A DNA stretch of 64,000 nt, taken from a virus. Below the pieces are notes generated by a model. The model worked only from the letters and a program-made list of their open reading frames with translations. It ran no database searches and had not been told where the DNA came from. The DNA lies in IMG/VR virus record IMGVR_UViG_3300042521_002634, positions 1-64,000 of that record, one strand, 5' to 3'. The translations under genes and the position numbers were made by a program. This document shows positions 1 through 64,000 of this stretch, piece by piece (within the stretch, counting starts at the first letter, position 1; each line of letters opens with the position of its first letter).

Positions 1-477
1 CTCTGGGTACAAACATGTCTTCCAGTTGTCGTTCAACAAATAGTCAACAGCTGAAAGAAGCTTATTTTTAACTCCAGGACGCGCTGCTTCGAAGTACTCT
101 TTACGTGATGAGTAGAACTGTTTGACAATATTCTCTGGAGCTGTGCTAATTGCGCGCAGACTAGAAAAAATCTGATGCGGAGCCGGAGCGTCGATGAACA
201 TAATCAACTTATCACTGTCTTTAAGCGCGTCTATTACGCTGAGGCCGCCATACGCGTAGTTAGCTGACACGCTTGTGATTGGAGATACACCAGCAACTAC
301 AGCGTCATACTCGTCTAAAAACGCAGCGTCCCATTCAACAGAAGGCGGTTCATGGGTGACGTCGTAGCCTGCTTTCTCAAGGATATCGACAAGAACTCCT
401 GAAAACTGCAGGGTTCTAAGATTAGCGCGAATAGACGACTGCGATGACGTCATTCCCGTAACTAGTACTTTTTTCAT
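1..477 (-). CDS. GT-B glycosyltransferase-like protein, N-terminal part (cut by window edge)
   Basis: About 159 residues are visible, with no stop before the window edge. The protein starts MKKVLVTGMTSSQSS at an ATG that overlaps the stop of the preceding gene (ATGA overlap at 474-477), so the two are translationally coupled. Its fold signature resembles that of the upstream neighbour: an initial beta-strand, then a 'vdILEKAGYDV' helix-strand, then 'YDAVVAGVSPITS', which aligns with 'YDVVWVNLAPLNS' in the neighbour. I infer a tandem paralogue, probably a second DNA-base glycosyltransferase. The catalytic C-terminal half lies outside the window, so activity cannot be judged. Confidence 0.55.
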   Translation of the reverse strand, partial: MKKVLVTGMTSSQSSIRANLRTLQFSGVLVDILEKAGYDVTHEPPSVEWDAAFLDEYDAVVAGVSPITSVSANYAYGGLSVIDALKDSDKLIMFIDAPAPHQIFSSLRAISTAPENIVKQFYSSRKEYFEAARPGVKNKLLSAVDYLLNDNWKTCLYPE

Positions 478-1679
478 GCGACTGTGCCGTCTGGGTTGAG
501 TTTAAGTCCTCTATCTTCAGTAGCTGCTCGTGTAACAATTCTGTTGCAGTGCTCGACGAACGATTGGTACGTTGGCATGTGCGGACGAAGCGCCGCCGAC
601 TGTGCGTCGGCTGCTTCTTTGAGTTCGGCGTCGTTCATAGCCTCAACCTGGCGGATAGTTAGTTTATATGGAGCGCCAAGTGGGTCGCCTTCTCCTTTAT
701 CAGTCACAAGAATTGAACCGACGCGAGCGGCGTACATGAATCGGCTACGCCACCAGCCTGACCCAGCGTGCGGGTATGGCGGCGACAAGATTCCCCAGTG
801 ATCATTGTAGAAGCCGAGAACATCAGCTTCAGTCTGAAAGCGCTGACCGCCGTATTTGCGAATAAGTTTTCTACTGCCTACGATTTCAACTGGCCACGCA
901 GGGCTCTTTCTTTCCAACCATGTGTCGTGAGGCATCAACGCGCCAAGAACCCACGAACGCTTTTTTGTAGCCGCGTCAGCAGGTGTGACTGCTTCAAGGG
1001 TGTCATATATCGTTGAGCTCGGATCAAGGGCCTCGATTGGTCCCATAACGCTAGGCATGCGCTTACGAACTAACGTTCTGTTTCCAAATCCATACATTGG
1101 GCACGCTGGCACCATGCCTGCTGCCCATCGCTTTTCTAAGAAGTTTTTTGCAGACTCGACGATCATATTTTCATAAGGTTTTACAGCATCATCAGTGTCA
1201 AGCGAGTAGTACCTGTCGATGTAGATCTTGCCTACTGCGTTTGGATTAAGAGCAATTGCGCGTGCATATGCGGCTTCAGCGTCAGCTCTGCTGAAATAGG
1301 TTGCGCTTTCATCACCGCGTTCTCCAGTAAGAAGATATTTGTAAATCATTTCTGGGTGACGACCCAAAGCTCTGGCACCGTTAAACACCGCGCTGAACTG
1401 CCAGTCATCAAAAAATCCAACGCATGGGCGACCAGAACCAAGCGCGTACAACGAGCCCATAGCGCCTTGACGGCCATTTAACGAGTTTAAAGGAGCAAGA
1501 TTGACCCACACGACGTCATAAATAGAAAGATCTTCTCCTGGTGTAATTTTACGCCAGTCAACTTCGTGGCCAGATTCTCGTAGTGCTTTAACTATTGAGC
1601 CAGGGACGTCAATTTTTTGAATTGTTCGTCGTTCTGTGTTGATCTGTAGCGCGGTAAAACCTGACATTAGGATTTTCAT
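474..1679 (-). CDS. GT-B glycosyltransferase, T4 beta-glucosyltransferase-like (putative DNA 5hmC glycosyltransferase)
   Basis: A 401-aa protein with a GT-B look. The N-terminal domain opens MKILMSGFTA and contains 'IVKALRESGHEVDW' and 'YDVVWVNLAPLN'. The C-terminal domain holds 'GSGWWRSRFMYAARVGSILV' followed by a helical tail, laid out like the C-terminal half of phage T4 beta-glucosyltransferase. The RBS AAAGGAATCAC precedes the ATG. The gene lies downstream of the SSB-like gene in the replication operon and overlaps a paralogue by 4 nt. Because a dCMP-hydroxymethylase-like enzyme sits 7 kb upstream in the same block, I infer that it adds sugar to 5-hydroxymethylcytosine in phage DNA. It could instead be a tail or cell-surface glycosyltransferase. 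Confidence 0.55.
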   Translation of the reverse strand: MKILMSGFTALQINTERRTIQKIDVPGSIVKALRESGHEVDWRKITPGEDLSIYDVVWVNLAPLNSLNGRQGAMGSLYALGSGRPCVGFFDDWQFSAVFNGARALGRHPEMIYKYLLTGERGDESATYFSRADAEAAYARAIALNPNAVGKIYIDRYYSLDTDDAVKPYENMIVESAKNFLEKRWAAGMVPACPMYGFGNRTLVRKRMPSVMGPIEALDPSSTIYDTLEAVTPADAATKKRSWVLGALMPHDTWLERKSPAWPVEIVGSRKLIRKYGGQRFQTEADVLGFYNDHWGILSPPYPHAGSGWWRSRFMYAARVGSILVTDKGEGDPLGAPYKLTIRQVEAMNDAELKEAADAQSAALRPHMPTYQSFVEHCNRIVTRAATEDRGLKLNPDGTVA

Positions 1680-1696
1680 ATGTGATTCCTTTTCTT

Positions 1697-1795
1697 CTAG
1701 TCGTCGTCTTCTACGCCTCTGTCACCGCAGAACGGGTCGACAGGAGCTGGTGACTTACAAGCACACGGATTGTTGCGTTTTCCAATAATTGTCAT
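1697..1795 (-). CDS. 32-aa cysteine-containing small protein
   Basis: A 33-codon frame preceded by a good Shine-Dalgarno (AAGGAACTT, then ATG). The protein starts MTIIGKRNNPCACKS and ends in a run of Asp, with a CxC motif and a third Cys. It fills the gap between the SSB-like gene and the glycosyltransferase gene in the same orientation. The function is unknown. The three Cys suggest metal binding, but that is a guess. Confidence 0.5.
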   Translation of the reverse strand: MTIIGKRNNPCACKSPAPVDPFCGDRGVEDDD

Positions 1796-1871
1796 AAGTT
1801 CCTTAAGTAGATTAGTGTAAGACGCCGCTCCACCGAAGCAGAGCGACGTCTTACGGGCGTTCCAAGTAAAC

Positions 1872-2417
1872 TTAGAACGGTGCGGTTGGCGCTGGCGCCG
1901 GAGCAGCTGCGGCCGCAGCAGCAGGCGCTGCGGCTGGCGCCGGAGCTGGTGCTGGTGCTGGTGCTGGAGCAGGCGCTGGTGCTGGTGCAGCAGCTGCTGC
2001 GGTTGCAGCAGCCTGAACAGCGTAGTACGCCTTAATTTCGTTCTTTTTCTGACCTTGCCATGTTCGTGATCCAATCTGCGCGCGGAACGATCGACCTTTG
2101 AGGATCTGTTCAATCTGAGCGTTTGTAGGACTCTGAGCAAAGTACTCCCGGTTAAGACCAAGAGAATTCATCTTGCGAAAGAAGATTCCAAGTGCTGTCG
2201 GGTTATCGGTTGAAACAACGAGGTTGTCCCAAACAAGGCGCTTTGCGTGCGCTCCAGTCTGGACTTGCGCCTTTACGGCGAACATCGTCTTTCCTGTTTG
2301 TGTTACTTTTGCTACAGCTTCCACGATCTGAAGATCGTAGTCACCGTCCGGAAGCGGGTCGTAATTTCCGGTGTCTGCTGCCTCTTTGACGAGGTCTCCC
2401 CAGTTTAGGGTATTCAT
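1872..2417 (-). CDS. Single-stranded-DNA-binding-like protein with Ala-Pro-rich tail
   Basis: A 181-aa protein. Residues 1 to about 130 look like the phage DUF669/SSB-like fold ('YDPLPDGDYDLQIVEAVAKV', then 'KGRSFRAQIGSR'). The remaining roughly 45 residues are almost pure Ala/Pro repeats ending TAPF. It lies directly downstream of the Sak4-like ATPase and Cas4-like nuclease, the usual partners of a phage SSB or annealing factor. The Ala-Pro tail is probably a flexible linker that presents the C-terminal tip, as acidic tips do in bacterial SSB, but no acidic tip is present here. Confidence 0.65.
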   Translation of the reverse strand: MNTLNWGDLVKEAADTGNYDPLPDGDYDLQIVEAVAKVTQTGKTMFAVKAQVQTGAHAKRLVWDNLVVSTDNPTALGIFFRKMNSLGLNREYFAQSPTNAQIEQILKGRSFRAQIGSRTWQGQKKNEIKAYYAVQAAATAAAAAPAPAPAPAPAPAPAPAPAAAPAAAAAAAPAPAPTAPF

Positions 2418-2447
2418 TGTCTGTTACCTATCTTTCTGTCTCGTGGT

Positions 2448-3206
2448 TTATTTTTTTGCTTTTGGTTTTTCACCAAACACAATATCAAGCATTCGCTCAA
2501 TACCGAGGTTTTCCTGCTCGACAATTTTGCCGAGTCTACCTTGAACGCGTTCTCCAGCTTCAAACTGGTTAGTTCGCTCAACGTACATACGACGCGCCTT
2601 GTATGGAGGCTGCGTAGGGTCGCCTGTTGAGAATTCTTCAACAGTAATCGCTCCTAAGATGTCGTAGAAATACGGCGCCTGAATTGCAAGTTGACCTTGC
2701 AAGTACGGACGATAACGACCGTCCTGGCTTTGACGTGCCATTGCGGTGAGGACTACAGCCTCGAGCGGAGCAGTCGGGTGCATCGTCAAGTCACGAAGGT
2801 CACGCAATAGCGCTCCCATGTGACGAAGAAGTTCGCCCCATTGCTGCATCTGCATTTGATTTGTACCGGCAATGTTATCCATGCACTTAACTTGTAGTTC
2901 AGACACGGAGTCAATAATCAGTGACTTAAACTGGTGCTTACCCAGCTGCAGCCACTGATACGCCTTAAGCACTGTGTCATACTCTGTCACGTTTACAACG
3001 CATGTATCCCAAGTTCCGTCTGCTACTGGTGGTTCTTCCCGTAGCGGATCCCAGTACTTAACATTGATTGGCAAGAATCTATGTCCGCCTTCAACGTCAA
3101 GCATGAGACGAGGATACGGTGCTGTCACCGCAAATGTTGATTTACCTACCTTAGACTCTCCATAGACCATCATGGTCAAGGAGCGTTGTACTTCACCCAT
3201 TGTCAC
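2448..3206 (-). CDS. Sak4-like RecA-fold ATPase
   Basis: A 252-aa P-loop protein with Walker A 'GESKVGKST' near residue 18 and Walker B-like 'SLIIDSVSEL' near residue 98. This is the layout of the Sak4/AAA_24 phage recombination ATPases. These are shortened RecA-core proteins that work with a phage SSB in single-strand annealing or replication. The GTG start overlaps the stop of the upstream nuclease gene (GTGA), and the SSB-like gene follows directly. Both neighbours are typical of Sak4 loci. Confidence 0.75.
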   Translation of the reverse strand: MTMGEVQRSLTMMVYGESKVGKSTFAVTAPYPRLMLDVEGGHRFLPINVKYWDPLREEPPVADGTWDTCVVNVTEYDTVLKAYQWLQLGKHQFKSLIIDSVSELQVKCMDNIAGTNQMQMQQWGELLRHMGALLRDLRDLTMHPTAPLEAVVLTAMARQSQDGRYRPYLQGQLAIQAPYFYDILGAITVEEFSTGDPTQPPYKARRMYVERTNQFEAGERVQGRLGKIVEQENLGIERMLDIVFGEKPKAKK

Positions 3207-4153
3207 TCACTTCCTTTTATGTCTCTTGATTTGTAGTATTCATACGGGTCGGCGACCTCGTACATCTCAGTGATTGCGTTCTCGGCGGCGCTTCCGTCGT
3301 CGATAAGCGGACAAACACTAAAGAACTGACACTTCCATTTGCAGTCACGACTAGGCCGTGGGTATGCAACGAAGTGATGATCGTGGCCTTCATCAAGCGA
3401 CTTTTTTGTCTCCATCAAGTCTTTGATTGTTCCATGAATTCTTGCCCAAAATGATCGCAATGCGAACACATTATGGCGAACTTCCATTTGTTCGTAGAAC
3501 GGTGGCCTTGCGTTTGCTGAACGCTTGACCTTTTTTAGCATTGTAAAGATGCCACCTTCACTTCGTTCTCCTTCCTTATTTTGCGCTGTCTCCAGCATCA
3601 TATAAGTAAGGATCTGCTCATTCATGTGAGCCATTGAGGTGAAGTCTGTGAATGATCCGCCGACTGTCTTAAAGTCACGGAACATACGCACACCGTCACC
3701 GCGACGACGAACACGCATGTCAAGTTTACCTTGAAGTTCGACTGCACCGTCAAACAAAGGCATGCTGATTATTTCTTCAGTTGAGATCATTTCAAGCTCG
3801 GCATCAATACCGTTCTCTTCTACCCATTGAAGATATCCTTCAAGCATGATGCGCCCAAGTTCGGCTTCACTGTCAAGGTCTACAGTGTCACGGTAACTGT
3901 CGATAAGAGCCTGCTTGTCACGGTCTACGAACATCGAGTGCGCCTCAAGCAGCGGAATACCTTGGCCGTAGTACGCGTCAAGCGCGTTGTGAATTCTAGA
4001 ACCAAGCGCCAGCGCGCCGGTCATGTTTTGAGTCTTTGGTTGAAGACGTCGGTAATACGCCAACCACCACTTGCGTCTGCAGTCTTTGTATGTCTGCAGC
4101 TCGCTGTTAGAGAGCTTGTACGGCATGTTTACTTGTGTGACTGTATCTGTCAT
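3203..4153 (-). CDS. Cas4/RecB-like PD-(D/E)XK exonuclease with probable Fe-S cluster
   Basis: A 316-aa protein. The N-terminal 'TYKDCRRKWWLAYY' supplies one Cys, and the C-terminal 'CKWKCQFFSVC' supplies three. This is the four-cysteine iron-sulfur arrangement of Cas4 and AddB-type nucleases. Between them lie 'LQGKLDMRVRR' and 'FRDFKTVGG', which give the D...(D/E)xK active site. It probably degrades or processes DNA ends during recombination-dependent replication. It sits between the SNF2 helicase, with which it shares a TAATG stop/start overlap, and the Sak4-like ATPase. Confidence 0.75.
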   Translation of the reverse strand: MTDTVTQVNMPYKLSNSELQTYKDCRRKWWLAYYRRLQPKTQNMTGALALGSRIHNALDAYYGQGIPLLEAHSMFVDRDKQALIDSYRDTVDLDSEAELGRIMLEGYLQWVEENGIDAELEMISTEEIISMPLFDGAVELQGKLDMRVRRRGDGVRMFRDFKTVGGSFTDFTSMAHMNEQILTYMMLETAQNKEGERSEGGIFTMLKKVKRSANARPPFYEQMEVRHNVFALRSFWARIHGTIKDLMETKKSLDEGHDHHFVAYPRPSRDCKWKCQFFSVCPLIDDGSAAENAITEMYEVADPYEYYKSRDIKGSE

Positions 4154-5943
4154 TACGCTTTCTCCGATCGCAACATATCTAGAAGTTGCGCCTTATCTCG
4201 AACGATTTGTTCGAAGTTGTCTGCTTTTGTATCTAGCACTTGAATTACACGCTCTTCAATGGTGTCCTCTGTTACGTAGTCCATAATGACGATGCTGTCA
4301 TGAATTTCACTACCAATGCGGTGTACTCTGTCCATTGCTTGTTTATGATCAATAAGTGACCATGGACGTTGAAGCATGACAAGTCGTCTAGCCGCGGTAA
4401 GAGTGATGCCAACGCCTCCAGCCTGAGCAGTGAACAATATCCATTTAATTTTTCCAGACTGGAAGTCATCAACGGCTTGCTGGCGTTCGTCCTCATTTTG
4501 CGCGCCTGTAATTAACCCGTGAGGTATCTTTTTAGCAGTCATCTGAGCACTTAGTAGTTCAATAAGTTGGCGAGATACTGCGCATACAGCGACAGAATCA
4601 TCACCAAAGTCTCCATTTGATATGTCGTCCATAAGCGCGTCTACCTTGCACGATGGCTCTGCAAGAAGCGCTTTTATTTCACCAGTGTCTTCGTCAATAT
4701 CTAACTGCGCGTACGAGCTGGCAAACTGCAGAAGACGTATAGTCTGAGTTAGCGGACTTGGCGCTGTAAGAGCGTCTCCACCTTCAAGTTCAGCAATCAT
4801 AAGATCACGCATTTGCTGATACGCTTTCTTTTGCTTAGTAGACATCTCAACATCACGACGCTCTGTGACTACTGGCGGAAGCCACTGCAACACCTTAGCT
4901 TTGAGCATTCGACGCATTCTTGGATTTATCGCCGCGTAAAATTCTTCTTCCATATGAGGTTTTACGCCAAGAACCATCATTCCGCCAAACGCATTCAACA
5001 TGGTGTTAATCATGCGATCAACCCAGCGAGTCTTGCTTGGCCATTCTTCAGGCGATAGCCAATGAAGAATCGGCCAAAGATCTAAAACGTTATTGGCGAT
5101 AGGTGTACCTGTAAGAGCAAATCTAAATTTTGCGCTGCCTGTTGCCGCCCAAAGTGCACGCGTCTGTTTTGATTTAGGCTCTTTGGAGCGGTGAATTTCG
5201 TCGGCAATGACTGAGTTAAAGTCAATTTTATTAAGTTCACGAATATGAACTTCACAGCGGTTTTCTGTGACCTTTTCATCATGGCCGCCGCAGTCACGGC
5301 AGCGTGCTAACGATACCGAGCCATAAGAAGCCAGCCGTGAGTGACCTCGAAGAGATTCCCAGTTAATGACAAATACGTCAACATCTTCCTCAAACTGTTT
5401 CCGTCGTTGCATTGCTGAACCTTTGACTACCTGCACTTTTACATCTGGCCACCATCTGGCGAATTCTCTTTCCCAGTTCTTTTTAAGCGTGTTTGGGCAA
5501 ACAACAAGCGCGGGGAACACTTTTTCACCGCGGCTGCGAAGTTCTTTAAGCGCCGTTATTGCTTGTGCTGTTTTCCCAAGACCAGGCTCATCAGCAAGAA
5601 GTGCCCTGTGTGCCGTAGCAAGAAACTGAACACCAGCGCGTTGGTGAGGAAACAGCGTGTCTTCACCGTCAATTGCTTCAACAGAACGAAGAGCGTTAGC
5701 AGGCGCAACGCGTGTCAATAGCTCATTTGTCGCCCAGTCAGTTAACCGCTGGCCAATGACAAGTTCTGACTTAAAAGTTGATCGCAACGCTAGACACGTT
5801 GCCCAGCCGACAGGTGTTTTCCACGTTTGCTCGCTAGACGACCACGTAGCGCCTGGGATACTCTTGCACAGCTCTTTGTAACGCCATTCAGCGTTAATAA
5901 TTATGTATCTACCCGTGCTATCGAGTTCTGCTTGTACTGTCAC
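4153..5943 (-). CDS. SNF2-family (SF2) DNA helicase/ATPase
   Basis: A 596-aa protein with the SF2/SNF2 motif series: Q-region 'LFPHQRAGVQFLA', motif I 'DEPGLGKT', motif II 'VIADEIHRSK', motif III 'ALTGTPIANN' and motif VI 'QAMDRVHRIGS'. A zinc-binding insert (CRDCGG with a distal Cys and His) sits near residue 205. In phages these enzymes remodel replication and recombination intermediates. It is followed without a gap by the Cas4-like nuclease. The preceding 90-bp gap carries a long inverted repeat, so a promoter or operator for the replication block may lie there. Confidence 0.85.
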   Translation of the reverse strand: MTVQAELDSTGRYIIINAEWRYKELCKSIPGATWSSSEQTWKTPVGWATCLALRSTFKSELVIGQRLTDWATNELLTRVAPANALRSVEAIDGEDTLFPHQRAGVQFLATAHRALLADEPGLGKTAQAITALKELRSRGEKVFPALVVCPNTLKKNWEREFARWWPDVKVQVVKGSAMQRRKQFEEDVDVFVINWESLRGHSRLASYGSVSLARCRDCGGHDEKVTENRCEVHIRELNKIDFNSVIADEIHRSKEPKSKQTRALWAATGSAKFRFALTGTPIANNVLDLWPILHWLSPEEWPSKTRWVDRMINTMLNAFGGMMVLGVKPHMEEEFYAAINPRMRRMLKAKVLQWLPPVVTERRDVEMSTKQKKAYQQMRDLMIAELEGGDALTAPSPLTQTIRLLQFASSYAQLDIDEDTGEIKALLAEPSCKVDALMDDISNGDFGDDSVAVCAVSRQLIELLSAQMTAKKIPHGLITGAQNEDERQQAVDDFQSGKIKWILFTAQAGGVGITLTAARRLVMLQRPWSLIDHKQAMDRVHRIGSEIHDSIVIMDYVTEDTIEERVIQVLDTKADNFEQIVRDKAQLLDMLRSEKA

Positions 5944-5980
5944 CTACACAATCCTTCCGTCATTTCGTATGTCTATATTA

Positions 5981-6033
5981 CCATATACTAAGACACTTTA
6001 CTGCAAGTTTGCAGATATTTTCTTAGTATATGG
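5981..6033. promoter_or_regulatory. Nested inverted repeat between resolvase and helicase genes
   Basis: Perfect 13-bp arms, CCATATACTAAGA (5981-5993) and TCTTAGTATATGG (6021-6033), enclose a second perfect palindrome, CTGCAA/TTGCAG (6001-6014). The segment is AT-rich, begins at the base next to the resolvase stop, and lies about 40 bp upstream of the helicase start. It could be an operator, a transcript-end hairpin with no long U-run, or a replication-related site. Confidence 0.5.
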
Positions 6034-6504
6034 CTATCTAAGCAATTTCATTGGTTTCCAACCAGTCTTTACTAAGCGAAGAAGCCCGTGTCTTATTGCG
6101 TCAAGAGCGTGACCTTCTCCACCTCTATGCCAGTACTCTAGCTTTTTAAGAGCGTCGTTAGAGAACATCTTCTTCGCGTCTGATGGAGATTGAAAAATCA
6201 ATTCATCAGGGTCAATTCCGTTGTCAAGCATAATGTACTTCAAAATACCAATCTGCTCCAAACTATACGGAGCTTGCGAGTTCCTTACTGTCTGCGCATT
6301 TATAATAAACCTCTCGCATACGATCTCTACTTTAGAGTCTGTTGCTTTAGCATATTTAAGCGTTTCGTAGATAGGCAAGTGGTACTCTTTCATTTGGTAC
6401 TCACCAGACTTCTCAAGCACAGGCTCTCCGCCTGGCGTAATTGAGAAAGTGCAGATACCGCTTGCTTTACCCGGATCTACTGAAAGAATAATTCTGTCGC
6501 CCAT
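6034..6504 (-). CDS. RuvC-like Holliday junction resolvase
   Basis: 156 aa from the ATG at 6504, which overlaps the stop of the polymerase gene (TAATG) and has a GGGGAG Shine-Dalgarno 9 nt upstream. RNase H-fold acidic residues are visible: 'ILSVDPGKASGI' (first Asp), 'EIVCERFII' (Glu) and 'GHALDAIRHGL' (C-terminal Asp). This is the RuvC-like nuclease typical of phages, acting on branched DNA before packaging. An in-frame ATG at 6522 exists but lacks a good RBS. Confidence 0.75.
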   Translation of the reverse strand: MGDRIILSVDPGKASGICTFSITPGGEPVLEKSGEYQMKEYHLPIYETLKYAKATDSKVEIVCERFIINAQTVRNSQAPYSLEQIGILKYIMLDNGIDPDELIFQSPSDAKKMFSNDALKKLEYWHRGGEGHALDAIRHGLLRLVKTGWKPMKLLR

Positions 6505-8327
6505 TAGTACTTTTCTCCCCATGTTTCAAGTGGACCATCAATACCTGCAGTTAGCGGAACTGCCCAGCCGTCTGAAGTTGTCATGCACTGCTTTACAATT
6601 CTTTTTATTTCTTCAGCGTCTTTTCGCGGCGCGTTTAGCACGATTTCGTCGTGCACTGGAACGATCAACAGTTCTGTCAAGTCTGCTTGGTCGAGTTTCA
6701 CAAGATTTGATTTGAACACTTCAGCAGCTCCACCTTGAATAAGGTAATTGACAAGAGTGTATACACGATCTTCGTCGCACGGCAGTCGACGGCCTGTCCA
6801 TGTGTAGACATAACCTTGACCTTCGTCGCGGAGCCGACGCATTCCGGCGTCTTCAACTTGCTTTTGAAAGTACGACATTCCAGGAAAACGCAGGTCAAAA
6901 GCGTCAGATACAGCGCGCATTTGCGGTTCTGCAACGCCTGCTGTAATCGCCTGTTTTGCAACTCCAGCGCCATAGAGTCTTCCGTAGACCGTGCCTTTTA
7001 TCAGTCCACGACGCTTGTCTGAGCGTTCCATTGTCGGGTCTGCATATATTTCACGACCAATCTCAGTAAAGGGGTCAGACCCGATTGAGTCAGCGCGGTT
7101 AAACAGATCAATCAAATTGTTGTCATTTGAAAGACTTGCGAACATTCTAAATTCGACTTGGTCTAAGTCTGATGTAACAATTACGTGATTTTCATCTTTT
7201 GGAAGAAACGCCCTGCGCACTACATCGTCGCCTTTTGGCAGTGTCTGCAGCGCCGGGTTTTGTATTGACATGCGTGAAGTTCTAGCACCTAGAGTCTTCA
7301 CAGACGGGTGAACAAACCCATTGACATTTTCGCTTAAAAAGTTAGAAAAATAGGTATTGGCAAGTTTGTCGGCCTTGCGCTGTTTTAGAACTATGTCAGC
7401 AAGTTGCTTGACTTCATCGTTGCCGTTGATTTTAAGAATCTTCAATTGGTCTTTAGTGCACGATTTCTGCCCTGTTGGCGTAAACTCTGTGATCTCTGCT
7501 CCGATACTCTCGAACAAGCGAACTAGTTGTTGATTGCTAGTGATTGACGCGCCACCGTACGTCTGCTTGGCCCAGGTTTTTACTGACTCGGTGTACGTCG
7601 TAAGTTCTTCGTATTTCTTTTTTGAGTACTCAAGATCTACTCGTGCGCCATTCAGCTCCATACGAGTGACGATGCGACGAGTCTGCATTTCAAGTTCATA
7701 AGGCTTGTGGTACGGCCCATCTGGACCACACTGCTTATAGAACATTTCCCACAGCCGTGTAGTTAGCACGCAGTCTAGCGCGCCGTACGACCAGTAAGGT
7801 TTGAAGTCTACTGGAACTGTTCCCCAAGTCCAGCCGTTCTTAGCAAGTTCTTCATCAAGTGTGTTTTGTAGAGTTACAGCGCGGCCATCGACGTGCAAAG
7901 CTGCAAGTCGTTTAAGCGCTCCTGAGCCTAGTGGATCGATGATGTGCGCCATAATCATCGTGTCGTGTGCGCGGTGCCACGGCATCTTCCAACGCGATTG
8001 AACATCAAACCAACGAGCTTCAAACGCAATGTTGTGACAGATCAGCGGTCCGTCAAATTTATCCATTGCTTCATAGAAAACACCTGCCCATTCTCCCCAT
8101 GGAATTGACCAACCTTGTTCTCCATCACCAACCTGCACTAAGCGCAGTCGACCATGCCATGGCGAGAACGCGTGCTCTCTAGGATTGCCAGGCAGTTCGC
8201 CAGTTTCTGTGTCTACAGACAGCGCGTCGTATGGGCGACGCTGGCTAAGCCAGTGTATGAAATCACTTGCCTTTTGTGAGCTATCAACCAAATGAAGCTG
8301 CACGTTTGCAAGATTATCAGTCGACAT
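6504..8327 (-). CDS. polA: Family A DNA polymerase with 3'-5' exonuclease domain
   Basis: A 607-aa replicative polymerase. Exonuclease motifs: 'LSVDTETGELPG' (Exo I, DxE), 'LICHNIAFEARWFD' (Exo II) and 'YGALDCVLTTRLWE' (Exo III). Polymerase motifs: A 'TSDLDQVEFRMFAS', O-helix 'RRGLIKGTVYGRLYGAG' and C 'VPVHDEIVLNAP'. The aromatic residue of the O-helix is Tyr, as in T7 DNA polymerase, rather than the Phe of E. coli Pol I. No 5'-nuclease domain is present. The gene overlaps dCMP deaminase by about 10 nt and is coupled to the RuvC-like gene. Confidence 0.93.
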   Translation of the reverse strand: MSTDNLANVQLHLVDSSQKASDFIHWLSQRRPYDALSVDTETGELPGNPREHAFSPWHGRLRLVQVGDGEQGWSIPWGEWAGVFYEAMDKFDGPLICHNIAFEARWFDVQSRWKMPWHRAHDTMIMAHIIDPLGSGALKRLAALHVDGRAVTLQNTLDEELAKNGWTWGTVPVDFKPYWSYGALDCVLTTRLWEMFYKQCGPDGPYHKPYELEMQTRRIVTRMELNGARVDLEYSKKKYEELTTYTESVKTWAKQTYGGASITSNQQLVRLFESIGAEITEFTPTGQKSCTKDQLKILKINGNDEVKQLADIVLKQRKADKLANTYFSNFLSENVNGFVHPSVKTLGARTSRMSIQNPALQTLPKGDDVVRRAFLPKDENHVIVTSDLDQVEFRMFASLSNDNNLIDLFNRADSIGSDPFTEIGREIYADPTMERSDKRRGLIKGTVYGRLYGAGVAKQAITAGVAEPQMRAVSDAFDLRFPGMSYFQKQVEDAGMRRLRDEGQGYVYTWTGRRLPCDEDRVYTLVNYLIQGGAAEVFKSNLVKLDQADLTELLIVPVHDEIVLNAPRKDAEEIKRIVKQCMTTSDGWAVPLTAGIDGPLETWGEKY

Positions 8328-8799
8328 CTTTATCCTTGACTAGCGTGACAACTAAACTGCACTTTTCCATAAACGCGACGACATCATATGGTCTACGATG
8401 CATGTCAGCCTTGCGCAGTCTAGACACTACTCTGCGTATTCCTGAGTTTGAAATAAGCTTAGCGCACTGCATGCACGGCACACTTGTTATGTAGATAGTT
8501 CCATTCTCGCTTCGTGATCTATCAACGTACAGAAGCGCGTTTGCCTCTGCGTGAACAGCAGGGCAAGCATCATATAAGTTGTCAAGTGGGCTTAAACCTT
8601 TAGCGCGATCGCACCAGTTGATGCAGTCGCCTGACTCTGGCCAACTAGCGGCTGGTCCATTGTACCCAGTGGCAACAATGTGTTGATCATGAGAAACGAT
8701 CACTGCGCCCATCTGCGCCCGCGTGCATCGAGATCGCGCAGACACGATGTCAGCGACGGACAACCATGTATCGTCCCAAGACAACCTTTTAAGCGTCAT
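8317..8799 (-). CDS. dCMP deaminase
   Basis: A 160-aa zinc-dependent deaminase with 'AVHAEANALLY' (HAE motif) and 'SVPCMQCAKLI' (PCxxC motif), plus an extra His/Cys-containing insert typical of phage dCMP deaminases. It converts dCMP to dUMP. Together with the hydroxymethylase-like enzyme encoded 180 nt upstream, it controls the fate of dCMP. It starts at ATG 8799, one base before the stop of the 59-aa gene. Confidence 0.9.
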   Translation of the reverse strand: MTLKRLSWDDTWLSVADIVSARSRCTRAQMGAVIVSHDQHIVATGYNGPAASWPESGDCINWCDRAKGLSPLDNLYDACPAVHAEANALLYVDRSRSENGTIYITSVPCMQCAKLISNSGIRRVVSRLRKADMHRRPYDVVAFMEKCSLVVTLVKDKDVD

Positions 8800-8979
8800 T
8801 TACTCTTCTTCCTTGTTGTTTTCTTCGATTATAGAGCCAACTGTGCCGGTCAGTATTTTTGCAACAAGTTCTAACGCCTCTTTGCGACTGAATCCTGCAC
8901 GTCTAAACTCTGAAAACACTTCATGCATCTGTACAGCAACGCTTCTAAGTGGGCTTGGATAGTCGTCGTCTTCTTTCAC
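8800..8979 (-). CDS. 59-aa helical protein after the TS-like gene
   Basis: GTG start with an excellent Shine-Dalgarno (AAGGAGAGCAA). The GTGA overlaps the stop of the TS-like gene. The protein starts MKEDDDYPSP and contains 'FSRKEALELVAKIL', a short amphipathic helical motif seen in small phage and plasmid proteins of unknown role. Its position between two dCMP-using enzymes suggests an accessory role in that pathway, but there is no direct evidence. Confidence 0.6.
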   Translation of the reverse strand: MKEDDDYPSPLRSVAVQMHEVFSEFRRAGFSRKEALELVAKILTGTVGSIIEENNKEEE

Positions 8980-9839
8980 TTGCTCTCCTTTTTGAAGTTC
9001 TTCTCTATAGCCGAAATCATCGCGTCAGTGTACCACTTTTGATCTGGAGTTAGCCGTTGACGGATGTACTCATCAAACACCGCGTCAAGCGCATGACGGG
9101 CTTTTGCCTCTACTTGCGTCCATGAAGACCCAGTTATTGGCGGTATCGATTCAATAGAGCTTCGCTCTACATGATGTAGATCTTCAGCTACTTCGTAGTG
9201 CTGCTCGTACAAATGCAACGAGCCGACATGATGTCCGTACGTCCCTGGCTCAATTCCAAGTATAGACGCCATGGCGATTTGTACTCTAGTAAACTGAAAA
9301 AAGTCATATGCAGCGCCAAGCCAGACGTCATTGGATCTCATGTAGACGCTCATGTTAAGTCTGTTATTGCGAATTCTAAACTGATGAAGAATAGTGCAAG
9401 GGTAGTCGCGTTTGTTTGATTGCAAGTCTAATTCTGGGTCCCAGATAGTTACAACTGCTTGCCGCGTACTAGGATCGTTTTTAAGTCTGTCTAGCGCCTT
9501 AGCGTACTGTGTGTGCGTGCGTAGACCGTACGCGCCGTGAAACAGTCCGTTGTCTTCTGCAAAATTTTTGAACTGCGGACCGACGGCTATGACTGTCTTT
9601 GGATAGCTTACGCCAGCAATTAGCTGACAAGCTTCGACTGCGCCAATGCCAGGCACCGCGCCGCGGCTGACGCCAACAGGCAGAGTATTATAGACGTTAT
9701 CAATGAAGACAGTGGCATCTTCAATTTCTTTAGTTTGCTGCCCGCGCGGAGCAACTTCTTTGCCATACTTAAGAACCCAGTTAACAAGATCGACGTAGCC
9801 GTTCACTCCGTCTTCAACACGAATTACCGTAGTGTCCAT
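8976..9839 (-). CDS. Thymidylate-synthase-fold pyrimidine C5 enzyme, probably dCMP 5-hydroxymethylase
   Basis: A 287-aa TS-superfamily protein. The nucleophile is Cys148 in 'DYPCTILHQFRI'. The phosphate and folate region reads 'MRSNDVWLGAAYDFFQF' and the distal motif 'GSLHLYEQH'. Aligned to E. coli TS, the base-discriminating Asn177 of 'LPFNIAS' is replaced here by Asp179. TS Asn-to-Asp is the known switch from dUMP to dCMP. Phage T4 dCMP hydroxymethylase uses Cys148 and Asp179, the same numbers. I therefore infer production of 5-hydroxymethyl-dCMP rather than dTMP. Neighbours are a dNMP-kinase-like fusion upstream and dCMP deaminase downstream, with glycosyltransferases further along the block. 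An ordinary thymidylate synthase is the alternative. Confidence 0.75.
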   Translation of the reverse strand: MDTTVIRVEDGVNGYVDLVNWVLKYGKEVAPRGQQTKEIEDATVFIDNVYNTLPVGVSRGAVPGIGAVEACQLIAGVSYPKTVIAVGPQFKNFAEDNGLFHGAYGLRTHTQYAKALDRLKNDPSTRQAVVTIWDPELDLQSNKRDYPCTILHQFRIRNNRLNMSVYMRSNDVWLGAAYDFFQFTRVQIAMASILGIEPGTYGHHVGSLHLYEQHYEVAEDLHHVERSSIESIPPITGSSWTQVEAKARHALDAVFDEYIRQRLTPDQKWYTDAMISAIEKNFKKESK

Positions 9840-10834
9840 GACTCTTCTGCTCTCCCTTCAGCCGCTGCTGCTATAGCAGCGCCATACGCTTTTTTGTCGT
9901 AGTGATGAAATCTTTTGACATACTGCGGATGCGGCATGACTGTCATGTTTCTGGATTCAATTCCAGACAGCAGCAGTCCTTTTTCTGCCATGCGCCCTAG
10001 AGCTACTATTCTCGGGCGGCCTAAGGCTTCCCATAAACTGAACAGACGTGAGCCGTAGAACTCGTTCGCGTTTACTATGCCGTATTGTTTCCAAACTGTA
10101 TGCGGAATGCTACTAAGTAAAAAGTCACCAGAGTTACTGTTCACTGGCATAAAAGGAAGAATAGTCTCATTTCCATACTTTAAAGTTACGTTGCGCTGAT
10201 CACCTACTATAAGCGCAGTAGGGTTTGGAGCTCCTATATATTCCGGGTACTCAGCAAGTTTTGCTGAAGCCTCAGCGATGCGTTCAGCCTTGTTGATTAT
10301 CTCCGTAGCAATCTCACCTACGTCATTAAAATTATATGGATGCGGTTGAATTTTACCAGCAAGGCGCGCGGTAGCGCCAGCTCCAAACGAATAGTATTCA
10401 AGAACTTGTGCCAGCTCATCTGTGTTGACAAAATCATCGCCGCGAGAATTGATTCTTTCAATTAGCACTTCTAGTGGCTGATACAGCCAAAATTGTGCAA
10501 CTCCACGTGACATAAGAAATAGCTCTACCCAGCGCCAACCAGATCGACCGAGAAGCCCGTACGAGTCGTTGCACGTATGAGGGCGCTTGATAGGTGCGTA
10601 GGTAACTTCTCCCCAGTGCCATCGGTCTGCAATCGCAAGACGGGACGTCCAGTCTTGCTTTTCAATTGAAATCGCGTATTCATTTAGCACCCAACGGAGC
10701 GTCTCTTCTTCTGGCTTACCTTTATGAAATTCCGTGACGCTTCTCTCAGGGAATCTTGCCTGAATCTGCGACTTAATTTCAGCAATAAGTGACGACTTAC
10801 CAGAGCCGTCAGCGCCTTCAATCACTATAAACAT
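9824..10834 (-). CDS. Nucleotide (dTMP-like) kinase fused to uracil-DNA-glycosylase-like domain
   Basis: A 336-aa two-domain protein. Residues 1 to about 195 resemble thymidylate kinase: P-loop 'IEGADGSGKSSLI' and DR-type 'LAIADRWHWGE'. Residues about 205-336 show UDG-superfamily hallmarks in order: 'TALIVGDQRN', 'LPFMPVNSNSGDFLLSSI', 'GIVNANEF', 'PRIVALGRMAEKGL' and 'VMPHPQYVKRF' (compare the HPS motif). The kinase part likely phosphorylates a modified dNMP made by the adjacent TS-like enzyme. The UDG-like part may bind or sense bases or nucleotides. The fusion is unusual. The start has only a weak RBS. Confidence 0.6.
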   Translation of the reverse strand: MFIVIEGADGSGKSSLIAEIKSQIQARFPERSVTEFHKGKPEEETLRWVLNEYAISIEKQDWTSRLAIADRWHWGEVTYAPIKRPHTCNDSYGLLGRSGWRWVELFLMSRGVAQFWLYQPLEVLIERINSRGDDFVNTDELAQVLEYYSFGAGATARLAGKIQPHPYNFNDVGEIATEIINKAERIAEASAKLAEYPEYIGAPNPTALIVGDQRNVTLKYGNETILPFMPVNSNSGDFLLSSIPHTVWKQYGIVNANEFYGSRLFSLWEALGRPRIVALGRMAEKGLLLSGIESRNMTVMPHPQYVKRFHHYDKKAYGAAIAAAAEGRAEESWTLR

Positions 10835-10880
10835 TTTTTATCTTTCGTCTTGTGTCATTAGATAGTATCAAATAAAGTGT

Positions 10881-11351
10881 CTAAGGAATGACTTCTACCT
10901 TATAAATCTTTTCTATTCCTTTGTCTAGAGAGGCTGCGTCATCCAATAGACGCTGAGCAACGTTTGTTAAATAGCGAGCACCGCCGTTATCGTATTTGTA
11001 CAATGCTTCAAGAACAGCGTTAGGATCTTCGCTAACTTGAGCCCAGTATCTGTCTTTTTCTGGAAATATAAGGCCTGCTTCAAATGATGGACGACAGTCT
11101 TCACAGGGTATCATTCCGTCTTTAGCGTGCTCAGGTTTTAGCTCCTGTAAACCGTATCGTTTGACTAAATGACAAGCAGCGCCGTGGTACACAACGGATA
11201 CTCCAATTCGAGAAAGAACATAAGAGCCGTTCTCAGTTTTGTAAAGCGCGAACTCAATCCAACGTGTTGAACCGCTTCTCCACGAGGAAGATTTGCCTAA
11301 GAGCGTACCACTAAACTGAAGTGTTCTTGAGCCGTCTTTTACTTGAATCAT
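10881..11351 (-). CDS. Conserved phage-type hypothetical protein with CxxC motif
   Basis: A 156-aa protein starting MIQVKDGSRTLQFSG. It has a beta-rich first half, then 'GAACHLVKRYGL' and 'MIPCEDCRPSF', where an isolated Cys and a CxxC could bind zinc, and a helical C-terminus. It stands alone between the dioxygenase and the kinase fusion. I do not recognise the family. Confidence 0.6.
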   Translation of the reverse strand: MIQVKDGSRTLQFSGTLLGKSSSWRSGSTRWIEFALYKTENGSYVLSRIGVSVVYHGAACHLVKRYGLQELKPEHAKDGMIPCEDCRPSFEAGLIFPEKDRYWAQVSEDPNAVLEALYKYDNGGARYLTNVAQRLLDDAASLDKGIEKIYKVEVIP

Positions 11352-11457
11352 TTAAGGTCTTTTCTTTATCACTATGTGCTTGTGTAAATAATATCAAATG
11401 GATTAGCTGCTGTTGACGCTTATCAAGCAGTTTGACTGCTATATCTTACAGATGCTG

Positions 11458-12813
11458 CTATGTTCCGTTTTTTGTGCCGCCTAGGTGGTTGTACCACTTT
11501 ACGGCGGCGTATCGCATTCCGCTCGCTACCGGCTCGACACAGTGCATGTTCTCAAAGCCCGAGCTAAACACGACAATCTTGCCAGCGCCGCGAGTAATCC
11601 TGACGTTTTTATGAGTAAACACTAAATCTCCACCAGTGTAGCCGTCATTTAGAAAAGCAGAGACAGAGACAACTCTAGGAAACTCTAAGCAGTCATCAAC
11701 GTGATTATGGAAAGAGCCACCGCGCTCGTATCTTGTAAGCTGCCAGTTTGTCGACTGCAGCTCTCGTATGCTGTACATTTTTCTAAAGTCTTTGATGATT
11801 GGAGCCATGCCAGCTTCAAGACTTTCGTATAGTCTACGTATTGGGTCATGAACATGACACGACAGCTGGGTACTATTGATAAACTTAACGTAGCAGGTTC
11901 TAGCTTGGTAGTTAACAGTCGGATCTCGCTCCTCACTAAGCACCTGGGCAGGCTTCCAAAGCTTGTAGCACGAATTCTGCGCAAGACCCTTAAGAGTTTG
12001 AGCAGACTGTTTTGATATTTGGTATTGCACTATTCCTGGAGCAATCACAGTCTTTTCTTCAACAGACATGTCAACAAGTTCTGGCTCGTCGTCTGTGTAC
12101 TCTCCAAGAATTTTGTCGTAAAGTGACAAAACGCCAGAGTAGTCATGACACGAGCAGACAGGTTGATTGATCGGTGCGTCGGGCATTGGAATGTACCGGT
12201 TTCTGTTAAAAAACCTAATGTCGCCGTCACTTCCATACCGCCCTATGTCATTTCCTCGAGTTTTCTTTTGAATCCAATGATCAGGCCGAGTAAAATGCAT
12301 AAACACCACAGTAGTGTGCACATCAGAGCGCCTAGAAGGATATGCAGGACGCGCGTGCGTATGCTGCTGCCCTGCAAAGATTATTCCTTCATTTTCATTT
12401 TGCTCGTATTCTTTTTCTTCTACAATTAGGTTCCACTTTGCGGTATTTTCAATTGTTAAATCAACTGTTGTCTGTGTTCCATTTTGATCTACGTGCTCCC
12501 ATAAGTGCGGAATACAGCCATTGATTGACTGATACCTGACAACAAAGAAATACGCTTTAAGCAAGGTGTCATCATTGAATACTTCTCTAGCTTTTTTCAA
12601 AGAAAATTCTTCAATGTCCTTAGAAAAACTGATTGGAGATTCCCATCGTCCCAGCATCGTATGGTAGTAGCTAGGGCCGTCTGGTCCGAGATTGAGGTCG
12701 TTTACGCTTTTCTTAACACGAGAAAACATTTCGTCTGGGAAGAATGATTTAATTACTACAGGTTCGCTGATTAGCGGATTTGGAAGCTCAAATTCAATTT
12801 TTCCATTTCGCAT
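11458..12813 (-). CDS. Tandem 2-oxoglutarate/Fe(II) dioxygenase (two prolyl-4-hydroxylase-like domains)
   Basis: 451 aa from the ATG at 12813, one base after the upstream stop. Two double-stranded beta-helix domains are visible. The N-terminal one has 'PHLWEHVDQNG' (HxD) and 'FAGQQHTHARP' as distal His. The C-terminal one has 'SFHNHVDDCLEFPRVVSVSA' (HxD), 'GGDLVF', distal 'ENMHCVEPV' and the 2OG-binding 'RYAAVKWYN'. Both retain the HxD...H triad, so both could be active. Such enzymes hydroxylate proteins or bases. The substrate is unknown. A frame extension to TTG 12828 is possible. Confidence 0.75.
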   Translation of the reverse strand: MRNGKIEFELPNPLISEPVVIKSFFPDEMFSRVKKSVNDLNLGPDGPSYYHTMLGRWESPISFSKDIEEFSLKKAREVFNDDTLLKAYFFVVRYQSINGCIPHLWEHVDQNGTQTTVDLTIENTAKWNLIVEEKEYEQNENEGIIFAGQQHTHARPAYPSRRSDVHTTVVFMHFTRPDHWIQKKTRGNDIGRYGSDGDIRFFNRNRYIPMPDAPINQPVCSCHDYSGVLSLYDKILGEYTDDEPELVDMSVEEKTVIAPGIVQYQISKQSAQTLKGLAQNSCYKLWKPAQVLSEERDPTVNYQARTCYVKFINSTQLSCHVHDPIRRLYESLEAGMAPIIKDFRKMYSIRELQSTNWQLTRYERGGSFHNHVDDCLEFPRVVSVSAFLNDGYTGGDLVFTHKNVRITRGAGKIVVFSSGFENMHCVEPVASGMRYAAVKWYNHLGGTKNGT

Positions 12814-12814
12814 A

Positions 12815-13051
12815 TCACCACTTGCCAAGCGGGCACTTTGCGTTTAGTAGTCGTGTTTTTAGATTCATAAAACAACCGCACTCAAGACACTGCTTAGTGA
12901 CGCTTAAAAAGCGCTCGCAGCCTTGACACGTAGTGTATCGTGCTGCTGCAAGCTCTTCGCTAGATCTGGGAGCGTTTCGATTGATTAAATCTAGTGGAGT
13001 AACTCCGCCATTTTTTTCTTTAAACAGTTGCCAAGGAGTTTTTTCAGACAT
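12815..13051 (-). CDS. Small zinc-ribbon protein
   Basis: 78 aa from the ATG at 13051, with AGGAAG 8 nt upstream. The C-terminal half has a conserved-looking ribbon, 'CQGCERFLSVTKQCLECGC' followed by 'KTRLLNAKCPLGKW', giving six Cys able to bind one or two zinc ions. Proteins with this ribbon occur widely in phages next to dioxygenase or tail genes. It overlaps the upstream hypothetical gene by 8 nt and abuts the dioxygenase, which suggests co-expression with it. Confidence 0.7.
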   Translation of the reverse strand: MSEKTPWQLFKEKNGGVTPLDLINRNAPRSSEELAAARYTTCQGCERFLSVTKQCLECGCFMNLKTRLLNAKCPLGKW

Positions 13052-13436
13052 ATTGTCCACTTCCTGCGTATCTAACTGTTTCTCCGTTGCGAATTGTGGT
13101 TACGTAAAATCCGTATTCGTCGTGGCGCCAGCCAGCACCAACGTGTTTTCCATTTTCAAGCGTAAGTTTAATGATTAACGGACTGCTCAGTAGTATTGCC
13201 GCAAGCATCTCACTTACAGTAGCCTCAACTGCACCAGCAGAAGAAGTAATTACAACAGCGCCAGGCTGGTCAACTGACGCTACGATGCTGGGCGAGTTTA
13301 GCAAATAGTTTTCGGCAAAAGACGGCTGAAAAGACTTTGTATACACAACTTCATTGTCAATCACAAATGCAATTGCAATGCCAGGATAGCCATCTCTTTC
13401 GGGGCTAAATGTAATGTCTGTTTCGGTTAAAATCAT
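13044..13436 (-). CDS. Hypothetical protein, 130 aa
   Basis: Starts MILTETDITFSPERDG with a GGAG Shine-Dalgarno inside the end of the preceding gene, 2 nt after its stop. It is predicted beta-rich with a hydrophobic middle ('AAILLSSPLIIKL') and a C-terminal 'AGWRHDEYGFYVTTI'. It belongs to the short run of genes between the tail fibre and the dioxygenase. I do not recognise the family. Confidence 0.6.
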   Translation of the reverse strand: MILTETDITFSPERDGYPGIAIAFVIDNEVVYTKSFQPSFAENYLLNSPSIVASVDQPGAVVITSSAGAVEATVSEMLAAILLSSPLIIKLTLENGKHVGAGWRHDEYGFYVTTIRNGETVRYAGSGQYV

Positions 13437-13438
13437 AT

Positions 13439-13912
13439 TTATGCTCCGCCCGAACCGCTTATCAACTTAGATTTTGCGTATTTATTTGCAAATCCTGCAC
13501 TTGCTGGAGTCATTTCAATATTGGTCCAAGCATCTTGATATGGGAAGCCTTGTCCAATCTCTTCTTCTCGTTGACTTGTAATAAAATCTGCCAACCTTGT
13601 CGCATATCCTTGACGTTGATAATTTGGGTGAGTAATAATAAACCACGGACGCTGTACGCCATTTTCATCCACGTAGCCTGCGTGTAAACAAATTAAATAG
13701 CCATTGTCATCTCTGAACAATGTGTATCTAACTGATTTGATGGTTTCTGAATTGCCCCACTTAGGCGACCTTACTTCTTTAATCCGCTGCGAATAACCCT
13801 TGTTGTTGAGGTCGATTTCGCCAAATAAATTGACCATATCATCCCATAGTGTTGTAACCAATTCTTCGCTGACAATTGGGGCTATATCTGACCACGCATC
13901 ATTTGTTGTCAT
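13439..13912 (-). CDS. GNAT-family N-acetyltransferase
   Basis: 157 aa from the ATG at 13912, preceded by AAGGAG 9 nt upstream. The acetyl-CoA-binding motif A is clear: 'WFIITHPNYQRQGYATRLAD' (Q/RxxGxA). It transfers an acetyl group to an unknown acceptor, possibly a virion or host protein or the cell surface. It is the first gene after the tail fibre, and a possible promoter (TATAAT) lies about 45 nt upstream. Confidence 0.7.
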   Translation of the reverse strand: MTTNDAWSDIAPIVSEELVTTLWDDMVNLFGEIDLNNKGYSQRIKEVRSPKWGNSETIKSVRYTLFRDDNGYLICLHAGYVDENGVQRPWFIITHPNYQRQGYATRLADFITSQREEEIGQGFPYQDAWTNIEMTPASAGFANKYAKSKLISGSGGA

Positions 13913-13949
13913 CGTAAGCACTCCTTTTTTCTTCAACTAATTCAAGGCT

Positions 13950-13965
13950 TACCCAATTATAACTA
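13950..13965 (-). promoter_or_regulatory. Possible promoter -10 for the acetyltransferase gene
   Basis: On the minus strand a TATAAT hexamer (13956-13961) sits between the tail fibre stop and the acetyltransferase RBS. A TTGGAT 15 nt upstream is a possible -35. It is the only candidate in this gap, and does not match the repeated promoter of the accessory region. Confidence 0.3.
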
Positions 13966-13999
13966 AACAACCACTCATCCAAGGCAATTATCGATGGTT

Positions 14000-15286
14000 C
14001 TACTGACACGAGTACACACCCTTCACGCCAACGCAAACGCCACAACATGGACCAATGTCGCCACAATCTGGACAAGGAGGTGTAACTGGTGGAGTAACAG
14101 GAGGTGTGACTGGAGGTGTGACTGGAGGTGTAACTGGTGGAGTAACAGGAGGTGTGACTGGAGGTGTGACTGGAGGTGTGACTGGAGGTGTGCATATCGC
14201 GCCCCAACCTGGTTCAATACATTGACCTGTTGTTACACAGCCATCTTCACCAAGTGAAACTTGTAGTTCCGAGCAATATCTGTACTCGCCGGGAATATCC
14301 GGTGGAACCACAGGTGGTGTCACAGGTGGTGTCACAGGTGGTGTCACAGGTGGTGTCACAGGTGGTGTCACAGGTGGTGTGCTAGATCCGCAGCCGGCGA
14401 TGCAGTACTTTATCGTCTCAGACTCACCGTACATATAAGCGAATAAGGTGCCGTCATCCGATCCAGTCGTGTCAGTCGGGTCAAAGTAAAATGAGATAGC
14501 GTACGGAGTGCCGGTCTGGCTTTCTTCAACGATAAACGGACGAAAATAGTATATGCCCTTTGAGTCAGTGCTGGCGTTGTCGGCGGGATCGCGTACTTCT
14601 ATGTTCTGCGCAACTACTTCGCCGTTTCCAATATTAACTCCTGCCGCAGATATTGCGCCGGTCCCGTCATTTCCTGACGGGTCTAAGATCATCGCTTGGT
14701 CGCCAGGATTGGTAGGAACAGTTCGAAGACTGCCGTCACCGTACACCGGGTCGAACACCCAGTCGCCAATCTGACCGGTAGTGGCGATCACTTCAATGCC
14801 GTTAAGTATACCTACGGTAATGTTGCCCGCGTCAAGGTTAGACACTGTGATCACACTTGCATCAATTGTTCCGGCTGTTATCTTGTTAGCGCTAATGCTA
14901 GCAAGTGCGTTGTCTCCTAGTTCAAATCCACCCCACGCGCTGCCTGTCCATCGATAAAACCTATTGTCATCATCAGTATCAAACCACAGGTCGCCGGTAG
15001 TGTGACTTGATCCCGATGGAGCTGTTGTTTGACGATATACCTTATTTTTTCCGTCGGCTGTAGTCTGCGCCGCGTCGGCCGCGTCCTGTGCGTCCTCAAT
15101 TGATCCTGAAACCTCAGTGCTGAGAATTGAAACTGTTACAGCGCCTTCTTCTAGTTTAGGTTCTCCTACGCTTCTGTCAGCGACTTTTCTAACAGACGGG
15201 CGTCGCGCCATACCGCGAACTCGACGATCAAGCCGGCTAACGTAGTTGCCAAGTCTGCGAAGACTTCTACGACGGTTACTCGCCAC
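14000..15286 (-). CDS. Tail fibre / minor tail protein with PPVT repeats and Cys-rich tip
   Basis: 428 aa from the GTG at 15286, chosen because GGGAGG lies 9 nt upstream and the start is only 8 nt inside the preceding gene. A basic N-terminus is followed by a collagen-free stalk with 'GDNALASISANKITAGTI', a pattern typical of phage tail tip and fibre proteins that set up trimeric stalks. The C-terminal third holds two Pro-Pro-Val-Thr repeat blocks around a Cys-containing domain, and ends in a Cys-rich cap with nine Cys. It is probably a receptor-contacting fibre whose Pro-rich arms are rigid spacers. Confidence 0.7.
   Translation of the reverse strand: MASNRRRSLRRLGNYVSRLDRRVRGMARRPSVRKVADRSVGEPKLEEGAVTVSILSTEVSGSIEDAQDAADAAQTTADGKNKVYRQTTAPSGSSHTTGDLWFDTDDDNRFYRWTGSAWGGFELGDNALASISANKITAGTIDASVITVSNLDAGNITVGILNGIEVIATTGQIGDWVFDPVYGDGSLRTVPTNPGDQAMILDPSGNDGTGAISAAGVNIGNGEVVAQNIEVRDPADNASTDSKGIYYFRPFIVEESQTGTPYAISFYFDPTDTTGSDDGTLFAYMYGESETIKYCIAGCGSSTPPVTPPVTPPVTPPVTPPVTPPVVPPDIPGEYRYCSELQVSLGEDGCVTTGQCIEPGWGAICTPPVTPPVTPPVTPPVTPPVTPPVTPPVTPPVTPPVTPPCPDCGDIGPCCGVCVGVKGVYSCQ
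14076..14191 (-). repeat. 12-bp tandem repeat (PPVT), block 1
   Basis: In-frame tandem units of about 12 bp (plus-strand GGTGTGACTGGA and close variants), encoding Thr-Pro-Pro-Val. Synonymous variation between units shows that the array is old enough to drift but is kept in frame. It is coding and not a CRISPR array. Confidence 0.85.
14312..14381 (-). repeat. 12-bp tandem repeat (PPVT), block 2
   Basis: About six nearly identical units (plus-strand GGTGGTGTCACA) encoding the same Pro-Pro-Val-Thr peptide but with a different codon phase use from block 1. This suggests an independent or more recent expansion. Confidence 0.85.
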
Positions 15287-17261
15287 GACGATCAACCTCC
15301 CACTCTGTGACAAGCTCTAGGCTAACTTGCTCTGGAAAAGAAGGGGTATCTGGCACGCTTACCTTGATTGAATCGATTTTTCTAACAAGAACAGTGTCGC
15401 GCACCTCAAGGTCACTTGATAAGCGTTGACGAATAAACTCGTCGTTGGCGATGATCGAGCACCAGTCACCTGGAAAGTACGTTCCGACGACAGGGTTAAG
15501 CGAGCCGTTCACAGATATAGTTATATCTGCAACAGGCGGACGAAACTCGTTTAAGTAACGCGCAGCATGATCGTACAAAATCTGCTCGTCGCTTATGTCT
15601 TGTTTTTCTTCTTCTTGATCTAATAGCGGCCAGCCTGCTGCAAGAAGATCCGTAGCTGATGCCGCAGCGTACGGCTGGCTAATATCATCACCAAGATCCG
15701 GAATATTGCCGACTACAAAAAATCTTGTGGCTGCATTTTCTGAAGACTCTTTGACGTCTATGTCGTTTATATTTCCTGGAAACTCAAATACAAGTTGGTC
15801 AGCGCCAAATCTGCTAATCGGCGAGACCTCGCCTGGCGCAGGAGGATTTGGAAAGTTGATTGGAATAAACACAAGTGTGCGTGTAAAAGATCCGGTAGTC
15901 GGGTCGTAGTCGCAGTCAACACGGTACTCAAAACCGTCAATTGAGTCGGAATATTCGTCTAGTTCTTCACCAACTGACTTAAGCAAATACCCACGGTACG
16001 TCGCGTTTTCTAGGTTTTTGTCGGCGTACCCTAAATCTGAGTAGTCAAGCCCAATATCAGCATTTGCTGGAAATTCTCCATAAGTACTTGACACAGCTGC
16101 TCTAACAATAGTTGCAGTTCCACTTGCCGCTACAGACGCAATTTTGTTAAGAGCGTACGTACTATATGTAAACGTAGTAGCGGTCGGAACTGAAGCAACG
16201 CTATACATGCCGTTAAAAGTAATTTCATTCGCGCTAGTGCTGTCAACTCCAGCTACTGTGACGACGTTACCGACAGCTAGCCCGTGCGACGCAGAAGTTG
16301 TAAGAGTGGCTATTCCGGCAGTGTATGCTTTGTTAGTCACAGATAGAGTCACGTTAGACACTGCTGTTGAAGCAATGTTTGTTCCAGTAAGATCGTACGT
16401 AAACGACGTTGACGTAGGTATTGAAGATACTTCGTATGTGCCGTCTAACGTCGAGTCGACGTTTTCTACTTGAACTGTCTGGCCTATGATTAAATTATGC
16501 GCCGTAGACGTGGTTAACGTCACTACGTTGGACGACAATTGCTTGTTTGTGACAGTGTACCTGGTCGCAGTTGCAGGTTCAATTTCATCATTAGGGAACT
16601 CTATGTTTGTAAAATCAACAAGTGCGCTGTCGATTAGCTGTCGCATGTAGTCGTACGCATCGCTGCGCACGTACAGTGTGGTAAGAGTGTACGTTCCGTT
16701 TGGTATAGACGGAGCTGATACGTAAAAAACAGTGTCAGTAGGCGCTGGACTTGCTGCTACAACATAATAGCCATTGTACACAAAGTTGCCGACTTCATAA
16801 AATATAAGCCGAATGCTTGAGCCAACTGGGACTTCGTAGTTTCCATTTTCAATAGTTACCTGCGCAACTCCGCTCGTAACTACAACTGTCACTTCAAAGT
16901 CATGGGTGTACGTTTTCCAAATATTGCGATGGTAGAAGTAACTCGTCCACTCTGATCCATTTATTGTCATCACACGCTGTTTTGCGTTGTACGACCGACT
17001 CCAGATGATTCCACCCCAGACGCACACATTGTTTCTAACGACGTATATTGCAGTCTTGCCTGGCATCGTGCTCTCGTAAAGATTCAACGCCGCGTTGCCG
17101 TCAATTACTGGAATCTTGCCACTAAAATCTCCAGCGCCTTTGATGGCTCGTTCGTAGCTTACGCTTTTAAGAGGTATTTCAGCAATTACCGAATTACTTA
17201 AGATGTCAGCGGTGAAGTATCGGTATACCGCTACGTTCTCATCGTAAAGTGGAGTTGCCAT
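15276..17261 (-). CDS. Tail protein (Gp37-like minor tail / baseplate protein) with inserted beta-modules
   Basis: A 661-aa protein. The N-terminus ('VSYERAIKGAGDFSGKIPV') and 'VWGGIIWSRSYN' match the siphovirus Gp37-like minor tail family of actinophages. Residues about 235-390 hold two consecutive copies of a roughly 75-aa Ser/Thr-rich beta-module, with signatures 'VVTLTTSTAHNLIIGQTV' and 'IATLTTSASHGLAVGNVV'. The same module occurs in two other virion genes here. The C-terminus returns to the tail fold ('VELVTEWEVDRRG' type). It lies between the distal tail protein and the fibre. Confidence 0.75.
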   Translation of the reverse strand: MATPLYDENVAVYRYFTADILSNSVIAEIPLKSVSYERAIKGAGDFSGKIPVIDGNAALNLYESTMPGKTAIYVVRNNVCVWGGIIWSRSYNAKQRVMTINGSEWTSYFYHRNIWKTYTHDFEVTVVVTSGVAQVTIENGNYEVPVGSSIRLIFYEVGNFVYNGYYVVAASPAPTDTVFYVSAPSIPNGTYTLTTLYVRSDAYDYMRQLIDSALVDFTNIEFPNDEIEPATATRYTVTNKQLSSNVVTLTTSTAHNLIIGQTVQVENVDSTLDGTYEVSSIPTSTSFTYDLTGTNIASTAVSNVTLSVTNKAYTAGIATLTTSASHGLAVGNVVTVAGVDSTSANEITFNGMYSVASVPTATTFTYSTYALNKIASVAASGTATIVRAAVSSTYGEFPANADIGLDYSDLGYADKNLENATYRGYLLKSVGEELDEYSDSIDGFEYRVDCDYDPTTGSFTRTLVFIPINFPNPPAPGEVSPISRFGADQLVFEFPGNINDIDVKESSENAATRFFVVGNIPDLGDDISQPYAAASATDLLAAGWPLLDQEEEKQDISDEQILYDHAARYLNEFRPPVADITISVNGSLNPVVGTYFPGDWCSIIANDEFIRQRLSSDLEVRDTVLVRKIDSIKVSVPDTPSFPEQVSLELVTEWEVDRRGE

Positions 17262-17282
17262 ACGTCGCCCATCGCATTGTCA

Positions 17283-18920
17283 TTAACCTATCCAGCCTGA
17301 TCGATAATAAACTACCATAGAGGCCGTGCCATTCGCTGCACCAGCGTCTTCAAACGTAATTTCATTTTGACCTGGTGCAAGAACAATCCAATCGACTAAA
17401 GTATCAATCATTGACCGTGTGCTATCGGTGCTTCCGTTAAACGCGACTTCTTGATTGTAAGTGTCGATTTCAAGAACATCAACGGGTATTGAAGCCGTGC
17501 CACTTTCTGCTGAAGAGCCAACGTTGGCGTTCGTCTTAGCATAGGTAAACGTTGTAGTTGTAGGAACGGTCAAGATAGTGTGCGTGCCGTCGTACACAGC
17601 GTCGCTGATGCTGACGGTCACGATATCGCCGGATAAGAAGCCGTGCGCAGCGCTGGTAGTAAGAGTTGCGACGTTGCCAGTCAGAGACGAGTTAGTTACG
17701 GAGCGAGAAGTTGCTGCACGAAGCGGTTGAACAATTGTAAGAAGCTCATCTGTAGCAGCGTTGTATATTTCACCAGGACCAGTCAGTGGTCCTGTTATCT
17801 CAAAGACGACAGTTACGTTAGTATTTCCATTGTTCGTGATCGTACGCGTTCCTGTCTCGACGGTTGAAGCATTTGATGCGGGAATAGTCGTCGTTGTATA
17901 TCCGTCCTCCTGCTCCCAGTTCCACTCATACTTGATTGGGTCCGCCGCACGAAGCCCGATGCTAAACTCAGTGCGTCCACGAGCGTTAGTAGTTTCAATA
18001 TTTGGTTTTCCGCTTAAGCGAACTCGAGAAGCTTTAGTTGGGTTCTCATTGACATACAGCCACGCGTTGCTGTATACGAGGCTCGTAGCTCTAATCAACT
18101 TGTCTCGAGCTGCTGGCACTAGCGAAGGATCAGGAGTCAAGAACACTCCGTCGAGCTCAATTTGCCTAGCCTTCCAACGCCCACGAACATCGTATGAACC
18201 GTCTCCCCAACCGCGCTCGATGTCAGAAACTTCTGGGTCCGGGTGTTCCCACCAGCCTTTTAGATCTGTAAGAACCCAAACAACATTGTTTTCATCTATC
18301 GTGCTAAGAATTAAGCCGTTTAGTTGAACGTCTGCGTTGAGTTTCATTCCCGTGATCCACGGGCGTGGCAGCGCTGTCAACGAGCGATTGACTACTGTTG
18401 TTTCGGTGGCCTGTGTCGGCTCGTCGATGTATAAATTGATGCTTGATGCTTGTTCAAACAGAACTGCGTCAACTAAGAACCTGTCTCCAGCAGTTCCAGC
18501 AGTTGGCTGAATGATGCTGATCATTACACCTGCTGCGGTTGCTGGCGCAGTCGCTAACTTAGCAAGACGGACCCACGAAGACCCAGCAGTCACCGCAGTT
18601 AAGGTGCTTGTAGTAGACGAGATAGAAGTTCCACCTGTAGTTGCGGTAAACCACTCGAGTTTAATCTGAAGGCTTCCGTCGTTGTACGCTTGAGGAATTT
18701 TTACGTACGCTGCTACGGCGTAGCTTAGGTTTTGAGTAACGGCGATACGGCTTGCTAACGCGACACCAGAATTTGACGCTGCAGCCTTAGTGACTTCAAG
18801 AGATGAACTACCAAAGTAGTAATCTGATGTTATGCGTGCAATTGTCGCGCTGCCAGCTGCAGACCAGCCAGTCGTGTTGGTTACGAATGACGGATTAGTT
18901 ACTAAGTTTACTCGACTCAT
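17283..18920 (-). CDS. Distal tail (Dit-like) protein with N-terminal carbohydrate-binding-like domain
   Basis: A 545-aa protein. Residues 1 to about 160 look like a carbohydrate-binding jelly roll ('NLVTNPSFVTNTTGWSAAGS'). Residues about 180-360 match the phage Dit/minor tail fold ('GWGDGSYDVRGRWKARQIEL', 'RTEFSIGLRAADPIKYEW'). A single copy of the shared beta-module lies near residues 405-480. It follows the tape measure directly with an ATGA overlap, the normal Dit position. The lectin-like domain suggests binding to host surface glycans. Confidence 0.75.
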   Translation of the reverse strand: MSRVNLVTNPSFVTNTTGWSAAGSATIARITSDYYFGSSSLEVTKAAASNSGVALASRIAVTQNLSYAVAAYVKIPQAYNDGSLQIKLEWFTATTGGTSISSTTSTLTAVTAGSSWVRLAKLATAPATAAGVMISIIQPTAGTAGDRFLVDAVLFEQASSINLYIDEPTQATETTVVNRSLTALPRPWITGMKLNADVQLNGLILSTIDENNVVWVLTDLKGWWEHPDPEVSDIERGWGDGSYDVRGRWKARQIELDGVFLTPDPSLVPAARDKLIRATSLVYSNAWLYVNENPTKASRVRLSGKPNIETTNARGRTEFSIGLRAADPIKYEWNWEQEDGYTTTTIPASNASTVETGTRTITNNGNTNVTVVFEITGPLTGPGEIYNAATDELLTIVQPLRAATSRSVTNSSLTGNVATLTTSAAHGFLSGDIVTVSISDAVYDGTHTILTVPTTTTFTYAKTNANVGSSAESGTASIPVDVLEIDTYNQEVAFNGSTDSTRSMIDTLVDWIVLAPGQNEITFEDAGAANGTASMVVYYRSGWIG

Positions 18921-21900
18921 ATTGAACCTGCTCTAAGTTGAAACGCCAGTTGACGTGAAACCAACGCGGCAAGTTCGGCTTCGTCCATCTTCGGCGCTGG
19001 ATAGATGTTGAACGTCTGACCGCCAGCACTTCCGCCTGACATTAACTTTATCATCGCAATGTCACGCTTTGAGAGACCAGCATCGTTCAATGGCTCAATT
19101 CTTTCAGGCCGCCCTGCTTCGGCAACACGAACAAGCGAGCCTCCAGACGAAGGATAGACTGTTCCACCTAAGGCCATTCTGCGTACATTGCCAGCTGCAA
19201 CATCTGGAGCAACATACGCGTCGTTCTGACCCCAAAGTTTGATCTTTGGTATTCCAAATGTTTTTCCACCAATCCCATAAACCCAATCTGGGACTTTAAA
19301 TTGCATCTCGCCAACAGTGGCGTTCCATATTCGCGCGACCATGTTAAACGCTTGCTTAAACGGCGAGACGATAAGGTCAAAAACTCCACCAAAAATTTTC
19401 TTTATGCCGTTGAACATCGCTATAAACGCGTCACCAAAGTGTTTTTTAACGCCGTCTATGTCTCCACGAAGCAAGGCAAATATACCTTTAATAAAGCTCC
19501 AGACTGCCTTGAAGATGTCGATGATGCCGGCGACGATCTTAATAAATCCAACAATGGTGTCAGCGACTCGCTCAATCGCGCCAACAAGAACAATTTGAAG
19601 AATTGGAATAAAGTACGCGGCTAAGAAGTCACCAATATCTTTGAACACATCGCCAAATGACTGAACACCTGGCATTACCGTTTGGATTGCGCTAAGTATC
19701 TGGTCAAATGCCTGCTTAAGTTCGCCCATCAAAACTTGCCCCATACGAGCTATTGCGTCTCGAAGCTTTTCGCTTTTTAGATACGCGAGAACAAAGACTG
19801 CAACGAGCGCAGCGATGATGAGGACTGTAGGCGTAAGGGCCGCCGTCAGCGGAAGTAAAGCAGCTTTAAATCCAGCAAGTCCGCCGCCAGCTGTTGTGAA
19901 TGCGCTACCCATTGCTTTAGTAAGAGTGCTTACACCTGGTAGTAGGCTTACAATCTTCCCAAGCTTTACAAAATATCCACCAAAAATTAGAGCGGTAGTT
20001 TGGACAATGTTACCAATTAGAGTGAAACCTTTAAGAACTCCAAGAAATACTGCAATCTTCATTGTAAAGTCTTGAACTCTTGGATCTGAAAAGATTACGA
20101 TAAGACGATCAAGACCATCGATTAGAACGCCAAAAAACGCCTGTATTGATCCGCTTTCAGCGAAGAGACCTAAGAACTGAGTGAACTTCTCGAGGAAAGT
20201 TCCAAATGCCGGTAGCGCTCCGCTAGACGCTGACAGCGCAGTTCCGATGTTTCGTACTGCTATCGTCAAAGAGTCGATGAACTTAGCAGTTCCTTCTCCC
20301 TTGCCTATAGCAAAGATTTGTTTAAAGACCTCTACGATAAGACGCCCGGTTGCTTCAACACCAGGCACTGCCTTCATAAAGTAGTCTCCAAGTGCGCCGC
20401 TCTTTTCAGCTTCACCTGTAAATTCTTTGAATTTTTCAGTAGCGTTCTTAAACGAATTTAGAAGAGCTTCACCTGCACTACCAGGACCAGCCGCGGCTTT
20501 TCCTATGTTTCTAAGAGCGCCAAAGATGTTGCCAAGTATATCACCCAGCGTTGCAGCGACATCTCCCGCGTAGCTGAACGTTTCGCCGAGTTCTCCTGTG
20601 GCTTCTTTGGCCTTTGCAGTTTCTTTCCAACTGCCGGTGATGACTGCGAGCCAGTCAGCAAATCTAGTGATCAATGGACCTGCTGCATCCAGCAGAATAA
20701 TGAATATTTCTGCTAAGTTTTCAGCTGCTTTTCCAAGACTTTTTACGACGTCGCTGTTTCTACCAAAGATAGAAGTTATTCGATCTAGATTTTCTGGAGT
20801 AGTGAGCATCTCCGAGAAGCTAAGAGCCACTGCTCCGATTGAGGCACCCATCTCTGTAAGCAGCGGCTTAAGCCTTGGCACCAACTTATCTACAAGATTT
20901 TGAATGGCAGACTCTAGAGGACCAAATAGCTCTTTCCCAGCTGCAGCCCTTAGATCTAGCAACACTGGCTTTAGACCAGCGATATACTCAGCAAATTTTC
21001 GAGCTTCTGGTGACAGATCCTTCATCGCGTCAGCAATGGCGTTTACTCCACCAGCACCTTCTTTAGCTTCTTTTTTAGCTTCTCTTAGCGCTTCTTTGGC
21101 GTCTTCTAGCGCGCGGTTAGCGTCGCGTTCGTCTCGCTGCAGTTGGGTTGCAGCGTCGCTCCTCGCGCGAGTCGCGTCGAGAACTTGCTCAGAGCCTTCA
21201 ACTCCAGCTTTGTTTTGTTTTTCTGTTTCCTTAGTTAGATCAGCGTTCGCGTCTCTTGCTCGACGCAAATTAAGATCTGCTTCAGCAAACGCCAGTTCAG
21301 CTTCTCTTCGCGCACGGCTGTTCGGTGGCAAATCTTGAACACGGGCTAGTGTTTCACGAGCTTTTTCTAGCTCAATTGCAGCTTTCTTTTCATTGATCGC
21401 AGCGTCTTCAGCGTCAAAGTTAAGCTGCTGAAGACTTTCAGCCGCTTCGTCGCGCGCCTTTGTTAGAGCATTTTCTGCGTCAACAAGATTTCGTGCAGAA
21501 CGCTCGAGTCTCTCTTGATTATCCTCAACAGTTAGTGCAAGACGCTTTTCAGCATCAGTGATTCTTTTTAGCGCGTCTTCAGCACTTTTGCCGCCGCCTT
21601 TTGATCCTTTGACGAGCGCACTTATAGCTTTGCCAACTCCGCCAAATGCTAGTTTCGCGGTAAGCGCGGCCTGACCGATCGCCGCAAGAATTCCAGGAAG
21701 AACGATCAGTGACGGAAGCGCTGCGCCAATCTGAAACGCCATAGCGCCAAGCCCAGCCGCCAGCTGGGCGATAGCGCCGATAACTCCAGTAATCGCTGGT
21801 GTAACAAAATAGCTAGTAGTGACTAGTCGTCTAAACGCTTCATTAGCGTTAATAGCATCACGCTTAAACTTACTAAAAGCTTTTGAAGATCCGCCTAGTT

Positions 21901-22051
21901 GTCTAGTAAACCCAGTGCTAAATTGCTGTCCTGCACGTTGCCCTGCCTGAGCGGTATTGACCTGACTGAGCGCTCTATTGACTTGTCCTTGAAAGCCTGT
22001 AGTGACAGCTCTAACGACGATATACGCATCACCTACAACAGCCAATGTCAC
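18917..22051 (-). CDS. Tape measure protein
   Basis: 1044 aa, the longest tail gene, with GTG start after AAGGAGGTGA. A long charged coiled coil (residues about 165-330, rich in Ala/Glu/Arg/Lys) is preceded by hydrophobic segments (residues about 75-140). Further membrane-like stretches lie near residues 680-780 ('PTVLIIAALVAVFVLAYLK'). This is the classic organisation of siphovirus tape measures, which set tail length and help DNA cross the membrane. It sits between the chaperone pair and the Dit-like gene. Confidence 0.9.
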   Translation of the reverse strand: MTLAVVGDAYIVVRAVTTGFQGQVNRALSQVNTAQAGQRAGQQFSTGFTRQLGGSSKAFSKFKRDAINANEAFRRLVTTSYFVTPAITGVIGAIAQLAAGLGAMAFQIGAALPSLIVLPGILAAIGQAALTAKLAFGGVGKAISALVKGSKGGGKSAEDALKRITDAEKRLALTVEDNQERLERSARNLVDAENALTKARDEAAESLQQLNFDAEDAAINEKKAAIELEKARETLARVQDLPPNSRARREAELAFAEADLNLRRARDANADLTKETEKQNKAGVEGSEQVLDATRARSDAATQLQRDERDANRALEDAKEALREAKKEAKEGAGGVNAIADAMKDLSPEARKFAEYIAGLKPVLLDLRAAAGKELFGPLESAIQNLVDKLVPRLKPLLTEMGASIGAVALSFSEMLTTPENLDRITSIFGRNSDVVKSLGKAAENLAEIFIILLDAAGPLITRFADWLAVITGSWKETAKAKEATGELGETFSYAGDVAATLGDILGNIFGALRNIGKAAAGPGSAGEALLNSFKNATEKFKEFTGEAEKSGALGDYFMKAVPGVEATGRLIVEVFKQIFAIGKGEGTAKFIDSLTIAVRNIGTALSASSGALPAFGTFLEKFTQFLGLFAESGSIQAFFGVLIDGLDRLIVIFSDPRVQDFTMKIAVFLGVLKGFTLIGNIVQTTALIFGGYFVKLGKIVSLLPGVSTLTKAMGSAFTTAGGGLAGFKAALLPLTAALTPTVLIIAALVAVFVLAYLKSEKLRDAIARMGQVLMGELKQAFDQILSAIQTVMPGVQSFGDVFKDIGDFLAAYFIPILQIVLVGAIERVADTIVGFIKIVAGIIDIFKAVWSFIKGIFALLRGDIDGVKKHFGDAFIAMFNGIKKIFGGVFDLIVSPFKQAFNMVARIWNATVGEMQFKVPDWVYGIGGKTFGIPKIKLWGQNDAYVAPDVAAGNVRRMALGGTVYPSSGGSLVRVAEAGRPERIEPLNDAGLSKRDIAMIKLMSGGSAGGQTFNIYPAPKMDEAELAALVSRQLAFQLRAGSI

Positions 22052-22083
22052 TCACCTCCTTCAGACAATTATTTATTACTATT

Positions 22084-22512
22084 TTAATGGCTCAAAGGAG
22101 CGTCGATAATGCTCCCAAAGGGCATGCTTGAATCTGCATCAACCTTAGTTGGTTGCACAAACGGCTTAATCGGCGCGTCAAAAGCTTGAACCTTAGACGC
22201 TCGCTCCGTGTCAGCGGAGGCAGGGTCGTCAAAGTCCTTGTAGGTTCTGTAGCTCTTTTCTTCGAATACTGCGTACTTGTAGTCGATATCGTACAGTTCT
22301 TTGTACATCGAGAATCGAACTTTATCCCTTGACTCTCCTTGTTCTTTAGTTGAATGATAAAGATCTTCTTCAAAAAAGTAATGAAGAACGTCTACCATGT
22401 CTCCAACGAGCAAGGTTGGCAGTTCAATGTGATTTACAATCGCCTTGCCATTAATGTACGGCCAGAGATCTACGCACCAGGTGGCGAGACTTCTGGCCGC
22501 TGCGTAGGGCGG
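22084..22512 (-). CDS. Tail assembly chaperone, downstream frame (expressed by -1 frameshift)
   Basis: The -1 frame relative to the upstream chaperone is open from a TGA at 22513-22515 down to 22084. It runs through 'CVDLWPYINGKAIVNHIELP' before the only later ATGs. No RBS-backed start is seen, so I infer that it is made as a fusion with the upstream chaperone, as in lambda G/GT. The protein is acidic and ends '...FGSIIDAPLSH'. It is needed to assemble the tail tube around the tape measure, encoded next. Re-initiation is the alternative. Confidence 0.65.
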   Translation of the reverse strand, partial: PPYAAARSLATWCVDLWPYINGKAIVNHIELPTLLVGDMVDVLHYFFEEDLYHSTKEQGESRDKVRFSMYKELYDIDYKYAVFEEKSYRTYKDFDDPASADTERASKVQAFDAPIKPFVQPTKVDADSSMPFGSIIDAPLSH

Positions 22513-22820
22513 TCAGAGTACGCCTCCACTAGCCAACCGGTGATCTCGCCGAGTGTCTCCATTGAGACGATTCGGTCTGGATCCTGAGTCAACGCGTCGA
22601 AACGTGCGTAGCTTTCTGGCATTAGAACAGTCTTGAAGAACTCATCAATTACTTGAGCAGATTCTGCTGGATTTTCTCCGCCAGACTTTGCTATTAAGTT
22701 TAGAAGAACCTTGCCTTGCATTTCTTGACGGCAATTGAACTCTTCTTCGTGAATCTTAAAGGATATGTTCTCTTTTCCTTCTGTCTTGCTACCAGCGCCA
22801 AAGTCCTTGAACTTGGTCAT
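22470..22820 (-). CDS. Tail assembly chaperone, upstream frame
   Basis: A 116-aa acidic, helical protein (MTKFKDFGAG start, GGAGGAA RBS) ending '...PEVSPPGA'. It sits just upstream of the tape measure gene and overlaps a second frame by about 43 nt, the hallmark of siphovirus tail chaperone pairs. It likely binds tape measure and tube protein during tail assembly. Confidence 0.75.
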   Translation of the reverse strand: MTKFKDFGAGSKTEGKENISFKIHEEEFNCRQEMQGKVLLNLIAKSGGENPAESAQVIDEFFKTVLMPESYARFDALTQDPDRIVSMETLGEITGWLVEAYSDRPTQRPEVSPPGA

Positions 22821-22876
22821 TTTTCTTCCTCCGTTTATGTCTGTGTTGTCGTTGAAAGCAGTTGCTTTCGCTATCT

Positions 22877-23272
22877 CTACAATATCATGTATAAGTTGTC
22901 CGCTAGATATTTATTCGGACGTGTTCCCGGGTGAAGTACTGTTCGTGCGTACACTACTCTACCTTTTGAGGTAAACCTAAGCATCTTCGCGTTCTTAGGG
23001 GTTATGACATGTGGTCGGCTGCCTTCATGATGAACAAGAGCGTAGCTCAGAGGCGAGCCAATCGTTAGCATCTGGCCAAACACCGTTCTTTCATGAATTA
23101 GCTTAATAGAAGCTTTAAGTGCACCTGTTTGTATACCAGCCTGCGCTTTAGCGGCAGACTGAATCATAGTTCCGCGCTTGCGCAGCCATCTGCCAACTTC
23201 TCCTTGAGGTTGCTTGAGCATTACATCAAGCGGAATCTGCCGCCATACAATATGCGCTTTTACAGAAGCCAT
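22877..23272 (-). CDS. HK97 gp10-like tail/head-tail joining protein
   Basis: A 131-aa basic protein with the family pattern 'TGALKASIK', 'GSPLSYALVHHEGSRPHVI' and a C-terminal 'HPGTRPNKYLADNL'. This pattern is typical of HK97 gp10-type proteins found between connector and tail terminator genes. It shares a one-base stop/start overlap with the gene before it. Confidence 0.75.
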   Translation of the reverse strand: MASVKAHIVWRQIPLDVMLKQPQGEVGRWLRKRGTMIQSAAKAQAGIQTGALKASIKLIHERTVFGQMLTIGSPLSYALVHHEGSRPHVITPKNAKMLRFTSKGRVVYARTVLHPGTRPNKYLADNLYMIL

Positions 23273-23775
23273 TATGGCACTGCCATAGTAATTTGCATAT
23301 TCACAACTTGAAATCCACCTTCTGATGAAGGAGCGTCAACTGTTGCAATTACACCAACGCCGTATCCGCCTTCTTCCCACATGTCAAAAAGATTTACTGA
23401 CTCCATGAGAACCCAAGCATCTACAGCCGAGATCTCAGCAGCTTGTTGAATCTTGCTGGGCTCAGGCGGACGTCCGTTTTGCCCGACGACTGGCACTTCT
23501 CTTGCAAGTGATATCGTCATCACCGCAGTGCGTGGCATGTTGCACCGTTGAGGAGTTGACGCCTGATCTCCTGGAGGACCTAGATACATTTGAATGAACG
23601 AAACAACCAACTGTTCGCAGTCTATCGCAGGCTGGCCCATCGACCAATACTGCCTATTTGGAAGAGGCACGTTGTACGACGCAAAGATCGTAGCAACTCT
23701 TGCTAGAACTCCCTCAAGTAGTTCTTTAAGATTTAGCCCGTCTTCTGATACGTTTGTAACGTCGATAATTGGCAT
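23272..23775 (-). CDS. Tail terminator-like protein
   Basis: A 167-aa protein whose position between the gp10-like gene and the head-tail adaptor, together with its size and alpha/beta composition, fits siphovirus tail terminators. Features include 'GVLARVATIFASYNVPLPNR', 'MPRTAVMTISLAREVPVVG' and a hydrophobic C-terminal strand. This assignment leans on gene order. Confidence 0.55.
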   Translation of the reverse strand: MPIIDVTNVSEDGLNLKELLEGVLARVATIFASYNVPLPNRQYWSMGQPAIDCEQLVVSFIQMYLGPPGDQASTPQRCNMPRTAVMTISLAREVPVVGQNGRPPEPSKIQQAAEISAVDAWVLMESVNLFDMWEEGGYGVGVIATVDAPSSEGGFQVVNMQITMAVP

Positions 23776-23784
23776 GGTCTAGAG

Positions 23785-23874
23785 TCACTCTCCCGTTTGT
23801 GGTGGTTTTACAACGACTAGAGCTACCGGTGCCTTAGAAGTGATCTGAGTGCCTAATAAGACGGAATTACGCAT
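23785..23874 (-). CDS. 29-aa possible small protein
   Basis: An ATG frame starting MRNSVLLGTQITSK and ending TGE, lying in the only gap of the connector block. An AGGAA lies rather far upstream (about 13 nt). It has a hydrophobic centre. It may be a real small connector-associated protein or a leader sequence. Confidence 0.3.
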   Translation of the reverse strand: MRNSVLLGTQITSKAPVALVVVKPPQTGE

Positions 23875-23891
23875 AGTATGTCTCTAGTTTC

Positions 23892-25031
23892 CTAAGAACC
23901 TATTGTATACACTGGAATTGCAGAAGCGCCTAGGTTCATTGAAAGATTAAAGGCACCAATGAAAACGGTCTCAGTCTGCCCGGCAACCAGCGTGCTCGGC
24001 CGATTCGCGTACAGTTCAAAAGTCCCTGGGTCGTACATTCCAAGAACACCAAGCGCTTCTTGATAAGAAACTTCAATGCGCATTACGGTGTCAAGTTCTG
24101 TAAACGTAACAGCATTAGTGTTTAGCACGAGTGACTTTGAGTTAGAAGTATTGTAGATCGTCACCTCTGGCACCCAGCCAGAGTTGTCCGTCAAGAACTC
24201 TGCGTTGAGCCACTGAAGTGTAGCGGAGGCAGCACCGCCAGCAGAGCTATTGACATTTATGTCAAAGTCTGTCGCGGCGTACTTACCCGATTTTGGCGTA
24301 TAGCGTCTTGCACGTGCCACATCAGGGCTAAAGACTCGTGCTCGAGAACGAGCCTTATCTGGATTGACTGACTTAAGAAACAAGTCTATTGAGTAGATGC
24401 CTGTTCGCATGTCGTCAAGGAAGTCTTGACTGTCAAGAATAGTGTAAGACACTCCTTGACGACTAACTGAAGTTACTCGTTGCGGCAGTGCGCAGTCCTC
24501 ACCAGACCAAAGTTTAATAAACTCAAGTGCAAGAATTCGTGCAGCTTGTTTTCCCATAGCTGGTGGCTCAACTCCATAAGAGTAGGTAACCTCAACATCG
24601 CACGGTGTCCATGGCGCTCCACGCACTGACTGTATTGTTGAATGATCAACAAGATAATAAAAGCTTGGATCAATAATTTGACCGTCCCTGTTTCGCATTT
24701 GCTGCACTAGATGCACTGGACGCCCACGAAGACGAAGTCTTGCAGCTGGAGACAGACCGTCAGTAGTCATGTCTTCAAAATAGTCAAATGTCGCTGATGG
24801 AATGTTGTAGACCTGGCCGCTAATTAGCTCTGCGCTATAGGTTGTAGTGGCAGCGCCATATCTGTACGTACGTGAAGCGCAGATGTAGCGCTCTGTTACT
24901 GTTGTTAGCCCGGTGTACTTGCGACCAGACAACGCCCAAAGAATATTTGAAGCCGATTTTGCCGCGTCGTACGCGTAGTCGGAGTCAGAGTATACCCCCA
25001 GTTCACTTGTCTGTATCCAAAGGCTTGACAT
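23892..25031 (-). CDS. Head-to-tail adaptor with C-terminal beta-domain
   Basis: A 379-aa protein. The first about 245 residues follow the actinophage head-tail adaptor pattern: 'ILWALSGRKYTGLTTVTERY', 'VEPPAMGKQAARILALEFIK', 'LPQRVTSVSRQGVSYTILD' and 'NPDKARSRARVFSPDVARAR'. The last about 120 residues form an added Ig- or immunoglobulin-like beta-domain, perhaps decorating the neck. It is preceded by a strong terminator, so it may start a new transcript or rely on read-through. Confidence 0.75.
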   Translation of the reverse strand: MSSLWIQTSELGVYSDSDYAYDAAKSASNILWALSGRKYTGLTTVTERYICASRTYRYGAATTTYSAELISGQVYNIPSATFDYFEDMTTDGLSPAARLRLRGRPVHLVQQMRNRDGQIIDPSFYYLVDHSTIQSVRGAPWTPCDVEVTYSYGVEPPAMGKQAARILALEFIKLWSGEDCALPQRVTSVSRQGVSYTILDSQDFLDDMRTGIYSIDLFLKSVNPDKARSRARVFSPDVARARRYTPKSGKYAATDFDINVNSSAGGAASATLQWLNAEFLTDNSGWVPEVTIYNTSNSKSLVLNTNAVTFTELDTVMRIEVSYQEALGVLGMYDPGTFELYANRPSTLVAGQTETVFIGAFNLSMNLGASAIPVYTIGS

Positions 25032-25065
25032 CTATTGTTCCTCACGTCTCTTATATGAAAAGCGC

Positions 25066-25112
25066 AAAAGCGGCGCGCTTGTATAAATTGTATACTGAGC
25101 GCGCCGCCTTTA
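25066..25112 (-). terminator. Strong rho-independent terminator after the tail-tube-like gene
   Basis: On the minus strand a GC-rich stem (GCGGCGCGCT 25070-25079 paired with AGCGCGCCGC 25098-25107) is followed by a TTTT-containing stretch. The loop itself contains a GTATA/TATAC palindrome. It lies 10 bp beyond the stop of the 25122 gene. Confidence 0.8.
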
Positions 25113-25121
25113 CAATTGCGA

Positions 25122-26171
25122 CTACGACGTTGGGTCCTCCGTTGAAGCGATGATGAAGTCAATTGAGTCATCTTCGTTGTAGTCAACGTTACCAGGCACG
25201 TTGTACGACGTTGTTGAGCCCTGCGACGTAAAGTCTGTAACATCCCAGCTATTTGCCAAGCATACAACTGTGCCGGTATCGGCTGCAGATGTAATTGTAC
25301 CGCTTGTTGACGTAGTATAGGTGAGTGTTGTTGTTGTAGGAACTGTGGCAATTGTATATGTACCATGAAGAGCTGAGTTGCCGTTTGTTCCCGCAACTGT
25401 GATTTCGTCACCTACGCGGAGACTGTGAGCTGCTGACGTTGTGAGCGTAGCTGTTGAACCAGTACGTGCACTGTTTGTGATTGTCGAAGTGAGGTCACCG
25501 TGCCATTCGTAGAAGCCCTTGCGACCTGTCGGTGCCCAAGAATCACGAGCGTACGAGTACGGACGCTCTGTTGCTGTTGCGAACTCCCAACGATCGTCAA
25601 GGCCATTGCCGAACAACGAGTTGCCGATGCTGTAGCCTTCGAATGTGCTTGCAAGCATTCCGTTTTCAATCACACGGTCACCCGACTGGCGCATGCGACA
25701 GTATGGGAACACCCAGTGGAAGTACGGAAGTGTTGCTGCTCGCTTACCGTCCTTGACGGCGAACGACCAGCACTCGATAGCGACACCGTTACCGGCTGGA
25801 TCATCGCCGACGTTCGGTGACGACCAACCAATGCTTGAGCGGTTAGGCGCTGCGAATGTGCCGAGGTTTTTGCGAAGCAAAAGACCGCCGGACATTAAGT
25901 TTGTTAATTCAGGATCTGGCTCGCAGATAGCGAGCTCAAGCGTCACGCGCTTGAGCGTGTCTGGCGCTTTGTACGACACACAGATCGTACCGTTTGCTGA
26001 CTTTTCTACGACTTCATCGCCTTCTTCGTATTCAGGCGTGAATGACAAACGCATAAAAGCGCTCGTTGTGTAGCTGTCTCCTGGGTTGTTAAGCAAGTTG
26101 CCAGCTGCGTCGAGACGTGTTACACGGACCGATACACCTTGAATGCTTGCTGCGTAATCTTGTGTTGACAT
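25122..26171 (-). CDS. Major tail (tube) protein-like with shared beta-module
   Basis: A 349-aa protein. The N-terminal two-thirds ('DYAASIQGVSVRVTRLDAAG', 'LKRVTLELAICEPDPEL', 'PYFHWVFPYCRMRQSGDRVI') resemble siphovirus tail tube proteins of the actinophage type. The C-terminal part contains one copy of the shared module ('TATLTTSAAHSLRVGDEITV', then 'GTYTIATVPTTTTLTYT'). It is followed by a strong terminator, as expected for a highly expressed virion gene. Its place upstream of the connector genes is slightly unusual for a tube gene. Confidence 0.6.
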   Translation of the reverse strand: MSTQDYAASIQGVSVRVTRLDAAGNLLNNPGDSYTTSAFMRLSFTPEYEEGDEVVEKSANGTICVSYKAPDTLKRVTLELAICEPDPELTNLMSGGLLLRKNLGTFAAPNRSSIGWSSPNVGDDPAGNGVAIECWSFAVKDGKRAATLPYFHWVFPYCRMRQSGDRVIENGMLASTFEGYSIGNSLFGNGLDDRWEFATATERPYSYARDSWAPTGRKGFYEWHGDLTSTITNSARTGSTATLTTSAAHSLRVGDEITVAGTNGNSALHGTYTIATVPTTTTLTYTTSTSGTITSAADTGTVVCLANSWDVTDFTSQGSTTSYNVPGNVDYNEDDSIDFIIASTEDPTS

Positions 26172-26192
26172 TGCTGTTGTTCTCCTTAGTGA

Positions 26193-27068
26193 TTAGGTTG
26201 TCAGGTCTACTCTGACTGCTAGATGAATTGTTCTATCAAAGTAAACCGCCGCTGGGCGAATTGCCTTGAGCTTCATGTCATTTTGGTTTCCGCTGACATC
26301 ATACGCCTGGCCGTTGTTGTCGTTTACAACATCAACGTTTCCGACGTATACCTGCACTGATCCAGTGCCATATATCCATTTGTTTCCGTCGGTTGCGGTT
26401 GCGCCAGTGACACCAGTCGGCCCAGTGCCCGAATATCCAGATCCAATGATTATTGGCGTTCCAGATATTGTCTCAAGACGGCCATCAGCAGTGTGATAGA
26501 GCACGTCGTTGTTAGCTAAAAGCGAGGCGATGTCGCGTGTCATGTGAATAACGCCCTGTTCTCCACAAGGAGATGTTGATCCAATCTTAAAGTCAAGAAG
26601 CGCAAGTGCTCTAGCCACGTTAAGTGCTGTCCCACTGTTTAAGACTGTTGCTGTGGCGGCGGATAGCGCGAGATTGTCGTGTGACGCTCCTTCACGGACT
26701 GCTCCGTCCCAAAGTTCTTGCTCAATTGCCTTTTGTGTAATTCCTTCAATTTGTCGTGAAATTCTTTCAAAGCGATCAAGCGCTGTGTAACCAAATGTTG
26801 AGATCTGTTCTTCTACTTCAATAAAAAATGGCTTGATCTGTGTGTGGCGTATTGGCGTACCGTTTGACGCGATAGACGCTGAAGTTGTGTCAGTGTCGTC
26901 CCAGTTCTTCGCTGAGTAGATGCTTGTGTTCCATTCTTGGGCAAAGGTGCGGATCCACCGGTCCTCATCGGCCAAGGCAGTCGCTTCAGGCTTGGCTACT
27001 GAAAATAGACCAAAGTCTGCTGGCTCAATTGCAGGTGCGACTACAACTCCATCTTTTGGAAATGCCAT
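26193..27068 (-). CDS. Capsid-associated or second capsid-like protein
   Basis: A 291-aa protein starting MAFPKDGVVVAPAIEP. It has 'YTALDRFERISRQIEGITQK', 'HMTRDIASLLANNDVLYHTA' and a C-terminal 'IRPAAVYFDRTIHLAVRVDL'. The last of these is reminiscent of the end of HK97-fold or encapsulin-like shell proteins. It lies between the major capsid gene and the tube-like gene, where minor capsid or decoration proteins occur. The function is inferred from position. Confidence 0.5.
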   Translation of the reverse strand: MAFPKDGVVVAPAIEPADFGLFSVAKPEATALADEDRWIRTFAQEWNTSIYSAKNWDDTDTTSASIASNGTPIRHTQIKPFFIEVEEQISTFGYTALDRFERISRQIEGITQKAIEQELWDGAVREGASHDNLALSAATATVLNSGTALNVARALALLDFKIGSTSPCGEQGVIHMTRDIASLLANNDVLYHTADGRLETISGTPIIIGSGYSGTGPTGVTGATATDGNKWIYGTGSVQVYVGNVDVVNDNNGQAYDVSGNQNDMKLKAIRPAAVYFDRTIHLAVRVDLTT

Positions 27069-27115
27069 TTTCTCTTCCTAACGTAAGTTTCGCGTGCTTT
27101 ACTTCTAATTCGTCT

Positions 27116-27144
27116 AGGGGGACGCTCATTTCTGAGCGCCCCCT
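27116..27144 (-). terminator. Hairpin terminator after the major capsid gene
   Basis: A perfect stem AGGGGG-(A)-CGCTCA / TGAGCG-CCCCCT around a TTTC loop, 27 bp beyond the capsid gene stop. There is no long U-run on the minus strand, so it may attenuate rather than stop transcription or may protect the mRNA end. Confidence 0.65.
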
Positions 27145-27170
27145 CAAACGATATCAGCTTACAAGTTTAT

Positions 27171-29057
27171 TTAGAACTCGATTGCTGCTGCTGTTGCACC
27201 ACCAGTTGTGTCACGGAGAGCTGCTGCTGTACCGTTGACTGCAATTGTTGATGTAACTGCGAGTGACTCAACTCCGACAAACGCGATTCCTTCGAAGGTT
27301 TCAACGAACATCTTGTAGTCGTTGGTTCCTACGAGTGTGGAGTCACGGATGATGCCGAGGTCCAAGGTGCCACCGTCAAGGAAGAGGAACGAACCCTCTG
27401 CGAAGATGTACCATGTGAATGAATCTGTGAATTCAACAAGTGCTGCTGATCCGCCTTGTGCACCAATTACGTTCTGGTCAGGTGTGAACGTAATGTTTAC
27501 ATTACGAGACGCCATCCAACCATCAATTTCACCGGCTGCTGCAAGATTGCTGTCACCAGGCATGTTCATCGCGAGGTCAGCGACCATTGCGTCTTTTACC
27601 CACGATGGAGCAATTACGCGAAGTGGTGCGTCTGACGCCATACGATGACGGCTACGGTAACCCATCGAAGCGCGACCAAGTTGCACCAAGAAGTCACGTG
27701 CGAAGCCCAAGAGCGACGATGTTGTGACTGCTGTTGATGCAGAGCTGATCTTGCCAAGCAAGTACTGTTCTGCCTCGCGAGCGTGCTGAATCAGACCCAA
27801 CTCGTTGTGACGAGCGATGAGTTCTGGGTAAGCACGTGTCATGAGGTTACCGAACTGCAATTGCAGAGTGACTGCGTCAGTGGCAACTGTGTTTTCTGTT
27901 GCTGCTGATACTGTCAGGCTGGTCTTGGTGTCGGTGCCAGGATTTGTGTCTGTTGCGTTAGTCCACGTGCCAACTGCGTTTGCATAGCTCGAGAGCACCG
28001 GAGGCGTGATGAAGCGGATACCGCCACGGTCAGCCTGGAACTTCGGCAATGAATCGCGTACTGGACGCTCTGTTGTGCCTACGCCAAAGATGTCATACTT
28101 GATGGCGAAAGGTGTTGAATGACCACCCGATGCAACGAGTGCTTCTGGACCGCTAACGGCCTGCACTTTTGCCCAGTTGGCTTCAGCATCTTGCGTCAGT
28201 TGACGTGACTCAGGGTAGCCTGTTGAGAAAGAAGCGACGATGTGTTGTTCTCCATCGCCACCGTTGACTCGGCGAAGACCATGCAAACGCTTGGCCATTG
28301 CTTCAGCAACTTCTTTCATGTCCTTAATTTCGCTGCCTGCAGTGTAACCAGGGATATCTGCGCCGGCAGTAATTGCTACTGGTGCGAACTCCTCAGTTGT
28401 TGCTGTCAGACTGCGGTCTGCTGGAGCTTGGAATTCTACTTCCACGCTCTCATTTGATGCGGCGGCGCTCATTGATGCCTCCTGCTCTTTCTGCTCTTCT
28501 TGAGCTGGTTCTTGAATTGTTGTTGTTGTTGCTGCTTCTGCTTCAACGATTACTTCTGCAACAGCTTCTGTTGCGACAACAGCGGCTTCTGCTTGCGCAG
28601 GCACCTCTGCTACCACTTCAGCAACTGCAGCTTCAGCTACGTGAGCTTCTGCATTTTCTGCTGTCTCAATCGAAAGTGTAGTCTGTGCTTCCTCAGTAAT
28701 TGATGCTTCTTCCATTGGTTTCATTTCTTCCTCTTCTTCGACTGCTTTAGGAGCTTCAGGAGCTTCTTCTGCTTCGATTTCTGGGGTTTCCATGTCACCT
28801 TCTGCTTCACCCTTAACACGCATGGCGGCTTCAGCAGCGCGTGCAGCAAGCTCTTGTGCTTGTGCTTCACGACGCTTAGCTTCACCACGCACTGTGTCGA
28901 GCATGTCGGCAAGTGTGGTCATAGCTTCAACTGTCTGAGGAGTTGGATCTTCTTTTTCGACCGATTCAAACTCGCTGACGATAGCACCTTGCAGATCGAC
29001 GATTTGATCGTCGGTCAGCTCAGTGATAGTGTCAAGCATTTGTTTAATTTGGTCCAC
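27171..29057 (-). CDS. Major capsid protein (HK97 fold) with long N-terminal scaffold-like region
   Basis: 628 aa from the GTG at 29057, chosen because GGAGGAGGG stands just upstream. Residues 1 to about 260 are helical and extremely Glu/Ala-rich, like the delta/scaffolding domains that prohead proteases remove. The rest is an HK97-type shell domain: 'YPELIARHNELGLIQHAREA', 'LRVIAPSWVKDAMVADLAMN' and 'FAEGSFLFLDGGTLDLGI'. The predicted protease is encoded 0.9 kb upstream. It is larger than most HK97-type capsid precursors because of the acidic region. Confidence 0.85.
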   Translation of the reverse strand: MDQIKQMLDTITELTDDQIVDLQGAIVSEFESVEKEDPTPQTVEAMTTLADMLDTVRGEAKRREAQAQELAARAAEAAMRVKGEAEGDMETPEIEAEEAPEAPKAVEEEEEMKPMEEASITEEAQTTLSIETAENAEAHVAEAAVAEVVAEVPAQAEAAVVATEAVAEVIVEAEAATTTTIQEPAQEEQKEQEASMSAAASNESVEVEFQAPADRSLTATTEEFAPVAITAGADIPGYTAGSEIKDMKEVAEAMAKRLHGLRRVNGGDGEQHIVASFSTGYPESRQLTQDAEANWAKVQAVSGPEALVASGGHSTPFAIKYDIFGVGTTERPVRDSLPKFQADRGGIRFITPPVLSSYANAVGTWTNATDTNPGTDTKTSLTVSAATENTVATDAVTLQLQFGNLMTRAYPELIARHNELGLIQHAREAEQYLLGKISSASTAVTTSSLLGFARDFLVQLGRASMGYRSRHRMASDAPLRVIAPSWVKDAMVADLAMNMPGDSNLAAAGEIDGWMASRNVNITFTPDQNVIGAQGGSAALVEFTDSFTWYIFAEGSFLFLDGGTLDLGIIRDSTLVGTNDYKMFVETFEGIAFVGVESLAVTSTIAVNGTAAALRDTTGGATAAAIEF

Positions 29058-29174
29058 TGTCCCTCCTCCGGGCCAGTCATGATGGTTGCTCGGATTGCTT
29101 CCATCTCGGTTTTCTGTCCAAGGCGGGGGACTCAGCGCAACAAGCGAAGAGGCACTCACCTACGATAGATATTA

Positions 29175-29987
29175 CTACGTCAATAACCTTAAGAGTTTAC
29201 TCATCTCAGAGGATACCTCTCCTTGAGAGTAAACGTCTCCACCGGACTTATACGATCGTAGACTTTTTGTGGCAACATTAGCGTCGTCTTTTCCAATCTT
29301 CTTTTCTACCTTTGCCATCATGTCTTCGATAAGATCTCGAAGAGCCGGAGGTAGATCACTAAATCTGACTTTCTGTGCGTCCTTGCCAAATGGCAATGGA
29401 AGATTGGCTATAACAAGCCCTAACTGTTTAGACGAAGACCTAATGTTTTCAAGGGCTTCAGCATTGAGTGCCCCTGAGTCAAGACGATCAATAATGCCGA
29501 TTAGATCATCAGCAGATTCAACCGCTTTTCCATAGTTTCCAGCATCGTCAAAGTTTTCGGCTTCCTCTACTTTTTGAATAACGTTATCAAGACCAGACTT
29601 ACCAGCGTCAAGTTTAATACGTGCAAGAACTTGACGAAATTGCCCAGACGCGTCTCTAGGCTGGTTAATGCCTGAAATGTATTTATCACTAGAGTTATCT
29701 GCAAAAACTGCTTCTACACCTGCCGTTTCTACCGTAACAACACCGTCTGGGATCACTGCAAACCTGCATTTGCCCATTGGTTCAACCTCTAATGAAATAA
29801 TTTTGCATGAAGATCCGCCTTCGTACAGAAGGCAGTTAGCGCAGGTTACTCCAATATCAGCCACGTCGTTTTCAGCCGCAGGAGTGTACCCTGCCCAAAT
29901 GCCTGTCTTATCTTCGTTAAACTTGCCATACTTTTCAGCAAGTTGAATAAGGGCTTCCGCTAGATCTCTCTCTTCAGGTACGATCAT
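29175..29987 (-). CDS. Head-associated protein with Cys motif and RDxxGxF motif
   Basis: A 270-aa protein. The N-terminal half carries 'VTCANCLLYEGGSSCK' and 'MGKCRFAVIPDG', a four-Cys metal or Fe-S site reminiscent of high-potential iron-sulfur folds. Near residue 112 is 'QPRDASGQFRQVLARI', a motif shared with two larger head-region proteins. The C-terminal half is helical. It lies between the capsid and protease genes, so it is likely a minor head component. Confidence 0.55.
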   Translation of the reverse strand: MIVPEERDLAEALIQLAEKYGKFNEDKTGIWAGYTPAAENDVADIGVTCANCLLYEGGSSCKIISLEVEPMGKCRFAVIPDGVVTVETAGVEAVFADNSSDKYISGINQPRDASGQFRQVLARIKLDAGKSGLDNVIQKVEEAENFDDAGNYGKAVESADDLIGIIDRLDSGALNAEALENIRSSSKQLGLVIANLPLPFGKDAQKVRFSDLPPALRDLIEDMMAKVEKKIGKDDANVATKSLRSYKSGGDVYSQGEVSSEMSKLLRLLT

Positions 29988-29996
29988 TAGCGGCTA

Positions 29997-32900
29997 TTAC
30001 TTCTGCGTTTCTTCGTCAGTAGCCTTGAGTGAAGCGACGCGGGCTTGAATGTCGTTGATAACGTCATCATCAGTCAGGCTGGCTGCTTTCCATTTTTCTG
30101 GAACTACGTCGCTCTTCTTGAGGCGACGAGCGCTCTTGATGATGTGACGGCGAACGGCTGCTCGCTTGCTTGGCTTAGCACGACCGTACGCTTGAATGGC
30201 GTTCTTAAGCTCCTCAACGCTACGAATAGGGAACGATCCGTCTGGAAGAGCTTTGCCTTCTCCAGCCAGTTTTTCACGAACTTGTCGTGATATGTACCCA
30301 AGAGTGTCGTACTCAAATGAAGACCTAACTTTGTCTGACAGTTCTTCAGCTTTAGCCGCCAATTCTGCTTTCTTCTCTGCTCGAACTTGATTTACGATTG
30401 TCGAAGCAGCTTGAATTTTTGCAAGAAGTTCTGCTTTTTCAAGCGTCTCAATTCTCTCAACGCGGGCGTTAAGTTCTGCTATTGGATCAGACTTAAGTCT
30501 TGCAAGAGTAGCTGCGCCTGCAGCAACAAGAGCGTAAACTTGACCGCCAGCGACACGTGCACGGGCGATTGGGAAGCCAGGAACGTTCACCTGACAAACA
30601 GCGACGAGCTCAAGGTGACCCTTGATTGGGCGCCAGTCTCCAGATGGAGCAGAAGCACGAAGCGCGCGGATCTGCTCTGGCCTAGCGTCTGGACGCAGAG
30701 AACCTGCTACCCAGATGCCATGAGCGTCTTCACCAGCGTGTACGTCAGCAATTGCTGATGCAGTGTCGTCGTAGTGACGTACCGCTTCGGCGGCACTGGC
30801 CTCAAGCGAGGCATGACCGCCGGCTAGTGTTAGTTGCCCTACTGGCGCATCACTGCCGTCATCTGTGCGAACTACTCCTGTGTGGAAGTACGAGTACTTA
30901 CTGCGTGAACGAGGAGGCTTTGTGCCAAATGACATTCCGATGTGGTCTACGTGCCATGCGGCAATGTGACCAAACACGCGCCCTTCGTCGGTAACTGTCA
31001 AAGGAGTTGCCTCTTTTAACTTAGGATCTGCGAACCACGTCGCCGGTGGGACAACTGGGATTGAACTTGCGATCATGCCGCAGGCGACAAGCGCCGCTGC
31101 GTCTAGTTCATTTGCATCATCCGTGTAGATTCCGTCTGAAACCACTTCTGCCTCCTGATTTTGACTTTCGTCAGTATTTTCTTCTATGTAGATCTTGCAT
31201 TGTTGAAACGCAGGCTTAGGGACCATTGTAACTGCCATTACTCTAGCCTTAGTTATCTTAATCTTGCTTCCACCGATCTTTTTATCGGTAGAATCTCCTG
31301 CTTCATCGTTAATTTCTTCGCTTGCTTCAAACATGTCAAGGTCTGCAGACACTCCACTAATGAATCCTTCACTAACCATTCTTTCTGCTTCACGTCCGTA
31401 TGGGCTTGAATCAAAGACACCGCGGCAGTTGCCGATACCGCCATCTACTCGCTCCATTTGATCGATACGACCGACAACAACTGAGCCATCGTGCCCTGCG
31501 CCTGTCTTTATCTGCCACAGCAAAGGCAAAGGCAGCTCACGCATAGAAATTGCTTCTTTTTCAAACATTCTGCCGTCGCCAGATTCTTTTTCTTCTGGAA
31601 TTACAAGAGGAATGTAGAACGTTGCGCCACTGTGCATGTCGCCACCTGCTGTCAAGACACGTAAACGAGCGTCATCAGCCTGCGCTGAAAGAATCGCCGC
31701 GTTGACGTATTCTTCGCTCGAGACGATATCGTCTGCGGCAAGTGCTCCACGATTTTTTCTTCCGTACAGTTGACGGTGAAGCTTGTCACCAGTCCATAGT
31801 CCGGTTACTTCCTTATGACGCAATGCGCAGTATCCTTTTGCACGAGGACCCATATACTTAGCAAGTTGACGATAGCAACGAGTCCAGTCGCCAGGAGTTC
31901 CCCAGCGAATTTTTAGAGCGCCTTTGCCGACAGTCCAGTAGCGGCGAAGTCGTTCTGCGTTTCCACGGTTACGGTCCAGACCACCTTGCGCAAACTCAAG
32001 GCCTGCAGTCATCGCGCCGTCTACTTGCTGCAGCACGTCTTTGTACACGTCAGTGTCGAGCGGAACTACTGGAGGCGGTGTTGGCGAATTGAGATCTGCA
32101 AGAATCTGCGCGTCTTCAACCCACTGGCCATTGACTCGCTTAAAGGTCATCGGCGAGGTTGACGTCGTGCTTGCAGGAATCACGGCCACAAGGTCGAGCA
32201 CAGCGCGAGGATCATCTGGTGAAACGATAGCAACGTACATTGGATCTACGTCTGAGGTTTCTGGCGTTAGTTGTTTTCCAGGCTTGTTAGGAGTAACTTT
32301 GACTTCTTCTTTTTCAGCCTCGGCTGCAGAAATTAGCGGTTGGTACCAAAGATTGTTTTTCTTTTTCTTAAAGAAATCTTGAAGCAGCGGATGATTCTTC
32401 GCGCTGCCAGTGTAGAGTTCGACACCTGTCTGCTTTTCTAGTTCTTTTAGATACTCAGACTTTTCGTAGACGCGTGGACGAGGTCCAGTCTGTGGCGTCT
32501 CTATCTTCGCCGGTTGCTGCTTGTCTCGCTGCTCTTTAACCCAAGCAGGGAAATCTGCAATTATAGTTTTAAGATCACGAGATGTTAGTCCAGGCAGTCC
32601 GCCGGGAATAACTGCGTTCGGACGATCGATTGGAGCTCGTGGTTGAGCAAGAATTCCGGAAGTGTCGATAGGCGAAGGCGCGATTCCATCAGCCTCGGCG
32701 GCTTCTTGTTTAATTATTGCGCCTTCTTTTTCAGTTTGAGTAGCTGGAACTGTGACGCTTTCACCAGAGTCAAGTTTAACTACAACGTTTTTAGATGCGC
32801 CGTCAATGCCTGTAATGTACCCACGACCATTGACTGCGTCTCCACCGACAATTACTCTTGAGCCTGCAGAAGCAAATCTTCCAGTTCTGTCACGAACTTG

Positions 32901-33983
32901 TGAACGAGCTTTTTGCGAGCGCTCTTCTGGAGTGTATTGCCCTGGTGTTATGTCAGTAGAACTTGGAGTTTCGCCAGCAGCGACAACTGCACGGTCTACT
33001 AATTCCCAGTCAATTTCATCAGCCGCAAGAAGAACCATCTGTGCTTCTTCTGAGTTCAGACTGCGAACTGAGACAGGAGTGTAAGGCGACTGCTGCAGAT
33101 GAGCAGAAATAATCAACGCTGAGTCTACGTCAAGAAGAATATGTTGCTTTTCAACGTCATCACTTTCTTCATCTAGCTCCGCGTCATAAATTAAAAAGTC
33201 ACCATCGATTTCTCCAAGATCGTCCCAACGTCCGCCGTCCCACACCGACACAGTGCCGTCGATGTCAACTCTGTACAAGCGATCGATGCCACTGCCGTCC
33301 ATACGAGTTCTTCCTACAAACTCTGGGCCATTTCCTTCTCCAAGTTCGTACGCTTGCTTAAACGCGTCGATATCTCCATCGTAGTCTGCTACAGCACTGT
33401 ACAGCGCAAAGTCATCGCTGCCAGCCGCACGCATTGCTTTCTTATTTTCACGTTCTACGATCGCACGAGCCCAGCGCCATGCAGAGTCTCCACCCCAAAG
33501 AGCCCACGCTATTCTTCCGTTAGATGGAAAGCCGTCTTGACCTGGCTTGTAGCCTTTGGCTTTTTTGTCAACTTCATGACGTGGAAAGTACTTTGCGATA
33601 TGACGAACTTTTTTAATTCCAATTTGACCGCCTGCAGCAAGTCTGCGAGCAGTATTCATTCCAACTGGAGTCCCTGCGCGATCGTATTCTTTTCTCCAGT
33701 TAAGGCCGCGTTTGGCTTCTTCTTGAACTGCCTTGGGTATCGTGTACATTCTGCTTGAGGCTACGAGCACCTCAACGCGAAGATCTGCTAGAGAACCGTG
33801 TGCTAGATCTACCACGGAGTTTGAAGCGGTTTCTGTGGAAGCACTCCAGTCCATCGCTGAAGAAAGCAGTTGAAATGACCCGACTTCAACAACTAAGTTC
33901 GCGTCTTGGTCAATAATGACTGCGTTGCTGTCATCGTCGCTAAACAAAAGGTAGTTGCCATTTTGGCCGTGAAGTGTGGTCAT
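29997..33983 (-). CDS. Giant prohead protease fusion protein
   Basis: A 1328-aa protein. A domain around residues 780-910 has 'GAGHDGSVVVGRID' (His) and 'SEGFISGVSADLDMFE' (Ser), the expected catalytic positions of actinophage capsid maturation proteases. The following about 200 residues ('TPLTVTDEGRVFGHIAAWHV', 'APVGQLTLAGGHASLEASAA') are the usual C-terminal half of that family. The N-terminal 700 residues contain 'NGRIAWALWGGDSAWRWARA' and 'RDRTGRFASAG' segments and Pro-rich linkers, and look like extra head-associated modules. The C-terminal tail is coiled coil and basic. It matures the capsid precursor encoded downstream. Confidence 0.75.
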   Translation of the reverse strand: MTTLHGQNGNYLLFSDDDSNAVIIDQDANLVVEVGSFQLLSSAMDWSASTETASNSVVDLAHGSLADLRVEVLVASSRMYTIPKAVQEEAKRGLNWRKEYDRAGTPVGMNTARRLAAGGQIGIKKVRHIAKYFPRHEVDKKAKGYKPGQDGFPSNGRIAWALWGGDSAWRWARAIVERENKKAMRAAGSDDFALYSAVADYDGDIDAFKQAYELGEGNGPEFVGRTRMDGSGIDRLYRVDIDGTVSVWDGGRWDDLGEIDGDFLIYDAELDEESDDVEKQHILLDVDSALIISAHLQQSPYTPVSVRSLNSEEAQMVLLAADEIDWELVDRAVVAAGETPSSTDITPGQYTPEERSQKARSQVRDRTGRFASAGSRVIVGGDAVNGRGYITGIDGASKNVVVKLDSGESVTVPATQTEKEGAIIKQEAAEADGIAPSPIDTSGILAQPRAPIDRPNAVIPGGLPGLTSRDLKTIIADFPAWVKEQRDKQQPAKIETPQTGPRPRVYEKSEYLKELEKQTGVELYTGSAKNHPLLQDFFKKKKNNLWYQPLISAAEAEKEEVKVTPNKPGKQLTPETSDVDPMYVAIVSPDDPRAVLDLVAVIPASTTSTSPMTFKRVNGQWVEDAQILADLNSPTPPPVVPLDTDVYKDVLQQVDGAMTAGLEFAQGGLDRNRGNAERLRRYWTVGKGALKIRWGTPGDWTRCYRQLAKYMGPRAKGYCALRHKEVTGLWTGDKLHRQLYGRKNRGALAADDIVSSEEYVNAAILSAQADDARLRVLTAGGDMHSGATFYIPLVIPEEKESGDGRMFEKEAISMRELPLPLLWQIKTGAGHDGSVVVGRIDQMERVDGGIGNCRGVFDSSPYGREAERMVSEGFISGVSADLDMFEASEEINDEAGDSTDKKIGGSKIKITKARVMAVTMVPKPAFQQCKIYIEENTDESQNQEAEVVSDGIYTDDANELDAAALVACGMIASSIPVVPPATWFADPKLKEATPLTVTDEGRVFGHIAAWHVDHIGMSFGTKPPRSRSKYSYFHTGVVRTDDGSDAPVGQLTLAGGHASLEASAAEAVRHYDDTASAIADVHAGEDAHGIWVAGSLRPDARPEQIRALRASAPSGDWRPIKGHLELVAVCQVNVPGFPIARARVAGGQVYALVAAGAATLARLKSDPIAELNARVERIETLEKAELLAKIQAASTIVNQVRAEKKAELAAKAEELSDKVRSSFEYDTLGYISRQVREKLAGEGKALPDGSFPIRSVEELKNAIQAYGRAKPSKRAAVRRHIIKSARRLKKSDVVPEKWKAASLTDDDVINDIQARVASLKATDEETQK

Positions 33984-34705
33984 CGATATTCGCTTTCTTC
34001 TTTAACAGTATCAGCAACTGGACCACCGGCAATCCACGCATCGCACGTACGAGAGGCGGCGCATTTGAAGTCAAGAGCCTCGCAATAGCCAAGTTCAGCA
34101 GCTTCGTCGATCGCGTCCCAGTTGCTGTAGTTGTAGGCGACGTTACTTTGCCCACTCTCAAGACCTTGTTGTATGCATTCTTTCATCTGTGTTGTTACGA
34201 TAAACACGGCGCAGTTGCCGCATCTTGACGTTTGTGCCTCTTCGATGGTGACGTTCCAGCGGTCAGCTTTTTTCTGCCAAAATTCTTCGTTCGGCTCGGC
34301 TGGGTTAAGTGGCCCGTAGCCGACGTTGTCGATCGCGTTCTGACGGTTAGTAAGATTCAACGAGATATCTTGAGTTGCTGGCGGGCAGTCGCCGGCAGCA
34401 GCCGTCATTGGGCGCTTAGTCGCGTAGGCGTCAGCGTCTGCGGAAGTTAAGGTCGTGCCAGCTGCCTCTGCTTTATCGTACACTGGAATAAATTCTAAAG
34501 TTACTTGATATACCTCAAGATCATTGAGGATGTCGGAGTCGTCGATCATAATCGGCAGCCAAGTACCGTCTGCACGCACGTACATTTTCTTTTTTTCTTG
34601 GCTTGAAAACACGAGGTAGGTGATATTTGCGCTCTCAGCGTCGACACCAGCGAAGAGAATCTCATTCTCTTTAATCTCTGTTGGCCATTGTTTAGCAACG
34701 TTCAT
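33980..34705 (-). CDS. Cys-rich (HiPIP-like) head-associated protein
   Basis: A 241-aa protein. The C-terminal 80 residues hold 'SRCGNCAVFIVTTQMKECI', 'LGYCEALDFKCAASRTCDAW' and 'IAGGP'. This pattern of six or more Cys occurs in phage proteins near portal genes and resembles a high-potential iron-sulfur or zinc fold. The N-terminal half contains 'LNDLEVYQVTLEFIPVYDKA'. It overlaps the protease fusion gene by 4 nt (ATGA). The exact role is unknown. Confidence 0.55.
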   Translation of the reverse strand: MNVAKQWPTEIKENEILFAGVDAESANITYLVFSSQEKKKMYVRADGTWLPIMIDDSDILNDLEVYQVTLEFIPVYDKAEAAGTTLTSADADAYATKRPMTAAAGDCPPATQDISLNLTNRQNAIDNVGYGPLNPAEPNEEFWQKKADRWNVTIEEAQTSRCGNCAVFIVTTQMKECIQQGLESGQSNVAYNYSNWDAIDEAAELGYCEALDFKCAASRTCDAWIAGGPVADTVKEESEYR

Positions 34706-35086
34706 TTAGTACCTGCCGTCTATTGATTCTTTAAACATTTTTTCCATTTGTTCAGCTGACGCCGTTTTCTTCTTAGAACCTGACAAAAACCAAGACCTGT
34801 CAGAATCTTGAAAAGCGCGGATAGTATACTGAGCACCGCGCGATGTAAACTTTATTATTCCTTCTTTTTCGTTTATATCAAGATCCTCATCAGATTGTAA
34901 CGGGTACTCGGATGTACGAGAGTACATAGGGCACATAACTGCAGTTCCTCTAAGACGCACTGAGAACACAGGGCGCGATCCAGCAGGCTTGCCATCTATA
35001 GACGTATCTAAAACTGCAACACCTTCCACAAGAAGATACATAGTTTCTGACGACTTATAGTCTGCTATTTTTAGTTTTCTGGCCAT
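34706..35086 (-). CDS. Hypothetical protein, 126 aa
   Basis: A beta-rich protein starting MARKLKIADYKSSE and ending ESIDGRY, with a short Lys-rich linker. It abuts the Cys-rich gene and lies 3 nt after the giant effector-like gene, in the head module. I do not recognise the family. A small virion or chaperone protein is plausible by position. Confidence 0.55.
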   Translation of the reverse strand: MARKLKIADYKSSETMYLLVEGVAVLDTSIDGKPAGSRPVFSVRLRGTAVMCPMYSRTSEYPLQSDEDLDINEKEGIIKFTSRGAQYTIRAFQDSDRSWFLSGSKKKTASAEQMEKMFKESIDGRY

Positions 35087-35089
35087 AAG

Positions 35090-38000
35090 TTAGTTAGATC
35101 CTTTGCTTTGTTCATCTGAAGTAAGATACGTCCACCCTGGGAAATCGTTTTCAATTTCTTGATACTCATAGGTAAACGGTGCGCCAATAGCTCCCGTGTA
35201 CCTGGTGTACGAAAGATACGCGCCGTTAGTAAGACGAACGATGACTCTTTCTTGTTTTTCATTGTTCAGGTCTTTGACTGCAACAATGACCGCGTTTTCA
35301 TCTACTGGCGGAGCGTATTCTTTTGCCCGTCCTGATGGATCTTCATTTAGCCAGTCTTTGTACTTTTTCGCGCCACCAAAATCTTCTCCAAACCTGGTTT
35401 TAAGATTTTCATCTAGTTTTGTTTGGAACTTCTTAACTGCGCCTTCTTTTTCCATAACTACACCTTGACCGCCAACTGTCACAACTTCGTCAACAGACCT
35501 TCCGTTTATTTCAGTTATTCCGCGGTTCTTGAGTTCTTCAATCAAAAATGGAACTACTCTTGTGTGAACAACGATGTCTTTTAGCATATCAGTGCTAACT
35601 CTGTCCTTGAACATCAGCTCATAGCCGCCAGGAGCAGCGTTCTTAAGATTGTCGTTTTCTTCAGATCTAGCGCCATAAGTATCGACGTAGTTGGCATAGA
35701 AATCAAGTCGCGTGAACAGATCAACCGCGTCAAATGTCACTGTAGCGTCACTGGCGTCACTGACGCCGTAGCCGATACTTGAGGTTACAGTCATGTCTTT
35801 AGGCGAGAAGAATACGTAGTCTGCACCGCCCGTGGCCATGTCAGTTTCTGAAGACTGACCCGAGCCGCCGACGCCTTCGGTCCATCTTGCCAACGTCGAC
35901 ATAAGTGCTCTGTTTGGCCCAACGATAATGTCTGCTATCTTTTTGGCCGCAAGTTCTGGGTCAGGGCGGTACCCAGCAGACACAGTTAAATTATGCTCTG
36001 CAATTTCAATTTTAGCTTCTTTTGCCAAAGCTGCTGCTTTTTCTTTAGAAACTCGCATCTCGATACGGCCATTGGCGCCAACACCAACGTAGACGTCTTC
36101 AACTCCAATACCGTATTTAGTTTTTACTTCAGAGAGAATCTCTTGTCTGACTTCTGGTCTAGCTTCATTTCTTGACGCATTTGTTTTTCCACCAAGCACG
36201 CTCATAAGCCGATTTTCAATAAGAACGCGAAAATCTTGCTCTACCGATGGGCGTGGGTCAACAACGCCAGCAATATTAAATGCTGAGCGCACGCTGTCTG
36301 GCGACACGCCGTCTGGGACATCTATGATTACATAGTTGTTTAAGGCATTAACTACTTCATCGTAGTCCTCAACGCTTCGTGAAAAGACATGGTCTGTGTA
36401 AGAGCCTTGCGCTCCACGGAAAAATTGAATTTTTACGCCGTTAGGTAGTGTTGCTTCATATGTTGTTCCGTGGCGCCAATTGTTATAAACATTTGTATCT
36501 GGCTTTAAAGCTGGGACTGCAGCATCTTTTCGACTAATCTCTTTGAGTGCTACTCCATTAGTTATTGTGTACTCGTTGCGTTTAAGATCTTGTACATCTT
36601 TATACAATTGTTCACCAGCCCAAGCTGTGAGCTTGTATCTCATTCGAGTTATTTGCTCAGACGTCTCAAGAGAGCGTAGTCTAGTTACACGAACTGACAT
36701 GTCTTCTATGTCAGTCGAGTCTATCGCCGCGTAAGAACCAATAATTGCTGCATTCGGCTCGTCTGAAGCTACAAACGCAAACGCATCTGCAAGAGACGGC
36801 GTGCCAGGTATTCCTGAAGAAGTGTATGGTAACGCTTCTTCAATAATTACTGGCTCAACGCCTGGTCCAACTACTCCCTGCTGTTTATCTTTTTTACTTT
36901 TTGGAGGTTCAGGCGCTCTAGGAGCTAGAGGCATGTTGTCTGGAAACGGAACTTCAGGAGCTTTGGGAGCCCCTTTCGGGGCTTCAGCTTTTGGGAGTTC
37001 AGGTCCAGACGGTTCCGGTGCTGTAGGCGTGCCACCGCCGCCACCTTCTCCACCAACAATTTCAAGAGTCTTAGTTGACTTAATTTTTTCCTTGCTACCG
37101 TCTGTTGGCTTGACGTAGACGTAGTTCCAGTTAGATGGATCATAGCGATGAACAACGTACGTCACACCGTCTTTAGACTTAACTGTCATTCCTGGTTTTA
37201 CCAGTGTGACTTTGTCTTTTGAAAGTCCTAGTCCGCTACCAGGCGGTGGAAGATCTTTGTCGATGACGACAACAGGATCGTAGATCGTGCCATCTAAGTT
37301 CTTGATTATATGATCAATCGCTTCAGCTGTGGCTTCTTTTGCAACTGGCTCACCGCCGCTTGCTGAAATTTCATCACGAAGAGCGGCGAGTTCAGCTGCT
37401 GCCTCTTCACGAGTTATTTCACCGGCGTCGTAGCGCTCGCGAATATCTTCAATCTTTGCACGAGTCTTCTTGTACTTAGACTTATCACTGCCTTCAAGAC
37501 CCCAGTCGCTAGAAAGATACGTTTCAATATCGTCAAAGATGACGTCAAACGCATTGCTAACTTCTTCATCGCTTGGTAGTTGCCGTACTTTTGGCTCAGC
37601 AAGTTCAGCGTCTGTCGGTGTTGCTTCTGCGATTAGCTCGTTTACAGAAGGCAGATCGCATGGATTAGTTGCTGCAGACGTTAGTCCGCCTTCGCAATTC
37701 CAACCTTTAGCGATTGCTTTGTCCATCGCAAAACGAGCAAGTTCATCTTTAAATGCTTCGATAGACTCAGGACTCTTGTCTGCTGGAGCTGTCGGCCGCT
37801 GAGCAACTTCTGGCATATTTAGTACAGAGTCTTCAATGTCAAATCTGTCTAGAACGTCAGCACGACGCTTCTTTAACCGATCTTTGAGACCTTCAGCCAT
37901 GCCAGGATCTGTGACGATTGAATCAACTATTTGATCAATTCTTTGAGGAGTGATGTCCAGCAGTTTTTGAGCTGACGCTTTGCGCTGTTCTTCAGTCATT

Positions 38001-41000
38001 CCACCAAAGACTCTAGATGCTGATGGGTTGATGTCCGGATCTGTAAGAGTATCAATCTCGCCTACGCTGTCGCCAAACATGTCGCCTTTTTCAGCGCCAC
38101 GAGCACGGAACAGCAGTGCGCCACCCGGATCTACACGAAGAGGATTTCCATCGTTATCTACAACTATGTTGTCGTACACGAGGCCAGCGACATCGTAGTT
38201 ACCGAGCCACGCGTCAATTGCAAAATCTTCGCGGATCTTATCAATGAACTCACCGTCATTTAGTCGATCAGCAAGAGTTTCACCAGTTGTTGAAACAATA
38301 GGTGACACTGTACGTGGTGCGCCGTCTGCTTCACCTACGCGAACGTCTACAGCGTTTACGCCTAGTTCTTTGTAGAATGCAGACGCAAGAGCTTCGTTCT
38401 CTGCGTGCTTGAGAGACTTAGATTCTTTTACGTAGTAGATGTCACCATCTGGGTCTTCGTACGTTCCGCCGAGGTTTGAACCGAGTTGCGGTCCAACTTT
38501 GTCCCAGCTTGCGACGTTTGGCTTGGCTGGTGTGTCAACTGCTGCGTCGTCACCTGGTCCAAAAATATCTGAGTCAGCTGCACCACCGTCAGCGTCAACG
38601 CCAGAAGCTGAAACTTGGCGCAAACTCACGACAGTCAAGTCTGTTCGTCCACCCATTTCAACTCTGCGAGTGCTGTCTACTTCGTAATTACCCCAAGCAA
38701 TATGCTCTGCTTCTCCTGAAAACCAAGACACAGACGCGAACGAGATTGAAGTACCCTCATTTGGCTGTATCTCAAACACAATATGCGTTGTCTCGCTGTT
38801 TGGAGGATACTTCAGCAGCGACACGATATCCTCAGCTGCTTCATCTTTAGTTGTAAATGAGCGAGCGTCAATAGGCAGAACTACGCCAGGAGTTAGGTAC
38901 TGCTGAAGTGCCGGGTCATCTTTTCTCACGTCGATGTAACGATGAAGGCGAACATCATTCTTTTCAGCGGACGCGGCCATCAAACGGAAAAACGCTCCAG
39001 CTGAAGATTGATCTGAGAATATGTCAGCATCTCCGTCAGAGATAGCTTCTTTTCCTGTAGTCCACTCCGGGTACCCGCCGTACTCACTAATCAGCCTGTC
39101 GTACTCTGCTAGCGCGACTTCTTCATCTCCGCCGCTTTGACGTTTAACAGACTCATAGACTGCGCGACGGAAGCCGCTAGTGCTTTGTACTGGTCGCTTG
39201 TCGTCCATATCGTTTGTTGATCCACCGTCGATACTCATCAGCATTCCCCAGAAACCTCTAAAAGCTTCTCGTTCATCAGCTGAGTCACTAAACGACCACG
39301 GCATATAGCTGTCTAATACATTTCCAAGATTTTCAGCGCTGTACTCGTTTAAGTTTGGATCATTTTGACGGTTAATAAGATCGTCTGCAACTTCTTTAAT
39401 GCTTGGATTCTTTTCTTCATTCTTCGCAGCGTCTGTCATCTGCGCCACAGCAAGCGCTGCGCGTTGCGGAGTTGCTAGCTCGCCATTACGCTTGATCGCT
39501 TGCTTGATTTCCCAATCGCGTGCAGTATTGATGTCAGCCGGGTTAAAGTCTTCTCCACCGATCTTGTCAAGGTCGTCTCGCTGCATAGTGATGCGCTCAA
39601 CGTTTGTTTCACTGCCTTCAGGTAACGCGGAGTCGTAGATGCCAGCGACAACAATGTCGGAGTCGATTCCAGCAAAATCAAGTGATTCATACAAAGCTTC
39701 TGCTGGAACTGCTTCATCGCCACCGTCAAATGGCAAATAGCCAAGTCCGATCGCAACGTCACCATCGCTAGACGGTACCAACGCTTGACGAAGAGCTTTC
39801 TGTAGATTTTCTGCAGTAAAACTATTCGCTAAAATCTGAGGATCATCAGTGTAGTCTGTGCTGTCTTGGTCTACACGTCCGCGTGGGTTGTATTGCTCGA
39901 ACACATTTAGTTTGTACGAATCGTCAGAAGTGATAAACGTTTCATCGAACAATGATTGATCTACTGGATCGTTAGTCTCAGGCGTACTAGGAGCTTTTTC
40001 TGCAGTAAGGTACGGCACTGCTCCTTCTTCACTGGCTAACTTTCTAATAGATTTCTCGGCGTTGGACTTAGCTTTTTCTATAGAGAAACCACGAAGCTCG
40101 ACGTTTTCTATTTGCTTTTTCAGACTGTTATAGATTTGATCGTTGTTTGGCACGTCGTCAATAGCTACGCCAAGTAGATCTAAAACTTCGCTTGCATCGA
40201 CAGCTCCACTGTTATAAGAGTCGAATAACGCTTTTACTTCGCTAACTACACCGTCTAGCGCCGAAGGCTCAGCAGCGACTTCAAGTTCTGCACGCCTACC
40301 ACTAAAATCAATAGTTGGAAGAGAGAGATACTCATCAACTGCTTCCTTGAGCACAGAACCGGCGTCTTGCATGTCTGCATTAGTCGCGTTAGAGAGAAGT
40401 TCTGCCATTTCTCCAAGGTCAGCGCGAGCTTGATCGAAGTAAATATCGTTAAGCTGCGAGCCCTCTGGGTCTATGTTGTCTAGCGCGTCTCTAGCAGAGT
40501 CCGACAGCTTATTGATTTTTTCAAGAATGTTCGCATCGTCGTCGTCTAAGTCATCGAGATCTGCATCATCAATGTCTGTAAGAATTCCTTCCGCTGTAAG
40601 TGCGCCTTCGTCAAGAATGTCTCGAGCAGCTTCTGGTGATGTAAACGGTGGCTCGCCTGGGCCGGCAGTTGGCAGATCAAGCTCGTCTCCCCATCTATCT
40701 ACAAATGCATTAACAGCATCTTCTACAGACGTTTCGCCATTTTCTATTTGCGAAGCTTGATCGTTTAGATAATCAAGCACATCGTCTGTTAGACTATCAA
40801 CGTCTACGCCTTTTTCTTCTAACGCTTCTGTTAGCTTGCTTACAATCTCTTGAGATTTGCCGTAGTCGTCTGGCTCGTCTGGACCGCCTGTAGGTGGCTT
40901 GCCTGGGGCGCCGGCTGGTGGCTCGCCCGGGCCTTCGGTTGTTCCGCCAAACGCACGCGCAATTTCTTCGTCGTCGTAGCCGAGTATGTCAGCGATTTTT

Positions 41001-42850
41001 GCAAAATAGTCATTTGCAATTTTTTCCATCGCCTCGTCTTGATCATCAGAATCTTCAATTTCTTTAGCCGCGTCCATTTTGTCTTGCCGCTCTTCAAAAG
41101 CGTTGACAATAGCTTTCTTTTCAGAACGATTAAACGAATCATTATCATCAATGTTTCTAATGAGGTCTTCGTACTCGTCGCCATCAATGTTGCCAATGTT
41201 GTATCCACTTGTGTTTCTTAGGAACTCGTCACGCTCGGGGCTACCAGGACCTCCGCCTGTGGGTGGCTCGCCTGGGGCGCCAGTTGGTGGCTCGCCTGGA
41301 GCGCCTTTAGTGAGTTCGTCAAACAGCTCTTCACGCTCGGAGCCTTCGCTGTCGTCTTCAAACCTAGCGTCGAATGCTCCGTCGCGCCCTGGGCCGCCAA
41401 GGAACGCATTAGCCTCTGCTGGTGTAAGACGCGGCTTATTGAACGTGACAACTATTGCATCTGCGCCTTCTAGAGTTGGTGTTGTGTCAATTTCTACGAA
41501 TCCGCCAAGATCATTAGCTCTCTTAACTTGATCAGCAAAAGTCTCTAAATCATATTCGTACTCAGCAAGTGGGAACGAGATACTTACTCCGTTACCCTTT
41601 GGAATTGTGTTCGGTACAGCGAATGGTGGCTCGTCTGCTGGTGTTGACAGAGCTTCAAGATCTTGCTTGTAGTCGTCTTGATCAGCAAGAACAGCTTTTT
41701 GAACCTCGCTCCATGAGCGCATTACTTTTTTATCTTTTGCAAACGGATCAGTGTCAGTCGCTTCCATTCGTCGCACTGAGTAGCCGTAGTCAACGCCTGT
41801 GCCAGCCGCGTTAGGTCGTGCTTCGCGCTTTACTGTATAGCCGTCATCGCTTGTGTATTCAGAATAAGACGTGCGGCCCACTTGTCGCGTTTTGCCTAAT
41901 TGCTTCCAACCGCTAGGAGCATCCTTGCGCGTGAGAGTTGCTGAGTCTACATAGACATCGTCCATAGCATCATCACGGTCTGGAAGTTCTTCTACAGCTT
42001 TTGTAGGAAGAACAGCTTTAACTGACTCACCCTTTGCAGATGGCATAGTGTAGACGCCGTCGTCAAGATCTTTGCTTCCAGTTACCTCGATCTCAATTGC
42101 GTCAGTACCTGAAGCGCCAACAACACGACCCGACACCGTCTTGAACAGTCCGTCAGGCAGACGTAACTTGAACGACCAGCCGCCGCCCATTTCAGCAAAA
42201 CGGCCTTTGCGGTCGCGACGTTGAAGCTTGGCACGAAGACTTCTAGCAGCGTCTGAGTTTCCACCGAGACCAAGAACTGCAATGATAGGTGTCAACTGTA
42301 AATCAGCGTCGATTCTAATGTCGCGTGGAATAGCGCCTACTGGAAGTACTGATATTCGTGTAAACGCATGGCGATGTTCGACAGAACCTGGAGTCTGCGA
42401 GTACGCTGCTGCGACAAGATTTCGTAAGTTATCGTCAATTCGTGGATCAGCGGCAAGCCACTGTGCACGCGCAGCGCGTAGTGACGCTTCATTCATCGTG
42501 TGTGAACGAGTAGAAAGCGGATGCGCGACTGGCAAAAGATCTGTGTTAGACAGACGCTCTACACCAGGCTTTCCAGTTCGTGAAAGGTTTATAAATGAAT
42601 TTACAGCTCGTATAGCCGCAAAAACTCGTGCAGCAGGCTTAGCACTTGAAGACGATGTTTGAAGAGATCGTGAAGCTGCTATTACAGCAGAGTACGGTGA
42701 AATCTGACGATGTGTTTGCAGCTCTGAGTTTGCACTGACGACCATATCCATGATCGCACCCTTTAGAGCTTTTTGATATGTCAATGGCAGGTCAGCAAAC
42801 GCGTGACTATACTGATAGCTGCGTTTCTTTTGTTTATTGTGCTTAGTCAC
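35090..42850 (-). CDS. Giant 2586-aa multidomain head protein with ADP-ribosyltransferase-like and HipA-like kinase domains
   Basis: GTG start. Residues about 215-235 carry 'RRDRKGRFAEMGGGWSF'. Pro/Gly linkers (GAPGEPPTG type) lie near 520, 645 and 735, and a Pro-rich linker near 1960. Residues about 1295-1400 resemble a PF03496-type ADP-ribosyltransferase: 'RLHRYIDVRKD' (Arg), 'ARSFTTKDEA' (STS-like) and 'SGEAEHIAWGNYEV' (ExE). Residues about 1455-1680 resemble a HipA/PI-kinase fold: 'IYYVKESKSLKHAENEALAS', 'DAWLGNYDVAGLVYDN' and 'LRVDPGGALLFRA'. Residues about 2320-2450 ('SSETDMATGGADYVFF', 'YELMFKDRVS') may be a second transferase-like domain. It is encoded between portal-associated and protease genes, so I infer a virion-packaged polyprotein ejected into the host, in the manner of T4 Alt. 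Host targets are unknown. Confidence 0.6.
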   Translation of the reverse strand: MTKHNKQKKRSYQYSHAFADLPLTYQKALKGAIMDMVVSANSELQTHRQISPYSAVIAASRSLQTSSSSAKPAARVFAAIRAVNSFINLSRTGKPGVERLSNTDLLPVAHPLSTRSHTMNEASLRAARAQWLAADPRIDDNLRNLVAAAYSQTPGSVEHRHAFTRISVLPVGAIPRDIRIDADLQLTPIIAVLGLGGNSDAARSLRAKLQRRDRKGRFAEMGGGWSFKLRLPDGLFKTVSGRVVGASGTDAIEIEVTGSKDLDDGVYTMPSAKGESVKAVLPTKAVEELPDRDDAMDDVYVDSATLTRKDAPSGWKQLGKTRQVGRTSYSEYTSDDGYTVKREARPNAAGTGVDYGYSVRRMEATDTDPFAKDKKVMRSWSEVQKAVLADQDDYKQDLEALSTPADEPPFAVPNTIPKGNGVSISFPLAEYEYDLETFADQVKRANDLGGFVEIDTTPTLEGADAIVVTFNKPRLTPAEANAFLGGPGRDGAFDARFEDDSEGSEREELFDELTKGAPGEPPTGAPGEPPTGGGPGSPERDEFLRNTSGYNIGNIDGDEYEDLIRNIDDNDSFNRSEKKAIVNAFEERQDKMDAAKEIEDSDDQDEAMEKIANDYFAKIADILGYDDEEIARAFGGTTEGPGEPPAGAPGKPPTGGPDEPDDYGKSQEIVSKLTEALEEKGVDVDSLTDDVLDYLNDQASQIENGETSVEDAVNAFVDRWGDELDLPTAGPGEPPFTSPEAARDILDEGALTAEGILTDIDDADLDDLDDDDANILEKINKLSDSARDALDNIDPEGSQLNDIYFDQARADLGEMAELLSNATNADMQDAGSVLKEAVDEYLSLPTIDFSGRRAELEVAAEPSALDGVVSEVKALFDSYNSGAVDASEVLDLLGVAIDDVPNNDQIYNSLKKQIENVELRGFSIEKAKSNAEKSIRKLASEEGAVPYLTAEKAPSTPETNDPVDQSLFDETFITSDDSYKLNVFEQYNPRGRVDQDSTDYTDDPQILANSFTAENLQKALRQALVPSSDGDVAIGLGYLPFDGGDEAVPAEALYESLDFAGIDSDIVVAGIYDSALPEGSETNVERITMQRDDLDKIGGEDFNPADINTARDWEIKQAIKRNGELATPQRAALAVAQMTDAAKNEEKNPSIKEVADDLINRQNDPNLNEYSAENLGNVLDSYMPWSFSDSADEREAFRGFWGMLMSIDGGSTNDMDDKRPVQSTSGFRRAVYESVKRQSGGDEEVALAEYDRLISEYGGYPEWTTGKEAISDGDADIFSDQSSAGAFFRLMAASAEKNDVRLHRYIDVRKDDPALQQYLTPGVVLPIDARSFTTKDEAAEDIVSLLKYPPNSETTHIVFEIQPNEGTSISFASVSWFSGEAEHIAWGNYEVDSTRRVEMGGRTDLTVVSLRQVSASGVDADGGAADSDIFGPGDDAAVDTPAKPNVASWDKVGPQLGSNLGGTYEDPDGDIYYVKESKSLKHAENEALASAFYKELGVNAVDVRVGEADGAPRTVSPIVSTTGETLADRLNDGEFIDKIREDFAIDAWLGNYDVAGLVYDNIVVDNDGNPLRVDPGGALLFRARGAEKGDMFGDSVGEIDTLTDPDINPSASRVFGGMTEEQRKASAQKLLDITPQRIDQIVDSIVTDPGMAEGLKDRLKKRRADVLDRFDIEDSVLNMPEVAQRPTAPADKSPESIEAFKDELARFAMDKAIAKGWNCEGGLTSAATNPCDLPSVNELIAEATPTDAELAEPKVRQLPSDEEVSNAFDVIFDDIETYLSSDWGLEGSDKSKYKKTRAKIEDIRERYDAGEITREEAAAELAALRDEISASGGEPVAKEATAEAIDHIIKNLDGTIYDPVVVIDKDLPPPGSGLGLSKDKVTLVKPGMTVKSKDGVTYVVHRYDPSNWNYVYVKPTDGSKEKIKSTKTLEIVGGEGGGGGTPTAPEPSGPELPKAEAPKGAPKAPEVPFPDNMPLAPRAPEPPKSKKDKQQGVVGPGVEPVIIEEALPYTSSGIPGTPSLADAFAFVASDEPNAAIIGSYAAIDSTDIEDMSVRVTRLRSLETSEQITRMRYKLTAWAGEQLYKDVQDLKRNEYTITNGVALKEISRKDAAVPALKPDTNVYNNWRHGTTYEATLPNGVKIQFFRGAQGSYTDHVFSRSVEDYDEVVNALNNYVIIDVPDGVSPDSVRSAFNIAGVVDPRPSVEQDFRVLIENRLMSVLGGKTNASRNEARPEVRQEILSEVKTKYGIGVEDVYVGVGANGRIEMRVSKEKAAALAKEAKIEIAEHNLTVSAGYRPDPELAAKKIADIIVGPNRALMSTLARWTEGVGGSGQSSETDMATGGADYVFFSPKDMTVTSSIGYGVSDASDATVTFDAVDLFTRLDFYANYVDTYGARSEENDNLKNAAPGGYELMFKDRVSTDMLKDIVVHTRVVPFLIEELKNRGITEINGRSVDEVVTVGGQGVVMEKEGAVKKFQTKLDENLKTRFGEDFGGAKKYKDWLNEDPSGRAKEYAPPVDENAVIVAVKDLNNEKQERVIVRLTNGAYLSYTRYTGAIGAPFTYEYQEIENDFPGWTYLTSDEQSKGSN

Positions 42851-42861
42851 GTTTACCTACT

Positions 42862-43644
42862 TTATCTCTTCTTTGGTAACAGGTCTGAGTCAATACTGCT
42901 GTACAAGTCAACAGCAAGTCTTTTAGCTCTTATGTACGGACTTTCGTCTGCTCGCACAGCACGAACCCACGCGGCGCGAAGCGCCGGGATAATTTCGTAG
43001 CCTTGACCAGAAAATTCAGCAAAAGCTAATATCGCATCTTCTGGTGTAGCGTAATCTGCTTCATCTTTGATCTCGACGTCAAGAAGTCCAGAAGCCGTGA
43101 TTGATGTCTTACTTCGTGATGATTTAGGGTGACCGCTTGGCAGAATATCGTTGTCTTGCTTGTAGTTTGGATTAGCTGGTCGTCCAGATCTTAAAAGTCG
43201 AAGATACGCGTTTACACGAGCCATTGCCCAGCGGTCTCTTGTCATGCCTGGACGATGCGAACTTGAAAATGCTCCAGCGCCGCGACGATAGACTGCCTTA
43301 AGTTGCGCCATCGTTGCTCTTCGGCCATTTGGAGCTTTTTCATTGTGCTCTTTGACTTTGTTGCGTAGCGCCGTTTCTGTCTTAGCAGAGAACGTAATCT
43401 TTTTGCCACCTGCTGCCGAGCCTGGCTTGTTCTTCTTAGAACCGTAGATACGATCTTTCTTAGGAGCTCGACGAGACTTTGCAAATTCTTGAGATGTAGC
43501 TGCGTCTTTAGGCACACAGTTTGGGACCATCTTGCCATTTTTCTTTTTCATTCCAACTTGAACATAGCCGTCCCAACAAGGACCGCGCCCTGCGGCGGTA
43601 ACTGGTTGATACGAATCTAAAAGATCAATTGGCTCAGTTGACAT
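42862..43644 (-). CDS. Portal-associated head protein (DUF5824-like)
   Basis: A 260-aa basic protein. It opens with 'GPCWDGYVQVGMKKKNGKMV' and 'PNCVPK', a Cys-containing segment seen in many phage structural proteins. Residues about 95-170 hold 'LRNKVKEHNEKAPNGRRATM' and 'RWAMARVNAYLRLLRSGRPA', then 'NPNYKQDNDILPSGHP', typical of the DUF5824-like group. RBS GAGGTGTAACA precedes the ATG. It lies between the portal and the giant protein and probably belongs to the head or neck. Confidence 0.65.
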   Translation of the reverse strand: MSTEPIDLLDSYQPVTAAGRGPCWDGYVQVGMKKKNGKMVPNCVPKDAATSQEFAKSRRAPKKDRIYGSKKNKPGSAAGGKKITFSAKTETALRNKVKEHNEKAPNGRRATMAQLKAVYRRGAGAFSSSHRPGMTRDRWAMARVNAYLRLLRSGRPANPNYKQDNDILPSGHPKSSRSKTSITASGLLDVEIKDEADYATPEDAILAFAEFSGQGYEIIPALRAAWVRAVRADESPYIRAKRLAVDLYSSIDSDLLPKKR

Positions 43645-43646
43645 TG

Positions 43647-45374
43647 TTACACCTCTGTTGTTGGCGTCGGCTCTGTCGTCTTTTCTGGTGTCGGCGTCTC
43701 TACTGGCGATTCGGCAGCACTCGGCTGCGCTGTCTCTGTCTCTGGCGCGCCCTGCAAAATCTGCTGTAGTGCAGACGGCACAGGCGCGACGCTCGTAGCT
43801 TGCTGTGCGCTTCTTGCAGCGTCCATGACGTCAGGCGCGATCGCCGTCAGCACAGCTTGAGTAAGTTCAGGAGAGATTACGCCCTTGTCGATTATCATAC
43901 GAAGAGCGACTTCCTTAGCTGTTGGTGCGTCGGCCTCGCTAAATCCATGAGCACGGCGCCAAGTATCGTATGAAACTGCACCACGGTCAAATCCACTGTC
44001 AGCGTCTGCAGCGCGGTCATTACGAGTTGATACCTGCGATGGGTCGTACCAAGCGACAATTCGTGAAACTTCCGTTGGATCAAATCCATTAGCAATCAAG
44101 TATGGACGCAGATAGACAACTGTCAGCGCGTCGGCGATAAGCAGCATCAACGGTTCGATGTGAGCCTTATACAACGACTCATCAATTTGAAGTGCGTTGC
44201 TATACTTTACGTTTGCCATTCCGGTAACAACATCTTTTGGAATGTCGATGCCTTGAAGAATACGCTCAAGAACACGGTCAGCTCGCTGAGCAAGTGACGG
44301 GTCGAACGAACGCTCGAACTTGAACTGCTTAATCTTGTCACCAAGCTCTGCTGGGCCGCGAATGATCAACGGTACAACAGCGCTTGCTGAGTCCTCGTCG
44401 CGGATCGGCGTCGTCATAGCATCGATCAGCGCGTCTTCAAATTCGTCTTGTTGCTCTTCAGGCGTCGGCATTGACTCAAAATCTGAGCCCGTGTCGTAAG
44501 GATAGTCAGGATCTGGATTAGCAGCGACGCTAAGTCCGTCTGGCAAATACAAAGCTCCTGCGTTTAATCGTGACCGCGCAGTTGCACGGAACGTGCGATT
44601 CAAAAGCATAAGTTCAGCGCAGAGATCTAACAGTCCACGAAGCGATGAATCTGCTTCGTCGCTGTAGCGAGGATGCGCGCGCCAGATGCGGCCAACAAAC
44701 GCACTTCCTGGAACTTTAATTCCGCCTTTGCGTGTAGCGTCCTGACCAGACAACTCTCGTCGAGGCGAGATGACGTAGTTACCGCGCGTGTCAAGCGACA
44801 CTTCGTCTACTGAGCGAATGTCCCATGACTCTGGAATACTGTGCCCGGGACGCGCTGGCATCTGCACGAGATAGCACTCGCCTGCAACGCTAAGATTCAA
44901 CGCTGCGTCTCGAAGCATTCCAGCTTGGCCGCCGTAAGCAGAGTCAAGACGCGATAGCGCGCGTTCTGCTGCCGCGGCTAGTGCAGCGTCCACCTTAGTG
45001 GCTGAACGAACGTTGACAGGCATCTCTGCTGGGTTCTCAACAACTGCTGCGTGCAAACGAATTCGTGACACGACTGAGCCAACTAAGTTAAAAGCGTATT
45101 TAATTTCTCCAATAGCGTCGTAGTACTCCCAGGCTTCAGACTGCCATTGGCTAGAACCAGCAGAGCGACGTTGCCTGAACATCTCTGCTTCATTCTTATT
45201 GTTTACGCTTACCTGTGCGGCAGCCGCTGTAAGACCGCGCGGCGCGTTATATGGAACTGAAATAGCTGGTGAGTATCCAGAAGGCACGATAAGCGAAGAT
45301 GACAATACCTGCGGATTAGTAGCGTTTGTGCGACGTGTTCGTGCTATTGATTGATTGCGCCTGAAGACGCCCAT
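43647..45374 (-). CDS. Portal protein
   Basis: A 575-aa portal of the actinophage type: 'MFRQRRSAGSSQWQSEAWEY', 'GEIKYAFNLVGSVVSRIRLH', 'GECYLVQMPARPGH', 'IDIPKDVVTGMANVKYSNAL' and a Glu/Thr/Pro-rich C-terminal tail. RBS GAGGAG precedes ATG 45374. It forms the dodecameric ring through which the terminase pumps DNA. It lies downstream of the small-terminase-like gene, in the expected order. Confidence 0.9.
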   Translation of the reverse strand: MGVFRRNQSIARTRRTNATNPQVLSSSLIVPSGYSPAISVPYNAPRGLTAAAAQVSVNNKNEAEMFRQRRSAGSSQWQSEAWEYYDAIGEIKYAFNLVGSVVSRIRLHAAVVENPAEMPVNVRSATKVDAALAAAAERALSRLDSAYGGQAGMLRDAALNLSVAGECYLVQMPARPGHSIPESWDIRSVDEVSLDTRGNYVISPRRELSGQDATRKGGIKVPGSAFVGRIWRAHPRYSDEADSSLRGLLDLCAELMLLNRTFRATARSRLNAGALYLPDGLSVAANPDPDYPYDTGSDFESMPTPEEQQDEFEDALIDAMTTPIRDEDSASAVVPLIIRGPAELGDKIKQFKFERSFDPSLAQRADRVLERILQGIDIPKDVVTGMANVKYSNALQIDESLYKAHIEPLMLLIADALTVVYLRPYLIANGFDPTEVSRIVAWYDPSQVSTRNDRAADADSGFDRGAVSYDTWRRAHGFSEADAPTAKEVALRMIIDKGVISPELTQAVLTAIAPDVMDAARSAQQATSVAPVPSALQQILQGAPETETAQPSAAESPVETPTPEKTTEPTPTTEV

Positions 45375-45410
45375 CAGTTTCTCCTCGTCATCAACGGAGC
45401 GTGTTTACGA

Positions 45411-45701
45411 TCAAACACGCGCGGCTACTAGTCCTGTGATCGCGGACAGCGCTAAAACACACGCTACCGCAAACACTATGTTAGGTATCATAATATACAT
45501 AACTACAGTCATTGATGATGTCCAAACACTAGTGCACCAGTCACAGGTAATCAGGTAGCCGATGCCGCCTTGTTCGGGCGGATACTTTTTCCAGAGTCTT
45601 GTCCGTGCGCGATCAAGCAGTACATCGGTAGTAACAAGCCTAGTCAGGCGGTAAACGCCAAGAGCAAGCACGACGAAGTGAAATACTGAGATATCGGTCA
45701 T
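45411..45701 (-). CDS. DUF1360 membrane protein
   Basis: A 96-aa protein with two or three hydrophobic helices and the DUF1360 signatures 'ALGVYRLTRLVTTD' and 'LITCDWCTSVWTSS'. Such proteins are common in actinophages, often near lysis or structural genes, with unknown function. ATG 45701 overlaps the upstream stop. Confidence 0.8.
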   Translation of the reverse strand: MTDISVFHFVVLALGVYRLTRLVTTDVLLDRARTRLWKKYPPEQGGIGYLITCDWCTSVWTSSMTVVMYIMIPNIVFAVACVLALSAITGLVAARV

Positions 45702-46072
45702 TCAGTTGGGTCCTTACTCGAGTGTAGTGTATTATACGGATTCCAGCTTCGTAATCTGCTTCCGCAACCGCAGCTATCGTCACGAACGAAGATAATCGTC
45801 TTACCCGTAGAGGTAGTTAGTGATGATTCGGTACGGGCGCTTCCGCTCCAGTTCAACTGTTCAATCGGCTCGGAGAAGATCGTCACAGGTCCTTTGTGTG
45901 AGTCCGCCGCGATCAAAACCCGAGAATCCGTAATCAGCACGCGAACCGCCTCAACAAGCCTCGTCGGTGGTTGCGGCTGGCTGGTCTTCGTCGTCAACTG
46001 CTCAAGCGAGATGCCGTGATTCTGCGGAGCAACAAGAACTCGAGCCGGAAAGATATCGTGAAGAACCTTCAT
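45698..46072 (-). CDS. Conserved actinophage hypothetical with CGCG motif
   Basis: A 124-aa protein starting MKVLHDIFPARVLVAPQ. It is beta-rich ('TDSRVLIAADSHKGPVTIF') and ends with 'DDSCGCGSRLRSWNPY', a CxC-plus-basic tail I recognise as recurring in actinophage head-region proteins of unknown role. Overlaps with both neighbours suggest co-translation with the DUF1360 and small-terminase-like genes. Confidence 0.6.
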   Translation of the reverse strand: MKVLHDIFPARVLVAPQNHGISLEQLTTKTSQPQPPTRLVEAVRVLITDSRVLIAADSHKGPVTIFSEPIEQLNWSGSARTESSLTTSTGKTIIFVRDDSCGCGSRLRSWNPYNTLHSSKDPTE

Positions 46073-46602
46073 CTTGTAATTCTCCTATTTATCGCGCGAT
46101 AGGTAACTTCTGCAGCCGCGGCGATCTCTCTAACCGTAACGCCTCTCGAGTACAGCGTGTTCACTAACTGCGTGAAATCCGCGTTCGCTTTTCCATAGGC
46201 GGAGGAGGTAGAAGAGGTAGATCTATATCTACTTGCGAGTTGCGCTAAAGCCTTGATACTACTCTTGTCAACTTCAGTGAGCCCCGGTGAAGCGTGCGGC
46301 ATAACGTTCTTGCGCTTCGGCGCGTATCTATCCTTCTTGGCGGGGGCGGTAGGAACGGGGTGAACTGAGTGAACTAAATTAAAGCTTGAGTTTTTCACCG
46401 CGGATATTGTTGAATCGGAAGAAGAAGAGGGAGAGATCCAAGATCTTATTGTAGATCGGGAGCGGGGCGGCGCACAGGCCTTGCCCACGGCTGACATCGA
46501 CCAACCTGCGGCGACGAGCTCGCGAACACGGGCCTTTAACTCGTTACCCGACAATGCGCCGAGGAGGCGGTGCTCACTCTCAGGTAACTGCGCTCTCTCC
46601 AT
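46069..46602 (-). CDS. Helix-turn-helix protein, putative small terminase subunit
   Basis: A 177-aa protein with two HTH-like segments: 'VRELVAAGWSMSAVGKACAP' (residues about 27-50) and C-terminal 'RGVTVREIAAAAEVTYRAIN'. They are joined by a Ser/Lys-rich linker. Its place upstream of the portal and near the large terminase fits a small terminase or packaging-site binder. The -10 hexamer TACAAT is exactly 6 nt before ATG 46602 and no Shine-Dalgarno is present, so the mRNA is predicted leaderless. Confidence 0.55.
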   Translation of the reverse strand: MERAQLPESEHRLLGALSGNELKARVRELVAAGWSMSAVGKACAPPRSRSTIRSWISPSSSSDSTISAVKNSSFNLVHSVHPVPTAPAKKDRYAPKRKNVMPHASPGLTEVDKSSIKALAQLASRYRSTSSTSSAYGKANADFTQLVNTLYSRGVTVREIAAAAEVTYRAINRRITR

Positions 46603-46608
46603 TGCACT

Positions 46609-46614
46609 ATTGTA
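46609..46614 (-). promoter_or_regulatory. Promoter -10 for leaderless HTH/small-terminase gene
   Basis: Minus-strand TACAAT followed by 6 nt and the ATG at 46602. This predicts transcription starting at or next to the start codon. Confidence 0.5.
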
Positions 46615-46930
46615 TCATACTTAATTGTGTACATCGCTGCCTTGTTTGACGAACACGACAATACCTGCGGCGGAAAAATCACACCCTGCTTGCGCTGCTC
46701 TGCGTGCGTGCCGAAGGCACGCCGCGTCTTCTGCTAGTGTCATTCACCGCGGCGGAAGACTATGTACAAGGGGAAGTATAGTACCTTGCCATAATTGCCT
46801 TGGACGTGAGAGAGGGATATGGATAGAAATACAGAAAGTGTAAAGTGTCTCCAACTTTTTTAGAAAAATATTTTTTTCTTTGCGAAAAGTTGAGCGCGAG
46901 CGAAGAAAAAAGTTGCTCTACTTTTTTAGA

Positions 46931-46949
46931 TTCCAAAGTTTTTATAATG
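46931..46949 (+). promoter_or_regulatory. Repeated accessory promoter, plus strand, leaderless
   Basis: TTCCAAAGTTTTTATAATG, a near match to the TTCCAGAG...TATAAT family of the accessory region. The TATAAT (46943-46948) is exactly 6 nt before ATG 46955. Confidence 0.7.
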
Positions 46950-46954
46950 ATGAC

Positions 46955-47314
46955 ATGATGAAAAGAAAAAACATTGTGAGTGTGCTACAAAGTTTGAGTG
47001 AGAAAAGCGCGCGTGCAAAGAGCTTGCCTCCTCTCACTCGAGCAGAGATGAGCAAGTGGCGAGATCCATTTGGCAGAGAGATGTTGACTAGCGCCTCTGC
47101 GTTCGCTCAACAGAAAGAGAAAGCAGAAAAGAAAAAGCGATTTGTTGTTGTTCGACACAGCGATGGAAAAGCTTGGTCAGGTCCATGGCTTAACGATGGA
47201 AAGCGATTCTCCTCAGTAGAAAGCAAGTGGCACTACTTCTTGCGAGAAGAAGACGCGGAGCAAGCTGTAGAGCGCGAAGGCTTCGACTATAGAGTTGATG
47301 TGTTTGAAATGTAG
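46955..47314 (+). CDS. Rightward 119-aa basic protein, leaderless
   Basis: One of the few plus-strand genes. It begins MMKRKNIVSVLQSL at ATG 46955, 6 nt after a TATAAT. It is Lys/Arg/Glu-rich, with a C-terminal half 'RFVVVRHSDGKAWSGPWLND' and 'YFLREEDAEQAVEREGFDY' that looks like a small alpha/beta fold, perhaps related to WGR-like or SPOR-like domains. The function is unknown. It is transcribed convergently with the peptidoglycan-binding gene. Confidence 0.65.
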   Translation: MMKRKNIVSVLQSLSEKSARAKSLPPLTRAEMSKWRDPFGREMLTSASAFAQQKEKAEKKKRFVVVRHSDGKAWSGPWLNDGKRFSSVESKWHYFLREEDAEQAVEREGFDYRVDVFEM

Positions 47315-47327
47315 AGCGTGACTATGC

Positions 47328-47771
47328 TTAGACGATGACGTTGATGAATGGTTCATCAGCGAACAAAGCTACAAGCATGTCCGCATCGACAGTGCCGGTT
47401 ACCGCACGGTTGTTGGCCGCTTGATATTGCTCTACCGCACGCTTAGTTGCGTCTGCATACCAGCCGTCTTTGTCAGTGCCTGCTTCATTGAACCCGCATT
47501 CGACTAAACGACGTTGAAGGTGATGTACTGACAACGACTTGCGTGTTGCTGGGTTTTTGTAGATGCACATGTCAAGCCGCACGTCATCGCTGTCCGCACC
47601 GCTTGCGACAATTCCTACGCCAGACTTGACCGCACGCTTACGCGGCGCAGGTTCAGGTGTTGGTTCAGGTGTTGGTTCAGGAGCAGGCGCTACTGGCTGC
47701 TCTTCGACAACTACCGCAGCCTCTGCCACGACTGGAGTCTCTTCAACTGCTGGGGTTTCTTCGTTGCTCAT
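47328..47771 (-). CDS. Peptidoglycan-binding (PG_binding_1-like) domain protein
   Basis: A 147-aa protein. Residues 1 to about 50 are a Glu/Pro/Val-rich flexible region with 'EPTPEPTPEPAP'. Residues about 75-145 form a peptidoglycan-binding domain ('SVHHLQRRLVECGFNEAG', 'DGWYADATKRAVEQYQAANN', 'VTGTVDADMLVALF'). No signal peptide is seen, so it may be a virion or lysis-associated protein that binds the cell wall. It stands next to the large terminase. Confidence 0.7.
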   Translation of the reverse strand: MSNEETPAVEETPVVAEAAVVVEEQPVAPAPEPTPEPTPEPAPRKRAVKSGVGIVASGADSDDVRLDMCIYKNPATRKSLSVHHLQRRLVECGFNEAGTDKDGWYADATKRAVEQYQAANNRAVTGTVDADMLVALFADEPFINVIV

Positions 47772-47805
47772 TTGTTTACCGTACTTTCTTTAAAGACTTG
47801 ATGTG

Positions 47806-47818
47806 TAATTGTATACCC
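47806..47818 (-). promoter_or_regulatory. Possible promoter for the peptidoglycan-binding gene
   Basis: Minus-strand GGGTATACAATTA contains a TACAAT -10 about 40 nt upstream of ATG 47771, in the short gap after the terminase stop. Confidence 0.35.
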
Positions 47819-47821
47819 GCA

Positions 47822-49237
47822 CTAGCGAGGCGAGAACACACGGCCACCGCCGCGGCCATTGCCGTTCCTAAAGCTTGGCAAGCGTCTGTGCGCCAACGAC
47901 TTGGCTGTGATAGTTCCTCCGAGGAAGCCCGCAGGTGGCTTGATTAGCAAAGCAGTAAGTGCGTGAACTAAGGCGTCAACTCTGTCTGGTGACTTGCCTT
48001 CACCTGGAATCCATGCGCACATCTGCGACTCGAGGTCCGCAAGATAATTGACGTGATGCACGCGGTTTTGCTCGTAGGCAAGTGTGATTGGTTCAGCACG
48101 CAAGGCTTTGCCGACCTTTGAATGAACCTCAAATACTTTGATCGTTGGGTCGATTGTGTTGATGGCATTCCGCACTAGTGCGCCGCCTTGGTTTACTTCT
48201 GCTACAACAGGGCACGACCACTTGCGCGCCATTTGAACTACCGTATTGGCCCAGCGGTCTGGCGCGCCAAGAAGTGACGCGTCCTCGAGAACCCATGAAT
48301 GACGCTTGTACAAGTCACGTTCGCCTGTGGAAGCAACAACAACAATCCCGCATTCGTCGCGCGGATTCTCGGCTACGGACGGGTCGACGCCGATGCAGCG
48401 CAATGGCGCGCCAAGCGGCAGTTGTTTTTCCCGGGCGCGTTCAATCAGCTCGATAGTCCACAGCGCGCCTTCGATGTCACTAAGCATTTCACCGTAGAGC
48501 TCTTGAGCTGCCAACCGAGTGCCCTCGTAAACGCCTGTGATTGCGTCAAGATAGGTGCTTGAAAGGTTGCCCGCATTGTCAAGTGTCGAACCTCGTGACA
48601 CGACAACGCGCCCAGTTTTTTCTGCCTCGTTCAGCAAGCCGTACAGCATTGGCACACGCTTTGGCGTTGTAGTGCAGATGATTTGTGGATTGGCGCCAAG
48701 ACGAGTTGCAACTCGAACGTTGTCCCACGACGTCATGCCCGCAGCGTCTGGCGACTGACGCCACGCCGCAATCTCGTCGCACCAGGCGTAGTGAAACTGA
48801 GGACCGCGAAGGCCGTCGGGTTCGTCAGCAGTAAAGCAAGTAGCCGTATTTCCGTTGGGCCAAGTCAGACGGCGCTTCGATGGCTCGTATAGTGGGCGCT
48901 CGCTTGGCGGCGAAACAGAAATGATACCAGATTCGCCTTCAACAATTACGTCACGAACGTCGGCTGCAGTACGAGCGACAAGGGCAAAGCGAAGTTGGCC
49001 CATGTTTGTGACCTTAGCTCTATCACGAACCCACTCCGCAGCTGACCGCGTCTTACCAGCACCGCGGCCAGCGAGGTACATCCATATTGACCAGTCATCT
49101 CCCGGCGGTGGCACTTGTTCCGGCCTTGCCCAGAGTTTCCAGTCCCACACAAGAAGCTCTGGGTCGATTCCGTCGAGAACTTTGTCACGCTCTTCGCGCG
49201 GCAACTTAGCAAGCTCTTCCATGATGCTCTTGGCCAT
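47822..49237 (-). CDS. terL: Terminase large subunit
   Basis: A 471-aa packaging motor. ATPase: Walker A 'LAGRGAGKTRSAAEWV', Walker B 'FHYAWCDEIAAW', coupling 'ICTTTPKRVPML'. RNase H-like nuclease: 'CIGVDPSVAENPRDECG', 'VVAEVNQGG' and C-terminal 'PDRVDALVHALTALL'. The start is ATG 49237. A TACAAT lies exactly 6 nt upstream with no Shine-Dalgarno, which predicts a leaderless transcript even for this essential gene. Confidence 0.93.
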   Translation of the reverse strand: MAKSIMEELAKLPREERDKVLDGIDPELLVWDWKLWARPEQVPPPGDDWSIWMYLAGRGAGKTRSAAEWVRDRAKVTNMGQLRFALVARTAADVRDVIVEGESGIISVSPPSERPLYEPSKRRLTWPNGNTATCFTADEPDGLRGPQFHYAWCDEIAAWRQSPDAAGMTSWDNVRVATRLGANPQIICTTTPKRVPMLYGLLNEAEKTGRVVVSRGSTLDNAGNLSSTYLDAITGVYEGTRLAAQELYGEMLSDIEGALWTIELIERAREKQLPLGAPLRCIGVDPSVAENPRDECGIVVVASTGERDLYKRHSWVLEDASLLGAPDRWANTVVQMARKWSCPVVAEVNQGGALVRNAINTIDPTIKVFEVHSKVGKALRAEPITLAYEQNRVHHVNYLADLESQMCAWIPGEGKSPDRVDALVHALTALLIKPPAGFLGGTITAKSLAHRRLPSFRNGNGRGGGRVFSPR

Positions 49238-49243
49238 GGAGCT

Positions 49244-49249
49244 ATTGTA
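49244..49249 (-). promoter_or_regulatory. Promoter -10 for leaderless terminase gene
   Basis: Minus-strand TACAAT, 6 nt before ATG 49237, inside the end of the upstream zinc-finger gene (stop at 49250). Confidence 0.5.
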
Positions 49250-49477
49250 CTACGAAGCAGCAGCCTTGTAGCCGCAAGGGCAGTGTTTTGAAAGCATTGG
49301 CATCATCCTTGCGCCACACCTCGGGCAGGGCTCTTCAACTGCCCTGCGCGAGTGATCACGGTCGTCGTAGTGTTTGTACGAAGTTACGTCCGCATGCTTT
49401 TTGACAACATGAATCATCGCATCGTTCGCGCTGTCGTGTCTGGCATCGCAGAACTTGCACTTATGTTTGCCTGCCAC
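49250..49477 (-). CDS. C2H2/zinc-ribbon small protein
   Basis: 75 aa from the GTG at 49477 (GGAG 6 nt upstream, TAGTG overlap with the transglycosylase stop). It has a C2H2 finger, 'CKFCDARHDSANDAMIHVVK' ending KH, and then a ribbon, 'CPRCGARMMPMLSKHCPCG'. It is likely a DNA- or RNA-binding regulator or packaging accessory. Its end abuts the terminase promoter. Confidence 0.65.
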   Translation of the reverse strand: MAGKHKCKFCDARHDSANDAMIHVVKKHADVTSYKHYDDRDHSRRAVEEPCPRCGARMMPMLSKHCPCGYKAAAS

Positions 49478-50004
49478 TAAAGACTCCAGTGACCAAGACC
49501 ACCGTTGTTGTACAGATACTTTGCAACAGCGATGTTGCACTCGACAGCGAACAGAACGTCCAAGTGCCCAAACGGCTGTCCGCAGATCTGCATAGTCACT
49601 GTTTTCCAAGTTGAGTTGATCTGCAGCAGCCCGTAGTCTCTTGACTTGTCTCTGTTGAGAGTGCTGTTGTACGCAGTTGGAGTGCATCTTGACTCGCGCC
49701 AAGCGATGAATGAAAACTGTTCAACTGGCAAACCTGCCTCAGCAAACAGCGGCTCAAATTCCGGGCAGCGTCTACTTGACTCTACTGACAGCGCCTTTAT
49801 CGAGCTTTCTGCAACTGAAGTGCTAGTAACTGGCGCCGCATCAATCTCGACAGCAGGCGCCACGCTTGAAGGCGTAGTTTCTGTTGCGATTTCTACACGA
49901 ACTGGCTGCAGATCCGCAGGCTCACCAAATGTCACGCTTAAACTAAAAGAAGTCAAAGAGTAGCAAACGGCAGCACCAATTGTCACCTTGGTAGACGTCC
50001 GCAT
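49477..50004 (-). CDS. Secreted lytic transglycosylase (SLT/lysozyme-like)
   Basis: A 175-aa protein with an N-terminal hydrophobic signal or anchor ('VTIGAAVCYSLTSFSLSV'), a Thr/Ser/Val-rich linker, and a C-terminal lysozyme-like domain: 'FSFIAWRESRCTPTAYN' (catalytic Glu) and 'SRDYGLLQINSTWKTVT'. It cleaves peptidoglycan glycan strands and is therefore a candidate endolysin exported by the host Sec system or a wall-opening enzyme. I see no separate amidase or classic holin nearby. Confidence 0.75.
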   Translation of the reverse strand: MRTSTKVTIGAAVCYSLTSFSLSVTFGEPADLQPVRVEIATETTPSSVAPAVEIDAAPVTSTSVAESSIKALSVESSRRCPEFEPLFAEAGLPVEQFSFIAWRESRCTPTAYNSTLNRDKSRDYGLLQINSTWKTVTMQICGQPFGHLDVLFAVECNIAVAKYLYNNGGLGHWSL

Positions 50005-50005
50005 G

Positions 50006-50347
50006 TTAGCGTCTCGAGTTTACGTCAAGGTCTTCTGTTCTAAGCATTACTGACCACACGCTGGACAGCGCGTTGCAGAATCTGTCATCACGCAGATGAT
50101 GCATTCTGTTTTTGTAGTTGTCGTAGTCAAGTTCTTCAACCGCATTGAGCAAGAACTTTTGCCAAGACTCGTCTTTGATGAAGACACGATACGGGTAGTC
50201 TGAACCTGCATGCGTGATGATGTCAGCTTCTGCAAAGTCTGCAATTGCCTGAATCGACTCGAGATCTCGAGCACGCACTACGAGCGCGTCTGCATCTTCG
50301 CGGTGGCGAACCGCACTTAAAAAGCCTGTCTGTGTAAATACCCACAT
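50006..50347 (-). CDS. Hypothetical protein, 113 aa
   Basis: It starts MWVFTQTGFLSAVRHRED with AAGGAGAAATAATA in front of the ATG. It contains 'LVVRARDLESIQAI' and 'DESWQKFLLNAVEELDYDNY', a pattern I associate with conserved small actinophage proteins of unknown function. It lies one base from the transglycosylase gene and probably shares its transcript. Confidence 0.65.
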   Translation of the reverse strand: MWVFTQTGFLSAVRHREDADALVVRARDLESIQAIADFAEADIITHAGSDYPYRVFIKDESWQKFLLNAVEELDYDNYKNRMHHLRDDRFCNALSSVWSVMLRTEDLDVNSRR

Positions 50348-50378
50348 TATTATTTCTCCTTGTCATTTTGTCTTTTTG

Positions 50379-50396
50379 CGTAGCGGGATTGCTACG
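50379..50396. terminator. Short hairpin between 50006 and 50415 genes
   Basis: Stem CGTAGC/GCTACG with loop GGGATT. A U-rich tail exists only on the plus-strand side (ACTTTATT). The role is uncertain. Confidence 0.35.
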
Positions 50397-50414
50397 ACTT
50401 TATTCAGCGCGATG

Positions 50415-50600
50415 CTAGATGTTGGTTTCTTCCATCGCTTGAATTTCTTCAAGTGACGCAGACTCTACCGTAACCGAGCTGCCGTACTCTTCTCTCATTG
50501 AACGAGCGTATGAAACGCGACGCTCAGGAGTGACATACGCGACGATGGACTTACCATCACGCGTGATTGTCGTAACCTTGTACATTTCTGGTTCTTTCAT
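50415..50600 (-). CDS. Small hypothetical protein, 61 aa
   Basis: ATG 50600 is preceded by AAAGGAGACAGAA. The protein (MKEPEMYKVTTITRDG start, EETNI end) is a short beta-hairpin plus helix with 'SIVAYVTPERRVSYARSM'. It has its own variant promoter 20 nt upstream. The function is unknown. Confidence 0.6.
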   Translation of the reverse strand: MKEPEMYKVTTITRDGKSIVAYVTPERRVSYARSMREEYGSSVTVESASLEEIQAMEETNI

Positions 50601-50620
50601 TTCTGTCTCCTTTGTTAGTT

Positions 50621-50645
50621 CATTATACACTGCTTTAGAATCCAA
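50621..50645 (-). promoter_or_regulatory. Variant accessory promoter upstream of 50600
   Basis: Minus strand TTCTAAAGCAGTGTATAATG, a degenerate member of the family with a good TATAAT (50622-50627). Confidence 0.5.
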
Positions 50646-51200
50646 ACTTTTTTCGACACTCAGGTCCAAGTTGCAACTCACGAGAGCGAACATCTGTGAG
50701 CTCAGCTCCACATGAACCGCAGCACGAGTAGTGCTTGCCGAAGAGTTGCGTGTACTTGTACGGATCAACCGAGAGAATTGCGACGACTTCTTTAGTCTGC
50801 TCCGCTGTAAGCTTGCCGCGGTTAAACGCGCCCGGAGCTCCATGGAGCGTGCGAATGTAGAGAGTGTTCATGTACTCTTTGATCTCAACAAAAAGCAAGT
50901 CATTTGCTACTTTGACTGACGACAGCTCGAGTTCGTCCGCAGGGATTGCGTACTTTGATTTCGGCACGCTTGCGAGAAGTGTCTGCATTCCGCCGGTCGC
51001 TTTCACGCGCTTAGGCAGCGCCAGAAACGAGCTGATGTCCGAGCTTGCGTGCGACTTTGTGTAGTGGCCAGCAGAGATCGTGTCTTCAATGTGCTCCGCA
51101 GTATCCGCGTCAACCTCTCGGGTTGCGAGCAAGTCGCGGACAAAGCTGATCTGCTTTGGAGTCGCCATGTGGCGAAGTGTGTCTACGGCAGTAATTGTCA
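50635..51200 (-). CDS. DUF6011-like zinc-ribbon protein
   Basis: 188 aa from ATG 51200 (GAAGGA upstream). The N-terminus reads 'MATPKQISFVRDLLATREVD', and the C-terminus 'CCGSCGAELTDVRSRELQLG' then 'PECRKKFG' is a treble-clef-like ribbon as in DUF6011 proteins. These recur in phages and plasmids of Actinomycetota, and a role in nucleic-acid binding is likely but unproven. Its start lies about 45 nt after a family promoter. Confidence 0.65.
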
Positions 51201-51243
51201 TAACGTCCTTCAGTCGGGCCAAGCGGGTTTGCTTGACAATTAA

Positions 51244-51262
51244 ATTATATAAACTCTGGAAA
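51244..51262 (-). promoter_or_regulatory. Accessory promoter P (51244)
   Basis: Minus strand TTTCCAGAGTTTATATAAT. The -10 is TATAAT (51244-51249). It drives the 51200 gene. Confidence 0.75.
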
Positions 51263-51299
51263 ATGCTCAACTAAACTCGAGTTGAGAAGACTGCTTGAA

Positions 51300-51325
51300 G
51301 AGCCGGGCCCCAACCGGCCCGGCTC
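51300..51325 (-). terminator. GC-rich hairpin after the 51337 gene
   Basis: Perfect 10-bp stem GAGCCGGGCC/GGCCCGGCTC with loop CCAACC, 11 bp beyond the stop and just before the next promoter. No U-run is present. Confidence 0.65.
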
Positions 51326-51336
51326 CTCGAATTCAA

Positions 51337-51642
51337 TTAGAATTCGTAGCAGTAGTATTCGTGGCGCTCGCCGACGTAGAGCTTGAGGCCGCCTCTCATC
51401 GAGGATCCTTGCAGTACGTACTGGCCATTCGCGCGAAGCGTGAACGTCATTGTTTCGCCTTGTGGATTTGGTGTGATAATCCACTGATTGCTCATTGGCG
51501 CACCGGTTGCAACAGCGTTGTCGCGTTGGGCGACCACTGTTTTGTTGTTTTCACTGACCGCGATAACAGTCATCGCAATCGTGTCGGCGCAGAATGAGAC
51601 GGATGCTCCCATTCCAATTTCTGGTTTAATCATGGTTTTCAT
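51337..51642 (-). CDS. Small hypothetical protein, 101 aa
   Basis: Starts MKTMIKPEIGMGASVSF at ATG 51642 behind the shared leader (GACGAAAGGAC). It is beta-rich and ends 'KLYVGERHEYYCYEF'. It is a monocistronic unit with its own promoter upstream and hairpin downstream. It is unrecognised. Proteins made from such early cassettes often act on host functions. Confidence 0.6.
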   Translation of the reverse strand: MKTMIKPEIGMGASVSFCADTIAMTVIAVSENNKTVVAQRDNAVATGAPMSNQWIITPNPQGETMTFTLRANGQYVLQGSSMRGGLKLYVGERHEYYCYEF

Positions 51643-51683
51643 TTTTGTCCTTTCGTCGTTGTCAGGCTTGTTTGCTTGACAAG

Positions 51684-51710
51684 ATAAATATATCATCTCT
51701 GGAACTCGAG
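51684..51710 (-). promoter_or_regulatory. Accessory promoter P (51684)
   Basis: Minus strand CTCGAGTTCCAGAGATGATA, then TATTTAT. It drives the 51642 gene. An almost identical copy stands on the plus strand at 54093. Confidence 0.75.
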
Positions 51711-51711
51711 T

Positions 51712-51734
51712 GGCCGGCCAGTTTGTGGCCGGCC
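51712..51734 (-). terminator. GC-rich hairpin after the 51750 gene
   Basis: Perfect 9-bp stem GGCCGGCCA/TGGCCGGCC, loop GTTTG, flanked on both sides by CTCGAG palindromes. It separates the 51750 gene from the next promoter. Confidence 0.65.
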
Positions 51735-51749
51735 GGCCGAACCTCGAGT

Positions 51750-52118
51750 TTAGCGGTTTGGGTAGAAGGGAATGTTAAGCAGTTTGCAGTGAGCGTCGAT
51801 GAAGTCGATGATTGGTTTGCCGAATGCCGATATGCAGTCGTCGAAGTCGTCGCAGAAGTCTGAACCGGCGTAGTCGTAGCGTACGCCGTAGTTAAGTGTT
51901 TCGTCGGCTGAAAAGCCGATATTGACGAAGTCGAAGACGTTGCCGTTGTAGTCGTGGCTGAAGTTGTTGAAAAACTCAGTGGTTTCGGTTGGGTCGTCGA
52001 TGCCGGACTTAGTTGTAAGTAAGTAGGCGAGTGACAGTTTTGCGTCGAAGCTGACAGTTTCGTTGTCGATGTCGGTAAGCGTGATTTCGTAGGTGTCAGT
52101 TTTGAGTTGCGTTTTCAT
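51750..52118 (-). CDS. Small acidic hypothetical protein, 122 aa
   Basis: ATG 52118 behind the shared leader (GACAAAAGGAC). The sequence is strongly acidic ('YEITLTDIDNETVSFDAKLS', 'DYAGSDFCDDFDDCISAF') and alpha/beta. Acidic, small, monocistronic phage proteins are often DNA mimics or inhibitors of host enzymes, but nothing specific is recognised here. It is similar in style to the 60170 gene. Confidence 0.6.
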   Translation of the reverse strand: MKTQLKTDTYEITLTDIDNETVSFDAKLSLAYLLTTKSGIDDPTETTEFFNNFSHDYNGNVFDFVNIGFSADETLNYGVRYDYAGSDFCDDFDDCISAFGKPIIDFIDAHCKLLNIPFYPNR

Positions 52119-52147
52119 TTTTGTCCTTTTGTCGTTGTTGGTATATA

Positions 52148-52172
52148 CATTATACAAACTCTGGAACTCGAG
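52148..52172 (-). promoter_or_regulatory. Accessory promoter P (52148)
   Basis: Minus strand CTCGAGTTCCAGAGTTTG followed by TATAATG, the consensus form. It drives the 52118 gene and overlaps the 3' end of the previous gene by one or two bases. Confidence 0.8.
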
Positions 52173-52173
52173 T

Positions 52174-52335
52174 CTACTGATCGTTCAACCGTACAGCAAT
52201 CAGTCCAGCCAACCCAAAGGCTATCGGCACAGGTGTGTTGGCGCCGGCAATGGCAGAAACGACTGAGACTACTCCGCAGCCTGCTGCCACTACCGACGTC
52301 CAAATAACGTCACGAAAACGTGAACGCCAGTTCAT
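52174..52335 (-). CDS. 53-aa small membrane protein
   Basis: ATG 52335 overlaps the stop of the HTH gene (TAATG), so it is coupled. After MNWRSRFRDVIWTS it is one long hydrophobic, Gly/Ala/Val-rich stretch likely to form one or two membrane helices, ending 'VRLNDQ'. It could be a holin-like or membrane-acting toxin-sized protein. Confidence 0.6.
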   Translation of the reverse strand: MNWRSRFRDVIWTSVVAAGCGVVSVVSAIAGANTPVPIAFGLAGLIAVRLNDQ

Positions 52336-52649
52336 TAGGCCTTGCGGCGAGTGCGACCCTTGAGACGCGACGAAGCATCGCGAACTGGAGTGCCTGCTTC
52401 ATTGATAAGTTTACGGGCCTTGCCGTAGGTTACGCCCAAAGCTTGAGCTACTTCTACAATTGGCTTTCCTTCTGCGTAAAGCTGCGCTGCAGCTTGTGGA
52501 GTTGGAGTTGACATTATTCCTCGTTTCGTTGTTTGTTGTTTGTGCCGCACTGGCTCGTCAGTTGGCGTCATTGCCAACTGAGCTCGGGAGCGTGCGATAA
52601 GCTCCTCCGCCTCGACGAGTAGCATTTCGCTACTCACGATCAAACTCAT
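52335..52649 (-). CDS. Helix-turn-helix DNA-binding protein
   Basis: The C-terminal 59 residues form a clear HTH: 'PQAAAQLYAEGKPIVEVAQA', 'LGVTYGKARKLINEAG' and then a basic Arg/Lys-rich tail. The pattern resembles Lsr2-like or resolvase-type HTHs of actinobacteria. The frame is open upstream. ATG 52649 overlaps the previous gene, but an internal ATG at 52514 has the better Shine-Dalgarno (GAGGAAT), so a short HTH form may be the main product. It is a candidate regulator of the repeated promoters. Confidence 0.6.
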   Translation of the reverse strand: MSLIVSSEMLLVEAEELIARSRAQLAMTPTDEPVRHKQQTTKRGIMSTPTPQAAAQLYAEGKPIVEVAQALGVTYGKARKLINEAGTPVRDASSRLKGRTRRKA

Positions 52650-52767
52650 TAGTTCGCTCGATAAGGCTGAAGTCATTTAGTTTCTTTCTCAGCAACGCGT
52701 TCTCTATTTCTAGCTCCGCGTTTCGTCTTTGTAAGTAACTCATTGACCATTCTTCTTCCTTTGTCAT
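52630..52767 (-). CDS. 45-aa coiled-coil protein
   Basis: MTKEEEWSMSYLQ start at ATG 52767, 4 nt after the preceding stop. The body 'RRNAELEIENALLRKKLNDF' is a short leucine-zipper-like helix. The RBS is weak, so translation is probably coupled to the 52772 gene. It may dimerise or partner a regulator. Confidence 0.5.
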   Translation of the reverse strand: MTKEEEWSMSYLQRRNAELEIENALLRKKLNDFSLIERTNEFDRE

Positions 52768-52771
52768 AGCG

Positions 52772-53053
52772 TCAGATCGATGGTATATCATTTTCGTCAT
52801 AAAGTACACCTTGATCCGCATCTTTTTTAGGAGCTACTACTCCAAGTAAGGTTTTTGAATCTTTTTGCGCAAAACGCTTGACAGACCACACAGTTGCGAA
52901 GTGCACCGCTGGCAGCAGCAGCCCAAGGCTCGTGATGAAGACGATGCCGGCTGCGAGACTTGTTTCTCCAACAAACGGAATAACAATCAGTGGAATAGCA
53001 ATTGCTAAACTTAAAAAGATAGCCGCAAACGTTCCTGGTTGATTTTTTGTCAC
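52772..53053 (-). CDS. Two-helix membrane protein
   Basis: 93 aa from the GTG at 53053, with GAGGAAC upstream. Two hydrophobic helices are visible ('AAIFLSLAIAIPLIVIPFVG' and 'AAGIVFITSLGLLLPAVHFA'), then a charged cytoplasmic tail ending NDIPSI. The topology fits a class II holin-type or small regulatory membrane protein, but it is not next to the lysis enzyme. Confidence 0.6.
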   Translation of the reverse strand: MTKNQPGTFAAIFLSLAIAIPLIVIPFVGETSLAAGIVFITSLGLLLPAVHFATVWSVKRFAQKDSKTLLGVVAPKKDADQGVLYDENDIPSI

Positions 53054-53185
53054 TTGTTCCTCACTTTCAATTTTAATATACCACAATTGCAACCGCTCAG
53101 ATCATTTACACGACCTCAGCCAGCCACTTTTCAATTCCAGCCGGCGAAGTGACTCACAAACGCAGTGCGTGCCTGTGCAGACAGT

Positions 53186-53443
53186 CTAGCCCTGGGTTGG
53201 CAGCTGAATTTCTTGCCCAGGGTAGATTGTAGACGTGCCAAGGTTTAGAACTAAGTCGTCCATGGCATTTACAACGTTGCCTGAGCAATTTGCCTGAGCG
53301 ATGCCGTGTAGCGTCTGGCCTTCCTGCACTGTCACGGCCGGCGAGTTGCAAGTGTACTTGCCACTCTCTTGCGCGACCTTGACTAAGCCTACAGCCGCAA
53401 CTGCTGCCAGGGCAACAAAAAACATTTTACGTGCTTTCGTCAT
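53186..53443 (-). CDS. Secreted LysM-domain protein
   Basis: An 85-aa protein with an N-terminal membrane or signal segment ('KMFFVALAAVAAVGLVKVA') and a LysM-like domain ('VTVQEGQTLHGIAQANCSGN', 'LGTSTIYPGQEIQLPTQG') stabilised by two Cys. It is predicted to bind peptidoglycan outside the membrane. AAGGAGACTTAA precedes the ATG. It may block superinfection, aid lysis, or remodel the wall. Confidence 0.75.
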   Translation of the reverse strand: MTKARKMFFVALAAVAAVGLVKVAQESGKYTCNSPAVTVQEGQTLHGIAQANCSGNVVNAMDDLVLNLGTSTIYPGQEIQLPTQG

Positions 53444-53474
53444 TTAAGTCTCCTTCGTCATTGTAGTTGATAGT

Positions 53475-53500
53475 ACTATTTTAACTTCTTTGGAACTGAG
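53475..53500 (-). promoter_or_regulatory. Variant accessory promoter (53475)
   Basis: Minus strand CTCAGTTCCAAAGAAGTTAA, then AATAGT. It drives the LysM gene. Confidence 0.55.
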
Positions 53501-53517
53501 TTCCCTAAAGCTTAGCA

Positions 53518-53539
53518 GCCCGGGCGACGATTCCCGGGC
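53518..53539 (-). terminator. GC-rich hairpin after the 53553 gene
   Basis: Stem GCCCGGG/CCCGGGC with an 8-nt loop, between the stop at 53553 and the next promoter. Confidence 0.6.
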
Positions 53540-53552
53540 GCCAGCGATCTAA

Positions 53553-53777
53553 CTAATAAGCGTACGAGTTTGAGTGACCCCAGACACGTTGATGTACCGC
53601 CGCGATGTCCGCAGCCTGCTCGTTGCTTTCGCATTCCATCTTTAAAATGACGGAATCGCTCGAGTCACCAGTCGGGCTTGCGAACCAAAGTTCAAGGGTT
53701 TTGCCGTAGAGCATGTAACCTCTGAACGCGCCTTTGCTCTCTCGAACAGTCGAGAGTGCTTCGTCTGTCATTGCCAT
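53553..53777 (-). CDS. Small hypothetical protein, 74 aa
   Basis: ATG 53777 (MAMTDEALSTVRESKG) follows an AAAGGAC leader. It contains 'GYMLYGKTLELWFASPTGDS' and 'ECESNEQAADIAAVHQRVWG', an alpha/beta arrangement with no recognised family. A single-gene unit with its own promoter and terminator hairpin. Confidence 0.6.
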   Translation of the reverse strand: MAMTDEALSTVRESKGAFRGYMLYGKTLELWFASPTGDSSDSVILKMECESNEQAADIAAVHQRVWGHSNSYAY

Positions 53778-53821
53778 TTCATTTCGTCCTTTCGTAAGTG
53801 CCAACCATTTTGGCTGACAGA

Positions 53822-53844
53822 ATTATATTAACTTCTCTGGAATC
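53822..53844 (-). promoter_or_regulatory. Accessory promoter P (53822)
   Basis: Minus strand GATTCCAGAGAAGTTAATAT followed by AAT. The -10 is TATAAT (53822-53827). It drives the 53777 gene. Confidence 0.75.
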
Positions 53845-54013
53845 AATGCCCGTAGCGTCGAAGCAGCTCGCACGCGATTGTCATCGGATACGATGACGCG
53901 ACATTGCGAACTACCTCCGCAACGATGTCGTCTTCGCCCAGATCCGGGTAATCGGCTTTCGCGTCTTGGATACCGATCTGTACCTCGACGAGAGCGTCAT
54001 TTAACGTTCTCAT
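53843..54013 (-). CDS. 56-aa small acidic protein
   Basis: ATG 54013 (MRTLNDALVEVQIGIQDA) with AAAGGAT at good spacing. An ATG 6 nt upstream is too close to the RBS. It is acidic and helical, ending 'ACELLRRYGH'. It is unrecognised. It stands behind a promoter divergent from the WGR-like gene. Confidence 0.6.
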   Translation of the reverse strand: MRTLNDALVEVQIGIQDAKADYPDLGEDDIVAEVVRNVASSYPMTIACELLRRYGH

Positions 54014-54037
54014 GCTCATCCTTTCGTCGTTGATAGA

Positions 54038-54060
54038 TACAATGTATCATCTCCGGAACT
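54038..54060 (-). promoter_or_regulatory. Accessory promoter P (54038), divergent pair, left
   Basis: Minus strand AGTTCCGGAGATGATACATT. It drives the 53843 gene and faces away from the plus-strand copy 33 bp to the right. Confidence 0.7.
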
Positions 54061-54092
54061 GAAGTCGTAGGCCGGCTTAGTCAGAGTCCGCT

Positions 54093-54118
54093 CTAGTTCC
54101 GGAGATGATATATTTATC
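54093..54118 (+). promoter_or_regulatory. Accessory promoter P (54093), divergent pair, right
   Basis: Plus strand CTAGTTCCGGAGATGATATA, then TTTATC, nearly identical to the minus-strand element at 51684. It drives the WGR-like gene. Confidence 0.75.
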
Positions 54119-54155
54119 TCATCAGCACAACGCTGGTAACGACGAAAGGACGAAA

Positions 54156-54404
54156 ATGAAAAAATGGTGCTTGCTTAAAGGAAGCGACATCGGCCCAATG
54201 GGACGAGGTCAGAATGGCAAGAAGAAAGTCTACGAGGTAATCGCAGATGGTTCAGTGTTGCGTTGCTCGTGGGGCATGGCAGAGAAGATCAACCGCCAGT
54301 CAAGCGTGCAAGTGTATCACTCAGGCCAAGCAGCAATGTCAGCCGCGTACGAAAAAGTGTACGCAAAGCGAGACAAGGGATACGCTCTAGCTTACGAAGT
54401 TTAA
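54156..54404 (+). CDS. WGR-like domain protein
   Basis: An 82-aa rightward protein behind the shared leader (GACGAAAGGACGAAA, ATG 54156). It shows 'KKVYEVIADGSVLRCSWGMA' followed by Gln, 'SGQAAMSAAYEKVYAKRDKG' and 'YALAYEV'. This is the order of conserved positions in WGR domains (Tyr strand, W-G centre, A...F/Y...K, final G-Y). In PARPs, WGR domains bind DNA ends and nucleic acid. This free-standing form could bind DNA or regulate host processes. Resemblance by eye only. Confidence 0.55.
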   Translation: MKKWCLLKGSDIGPMGRGQNGKKKVYEVIADGSVLRCSWGMAEKINRQSSVQVYHSGQAAMSAAYEKVYAKRDKGYALAYEV

Positions 54405-54423
54405 TCTTCGTAAATGGTAAGTC

Positions 54424-54448
54424 AGCCAGCCGGCCAAACCGGCTGGCT
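54424..54448 (+). terminator. Hairpin between the two rightward genes
   Basis: Perfect 10-bp stem AGCCAGCCGG/CCGGCTGGCT with loop CCAAA, 20 nt after the WGR-like stop and directly before the next promoter. Confidence 0.7.
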
Positions 54449-54453
54449 AACTC

Positions 54454-54475
54454 CAGTTTCCAGAGTTGTTATATT
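54454..54475 (+). promoter_or_regulatory. Accessory promoter P (54454), leaderless
   Basis: Plus strand CAGTTTCCAGAGTTGTTATA, then TT. The -10 TATATT (54470-54475) is exactly 6 nt before ATG 54482. Confidence 0.75.
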
Positions 54476-54481
54476 GATTAC

Positions 54482-54733
54482 ATGACAAACATACAAACAC
54501 ACCAAATAATCAACATCCATCACGAACCTGAATACTTGACTACTGTCACGTTTAACTACTACGGCGACCCGTACGCCATATCGCACATCGGCAACCTAAA
54601 CGGCATCGACAGCTACTGCGTAAACAGCGTCAACAGCAACGAGTACTACGAATACCTCGCTGCCAACTGCGACTTCATCGTCGACTTGCTCAAAAATAAT
54701 CCGCGCATCGACGCCGCGCTTCACAGCAAATAA
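54482..54733 (+). CDS. Small hypothetical protein, 83 aa, leaderless
   Basis: MTNIQTHQIINIHHEPEYL start, no Shine-Dalgarno, ATG 6 nt after the -10. It contains 'VTFNYYGDPYAISHIGNLNG' and 'YEYLAANCDFIVDLLKNNPR', an alpha/beta fold rich in Asn/Tyr. It has no recognised family. It ends before a bidirectional terminator. Confidence 0.65.
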   Translation: MTNIQTHQIINIHHEPEYLTTVTFNYYGDPYAISHIGNLNGIDSYCVNSVNSNEYYEYLAANCDFIVDLLKNNPRIDAALHSK

Positions 54734-54740
54734 CAAATAA

Positions 54741-54780
54741 ATAATCGGCCAGCCGACTAAAAACCGGCTGGCTATTTATT
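54741..54780. terminator. Bidirectional terminator between convergent genes
   Basis: Stem GCCAGCCG/CGGCTGGC (54748-54755 and 54765-54772), flanked by AAATAAATA and TATTTATT, so each strand has a U-rich tail. It lies between the rightward 54733 end and the leftward 54780 end. Confidence 0.75.
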
Positions 54781-54965
54781 TACACCGCGCCAAAGTTGCG
54801 TTCAGTCCGCACGCGCTCGAGTTCTTGATTTAGGCTTTCAACTTTAGTCCGCAGCATTTGTATCTCTTCAGCTGCGTTTCTCATCACAGGCGCGGACGGA
54901 CCAAGTCCATTGCGTTCTGCCAGCGCAAGAAGACGCCATACAACATCGATTGAACCATCGATCAC
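54780..54965 (-). CDS. 61-aa coiled-coil protein
   Basis: The GTG start overlaps the preceding stop (GTGA). 'VMRNAAEEIQMLRTKVESLN' and 'QELERVRTERNFGAV' form an amphipathic coiled coil. The N-terminus has 'VVWRLLALAERNGL'. The function is unknown. Coupled to the zinc-ribbon gene. Confidence 0.6.
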   Translation of the reverse strand: MIDGSIDVVWRLLALAERNGLGPSAPVMRNAAEEIQMLRTKVESLNQELERVRTERNFGAV

Positions 54966-55162
54966 TTAACTAGTTCCATGGCCACTCCAGTTGACGTGTG
55001 CTCTTTCGGATTGTGGCACACTGGCGGCTCAGATACTTTCACATGAAGAATGACAGTCTCGCCACACTTTGGGCATTTCCATTTATCTTTTCGTTTTGGC
55101 AAGCGCTCGTTGCGATCTGTAGCGCCACCGCTTTCCTCTTCTTCTGCGGCTGCTTCGTTCAT
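54962..55162 (-). CDS. Zinc-ribbon protein, 66 aa
   Basis: AAAAGGAGTACCA precedes the ATG. After an acidic, basic N-terminus ('NEAAAEEEESGGATDRNERL') it has 'KWKCPKCGETVILHVKVSEP' and 'PVCHN', a CxxC...CH ribbon. It may bind zinc and nucleic acid. Confidence 0.6.
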   Translation of the reverse strand: MNEAAAEEEESGGATDRNERLPKRKDKWKCPKCGETVILHVKVSEPPVCHNPKEHTSTGVAMELVK

Positions 55163-55193
55163 TGGTACTCCTTTTAGACAATAGTAGTTGTTA

Positions 55194-55213
55194 AGTATAC
55201 CACGTTCTCCAGA
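55194..55213 (-). promoter_or_regulatory. Variant accessory promoter (55194)
   Basis: Minus strand TCTGGAGAACGTGGTATACT, with a partial match upstream and -10 TATACT. It drives the 55162 gene. Confidence 0.45.
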
Positions 55214-55230
55214 TAGATTCTGCGACTGAC

Positions 55231-55470
55231 TTAACGAGTTCGGCGTGCAGTGCGCCGCAGCCTACGCCGCTCATTACCAGTAAGTCCGCCCCAGACGCCG
55301 ATCTGTTCGTTGTCTAGCGCGTAGTCCAAACACTCCTGCCTGACTAAGCACCCAGCGCAGACGACCTTGGCCTGCCGCGTGACTATACGCGATTTCTCGT
55401 TATGGAACAAATCTCCTTTGCCGGCGCACGCCGCATGCTGCATCCAATGCTGCTGCTTAGCGATGCGCAT
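55231..55470 (-). CDS. whiB: WhiB-like (Wbl) iron-sulfur transcription regulator
   Basis: A 79-aa protein with the four Wbl cysteines ('HAACAGKGD', 'VVCAGCLVRQECLDYAL'), the invariant turn 'GVWGGLT' and a basic C-terminal DNA-binding tail ('NERRRLRRTARRTR'). Wbl proteins carry a 4Fe-4S cluster and bind region 4 of the primary sigma factor to change promoter choice. They are specific to Actinomycetota and their phages. The start overlaps the upstream stop (TAATG). It is a candidate activator of promoters that lack a -35, such as those repeated here. Confidence 0.9.
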   Translation of the reverse strand: MRIAKQQHWMQHAACAGKGDLFHNEKSRIVTRQAKVVCAGCLVRQECLDYALDNEQIGVWGGLTGNERRRLRRTARRTR

Positions 55471-55874
55471 TACTTCACCCCTACTGGGGTGAAGTAACGC
55501 TTGACTGATTCTTGGAAGAATGAATGCTTCCCAGTCGCAACCTCACGTACGTAAATTGGGTACTTCGACCGCGAAGCCGCGATACCCGCAAACGCATACT
55601 CTTTTCCATTGACTGAGAAAGTCTTTCCAAGAAGACCTTCCGGCAAGTCGTACATCGAACCAAAACGAATGTAATCTGTCGCTTCTACTGAAGCGAGATT
55701 GACTCCATTTGGTCCAGTCTCGACTGGCTGAGCTTCAATCTTGAGTGAGTAAAGTTGTCCGTACTTTATGGAGACTTTGCCTCGCTCGAGACCATGTTTT
55801 GCGAAGATTGCCACTGCAGCTTTTTCAAGCTCGTTAGTAATTTCCTGCGCAAGTGATCTGCTTACTGCTGTCAT
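55470..55874 (-). CDS. Hypothetical protein, 134 aa
   Basis: Starts MTAVSRSLAQEITNELEKAA, behind GAAAGGACAAACAA. It has an N-terminal helix, then a beta-rich body ('RGKVSIKYGQLYSLKIEAQP', 'GKTFSVNGKEYAFAGIAASR', 'VREVATGKHSFFQESVKRYF'). It is coupled to whiB and driven by a family promoter. I do not recognise it. Confidence 0.6.
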   Translation of the reverse strand: MTAVSRSLAQEITNELEKAAVAIFAKHGLERGKVSIKYGQLYSLKIEAQPVETGPNGVNLASVEATDYIRFGSMYDLPEGLLGKTFSVNGKEYAFAGIAASRSKYPIYVREVATGKHSFFQESVKRYFTPVGVK

Positions 55875-55903
55875 TTGTTTGTCCTTTCGTAGTTGACAAG
55901 TTA

Positions 55904-55924
55904 ATTATAACAAACTCTGGAAAC
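55904..55924 (-). promoter_or_regulatory. Accessory promoter P (55904)
   Basis: Minus strand GTTTCCAGAGTTTGTTATAA followed by T. The -10 is TATAAT. It drives the 55874-whiB pair. Confidence 0.75.
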
Positions 55925-55936
55925 TTAAACAAGTGA

Positions 55937-56044
55937 TTACTTTATGTAAAACCACCACAGATCTTCTTCTTTTTCTTCTTCTAGCCTCGCTCGAGGCGCC
56001 GGCTGCCACAGCCACAGCATTGCGCGTTTGACAGCCGCGAGCAC
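55937..56044 (-). CDS. 35-aa Trp-rich peptide coupled to the subtilase gene
   Basis: GTG 56044 overlaps the subtilase stop (TAGTG). The product has 'VKRAMLWLWQPAPRARLEEE' and ends 'EEDLWWFYIK': Trp-rich ends around an Arg/Glu-rich middle. It may be a peptide substrate, a membrane-active peptide, or a chance frame. Confidence 0.4.
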   Translation of the reverse strand: MLAAVKRAMLWLWQPAPRARLEEEKEEDLWWFYIK

Positions 56045-57288
56045 TATCCAACTGCAATCGAGCTGTACGGCGCTCCACCTACAAGTACGATTACATTATA
56101 CCCACTTAGGTTTCTAGTCGTCGTGAACTTTACCGCACCGCTGGCTGAAGAAGTCTTCGTCCAAGTAAAGGATGACTTAGCTTTTGCTAGTGCGCTAATT
56201 TGCATCTTTGTTCCGGGGAGCGAAGATTCAACTGCGATCTCGTAGCCTTCTGAAGTTTTCGTCACCGCAACTGTTACAGAAGTAGACGACGGCACTTCAG
56301 TCCCATTGTCGATCTCTTTGACAATTGTTGTTGAAGTTGTTGTTGTCACCGCAGGCGCAGAACTAGACCCAGACAATGGAGCGTACAGCAACTTGTTTGG
56401 AGAACCCACGCCAGCGTCAGTAATCGCATCGCTGGTGGCAGAACTCACAATCAACGAAGTAACGTCAGTTACAGACAGCGCTGGACTATTCTGTAGCGCT
56501 AACGCCGCGACGCCGGTGACGTGTGGCGCCGCGTGTGACGTACCTTTAAGAGTTTTAGACGCTGTTGGCGACGTAGCCCACGCTGACAGCACGTTTGCGC
56601 CTGGAGCAAATATGTCAACACACTTGCCGTAGTTAGCCCATGACCACCTAGCGTCGTTTTCATCACTCGCCGCAACGTTGATCGCGCTTGGAGTAGACCC
56701 CGGCGAGTAACTGCACGCGTCCTTATTGTTGTTGCCGGCTGCAGTAACTACTACAATTCCATCTGCAATCGCGCGATCGACCGCAGCATTTACTTTTGAT
56801 GACAAGTTTCCACTCATGCTGATATTCATGACTGCAGGCTCGCCAGTCTTGTGATCTGCTACTGCCCAGTCGATGCCCGCGATCATGTCAGACGTCCAAC
56901 CATTACCACTACAGTCTGTGACCCGCACAGGGACAAGAGTCACCTTTGGCGCTACGCCGTAGGTTGACCCGCCGACTACGCCGGCGACATGAGTGCCATG
57001 TCCGTAGCAGTCCTCAGTTCCTCGCCCATCAAGAATTTTAGTGAAACCCGCACGAATTCTGCCTGTAAACTCTTCATGCGACGAGAGTATGCCACTGTCA
57101 ACTACGTAGACAGTGACGCCTTGACCATTAAGCGCCAGCGAAACGTCTTTGTTCAACGGCAGTGAGCGTTGATCAATGCGATCAATATTCCACTGAGCTG
57201 TAGCAACGGCTTCCGCATTTCCATAGATTAAGGCGATTACGACGGCAACTATCGCCGCCACAATTGCAAACTTATTTTTTACTTTCAT
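56044..57288 (-). CDS. Secreted subtilisin-like serine protease (S8)
   Basis: A 414-aa protein. The N-terminus is a signal peptide or anchor ('KFAIVAAIVAVVIALIYGNA'). The catalytic triad is complete: Asp in 'VTVYVVDSGILSSHEEF', His in 'CYGHGTHVAGVVGG', Ser in 'LKGTSHAAPHVTGVAAL', with the oxyanion Asn in 'VVTAAGNNNKD'. A Thr/Ser-rich linker and a C-terminal beta-domain (residues about 320-414) follow. There is no large propeptide. RBS AGGAG and an ATGA overlap couple it to a small membrane protein gene upstream. Phage-encoded subtilases are rare. It may cleave surface proteins, aid release, or block superinfection. Confidence 0.85.
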   Translation of the reverse strand: MKVKNKFAIVAAIVAVVIALIYGNAEAVATAQWNIDRIDQRSLPLNKDVSLALNGQGVTVYVVDSGILSSHEEFTGRIRAGFTKILDGRGTEDCYGHGTHVAGVVGGSTYGVAPKVTLVPVRVTDCSGNGWTSDMIAGIDWAVADHKTGEPAVMNISMSGNLSSKVNAAVDRAIADGIVVVTAAGNNNKDACSYSPGSTPSAINVAASDENDARWSWANYGKCVDIFAPGANVLSAWATSPTASKTLKGTSHAAPHVTGVAALALQNSPALSVTDVTSLIVSSATSDAITDAGVGSPNKLLYAPLSGSSSAPAVTTTTSTTIVKEIDNGTEVPSSTSVTVAVTKTSEGYEIAVESSLPGTKMQISALAKAKSSFTWTKTSSASGAVKFTTTRNLSGYNVIVLVGGAPYSSIAVG

Positions 57289-57494
57289 CGTGAGCTCCTG
57301 TATGATTCGTCAGTTGCACGCATGATACTTTCCCATGATGCTTTTCTGTCGTCAGCCTCTGAGCTTCTGACTATTACGCGATCGCCGTACTTAGCACGAC
57401 GATTTAGTTCACCGCGTTCTTTCCACAGAGACCAGCCAGCTACCGCGAAGAAGCTCGCAATGATAGCTTGAAACATAGCTTGAACAACTCTCAT
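57285..57494 (-). CDS. 69-aa membrane protein coupled to subtilase
   Basis: ATG 57494 overlaps the upstream stop (TAATG). One membrane helix ('AMFQAIIASFFAVAGWSLW') is followed by a charged tail ('KERGELNRRAKYGDRVIV') ending YRSSR. The ATGA overlap with the subtilase implies fixed co-expression. It could anchor, chaperone or inhibit the protease. Confidence 0.6.
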   Translation of the reverse strand: MRVVQAMFQAIIASFFAVAGWSLWKERGELNRRAKYGDRVIVRSSEADDRKASWESIMRATDESYRSSR

Positions 57495-57601
57495 TATCGA
57501 CCACGCTTGCGCGATATCGACATACCGGCGATTAAGAACACCGCGACTGCCCAAGCAACCGCAGCGGCAGTATTGTAGAACTCTATATCTATTCTCATCA
57601 T
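57494..57601 (-). CDS. 35-aa single-helix membrane peptide
   Basis: ATG 57601 behind AAAGGAGAAA. MMRIDIEFYNTAAAVAWAV leads into a hydrophobic helix ending 'SRKRGR'. It is the first gene of a tightly coupled operon: peptide, membrane protein, subtilase, Trp-rich peptide. The positive-inside tail suggests an N-out or reentrant membrane anchor. Confidence 0.55.
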   Translation of the reverse strand: MMRIDIEFYNTAAAVAWAVAVFLIAGMSISRKRGR

Positions 57602-57646
57602 TTTCTCCTTTGTAGTTTGTATTGTGTCTTACTTTTCTTATTTTAT

Positions 57647-57666
57647 ATATTACATTCTCTGGAACT
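57647..57666 (-). promoter_or_regulatory. Accessory promoter P (57647)
   Basis: Minus strand AGTTCCAGAGAATGTAATAT. It drives the subtilase operon. Confidence 0.7.
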
Positions 57667-58255
57667 AAACCGGCCCGCTCTGAACTTGTATGTTGAACGG
57701 CGCGCTCGTGTTTGCGTCCAACCTTGCCGCAACAGTAAGCGCAGTCTTGACCGCAGCCTTAGCTTTATCTATGTTGTCCGCACCTTCTGGAAGAAGAGCG
57801 TACAGCACACCGAGCGCGTATGGACTTCCAGTGCCAAGGCCGTAGATGCCACTTGTGTCTTTAACCCACGAGTAGTCTTCTCCGATGACGTACACCGCAC
57901 CATTGACTGCAGCCAGTATTATTGATCCAGACTCATCTGAATGATCTTTGTTGGGTGAAGGCGCTGTGTAACCTTGCTCGTTAAAGCACGCACGCAGTGA
58001 CGGAACAAAGTCGCTCGTTATGAATTTGTCAAGTCGGGTGCCGACAAAATTCTTAGCGTCAGGCGGACGGAATGCGTATTGCAAGATGTTGATCGCGCGC
58101 ACGTCGCCTGCAGCGCCAAGCAGATACGCACGATTCCGCGCGACCTTGGCTGAACCTTTAGGTAGAACGTAGACGCGCCCATCTTCTTCAGTGACACGCG
58201 AATCAGACCCAACTACAGTCCAGCCACTGCCAGTTACTGCAACTATCGTTGTCAT
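57665..58255 (-). CDS. Proteasome beta-subunit-like (Ntn-hydrolase) peptidase
   Basis: A 196-aa protein starting MTTIVAVTGSG. Removal of Met would expose the Thr1 nucleophile. Asp17 follows in 'VVGSDSRVTEEDG', and a Lys in 'KGSAKVARN' matches the K33 position. Then come 'LLGAAGDVRAINILQYAF' and 'IYGLGTGSPYALGVLYALLP' (the GSGxxxA motif region). These are the core features of proteasome beta/HslV-type proteases. No propeptide is present. It could self-assemble as an HslV-like ring, substitute for or poison the host proteasome, or serve as a phage Ntn peptidase. No alpha subunit or unfoldase is visible. Confidence 0.8.
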   Translation of the reverse strand: MTTIVAVTGSGWTVVGSDSRVTEEDGRVYVLPKGSAKVARNRAYLLGAAGDVRAINILQYAFRPPDAKNFVGTRLDKFITSDFVPSLRACFNEQGYTAPSPNKDHSDESGSIILAAVNGAVYVIGEDYSWVKDTSGIYGLGTGSPYALGVLYALLPEGADNIDKAKAAVKTALTVAARLDANTSAPFNIQVQSGPV

Positions 58256-58263
58256 GCAGTCAA

Positions 58264-58566
58264 CTATACCTTTTTGTCGAGTACGACAGGTGACATCGCA
58301 TAACGGAACTCTTTTCCATCAAGCTTGCCTTCGACTATCAATGATCTAGGCCACTTAGCCGCAACAACGCACTCGGCGCCGCGCAGGGCTTCGTACCCGC
58401 ATAGGTCATTTACAACAACTAGGTCTCCAGTCTCGTAGTCGGCGACTGAGCGCTTAGCGCGGATCTTCTGCGCATGGCGCGTCACCGCAGTCTCTATCGA
58501 GAACGCGACGTCGTCGTAGACTCCACTTTGCAGATCTGACAAAAACCTCTCAGCTTTTACCTTCAT
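58264..58566 (-). CDS. Hypothetical protein, 100 aa
   Basis: MKVKAERFLSDLQSGVYDD start, overlapping the HTH gene by 17 nt, with RBS GAGTTAA-like. Beta-rich C-terminal half ('GDLVVVNDLCGYEALRGAEC', 'RSLIVEGKLDGKEFRYAMSP'). It sits between an HTH regulator and the proteasome-like gene, in one operon. The function is unknown. Confidence 0.6.
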   Translation of the reverse strand: MKVKAERFLSDLQSGVYDDVAFSIETAVTRHAQKIRAKRSVADYETGDLVVVNDLCGYEALRGAECVVAAKWPRSLIVEGKLDGKEFRYAMSPVVLDKKV

Positions 58567-58759
58567 TGCTTAACTCCTCTACCGCACGCTTAATTTTCAG
58601 AATATCGGAGTTCTTCGACGTTGTCGGGTCAGTGACAAAGCGATTAACTTTCCTCGCTGTAGTGCCAGCCGACTCTGCAATTTTCTCAATGCCAATTTTC
58701 TTTACGGCATGCGCCAACTCGAGCATTTTCTCGATGTGACTTTCTAGTATGACTCCCAT
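58550..58759 (-). CDS. HTH (Cro-like) regulator, 69 aa
   Basis: RBS AAAGGAGAAGAC before the ATG. After an N-terminal helix it has 'KKIGIEKIAESAGTTARKVN' then 'RFVTDPTTSKNSDILKIKRA', a lambda-repressor/Cro-like HTH with its dimer helix. It leads the proteasome-like operon and may control it or the whole early region. Confidence 0.65.
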   Translation of the reverse strand: MGVILESHIEKMLELAHAVKKIGIEKIAESAGTTARKVNRFVTDPTTSKNSDILKIKRAVEELSNEGKS

Positions 58760-58800
58760 GTCTTCTCCTTTGTCGTTTCTTATACCTGATTGTAGATACC

Positions 58801-58818
58801 ATTATACATTCTCTGGAT
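58801..58818 (-). promoter_or_regulatory. Accessory promoter P (58801)
   Basis: Minus strand ATCCAGAGAATGTATAAT. It drives the HTH/proteasome-like operon. Confidence 0.75.
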
Positions 58819-58825
58819 AGCAAGA

Positions 58826-58869
58826 AGTAGAGCCGATCAAAGTCTCAGCGATTGATTATCGGCGCTACT
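58826..58869 (-). terminator. Long hairpin after the 58889 gene
   Basis: Arms AGTAGAGCCGAT (58826-58837) and ATCGGCGCTACT (58858-58869) pair with one mismatch around a 20-nt loop. Confidence 0.55.
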
Positions 58870-58888
58870 CTACTCGCTATGGCAGCGA

Positions 58889-59161
58889 CTATACAGCTAG
58901 AGTGACCTCACCCTTAGCGACCTGTGACATCAGCCGGCACGCTTGTTTCGTGTCGTCTACTTTGACTGACGTGCCTGTCATGATGTCGAATACGAGATAG
59001 TGAGTACGATCATCCGCTCGCAACACCGCAAGCTTCTTTCGGCGACGAAAGTACGCTGCTGAGTACCCAGCCGGCAAACTTATGCCCGCTGCAAGTTCTG
59101 GGAGCTCTTCAGTCCGCGAACCTGGCTTAGCTCTATTTTTTGTTTCTGTTTCTGTTGTCAT
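58889..59161 (-). CDS. Hypothetical protein, 90 aa
   Basis: MTTETETKNRAKPGSRTEEL start, behind AAAAGGAGACATA. It contains 'SAAYFRRRKKLAVLRADDRT' and 'HYLVFDIMTGTSVKVDDTKQ', a small beta-sheet with a basic loop. It has no recognised family. Confidence 0.6.
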   Translation of the reverse strand: MTTETETKNRAKPGSRTEELPELAAGISLPAGYSAAYFRRRKKLAVLRADDRTHYLVFDIMTGTSVKVDDTKQACRLMSQVAKGEVTLAV

Positions 59162-59191
59162 TATGTCTCCTTTTGTTTTTGTTGTTATTAC

Positions 59192-59668
59192 TTAATAAAT
59201 GCTGAATCCGCCGGACTCAACTAAGAAGTCTGCGAACTCGCGAATATCGTCTACGTCAAGACTGTAGTGCGCTTCCCAAGGGCGAACCTTGCCTTTGCTA
59301 TCGCATGCATTGCACGTCTTCTTTTTGTCCATGCCCATGCTGACGCCGACCGTATCCGTTCGGATACCTGTTGCGTCACAGTACTTGCATGGCTCGTCCG
59401 GCAACGCAGCAATAGCCGCATCACGTTCTGAGACGTAGCGAGCAGCGATACCATCTGCAATGTCGTTGTAGAGCTTCAGACCGAGCGCGTAAGCGTCATC
59501 TTCGTTCAGCCCATCACCATCGTTAGTCTGAGCATTCTTCACCTTTGATGCGGTGTCTACGTGCATATCTTCTACGTAGATCCACAGCGGGCGCCAGCCC
59601 CAAACGTTGCGTCGGAAGTATTCGCCCATTTCACTTTTGGCGTTTCTTCCCATTACGTCCATTCCCAT
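59192..59668 (-). CDS. DnaJ-like zinc-finger phage protein
   Basis: A 158-aa protein (MGMDVMGRNAKSEMGEYFR) behind AAAAGGAGAACAATA. Residues about 95-130 hold two CxxCxxxG units, 'CKYCDATGIRTD' and 'CNACDSKGKVRPW', as in the DnaJ zinc centre. The C-terminus is 'DVDDIREFADFLVESGGF'. Similar proteins occur in cyanophages and other marine phages. A role in protein folding or regulation is not established. Confidence 0.7.
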   Translation of the reverse strand: MGMDVMGRNAKSEMGEYFRRNVWGWRPLWIYVEDMHVDTASKVKNAQTNDGDGLNEDDAYALGLKLYNDIADGIAARYVSERDAAIAALPDEPCKYCDATGIRTDTVGVSMGMDKKKTCNACDSKGKVRPWEAHYSLDVDDIREFADFLVESGGFSIY

Positions 59669-59719
59669 TATTGTTCTCCTTTTGTAGTGTGTCGTTTTAG
59701 TTTTGAAAGAAGCAGAACT

Positions 59720-59857
59720 TTAGAAGTCCCACTTCTTTACGCGGCAAGCCTGACGATTCGCAAGCTTGCGCTTGTTAGGAATCTGCTGAGCTCTGAGGAT
59801 ATTTCTATCCGCAAAGGCTTGGCGACTTTCCGCGTTCCATTTGGTTGATGTTTTCAT
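59720..59857 (-). CDS. 45-aa basic protein, leaderless
   Basis: MKTSTKWNAESRQAFADRN start at ATG 59857, exactly 6 nt after the TATAAT of a family promoter, no Shine-Dalgarno. It ends 'RQACRVKKWDF'. It is highly basic, so nucleic-acid binding is possible. Confidence 0.6.
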   Translation of the reverse strand: MKTSTKWNAESRQAFADRNILRAQQIPNKRKLANRQACRVKKWDF

Positions 59858-59863
59858 ATATTC

Positions 59864-59888
59864 ATTATACAATCTCTGGAAACTCGAG
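59864..59888 (-). promoter_or_regulatory. Accessory promoter P (59864), leaderless
   Basis: Minus strand CTCGAGTTTCCAGAGATTG followed by TATAAT. It is identical over the whole element and spacer to the one at 60144 apart from the CTCGAG/CTTGAG edge. Confidence 0.8.
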
Positions 59889-60137
59889 TTAAAGACTGAA
59901 GATCGAAGTTTGTGAATCAAAGAACTCCATGTCGTCCTCTTGACCCAACCACTCAGCGAGAGTTTCCGAGTCGGATTCGTTGAAAACGATGTCGATATTT
60001 GGCCAGCCGGTGGATTCGGTGGCAATGTCGACGACGCGGACAAACGAGTCCGGAATAGTGTTTTTTAGGTCGATAATGGCGTCGAGAAGGTTTTCGGTGG
60101 CCAAGTCGACGTTGATGATTTTTGTGTGGTTGTTCAT
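59889..60137 (-). CDS. 82-aa acidic protein, leaderless
   Basis: MNNHTKIINVDLATENLLD start at ATG 60137, 6 nt after TATAAT. Acidic ('NESDSETLAEWLGQEDDMEF') with 'VRVVDIATESTGWPNIDIVF'. It is unrecognised. Overlaps none of its neighbours and has its own promoter. Confidence 0.6.
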   Translation of the reverse strand: MNNHTKIINVDLATENLLDAIIDLKNTIPDSFVRVVDIATESTGWPNIDIVFNESDSETLAEWLGQEDDMEFFDSQTSIFSL

Positions 60138-60143
60138 ATATTC

Positions 60144-60168
60144 ATTATACAATCTCTGGAAACTCAAG
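60144..60168 (-). promoter_or_regulatory. Accessory promoter P (60144), leaderless
   Basis: Minus strand CTTGAGTTTCCAGAGATTG followed by TATAAT, then GAATAT and ATG 60137. Confidence 0.8.
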
Positions 60169-60169
60169 T

Positions 60170-60472
60170 TTAGTAGGGACTTTGGCCGTTGTCGAAGCGG
60201 CTGTCAGTCGCGATGAGGGCCAGAAGGACATCGTAGTTGAAAACTTGTTCGATTTCAGATTCGTCGAAGAGTGGGGCCTCGAACGAGAACGTGGCGGCGT
60301 CGTTGCCGAGATTAATGAATGGCTGATTGTCGACGAAGTGAATTGTGAATATCGGGTCGAGGCCAAGTTCGTTGAAGTCGATTGTTGCGTTGTTGCAGTT
60401 AGCGTAGAAGTAGTCGATGTCGAAGTCGATTGTAACTGCGTTGTCTGTTTTTGTGATCGTGTAGGTTTTCAT
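60170..60472 (-). CDS. Acidic hypothetical protein, 100 aa
   Basis: ATG 60472 with AAAGGAAAAATC leader. Sequence MKTYTITKTDNAVTIDFDID is followed by a strongly acidic, beta-rich body ('ATIDFNELGLDPIFTIHFVD', 'FEAPLFDESEIEQVFNYDVL'). It resembles the 51750 product in charge and N-terminal MKT, but homology is unclear. DNA-mimic function is conceivable. Confidence 0.55.
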   Translation of the reverse strand: MKTYTITKTDNAVTIDFDIDYFYANCNNATIDFNELGLDPIFTIHFVDNQPFINLGNDAATFSFEAPLFDESEIEQVFNYDVLLALIATDSRFDNGQSPY

Positions 60473-60501
60473 GATTTTTCCTTTGTCGTTGTGTATATAA
60501 A

Positions 60502-60527
60502 CATTATACAAACTCTGGAAACTCGAG
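60502..60527 (-). promoter_or_regulatory. Accessory promoter P (60502)
   Basis: Minus strand CTCGAGTTTCCAGAGTTTG followed by TATAATG. It drives the 60472 gene through a 30-nt leader with an RBS. Confidence 0.8.
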
Positions 60528-60532
60528 TTGCT

Positions 60533-60739
60533 CTATCCGAACATCTCGGCCCAGCACTCTGGGTGCGTGCCTGAAACAAGCTGCTCACGAAGACCTCTGC
60601 TTAGATCAGGGAACGCGTTCTGTATCAACGCGCCCGCACTGCGTCGTGCAAGGCCTGAGTTCGGTACTTCTACCTCACCCTTGTATCCGCAATGAACGCA
60701 CCGCGGCGTCTCGACTACTGAGTAAAACTCTGTCCGCAT
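60533..60739 (-). CDS. 68-aa protein with CxxC motif
   Basis: ATG 60739 (MRTEFYSVVETPRCVHCGY) with AAGGAGCAGAGC. A CxxC near residue 15 and a Cys in 'THPECWAEMFG' may form a zinc site. It lies 10 nt downstream of the 60750 gene and is probably co-transcribed. Confidence 0.6.
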   Translation of the reverse strand: MRTEFYSVVETPRCVHCGYKGEVEVPNSGLARRSAGALIQNAFPDLSRGLREQLVSGTHPECWAEMFG

Positions 60740-60749
60740 GCTCTGCTCC

Positions 60750-60917
60750 TTAATCCCACAGAGGTTCGCGCGGTGTGAGTGCCGCAATGATGAGACATAC
60801 GCCCGAGATGCCGAGCTTGAACTGTGTCGACGTTCTCACGCCGAGGTGCTCTACACCAAGCAACCGCTCGAGTTCATTGATTGCGAGTTCGAATTCATTC
60901 TCTGTGTTTACTGCCAT
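60750..60917 (-). CDS. 55-aa membrane-associated peptide
   Basis: ATG 60917 with CAGGAGAACAAC. 'NEFELAINELERLLGVEHLG' helix followed by hydrophobic 'KLGISGVCLIIAALTP'. A single membrane helix is likely. Function unknown. Confidence 0.55.
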   Translation of the reverse strand: MAVNTENEFELAINELERLLGVEHLGVRTSTQFKLGISGVCLIIAALTPREPLWD

Positions 60918-60947
60918 GTTGTTCTCCTGTGTCATGTTGATAGTTTA

Positions 60948-60966
60948 ATTATATAAACTCTGGACT
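60948..60966 (-). promoter_or_regulatory. Accessory promoter P (60948)
   Basis: Minus strand AGTCCAGAGTTTATATAAT. It drives the 60917-60533 pair. Confidence 0.75.
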
Positions 60967-61258
60967 AGTACTCTGACATCATTCTGTCGTAGCGAATCTC
61001 TTCCGCAACCGCGTCGTCGTCGTACTTCTCGAGAGCGACCATCGCCTCATCGACGTTGGTGAACTCTTGTTCGTGAATGCAATCTACGTCTGCCGGCTCC
61101 CAGTACGTCGCTGGAATTGTCTTCCAAACTGTCCCGACGATGAGTCCGCTAGTCTGCACTTGCACTTCAAGCCCGAACAAGTCGCCTATCGCGAAGTACT
61201 CCGCAATGACGCCTTCAAACGGCTCTCTTGTTCCCCATTGTTTCTTCGTGTATTTCAT
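60965..61258 (-). CDS. Hypothetical protein, 97 aa
   Basis: MKYTKKQWGTREPFEGVIAE start with GAAAGGACGCAAT. 'YFAIGDLFGLEVQVQTSGLI' and a helical acidic C-terminus 'EAMVALEKYDDDAVAEEIRY'. It is monocistronic, with its stop overlapping the next promoter. Unrecognised. Confidence 0.6.
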   Translation of the reverse strand: MKYTKKQWGTREPFEGVIAEYFAIGDLFGLEVQVQTSGLIVGTVWKTIPATYWEPADVDCIHEQEFTNVDEAMVALEKYDDDAVAEEIRYDRMMSEY

Positions 61259-61284
61259 ATTGCGTCCTTTCGTTGTTATATATG

Positions 61285-61309
61285 CATTATATAAACTCTG
61301 GAACTCGAG
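61285..61309 (-). promoter_or_regulatory. Accessory promoter P (61285)
   Basis: Minus strand CTCGAGTTCCAGAGTTTA followed by TATAATG, consensus form, driving the 61258 gene. Confidence 0.8.
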
Positions 61310-61310
61310 T

Positions 61311-61457
61311 TTACTTCTTATTTTGCTTTTCGATGCACCTGACTAAGTCTTCAGCTATTTCTTTCTTTCTGAAGTACCTAACTCCAGACGGAGTTATTAC
61401 GTTCCAAGTGTGAATGCTTCTCTCAATACGTACCTGTTGTTTCGTCGTTGTAGTCAT
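61311..61457 (-). CDS. 48-aa basic protein, leaderless
   Basis: ATG 61457 exactly 6 nt after TATAAT. MTTTTKQQVRIERSIHTWNV then 'TPSGVRYFRKKEIAEDLVRC', a small beta-strand plus basic helix. Nucleic-acid binding is plausible. Confidence 0.6.
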   Translation of the reverse strand: MTTTTKQQVRIERSIHTWNVITPSGVRYFRKKEIAEDLVRCIEKQNKK

Positions 61458-61462
61458 GCAAC

Positions 61463-61487
61463 CATTATATAAACTCTGGAACTCGAG
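61463..61487 (-). promoter_or_regulatory. Accessory promoter P (61463), leaderless
   Basis: Minus strand CTCGAGTTCCAGAGTTTA followed by TATAATG, then 5 nt and the ATG. The element is identical to that at 61285. Confidence 0.8.
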
Positions 61488-61488
61488 T

Positions 61489-61659
61489 CTATATCGAGAT
61501 CGGGCAACTCAGGTTCGCATCGTTTGAGTGGAATCGAAGTTCCTGCTTGCAAACTGCGCAGATTTCGTCTAAGTCTAGACCAACAACGCTGTCGTTGTAG
61601 TCACGCATAGCTCGTCGTTTACCTGCTCGATAAGCGATGTACAGTCCTAAGATTCCCAT
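61489..61659 (-). CDS. 56-aa Cys-containing small protein, leaderless
   Basis: ATG 61659 is 6 nt after TATAAT. MGILGLYIAYRAGKRRAMRD forms a short membrane helix with a basic flank. The C-terminal half has 'DEICAVCKQELRFHSND' and a final Cys, a possible zinc site. Such membrane-plus-ribbon proteins are common in actinophages. Confidence 0.6.
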   Translation of the reverse strand: MGILGLYIAYRAGKRRAMRDYNDSVVGLDLDEICAVCKQELRFHSNDANLSCPISI

Positions 61660-61664
61660 AACTA

Positions 61665-61684
61665 CATTATAACAGCTCTGGATG
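61665..61684 (-). promoter_or_regulatory. Accessory promoter P (61665), leaderless
   Basis: Minus strand CATCCAGAGCTGTTATAATG, then 5 nt and ATG 61659. Confidence 0.7.
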
Positions 61685-61692
61685 TCCAAAGT

Positions 61693-61780
61693 GGCAGCGG
61701 TCTTGCCTTGCAGCCTCCCGCCAGGCCGATGCTTGAAATTGGCAGCGGTCTTGCCTCTGCAGCCTTCCACCAGGCCGATG
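61693..61780. repeat. Two tandem 40-bp direct repeats
   Basis: Copy 1 (61693-61731) and copy 2 (61741-61780) both begin GGCAGCGGTCTTGCCT and end CCAGGCCGATG, with a few differences between them, at a period of 48-49 bp. The repeat lies in a noncoding gap after the 61783 gene stop and before a promoter, in the place where other units have a hairpin. Confidence 0.8.
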
Positions 61781-61782
61781 TC

Positions 61783-61986
61783 TCAATCGCGTTTAGGGAA
61801 CGCAATGATCTTAGCATCAGGCGGTTCAGGCAGCACCTCGATGTCGAGGATGTCAACCATCTCTGCGTCTTCTATTCCCTGCGAGACAGCTGCGAATACC
61901 TCACCGTCTATCTCTGTGTATGCGTCAGGCCCGCGCCTCACGCACAGCCGGACCACTACTGAGTAGAGGACCGTGCCTTCACTCAT
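61783..61986 (-). CDS. Hypothetical protein, 67 aa
   Basis: ATG 61986 overlaps the upstream stop (ATGA). MSEGTVLYSVVVRLCVRRGP, then an acidic body 'DILDIEVLPEPPDAKIIAFP', ends KRD. A small beta-alpha protein, unrecognised, co-expressed with the 61983 gene. Confidence 0.55.
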   Translation of the reverse strand: MSEGTVLYSVVVRLCVRRGPDAYTEIDGEVFAAVSQGIEDAEMVDILDIEVLPEPPDAKIIAFPKRD

Positions 61987-62201
61987 GATTGTGCGGCGTC
62001 AGGGAACACCAACGGCAGCGCTAACTGCGCCGTCGGTTTCATCTTGCCGCCTGACAACTGCAGCGCGATACTTCCACGCTCGCCTTCAGGCGCGTTGTCG
62101 ACGTCTTCCCACTCGTCCTCGGTCCAGTCTGATGTGTCGACGACGACTAATTGACGAGCATTGCCGTAGTTTCCATCGGCAGCGAAATAGTGAATTGTCA
62201 T
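61983..62201 (-). CDS. Hypothetical protein, 72 aa
   Basis: MTIHYFAADGNYGNARQLVV start behind GAAAGGATAACCTA. 'TSDWTEDEWEDVDNAPEGER' is acidic, and the end is 'LALPLVFPDAAQS'. First gene of a two-gene unit under a family promoter. Similar small proteins recur in actinophages without known role. Confidence 0.6.
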   Translation of the reverse strand: MTIHYFAADGNYGNARQLVVVDTSDWTEDEWEDVDNAPEGERGSIALQLSGGKMKPTAQLALPLVFPDAAQS

Positions 62202-62229
62202 TAGGTTATCCTTTCGTTGTTGTTACGTA

Positions 62230-62249
62230 CATTATATAAACTCTGGAAG
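62230..62249 (-). promoter_or_regulatory. Accessory promoter P (62230)
   Basis: Minus strand TCTTCCAGAGTTTATATAAT. It drives the 62201-61783 pair. Confidence 0.75.
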
Positions 62250-62259
62250 AATGAACCAA

Positions 62260-62304
62260 CCCGGGAGGAACACTAAAGGACAAGTAAAGTGTGTCCACCC
62301 CGGG
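62260..62304 (-). terminator. Nested hairpin after the VWA gene
   Basis: Outer arms CCCGGG (62260-62265 and 62299-62304) with inner pairing GGACA/TGTCC. It lies between the VWA stop (62315) and the next promoter. Confidence 0.55.
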
Positions 62305-62314
62305 CCGGCGATCT

Positions 62315-64000
62315 TTAGCGTTGAACTGACTCCAGCGCTCTTGCTGCTGCAGATCCTATCTGCGTCGCTACGTCTGCGGCACTTGTAATCTTCTCGACGA
62401 GCTGCACTGACTTGGTGCTCGAGCTATTGAGAAGTCGACGAGCGTCGTCACTCGCTAACGGAGACACAACCATGACTCCGACACCAAGTCTTTCGCACTC
62501 ATCTAACCAGCGTCGTGCGTTCTTCGTCTCTTCGTGAGTGTAACACAGATCGCTAACGATGACGAGCAATCGCGCGCCTACGCCATTGAGCAAGTTCAAC
62601 GAACCATCAAGCGCTTTGAATGCTTTCTCAAAGCGTTCAGTTCCATCTGGCGCCGAGTACACTGTCACCTCTGACAAGTGCTGCCCGGGCTTCAATGTTG
62701 GGAACACCCCAGTGCCGTAGTAAACCATCGCCGCACGGCCTTGAACTCTCCGCACCGCTTCGCTCATGACCCACGCTGTCACTGCCATCGGCTCCATCGC
62801 CGAGGACATTGAACCGCTGATGTCGACCATTACGCCGACAGTGAGAGTTGGGTCGTCAGTGTGCGTGCGCTTAGTCCGGCGCCATGGCTCTACTTGCGTC
62901 ATGATGCCCTTCGACTTAAACGCTGCTCCCTGCACCATAGCGCGCGTGCGCAACCGGCCAGGAGGAACGATCGACTTAATCTCAGTCTCGTCACGCTCAC
63001 GATACTTAGCTTTCTCAAGCATCTGCGCTACCTTGACTGCTGCTGCTCGTTCATCACCACGTGGAGCGCGCTTTTCAACTAGACGACTGTTTGTCTCAGA
63101 AGAAGATTCTGGCCCAGTGCCTCTACCGAATACTTTGTCCGCAGCGTCCTTGTGTTCTTTCTGCTGCTTCGCTGCACCGCTTCGACTTTTAACTTCACGC
63201 TCCCATTCTTCTTGCGTCTGTTGATCTGCTGCATCGGCTGAACCACCGACAGCTGCGTTGCCAGCTGCTTCCTCGAGTGCTTCCTCGAGTGCTTCCCCGA
63301 ACTCGCCAAGCTCGCCTAGCCCTGATTCACCTTGACCAGGCTCTGGCTCACCAGCTTCAGCTGCTGCCTCTTTAACTAATCTTGCCCACTCACGGGCGAC
63401 AGGGTAGAGACCTTCAATTGAACTGTGTGAAGTGTAGTCCTGAGCTTGCAGCCATAGGTTGCGAAGCTTAGTGAAGAGCTCTACACCAAGCTTATTGATT
63501 AGAACTTCCTCTACAGTCTCGATGTCTGACAGCTCGAGTGAACCCGCATCTACGCGTGCTGACGTGAGTGCCGCCATGTGCGCTGCTGTCCACATGCTGC
63601 TGGTGTCTACACCGGTGACATTGAGGTCAGCCATCACTATCTCGAGCGCGCAAGCGCGGAGAAACCCGGAGTTACCTGGCATCAAGGTGACGCCTAAGTT
63701 CTCGATACGACCTTCTTCAAGAAGCACGAGTGCTTTGAACTCAAGAGACTCGAGGTCCTTCTGCGCTTTAATGAGATCCCAGCGAGAGAACCGAGCGTGG
63801 AGAGCTTCATGGAATATGACACCAGAAGCTTTAGGCCAGTCGAACTGAACGCTGCGTTGCGTCATGTCGCCGATCGACGCCGGCGTTATTGACTTGCCAA
63901 ACGCTCTCGTCACATCTACTTCGATCTCTGCAAGCATTGGGTTGTAGCACGCTGGTGCCACGCCGCCACCGGCGCCTGGGCCGACGTACGCGATAACATC
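62315..64000 (-). CDS. VWA-domain protein with HExxH motif (CobT/CoxE-like), N-terminus beyond window
   Basis: At least 561 residues, with the frame open through the window edge, so the true start is outside. 'ASGVIFHEALHARFSRWDL' carries HExxH, a zinc-metallopeptidase signature. The middle is Glu/Gly/Ala-rich (residues about 215-300). The C-terminal VWA domain has the MIDAS 'VGVMVDISGSMSSAM' and 'LLVIVSDLCYTHEETKNARR'. This matches VWA proteins that work with a MoxR/CbbQ-type AAA+ ATPase. That partner is expected just outside the window. In phages such pairs are proposed as remodelling or defence-related machines. Confidence 0.75.
   Translation of the reverse strand, partial: DVIAYVGPGAGGGVAPACYNPMLAEIEVDVTRAFGKSITPASIGDMTQRSVQFDWPKASGVIFHEALHARFSRWDLIKAQKDLESLEFKALVLLEEGRIENLGVTLMPGNSGFLRACALEIVMADLNVTGVDTSSMWTAAHMAALTSARVDAGSLELSDIETVEEVLINKLGVELFTKLRNLWLQAQDYTSHSSIEGLYPVAREWARLVKEAAAEAGEPEPGQGESGLGELGEFGEALEEALEEAAGNAAVGGSADAADQQTQEEWEREVKSRSGAAKQQKEHKDAADKVFGRGTGPESSSETNSRLVEKRAPRGDERAAAVKVAQMLEKAKYRERDETEIKSIVPPGRLRTRAMVQGAAFKSKGIMTQVEPWRRTKRTHTDDPTLTVGVMVDISGSMSSAMEPMAVTAWVMSEAVRRVQGRAAMVYYGTGVFPTLKPGQHLSEVTVYSAPDGTERFEKAFKALDGSLNLLNGVGARLLVIVSDLCYTHEETKNARRWLDECERLGVGVMVVSPLASDDARRLLNSSSTKSVQLVEKITSAADVATQIGSAAARALESVQR

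Follow-up and report, generated by a model that had tools for sequence, protein, structure and literature searches.

The window analysed here is a stretch of 64,000 b, the first part of a 98,426-b record from a freshwater phage with many relatives, among them cultured phages such as Gordonia phages Forza (G. terrae 3612) and GMA2 (G. malaquae) and Micrococcus phage Kurnik. At its beginning lies a run of genes for glycosyltransferases (GTs), replication proteins and nucleotide-metabolism enzymes (Table 1). The record's own contig end cuts the first of these, GT2, and three contigs (L005, L004 and L087) that share 19.8, 9.9 and 7.7 kb, respectively, with the window at 100.000% identity complete it to 341 aa (L005:19363-20388, L087:7203-8228) and add a dUTPase_2 protein. 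Neither this candidate dCTPase nor the C5-methyltransferase-like gene beyond it was found within the 98,426-b record, because the contig ends there. L367, the far end of an overlapping contig that does not itself overlap the record, carries tail and structural genes, with no further modification genes among them. The order kinase, hydroxymethylase, deaminase, PolA, RuvC, helicase, exonuclease, RecA, SSB, GTs recurs in about 80 contigs, and the order SSB, GT, GT2, dCTPase in 72 unique loci with all variants included; the cultured Gordonia phages Phendrix, GMA2 and Forza carry an equivalent gene set in essentially the same order. A conserved 156-aa protein, which matches nothing in Pfam and nothing convincingly in PHROG, is possibly a further part of the module. 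A 2OG-Fe(II) oxygenase is encoded at 11458-12828, but it is of the P4H type and present in only 8 of ~80 loci, and a TET-like role for it was dismissed.

Table 1. Genes of the putative cytosine-modification module and its replication neighbourhood
Feature	Position	Strand or placement	Basis
GT2 glycosyltransferase, first 159 aa, open ORF at contig end	1..477	-	complete in overlapping contigs
GT1 glycosyltransferase, 401 aa, GT-B	474..1679	-	predicted fold like T4 beta-glucosyltransferase (BGT)
DUF669 single-strand DNA binding protein (SSB), upstream edge of sugar cassette	1872..2417	-	PF05037 4.9e-8; PHROG SSB 6e-11
Sak4/RecA-like recombinase, syntenic replication gene	2448..3206	-	phrog_124, 5e-33
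PD-(D/E)XK exonuclease, syntenic replication gene	3203..4153	-	5.8e-20
DNA helicase (SNF2-like by reading), syntenic	4153..5943	-	DSL-LC01 ortholog position annotated DNA helicase
RuvC-like resolvase, syntenic replication gene	6034..6522	-	ortholog annotation
PolA-type DNA polymerase	6504..8327	-	ortholog annotation
dCMP deaminase	8317..8799	-	HAE + PCxxC zinc motif; Pfam 9.9e-19, PHROG 5e-37
Predicted dCMP 5-hydroxymethylase (TS fold), 287 aa	8976..9839	-	E69, R126, D145, C148, S169, N170, D179, H209, Y211
dNMP-kinase-like protein with C-terminal UDG-superfamily-like domain	9824..10834	-	P-loop, DRWHWGE, RxxxRGD
Conserved 156-aa protein	10881..11351	-	5' of kinase in most relatives; cluster 7, 74 loci
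dUTPase_2 protein, candidate dCTPase	L005:20395-20859	outside window	PF08761 2.5e-11; hhalign to T4 gp56
C5-methyltransferase-like gene (PF00145)	L087:9648-10913	outside window	3' of dCTPase

The product of 8976-9839 matches the Pfam thymidylate synthase (TS) family (1.2e-23), and its best PDB match is the cytidylate hydroxymethylase MilA (6e-19), with every TS ranking behind. Cys148 and Asp179, to which the first-pass annotation had drawn attention, are both present at those positions; together with Asp145, Ser169 and Asn170 they are invariant in 82/82 relatives, and the Cys148/Asp179 pair is therefore not a matter of chance. We compared the enzyme with T4 gp42, SPO1 gp29, MilA and E. coli TS. 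The Asp179 position holds Asn in the SPO1 dUMP-hydroxymethylase and in E. coli TS, the Asp145 position is Leu in E. coli TS, and the Asn170 position is Cys in TS. Asp145 is the water-activating residue of hydroxymethylases, yielding CH2OH, and T4 dCMP hydroxymethylase uses Asp at the base-reading position, where Asn lowers kcat up to ~3600-fold (PMC6400193). Ser and Arg are deoxyribose selectors (PMC5175136); the enzyme has Ser169 and Arg126 at the positions where MilA, which takes ribose, has Ala176 and Lys133. An Asp at EcTS position 177 is a published marker of cytosine-modified contigs, on which TS is found alongside dCMP deaminase and a pyrophosphohydrolase (PMC8670742). Judged by these residues, Asp145 and Asp179 set the enzyme apart from TS, Asp179 from the dUMP hydroxymethylase, and Arg126/Ser169 from MilA. 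Taken with Cys148, they therefore make dCMP hydroxymethylase the specific predicted call. A search of bacterial and archaeal genomes for a prophage or host link did not find the hydroxymethylase.

The dCMP deaminase named in the first-pass annotation was borne out by its Pfam and PHROG matches and zinc motif, and the dNMP-kinase-like fusion is equally real (PHROG 'thymidylate kinase', 9e-17; YorR 2axp closest among solved structures, 2e-9). The C-terminal domain of the fusion (about residues 198-336) matches UDG PF03167 weakly, in 13 of 22 members and at best with 7.6e-4, and a sequence-profile search for its nearest structure returned chance matches only (chaperonins, E 0.09). We regard this TMK/YorR-type protein as a candidate hm-dCMP kinase; it could merely serve dTMP, which counts against a glycosyl-hmC genome. 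That annotation had recognised no dCTPase, which holds for the window, but a candidate is encoded in the next gene past the contig end. Its dUTPase_2 product aligns with T4 gp56 in hhalign (97% probability; 95 columns, running right up to the C-terminus; E 1.4e-11, valid for this single comparison only) and is, by this alignment, a gp56-like homologue and candidate dCTPase.

Two tandem GTs, one of them T4 BGT-like, had also been proposed. Both exist, although only GT1 is complete within the window, and the likeness to BGT stands for predicted fold but not for sequence. With the AlphaFold model of GT1 (pLDDT 88.5, pTM 0.86), the top Foldseek match in the PDB was T4 BGT 1qkj (E 1.7e-6, TM 0.50/0.56), with further BGT entries at ranks 4, 6, 7, 8 and 10 and AGT likewise matched; the likeness is structural only, at a TM of about 0.5 and 12% identity. 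Neither GT gave a convincing Pfam match or a PDB sequence match, a PDB profile search for GT1 returned nothing at E<=1, and hhalign against BGT reached only E 0.03 (probability 1.7%). A sequence-level filing of GT1 and GT2 under T4 BGT was rejected on these results, and GT1 is, as modelled, BGT-like by fold and not a member of the BGT family. Asp91 is invariant in 57 GT1/GT2 sequences and, in a by-eye comparison only, follows the same strand as the catalytic Asp100 of BGT (VGFFD vs YLFTD100).

A new observation is that GT2 stays constant, whereas relatives exchange the first GT and the genes for activating its sugar. GT1 alone, the variant of the window phage, was found in 58 loci, a GT1-type gene with a UDP-galactopyranose mutase in 3, and another GT with a kinase (APH), HAD and nucleotidyltransferase (NTase) in 9. 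A GT2-type gene occurs in all variants, making it the best candidate for the core glycosylation step. Both GTs might instead decorate the cell envelope or a virion protein, leaving an hmC genome unglycosylated. Phage GT genes often target host surface polymers, the mutase of phage DSL-LC01 was so read by its authors (PMC10611076), and no sequence tie links these GTs to DNA glucosyltransferases. We nevertheless hold this to be improbable, given that the replication operon has its GT genes between SSB and dCTPase in 72/72 unique loci and that the top solved fold match is a DNA-modifying enzyme. Members of the GT1 family are also encoded by T4-like phages of Aeromonas and Erwinia; one of these, Aeromonas phage phiAS4, carries a T4-type dCMP hydroxymethylase. 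As in the DSL-LC01 type, a UDP-galactopyranose mutase gene neighbours the GT in phiAS4 and in FBB1, and galactofuranose would be the expected sugar there.

Also new is the linkage of a C5-methyltransferase-like gene to the module, where it follows the dCTPase in 43/43 loci. Such a constant companion would be surprising in DNA with every cytosine C5 occupied, which counts against full replacement, and its catalytic Cys (PC), motif VI Glu and motif VIII Arg are kept in 47/47 sequences. Replacement could then be partial or absent, with the TS-fold enzyme working in nucleotide metabolism and the methyltransferase acting on leftover cytosines. Against this, relative to M.HhaI, F18 is changed to N in 46/47 (one gap), E40 to G in 47/47 and N304 to K in 47/47, and the residues that normally bind SAM, in motif I FxGxG and the acidic position of motif II, are lost in essentially all 47 sequences. 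A dedicated dCTPase and dCMP deaminase moreover imply dCTP depletion, and we consider partial or no replacement quite improbable. A more speculative idea, which we think rather unlikely, is that the protein has been repurposed: it would add to C6 with its SAM site lost, take hmC or sugar-hmC DNA as substrate and, via an exocyclic methylene, exchange or couple a group at the 5-CH2. With the exchangeable sugar cassettes, including UDP-galactofuranose supply, this would give an undescribed family of hypermodified cytosines.

N-to-D mutants of TS yield 5-methyl-dCMP, as cited in PMC8670742, and the 8976-9839 enzyme could by analogy be an XP12-like dCMP methylase producing 5-methylcytosine DNA. We give this very little credence, since the hydroxymethylase features Asp145 and Asn170 are present in all 82 relatives and the GTs would have no base hydroxyl to act on. 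An ordinary cassette supplying dTMP, as the database labels 'thymidylate synthase' and 'thymidylate kinase' would have it, is scarcely credible, given that Asp179 invariably replaces the Asn that reads dUMP and that Asn carries a kcat penalty in the T4 enzyme.

The gene content, gene order, diagnostic residues, folds and co-conservation observed here lead us to consider it likely that, by a route of T4 type set in a different genomic backbone, the phage swaps its DNA cytosine for glycosylated 5-hydroxymethylcytosine. The complete-looking route from dCMP to sugar-hmC claimed by the first-pass annotation thus has a candidate gene for every step, counting the dCTPase beyond the contig end. The dUTPase_2-family enzyme would convert dCTP to dCMP, part of which the deaminase would turn into dUMP. 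The TS-fold enzyme would make hm-dCMP from dCMP and methylene-THF, with Cys148 attacking C6, Asp179 recognising and protonating N3, and Asp145 activating the water that becomes the hydroxyl. The kinase fusion and a host kinase would raise hm-dCMP to hm-dCTP, and PolA would have to insert it and copy modified DNA. After replication, the two GT-B enzymes would place sugar on the hydroxymethyl group, GT2 probably performing the core step and the first GT, with its exchangeable sugar-activating genes, setting the sugar or adding a second. Virion DNA would then carry sugar-hmC, possibly throughout, and may be protected from restriction and CRISPR.

The T4 glucosyl-hmC pathway comprises gp42 dCMP hydroxymethylase, gp56 dCTPase, gp1 kinase, cd deaminase and alpha-/beta-gt. 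The window phage shares its predicted enzyme steps, the residue numbers C148, D145 and D179, a candidate dCTPase homologous to gp56 and a GT1 fold nearest to BGT. Unlike T4, it has a PolA backbone of actinobacteriophage type, a hydroxymethylase closer to MilA than to gp42, GTs with no detectable sequence homology to BGT/AGT and a TMK/YorR-type kinase with a UDG-like domain, and its clade has the linked C5-methyltransferase-like gene and exchangeable sugar cassettes. MilA and BcmA, CMP 5-hydroxymethylases of mildiomycin and related pathways, likewise have Asp where the base is read and a second Asp at Cys-3, whereas Lys133/Ala176 in MilA select ribose and Arg126/Ser169 in this family would select deoxyribose. 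MetaGPA contigs from cytosine-modified viral DNA likewise combine an Asp-type TS, dCMP deaminase and pyrophosphohydrolase, but an hmC carbamoyltransferase finishes the base there (PMC8670742), in place of the glycosyltransferases of the window phage.

In RB69 (arabinosyl-hmC) and Shewanella phage Thanatos (pentose-cytosine), an unusual sugar destined for a cytosine derivative is activated by three phage proteins: a nucleotidyltransferase, a kinase resembling aminoglycoside phosphotransferases, and a phosphatase (PMC6024577, PMC12838424). The APH-HAD-NTase cassette of nine relatives has the same domain content, unlike the window phage, whose GT1 variant lacks all three. The parallel is one of domain content alone, because no sequence homologues of the three cassette proteins were found in the annotated phage collection. 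The same module occurs in Actinomycetia phage DSL-LC01 (OQ999401) and Gordonia phages GodonK, Phendrix, Forza and GMA2, where its annotation goes no further than thymidylate synthase, hypothetical protein, glycosyltransferase and methyltransferase. DSL-LC01 differs by the mutase between its GTs, and the Gordonia phages by a third GT and a tRNA cluster separating the module's two halves. The exchange of the first GT and sugar-activation genes suggests that sugars may differ between phages, one of them perhaps being galactofuranose; literature searches on galactofuranose on DNA and on modified Gordonia phage DNA found nothing.

T4-style cytosine replacement is thus now predicted for a large and unrelated actinobacterial phage group, and the phage UDP-galactopyranose mutase, previously read as a cell-wall gene, would be reassigned. 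The finding raises the question of what role a C5-methyltransferase without a SAM site plays in an hmC genome. Since the sugar-activation genes vary while the core GT stays, the clade forms a natural series in which the sugar might be deduced from the genes and DNA glycosyltransferases that use new donors, such as galactofuranose or a pentose, might be discovered, and several relatives are cultured on Gordonia and Micrococcus, making the prediction testable at once.

The first-pass annotation had read a TS-fold enzyme with Cys148 and Asp179, together with the genes around it, as a T4-like route to glycosylated 5-hydroxymethylcytosine (hmC) DNA. That observation was correct, with both residues confirmed in the 287-aa protein, and the pathway, predicted from genes, is the most likely reading. 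The genes of the module region lie on the minus strand. Downstream of the dCMP deaminase come, in order, a PolA polymerase, RuvC, a helicase, an exonuclease, Sak4/RecA, SSB, and then the glycosyltransferase gene GT1. In most relatives (74 loci), a conserved gene for the 156-aa protein precedes the kinase gene; searches of Pfam and PHROG with it gave no Pfam match and no informative PHROG match.

Coordinates of the module genes, related loci, and other observed features (window positions unless a locus is named)
Feature	Position	Strand	Remark
156-aa protein, function unassigned	10881-11351	-	first in gene order
Kinase fusion	9824-10834	-	after 156-aa protein
TS-fold enzyme, 287 aa	8976-9839	-	after kinase fusion
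dCMP deaminase	8317-8799	-	after TS-fold enzyme
GT1	474-1679	-	after SSB
GT2, 5' part only	1-477	-	truncated by contig end
C5-cytosine methyltransferase-like PF00145 protein	L087:9648-10913		past window's left end; orthologs L293-L366, DSL-LC01, Gordonia phages
Third cassette: unassigned GT, APH-like kinase, HAD phosphatase, nucleotidyltransferase, then GT2	L285:9001-13280		8 further loci
UDP-galactopyranose mutase (PF03275, 5.9e-54), GT1-family gene directly after	L368:5895-8077		Aeromonas phage phiAS4, T4-like
UDP-galactopyranose mutase, GT1-family gene directly after	L377:2937-5062		Erwinia phage FBB1, T4-like
P4H-type 2OG-Fe(II) oxygenase	11458-12828	-	in only 8 of ~80 relatives
Structural protein	14000-15313	-	long PVTPPVTPP tandem repeats close to C-terminus
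Radical-SAM-like protein adjoining possible glycosyltransferase-like protein	record 82498-84358 (L002/L003)		outside window; no tie to module seen

The TS-fold enzyme was aligned with T4 gp42 (dCMP hydroxymethylase) and SPO1 gp29 (dUMP hydroxymethylase) from their records, MilA (CMP hydroxymethylase) from a PDB match, and a manually entered E. coli TS sequence. Its residues in that alignment are Glu69, Asp145, Cys148, Asp179, Arg126, and Ser169. Asp179 is tied to recognition of cytosine and Asp145 to activating the water that ends as the hydroxyl (PMC6400193), and Ser/Arg versus Ala/Lys separates deoxyribose from ribose (PMC5175136). In MetaGPA, where viral contigs were selected for modified cytosine, the same TS Asp was taken as a known determinant of cytosine use, and the TS was accompanied by dCMP deaminase and a pyrophosphohydrolase (PMC8670742). 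D145, C148, S169, N170, and D179 were unchanged in 82/82 relatives, and a PDB search placed MilA on top, above every TS. Diagnostic residues with published roles, this invariance, and MilA as best match argue for dCMP hydroxymethylase as a specific prediction from sequence. The model of the kinase fusion (pLDDT 93) matches YorR and thymidylate kinases in its first half; the second half has a weak UDG-superfamily match (13/22 members, best 7.6e-4). This fusion of an NMP kinase with a UDG-superfamily-like domain, a putative hm-dCMP kinase, is common across the clade.

No dCTPase gene was found in the 98,426-b IMG/VR record whose initial 64 kb form the window, because the record ends too early. 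Three overlapping contigs (L005, L004, and L087), 100.000% identical to the window over 19.8, 9.9, and 7.7 kb, extend beyond its end. In these, GT2 is whole (341 aa) and is followed by a 155-aa PF08761 protein (Pfam 2.5e-11) whose PDB matches are dimeric dUTPases (1e-5). Against the T4 dCTPase gp56, hhalign gave 97% over 95 columns, reaching the final residue of gp56, with shared stretches (155-aa protein/gp56) IDDELAEV/IDDEFREL, VDILHFVANI/VDIFHFVLNM, and RQIKGY/RQDNGY. This protein is the predicted dCTPase that the first reading had missed. Beyond it lie small genes, DUF6378 among them, as well as genes for a 421-aa PF00145 protein, a homologue of T4 endonuclease V, and a WhiB protein.

An IMG/VR scan with the hydroxymethylase returned 116 relatives, and the order kinase-HMase-deaminase-PolA-RuvC-helicase-exo-RecA-SSB-GT was found again in the 80 kept. 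The cultured Gordonia phages Phendrix/GodonK (38% hydroxymethylase identity), GMA2, and Forza share it, with no deaminase in the Forza annotation; unlike in the window phage, their GT, dUTPase, and C5-MTase genes are grouped a few kb off, past a tRNA cluster. Micrococcus phage Kurnik has RuvC-helicase-exo-RecA, then GTs-pyrophosphohydrolase-C5-MTase, and carries a T4-type dCMP hydroxymethylase in place of the window-type enzyme.

The PF00145 gene lies downstream of the dCTPase in 43/43 loci with sufficient downstream sequence; starting from the PF00145 gene, the dCTPase is ~1.3 kb upstream in 50/52. Among annotated phages, the close family is found in DSL-LC01, Kurnik, and 13 Gordonia records (15 in total), and every one checked has an Asp-type hydroxymethylase. 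The catalytic Cys, motif VI Glu, and both motif VIII Arg are retained in 47/47 aligned sequences. In a low-identity alignment to a manually entered M.HhaI sequence, the SAM contacts are altered: Phe18->Asn in 46/47 (one gap), Glu40->Gly, Trp41->Thr/Ser, and Asn304->Lys. The protein may be a diverged but ordinary methyltransferase, which would argue that some free cytosine is left, or it may have been repurposed to act on hmC. In vitro, C5-methyltransferases are known to take off or exchange the hydroxymethyl group of hmC.

GT1 and GT2 are homologous (20% identity), with no convincing Pfam match and no PDB sequence match. When the AlphaFold model of GT1 (pLDDT 88.5, pTM 0.86) was compared with 350,542 PDB chains, the best match was T4 beta-glucosyltransferase (BGT; 1qkj, E 1.7e-6); five further BGT entries fell within the top ten, and T4 alpha-glucosyltransferase ranked 15 and 25. 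The description of one GT as BGT-like holds for the predicted GT1 fold but not at the sequence level, where hhalign of GT1 against BGT found no homology. Given a TM of ~0.5, GT1 would be a GT-B of BGT type, not a BGT orthologue. Compared by eye, Asp91 of GT1/GT2, invariant in 57 GTs, follows the strand that carries the base Asp100 in BGT. Some relatives (L010, L020, L021, L039, and others) have a GT-A glycosyltransferase (Glyco_tranf_2_4) between the TS and dCMP deaminase, a further candidate sugar step.

Across 72 unique loci covering SSB to dCTPase, the dCTPase neighbour was a GT2-type gene in 72/72, and the segment ahead of GT2 was variable. It held GT1 in 58/72 loci and two GT1-matching ORFs in 1 more, a GT1-type gene with UDP-galactopyranose mutase in 3/72, and a GT1-type gene with no mutase detected in 1 further locus. 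A third cassette (9/72) had a different GT, accompanied by genes that Pfam assigns to an APH-like kinase, a HAD protein, and a sugar nucleotidyltransferase. This is the same domain content as proposed for sugar activation in RB69 (arabinose) and Thanatos (pentose); a search of annotated phages found no sequence homologue of the APH-like, HAD, or nucleotidyltransferase proteins. Phage UDP-galactopyranose mutase has been read as a cell-wall function (PMC10611076; PMC6630229, Agrobacterium phage). Since the mutase-GT1 pair occurs in two unrelated hmC-type lineages, a UDP-galactofuranose donor fits the mutase-bearing loci better than the cell-wall role. The pairs in phiAS4, which encodes a T4-type dCMP hydroxymethylase, and FBB1 are candidate galactofuranosyl-hmC systems. 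Neither mutase nor third cassette is present in the available sequence of the window phage, so its sugar donor is probably host-made. We predict that these actinobacterial phages carry a T4-like glycosyl-hmC DNA system whose sugar modules are exchangeable.

Follow-up and report, generated by a model that had tools for sequence, protein, structure and literature searches.

A family of phage promoters with a box locked to the -10 hexamer that may stand in for the -35 element

The middle promoters of phage T4 carry a MotA box centred near -30 (PMC6755090). The QBE of phages lambda and 21 and the AlpA binding element (ABE) lie between the -35 and -10 elements; a base pair at -21 is 21Q-sensitive, and AlpA uses a single helix-turn-helix (HTH) to recognise its 6-bp element (PMC6606751, PMC9371919). 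Middle and late promoters of phage P23-45 rely on an extended -10 together with the sigma-4-displacing protein gp39 (PMC7403470). Among mycobacteriophages, the start-associated sequences (SAS) of cluster K are found at start codons and suggest a role in translation, while cluster O has palindromic repeats of 17 bp that are located mostly off promoters (PMC3203893, PMC4351075). We describe here a promoter family that can be set beside these systems.

The window analysed is a stretch of 64,000 nucleotides (positions 1 to 64,000) of the IMG/VR record IMGVR_UViG_3300042521_002634, which is 98,426 bp long and belongs to an uncultivated phage, probably of freshwater actinobacteria. About 30 promoters of the form TTCCAGAG-N4-TATAAT span 46.9-69.2 kb of the record, 20 of them within the window:

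46931-46948, plus strand: box promoter TTCCAAAG-TTTT-TATAAT; ATG 6 nt after the -10 (46955)
51244-51261, minus strand: box promoter TTCCAGAG-TTTA-TATAAT; gene 50635-51201
51687-51704, minus strand: box promoter TTCCAGAG-ATGA-TATATT; gene 51337-51642
52149-52166, minus strand: box promoter TTCCAGAG-TTTG-TATAAT; gene 51750-52118
53478-53495, minus strand: weaker box promoter TTCCAAAG-AAGT-TAAAAT, missing from the preliminary description; gene 53186-53443
53825-53842, minus strand: box promoter TTCCAGAG-AAGT-TAATAT; gene 53553-53777
54041-54058, minus strand: box promoter TTCCGGAG-ATGA-TACATT, back to back with the next; gene 53843-54013
54097-54114, plus strand: box promoter TTCCGGAG-ATGA-TATATT; gene 54156-54404 (plus strand)
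54458-54475, plus strand: box promoter TTCCAGAG-TTGT-TATATT; leaderless-type spacing to ATG 54482; ORF 54482-54733
55905-55922, minus strand: box promoter TTCCAGAG with a gap of 5 bp to TATAAT (one base longer); gene 55470-55874
57647-57664, minus strand: box promoter TTCCAGAG-AATG-TAATAT; gene 57494-57601
58801-58818, minus strand: box promoter ATCCAGAG-AATG-TATAAT; precedes the candidate HTH gene
59864-59881, minus strand: box promoter; ATG 6 nt after the -10, ORF 59720-59857; leaderless-type spacing retained in placed orthologues
60144-60161, minus strand: box promoter; ATG 6 nt after the -10; gene 59889-60137
60503-60520, minus strand: box promoter; gene 60170-60472
60948-60965, minus strand: box promoter GTCCAGAG; gene 60750-60917
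61286-61303, minus strand: box promoter; gene 60965-61258
61464-61481, minus strand: box promoter; ATG 6 nt after the -10; ORF 61311-61457
61666-61683, minus strand: box promoter ATCCAGAG; ATG 6 nt after the -10; ORF 61489-61659
62231-62248, minus strand: box promoter; gene 61983-62201

The preliminary description of this DNA had proposed about 20 near-identical promoters, one per small transcription unit, acting as one coordinated family and pointing in the direction of transcription. These proposals hold, and the family is larger than had been thought: the block is present, on the right strand and at the right distance, at all 18 unit starts listed and at 46931 (plus strand), and all sites aim at the next gene on both strands. 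An iterated PWM with a cut-off of at least 17.7 bits, applied to the whole 98-kb record, gave 31 sites, 30 of which cluster at 46,931-69,199 and are co-oriented with the next gene, the remaining one being a weak outlier at 96610. Over the whole record, outliers number four, all weak. Markov-1 shuffles of the record lead to an expectation of 0.5 sites, and the reversed genome yields 0, as does the reversed-sequence control in all ten records tested. Within one region, nearly all small genes have a box promoter in front of them. The promoters are intergenic, except for a handful that begin within the last bases of the preceding gene. That the promoter class is real we regard as nearly certain. 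Because ten further box promoters follow past the window end (record 64142-69199), the regulon is larger than first delimited. The box promoters would constitute a single regulon, which gene content and synteny suggest to be early. No tRNA genes were found in the window.

Relatives of this phage were compared among IMG/VR records and phage DSL-LC01. Class I phages form one clade in the CobT tree (support 96/92), and every class I genome carries tens of promoters with identical geometry. With TATAAT placed at -12 to -7 and the transcription start taken about 7 nt after it, the box lies at -24 to -17, its core CYARRG covers -22 to -17, and C occupies -22 in 482 of 486 class I sites. Conservation is very high over -24 to -7; the block had been drawn from -13 to -30, of which the box stands, while upstream of -25 there is no reliable conservation apart from a weak YT near -30. 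Instead of the 2-5 bp first reported, the gap between box and hexamer is essentially fixed, being exactly 4 bp in 268 of 277 core/TATAAT pairs from 12 genomes and in 18 of 21 pairs of the window phage. The absence of a TTGACA-like -35 is borne out quantitatively: when TTGACA is scored at a spacing of 15-19 bp, the mean best match is 2.66 of 6 for 485 class I sites and 2.70 and 2.82 for two control offsets, with no signal above background, whereas the same matching gives 5.26 in a distant relative (L080). An extended -10 (TG at -15/-14) occurs at 0-85% of sites depending on the genome, 24% in the window phage; since five of the 12 genomes have it at no more than 0-5% of sites, it is not the common substitute for the -35, and as a general replacement it was rejected. 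CTCGAG, reported as often preceding the block, abuts the box at 6 of 34 sites in the window phage, 0 of 35 in DSL-LC01 and 1 of 62 in genome G003, so it lies outside the element and is incidental. Start codons peak at two distances downstream of the -10, about 30 nt and 6-7 nt; the latter, seen at 90 of the 470 promoters that have an ORF, is where leaderless mRNAs would place the ATG given a transcription start about 7 nt past TATAAT. Seven of the eight genomes examined have stable hairpins just 5' of the boxes; in the window phage this signal is weak.

The box letters are specific to each genome (TTCCAGAG, TTCTAAAG, CTARGGA, CTAAAAG and others). In DSL-LC01, TTCCAGAG promoters are absent and 33 sites of the type TTCTAAAG-N4-TATAAT occupy the matching region; in another relative (L210), a stretch of 20 kb has 56 -10-like hexamers, of which 53 come with the box. 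Box identity is 0.763 for different genes of the same genome, 0.678 for the same gene in different genomes and 0.631 for neither, and orthologous genes switch box with the genome, the lettering being common to unrelated genes of one genome. Box letters thus follow the genome and not the gene, as a trans-acting, lineage-specific reader predicts, and this suggests a separate switch protein for every phage lineage, reading the box of that lineage. Related class II and III phages have quite different promoter elements, and in the cultured Microbacterium phage Pumpernickel, a distant relative, the region is organised in long operons without box promoters. Further scans with box variants returned mostly known contigs and single matches that are probably due to chance.

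A family of this kind is most simply explained by a sequence-specific factor that works together with an ordinary -10 recogniser. On balance, we favour an account in which the promoters are of the host sigma-A type and have exchanged the -35 contact for a box that a phage factor reads. The box of 6-8 bp at -24 to -17, locked 4 bp 5' of the -10, would take the place of the -35 element; a lineage-specific protein would bind it on the spacer DNA, beside sigma region 2/3, and would then recruit or stabilise host RNA polymerase, by which the gene block would be turned on together. That this protein is phage-encoded is a less certain step, which we consider rather probable. Three genes were considered for it:

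58550-58759, minus strand: 69-aa HTH protein, candidate box reader, behind the box promoter 58801-58818
record 68218-68730: winged-helix protein, second candidate reader, behind a box promoter
55231-55470, minus strand: WhiB-like protein of 79 aa, set aside as reader

A WhiB-like activator had been suggested at the outset, but phages of every promoter class with enough sequence carry WhiB genes, and WhiB was rejected as box reader for not being class-specific. The other activator then suggested, an HTH protein, has become the leading explanation; the 69-aa HTH tracks the promoter class. Among class I genomes with enough sequence, G006 (L028) is the one exception to its presence: there, boxes extend across a complete-looking early region and the protein is not detectable. 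Five large class II/III records lack it, and one class II subclade, which has no box, carries a distant homologue (about 40 bits). All 16 viral contigs found through the HTH protein alone have class I boxes, several of these contigs being previously unseen; two contigs found by the box outside the CobT set also carry the HTH, and AT-rich chance matches come without it. With class I forming a single clade, however, descent makes any class I gene co-occur with the box. When box divergence was compared with that of each shared protein in a Mantel-type test, neither of the two candidate regulators was conspicuous, and beyond CobT no correlation was found between box distance and protein divergence (partial r -0.09 for the HTH, 0.17 for the winged-helix protein). 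The AlphaFold model of the HTH (pLDDT 84.5) has four helices and is nearest to HTHs of the HipB, C-protein and LacI-headpiece type, with no match at E<=0.001. We tentatively put the 69-aa HTH as first candidate for the box reader; the winged-helix protein is a less likely one. Both genes sit behind promoters that they would activate, so the activation loop would be self-amplifying. One could also conjecture, with similar reserve as for the HTH, a new kind of phage transcription switch in which a minimal HTH activator reads -22 to -17 inside the spacer in place of -35 recognition by sigma region 4, the factor and all of its sites having shifted specificity together several times in the clade. 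Each genome would have 30-60 or more such promoters, every gene cassette (consisting of promoter, RBS and gene, often with a hairpin) having one.

The box might instead be read by a host factor, or by the host RNA polymerase and sigma-A through spacer and extended -10, the promoters being strong and constitutive and their letters varying with the host. Something present at time zero must fire the promoters behind which the candidate regulators lie, few or no canonical TTGACA/TATAAT promoters occur elsewhere in the record, TG reaches 85% in some lineages, and the class I GC range of about 46 to 62% makes several hosts likely. However, an extended -10 at 0-5% in five of 12 genomes and the quite different elements of class II and III relatives speak against host machinery, as does the lack of any match to CobT or the 69-aa HTH, and hence of a host genome with these genes, among 84,980 bacterial genomes. 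We know of no sigma-A contact that reads CYARRG at -22 to -17, which also counts against this explanation, and we judge it rather unlikely. Recognition of the whole unit by a phage-encoded sigma factor or RNA polymerase, also raised in the preliminary description as a modified polymerase, would agree with the very high conservation from -24 to -7, but the -10 is a textbook sigma-A TATAAT. Sigma-70 region 2 (PF04542) was not found in 15 records, several of them fragments (the control matched in 11 of 14 genomes), and a phage sigma factor was rejected; single-subunit RNA polymerase (PF00940) gave no match, its control being silent too. We give this possibility hardly any credence.

Loading of RNA polymerase by an HTH in the manner of Q or AlpA, for reading through terminators between units, is suggested by a box position that matches QBE and ABE, including the 21Q-sensitive base pair at -21, and by the hairpins 5' of the boxes. 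It appears very improbable, as known Q and AlpA promoters retain a -35 and the best match to a -10-like pause element at +1 to +13 scores below shuffled sequence (2.75 against 3.04 of 6), so that such an element was rejected. It is very improbable, too, that the boxes are asymmetric repressor operators which overlap each promoter and silence the region, like the stoperators of cluster A mycobacteriophages. Small XRE/LacI-type HTH proteins are often repressors, and DSL-LC01 is predicted to be temperate by BACPHLIP (PMC10611076); but a repressor needs mere overlap and not a rigid spacing to the -10, a repressible promoter would need its own -35 or a universal extended -10, both of which are absent, and, in contrast to stoperators, the boxes rarely stand without a -10.

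If a phage factor does read the box, freshwater actinobacteriophages, mostly uncultivated, would contain some ten promoter/regulator pairs that are orthogonal and identical in geometry. These would form a natural series for studying how the specificity of a regulator changes along with that of tens of binding sites. The promoter type, with a spacer-bound factor replacing the -35, would be useful for actinobacterial genetics, and the box would be a sequence signature marking the class I clade in metagenomes.

Of the known systems, T4 middle promoters (AsiA/MotA sigma appropriation) are alike in that the host -10 is kept and, throughout a temporal class of genes, the -35 gives way to a short box to which a phage protein binds; class I promoters likewise lack a -35 and keep the -10 consensus. 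The two differ in that the MotA box is centred near -30 and the present one occupies -24 to -17, 4 bp from the -10 (268/277), and in that the host here is probably actinobacterial; no MotA-like match was obtained among the HTH and winged-helix matches. The lambda/21 QBE and the AlpA binding element are small, HTH-read spacer elements beside the -10, and the box position fits them, an HTH being here a candidate reader; their promoters retain a -35 and depend on a pause element resembling a -10, neither of which is seen here. P23-45 promoters also do without a -35 but use an extended -10 and a sigma-4-displacing protein, whereas here the extended -10 varies from 0 to 85% and the additional box is always present. 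Cluster A stoperators are asymmetric sites that also occur off promoters; here the sites are at -10s, with four weak outliers in the record. Cluster K SAS and cluster O 17-bp repeats resemble the present family as short repeats before many small actinobacteriophage genes, the difference being that each site of this family has a -10 to which it is locked.

An iterated position weight matrix, seeded with TTCCAGAG plus a -10 hexamer, was run over the 98,426-bp record of the uncultivated virus that is the source of the window (its bases 1-64,000). It returned 31 sites carrying the box, a short conserved block beside the -10. Thirty of them lie within 46,931-69,199, 20 of these inside the window, and each is oriented toward the next gene; a weak outlier is located at 96610. 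First-order shuffles gave 0.5 sites and the reversed genome 0. This clustering (30/31 sites), set against the shuffled and reversed controls, agrees with the promoter family proposed in the preliminary description, all of whose listed unit starts (18/18, plus 46931 on the + strand) have a site at the correct strand and distance. The sites are mostly intergenic, a handful starting inside the final bases of the preceding gene. At the two + strand islands (46931; 54097 and 54458) the box is likewise on the + strand, and hence its orientation follows the gene. CTCGAG, which had been described as often preceding the box, proved incidental (6/34 sites in the window phage, 0/35 in DSL-LC01). We infer that the regulon is early.

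Among named phages the closest is Actinomycetia phage DSL-LC01 (OQ999401), with a terminase identity of 84%. It is a lake metagenome assembly with a predicted actinobacterial host, the promoters of which were not analyzed in the original paper (PMC10611076). No TTCCAGAG promoter is present in DSL-LC01. Its matching region (18-44 kb) includes 33 sites of the form GA-TTCTAAAG-WTGT-TATAAT, the geometry being unchanged but the letters different. Toward its end (97324-98409), the record of the window phage has low-complexity repeats coding for Val/Ala/Pro, which match a collagen-like region of DSL-LC01.

Using the CobT-like protein (62315-64108) as query, 78 IMG/VR loci, mostly fragments, were gathered; genes outside annotated records were called with a simple purpose-written caller. 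The CobT-like protein is conserved together with an AAA ATPase, and this pair (window 62315 to record 65219) is a good marker of the phage group. Per-locus motif analysis led to three broad promoter classes. In class I, the box stands 4 bp upstream of the -10, without a -35, and is lettered by genome: TTCCAGAG (window phage), TTCTAAAG, ATCTAAAG, AACTAAAG, CTARGGA, CTMNGGAA, CTAAAGAAAG or TTCTAAAAG. In class II, ACCTGA abuts TATAAT, and the -35 position has at most a weak TTTACTTT, present in some; ACCTGA is a second lineage-wide promoter element, and ACCTGA-TATAAT precedes small genes in sister phages L029, L035, L040, L045, L057, L059, L069, L074 and others. Class III (L077-L079) shows TTTACTTTGTC and then ACGG-TATAAT. 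A maximum-likelihood tree of CobT places class I in a single clade (18 rows, support 96/92), and the class labels require the minimum possible number of changes.

Among 486 sites from 12 class I genomes, the core CYARRG spans -22 to -17 and 482 sites have C at -22; its distance to TATAAT is exactly 4 bp in 268 of the 277 pairs lying within 12 bp. Simple patterns gave 15-57 boxes per record, nearly all on one strand, and 0 in every reversed-sequence control; in one related locus (L210), 53/56 -10-like hexamers have the box. The claimed lack of a -35 held: at normal spacing, the closest match to TTGACA scores 2.66/6 in class I vs 2.70 and 2.82 at control offsets. With class I at background, class III at about 3.8 and the outgroup L080, which has a near-consensus -35 (TTGAC), at 5.26, these sequences suggest a stepwise loss of the -35. 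The extended -10 TG of class I ranges from 0% in some genomes to 85% in others. Hairpins directly upstream of the box are stabler than shuffles in 7/8 genomes tested, though only weakly so in the window phage.

Start codons lie 6-7 nt past the -10 in 90/470 cases; most others are found about 30 nt past it, usually accompanied by a GAAAGGA-like ribosome site. In the window, starts 6 nt past the -10 occur at 54482, 59857, 60137, 61457, 61659 and 46955, a spacing as would be expected of leaderless mRNAs, and that of small gene 59720-59857 is kept across class I genomes. The small-gene region also includes a subtilase-family protease (56044-57288) close to a proteasome/HslV-like protein (57665-58255), the latter retained in relatives.

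Within one genome, the boxes of different genes have an identity of 0.763, against 0.678 for orthologues of different genomes and 0.631 otherwise. The CobT promoter itself has TTCCAGAG in the window phage, ATCTAAAG in DSL-LC01, TTCTAAAAG in G011 and TTCTAGGG in G003 (two related genomes). Such a joint shift of tens of sites is, we infer, what a trans-acting reader would be expected to leave. The proteins considered were:

Window 58550-58759, - strand: 69-aa HTH protein
Window 55231-55470: WhiB-like protein
Record 80344-80541: WhiB-like protein
Record 68218-68730: winged-helix protein with a C-terminal helix (predicted model pLDDT 84.6, PadR-like neighbours)

A WhiB activator, as had been suggested, is disfavoured, WhiB genes being found in phages of every promoter class examined; as for a phage sigma factor, sigma-70 region 2 was not detected. 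The 69-aa HTH protein is present throughout class I genomes, and the contigs found through it alone all carry boxes (16/16). Its AlphaFold model (pLDDT 84.5) resembles XRE/HipB/C-protein and LacI-headpiece HTH folds, with no significant match. It is absent from one genome, G006 (L028), where the region is apparently complete, and a distant homologue exists in one class II subclade. G006 has class I boxes throughout; there, the DNA-binding role might have passed to a 165-aa protein (22726-23223). The winged-helix protein occurs in every record of classes I, II and III for which there is sufficient sequence, as against 0/18 outgroup loci, and it could therefore also read the class-specific elements. 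Both genes lie behind box promoters. Since all class I phages belong to a single clade, the co-occurrence of genes says little about function. Box divergence tracks neither candidate beyond overall phylogeny.

Most likely, an HTH protein would sit on spacer DNA at -24 to -17 and so keep sigma-A RNA polymerase on a promoter without a -35. In known systems the spacer is contacted by 21Q, whose site is at -21, and by AlpA through its own element (PMC6606751, PMC9371919), and MotA stands in for the -35, from about -30 (PMC6755090). Class I promoters are not members of these systems, as the position or the pause element does not fit; the likeness is functional only.
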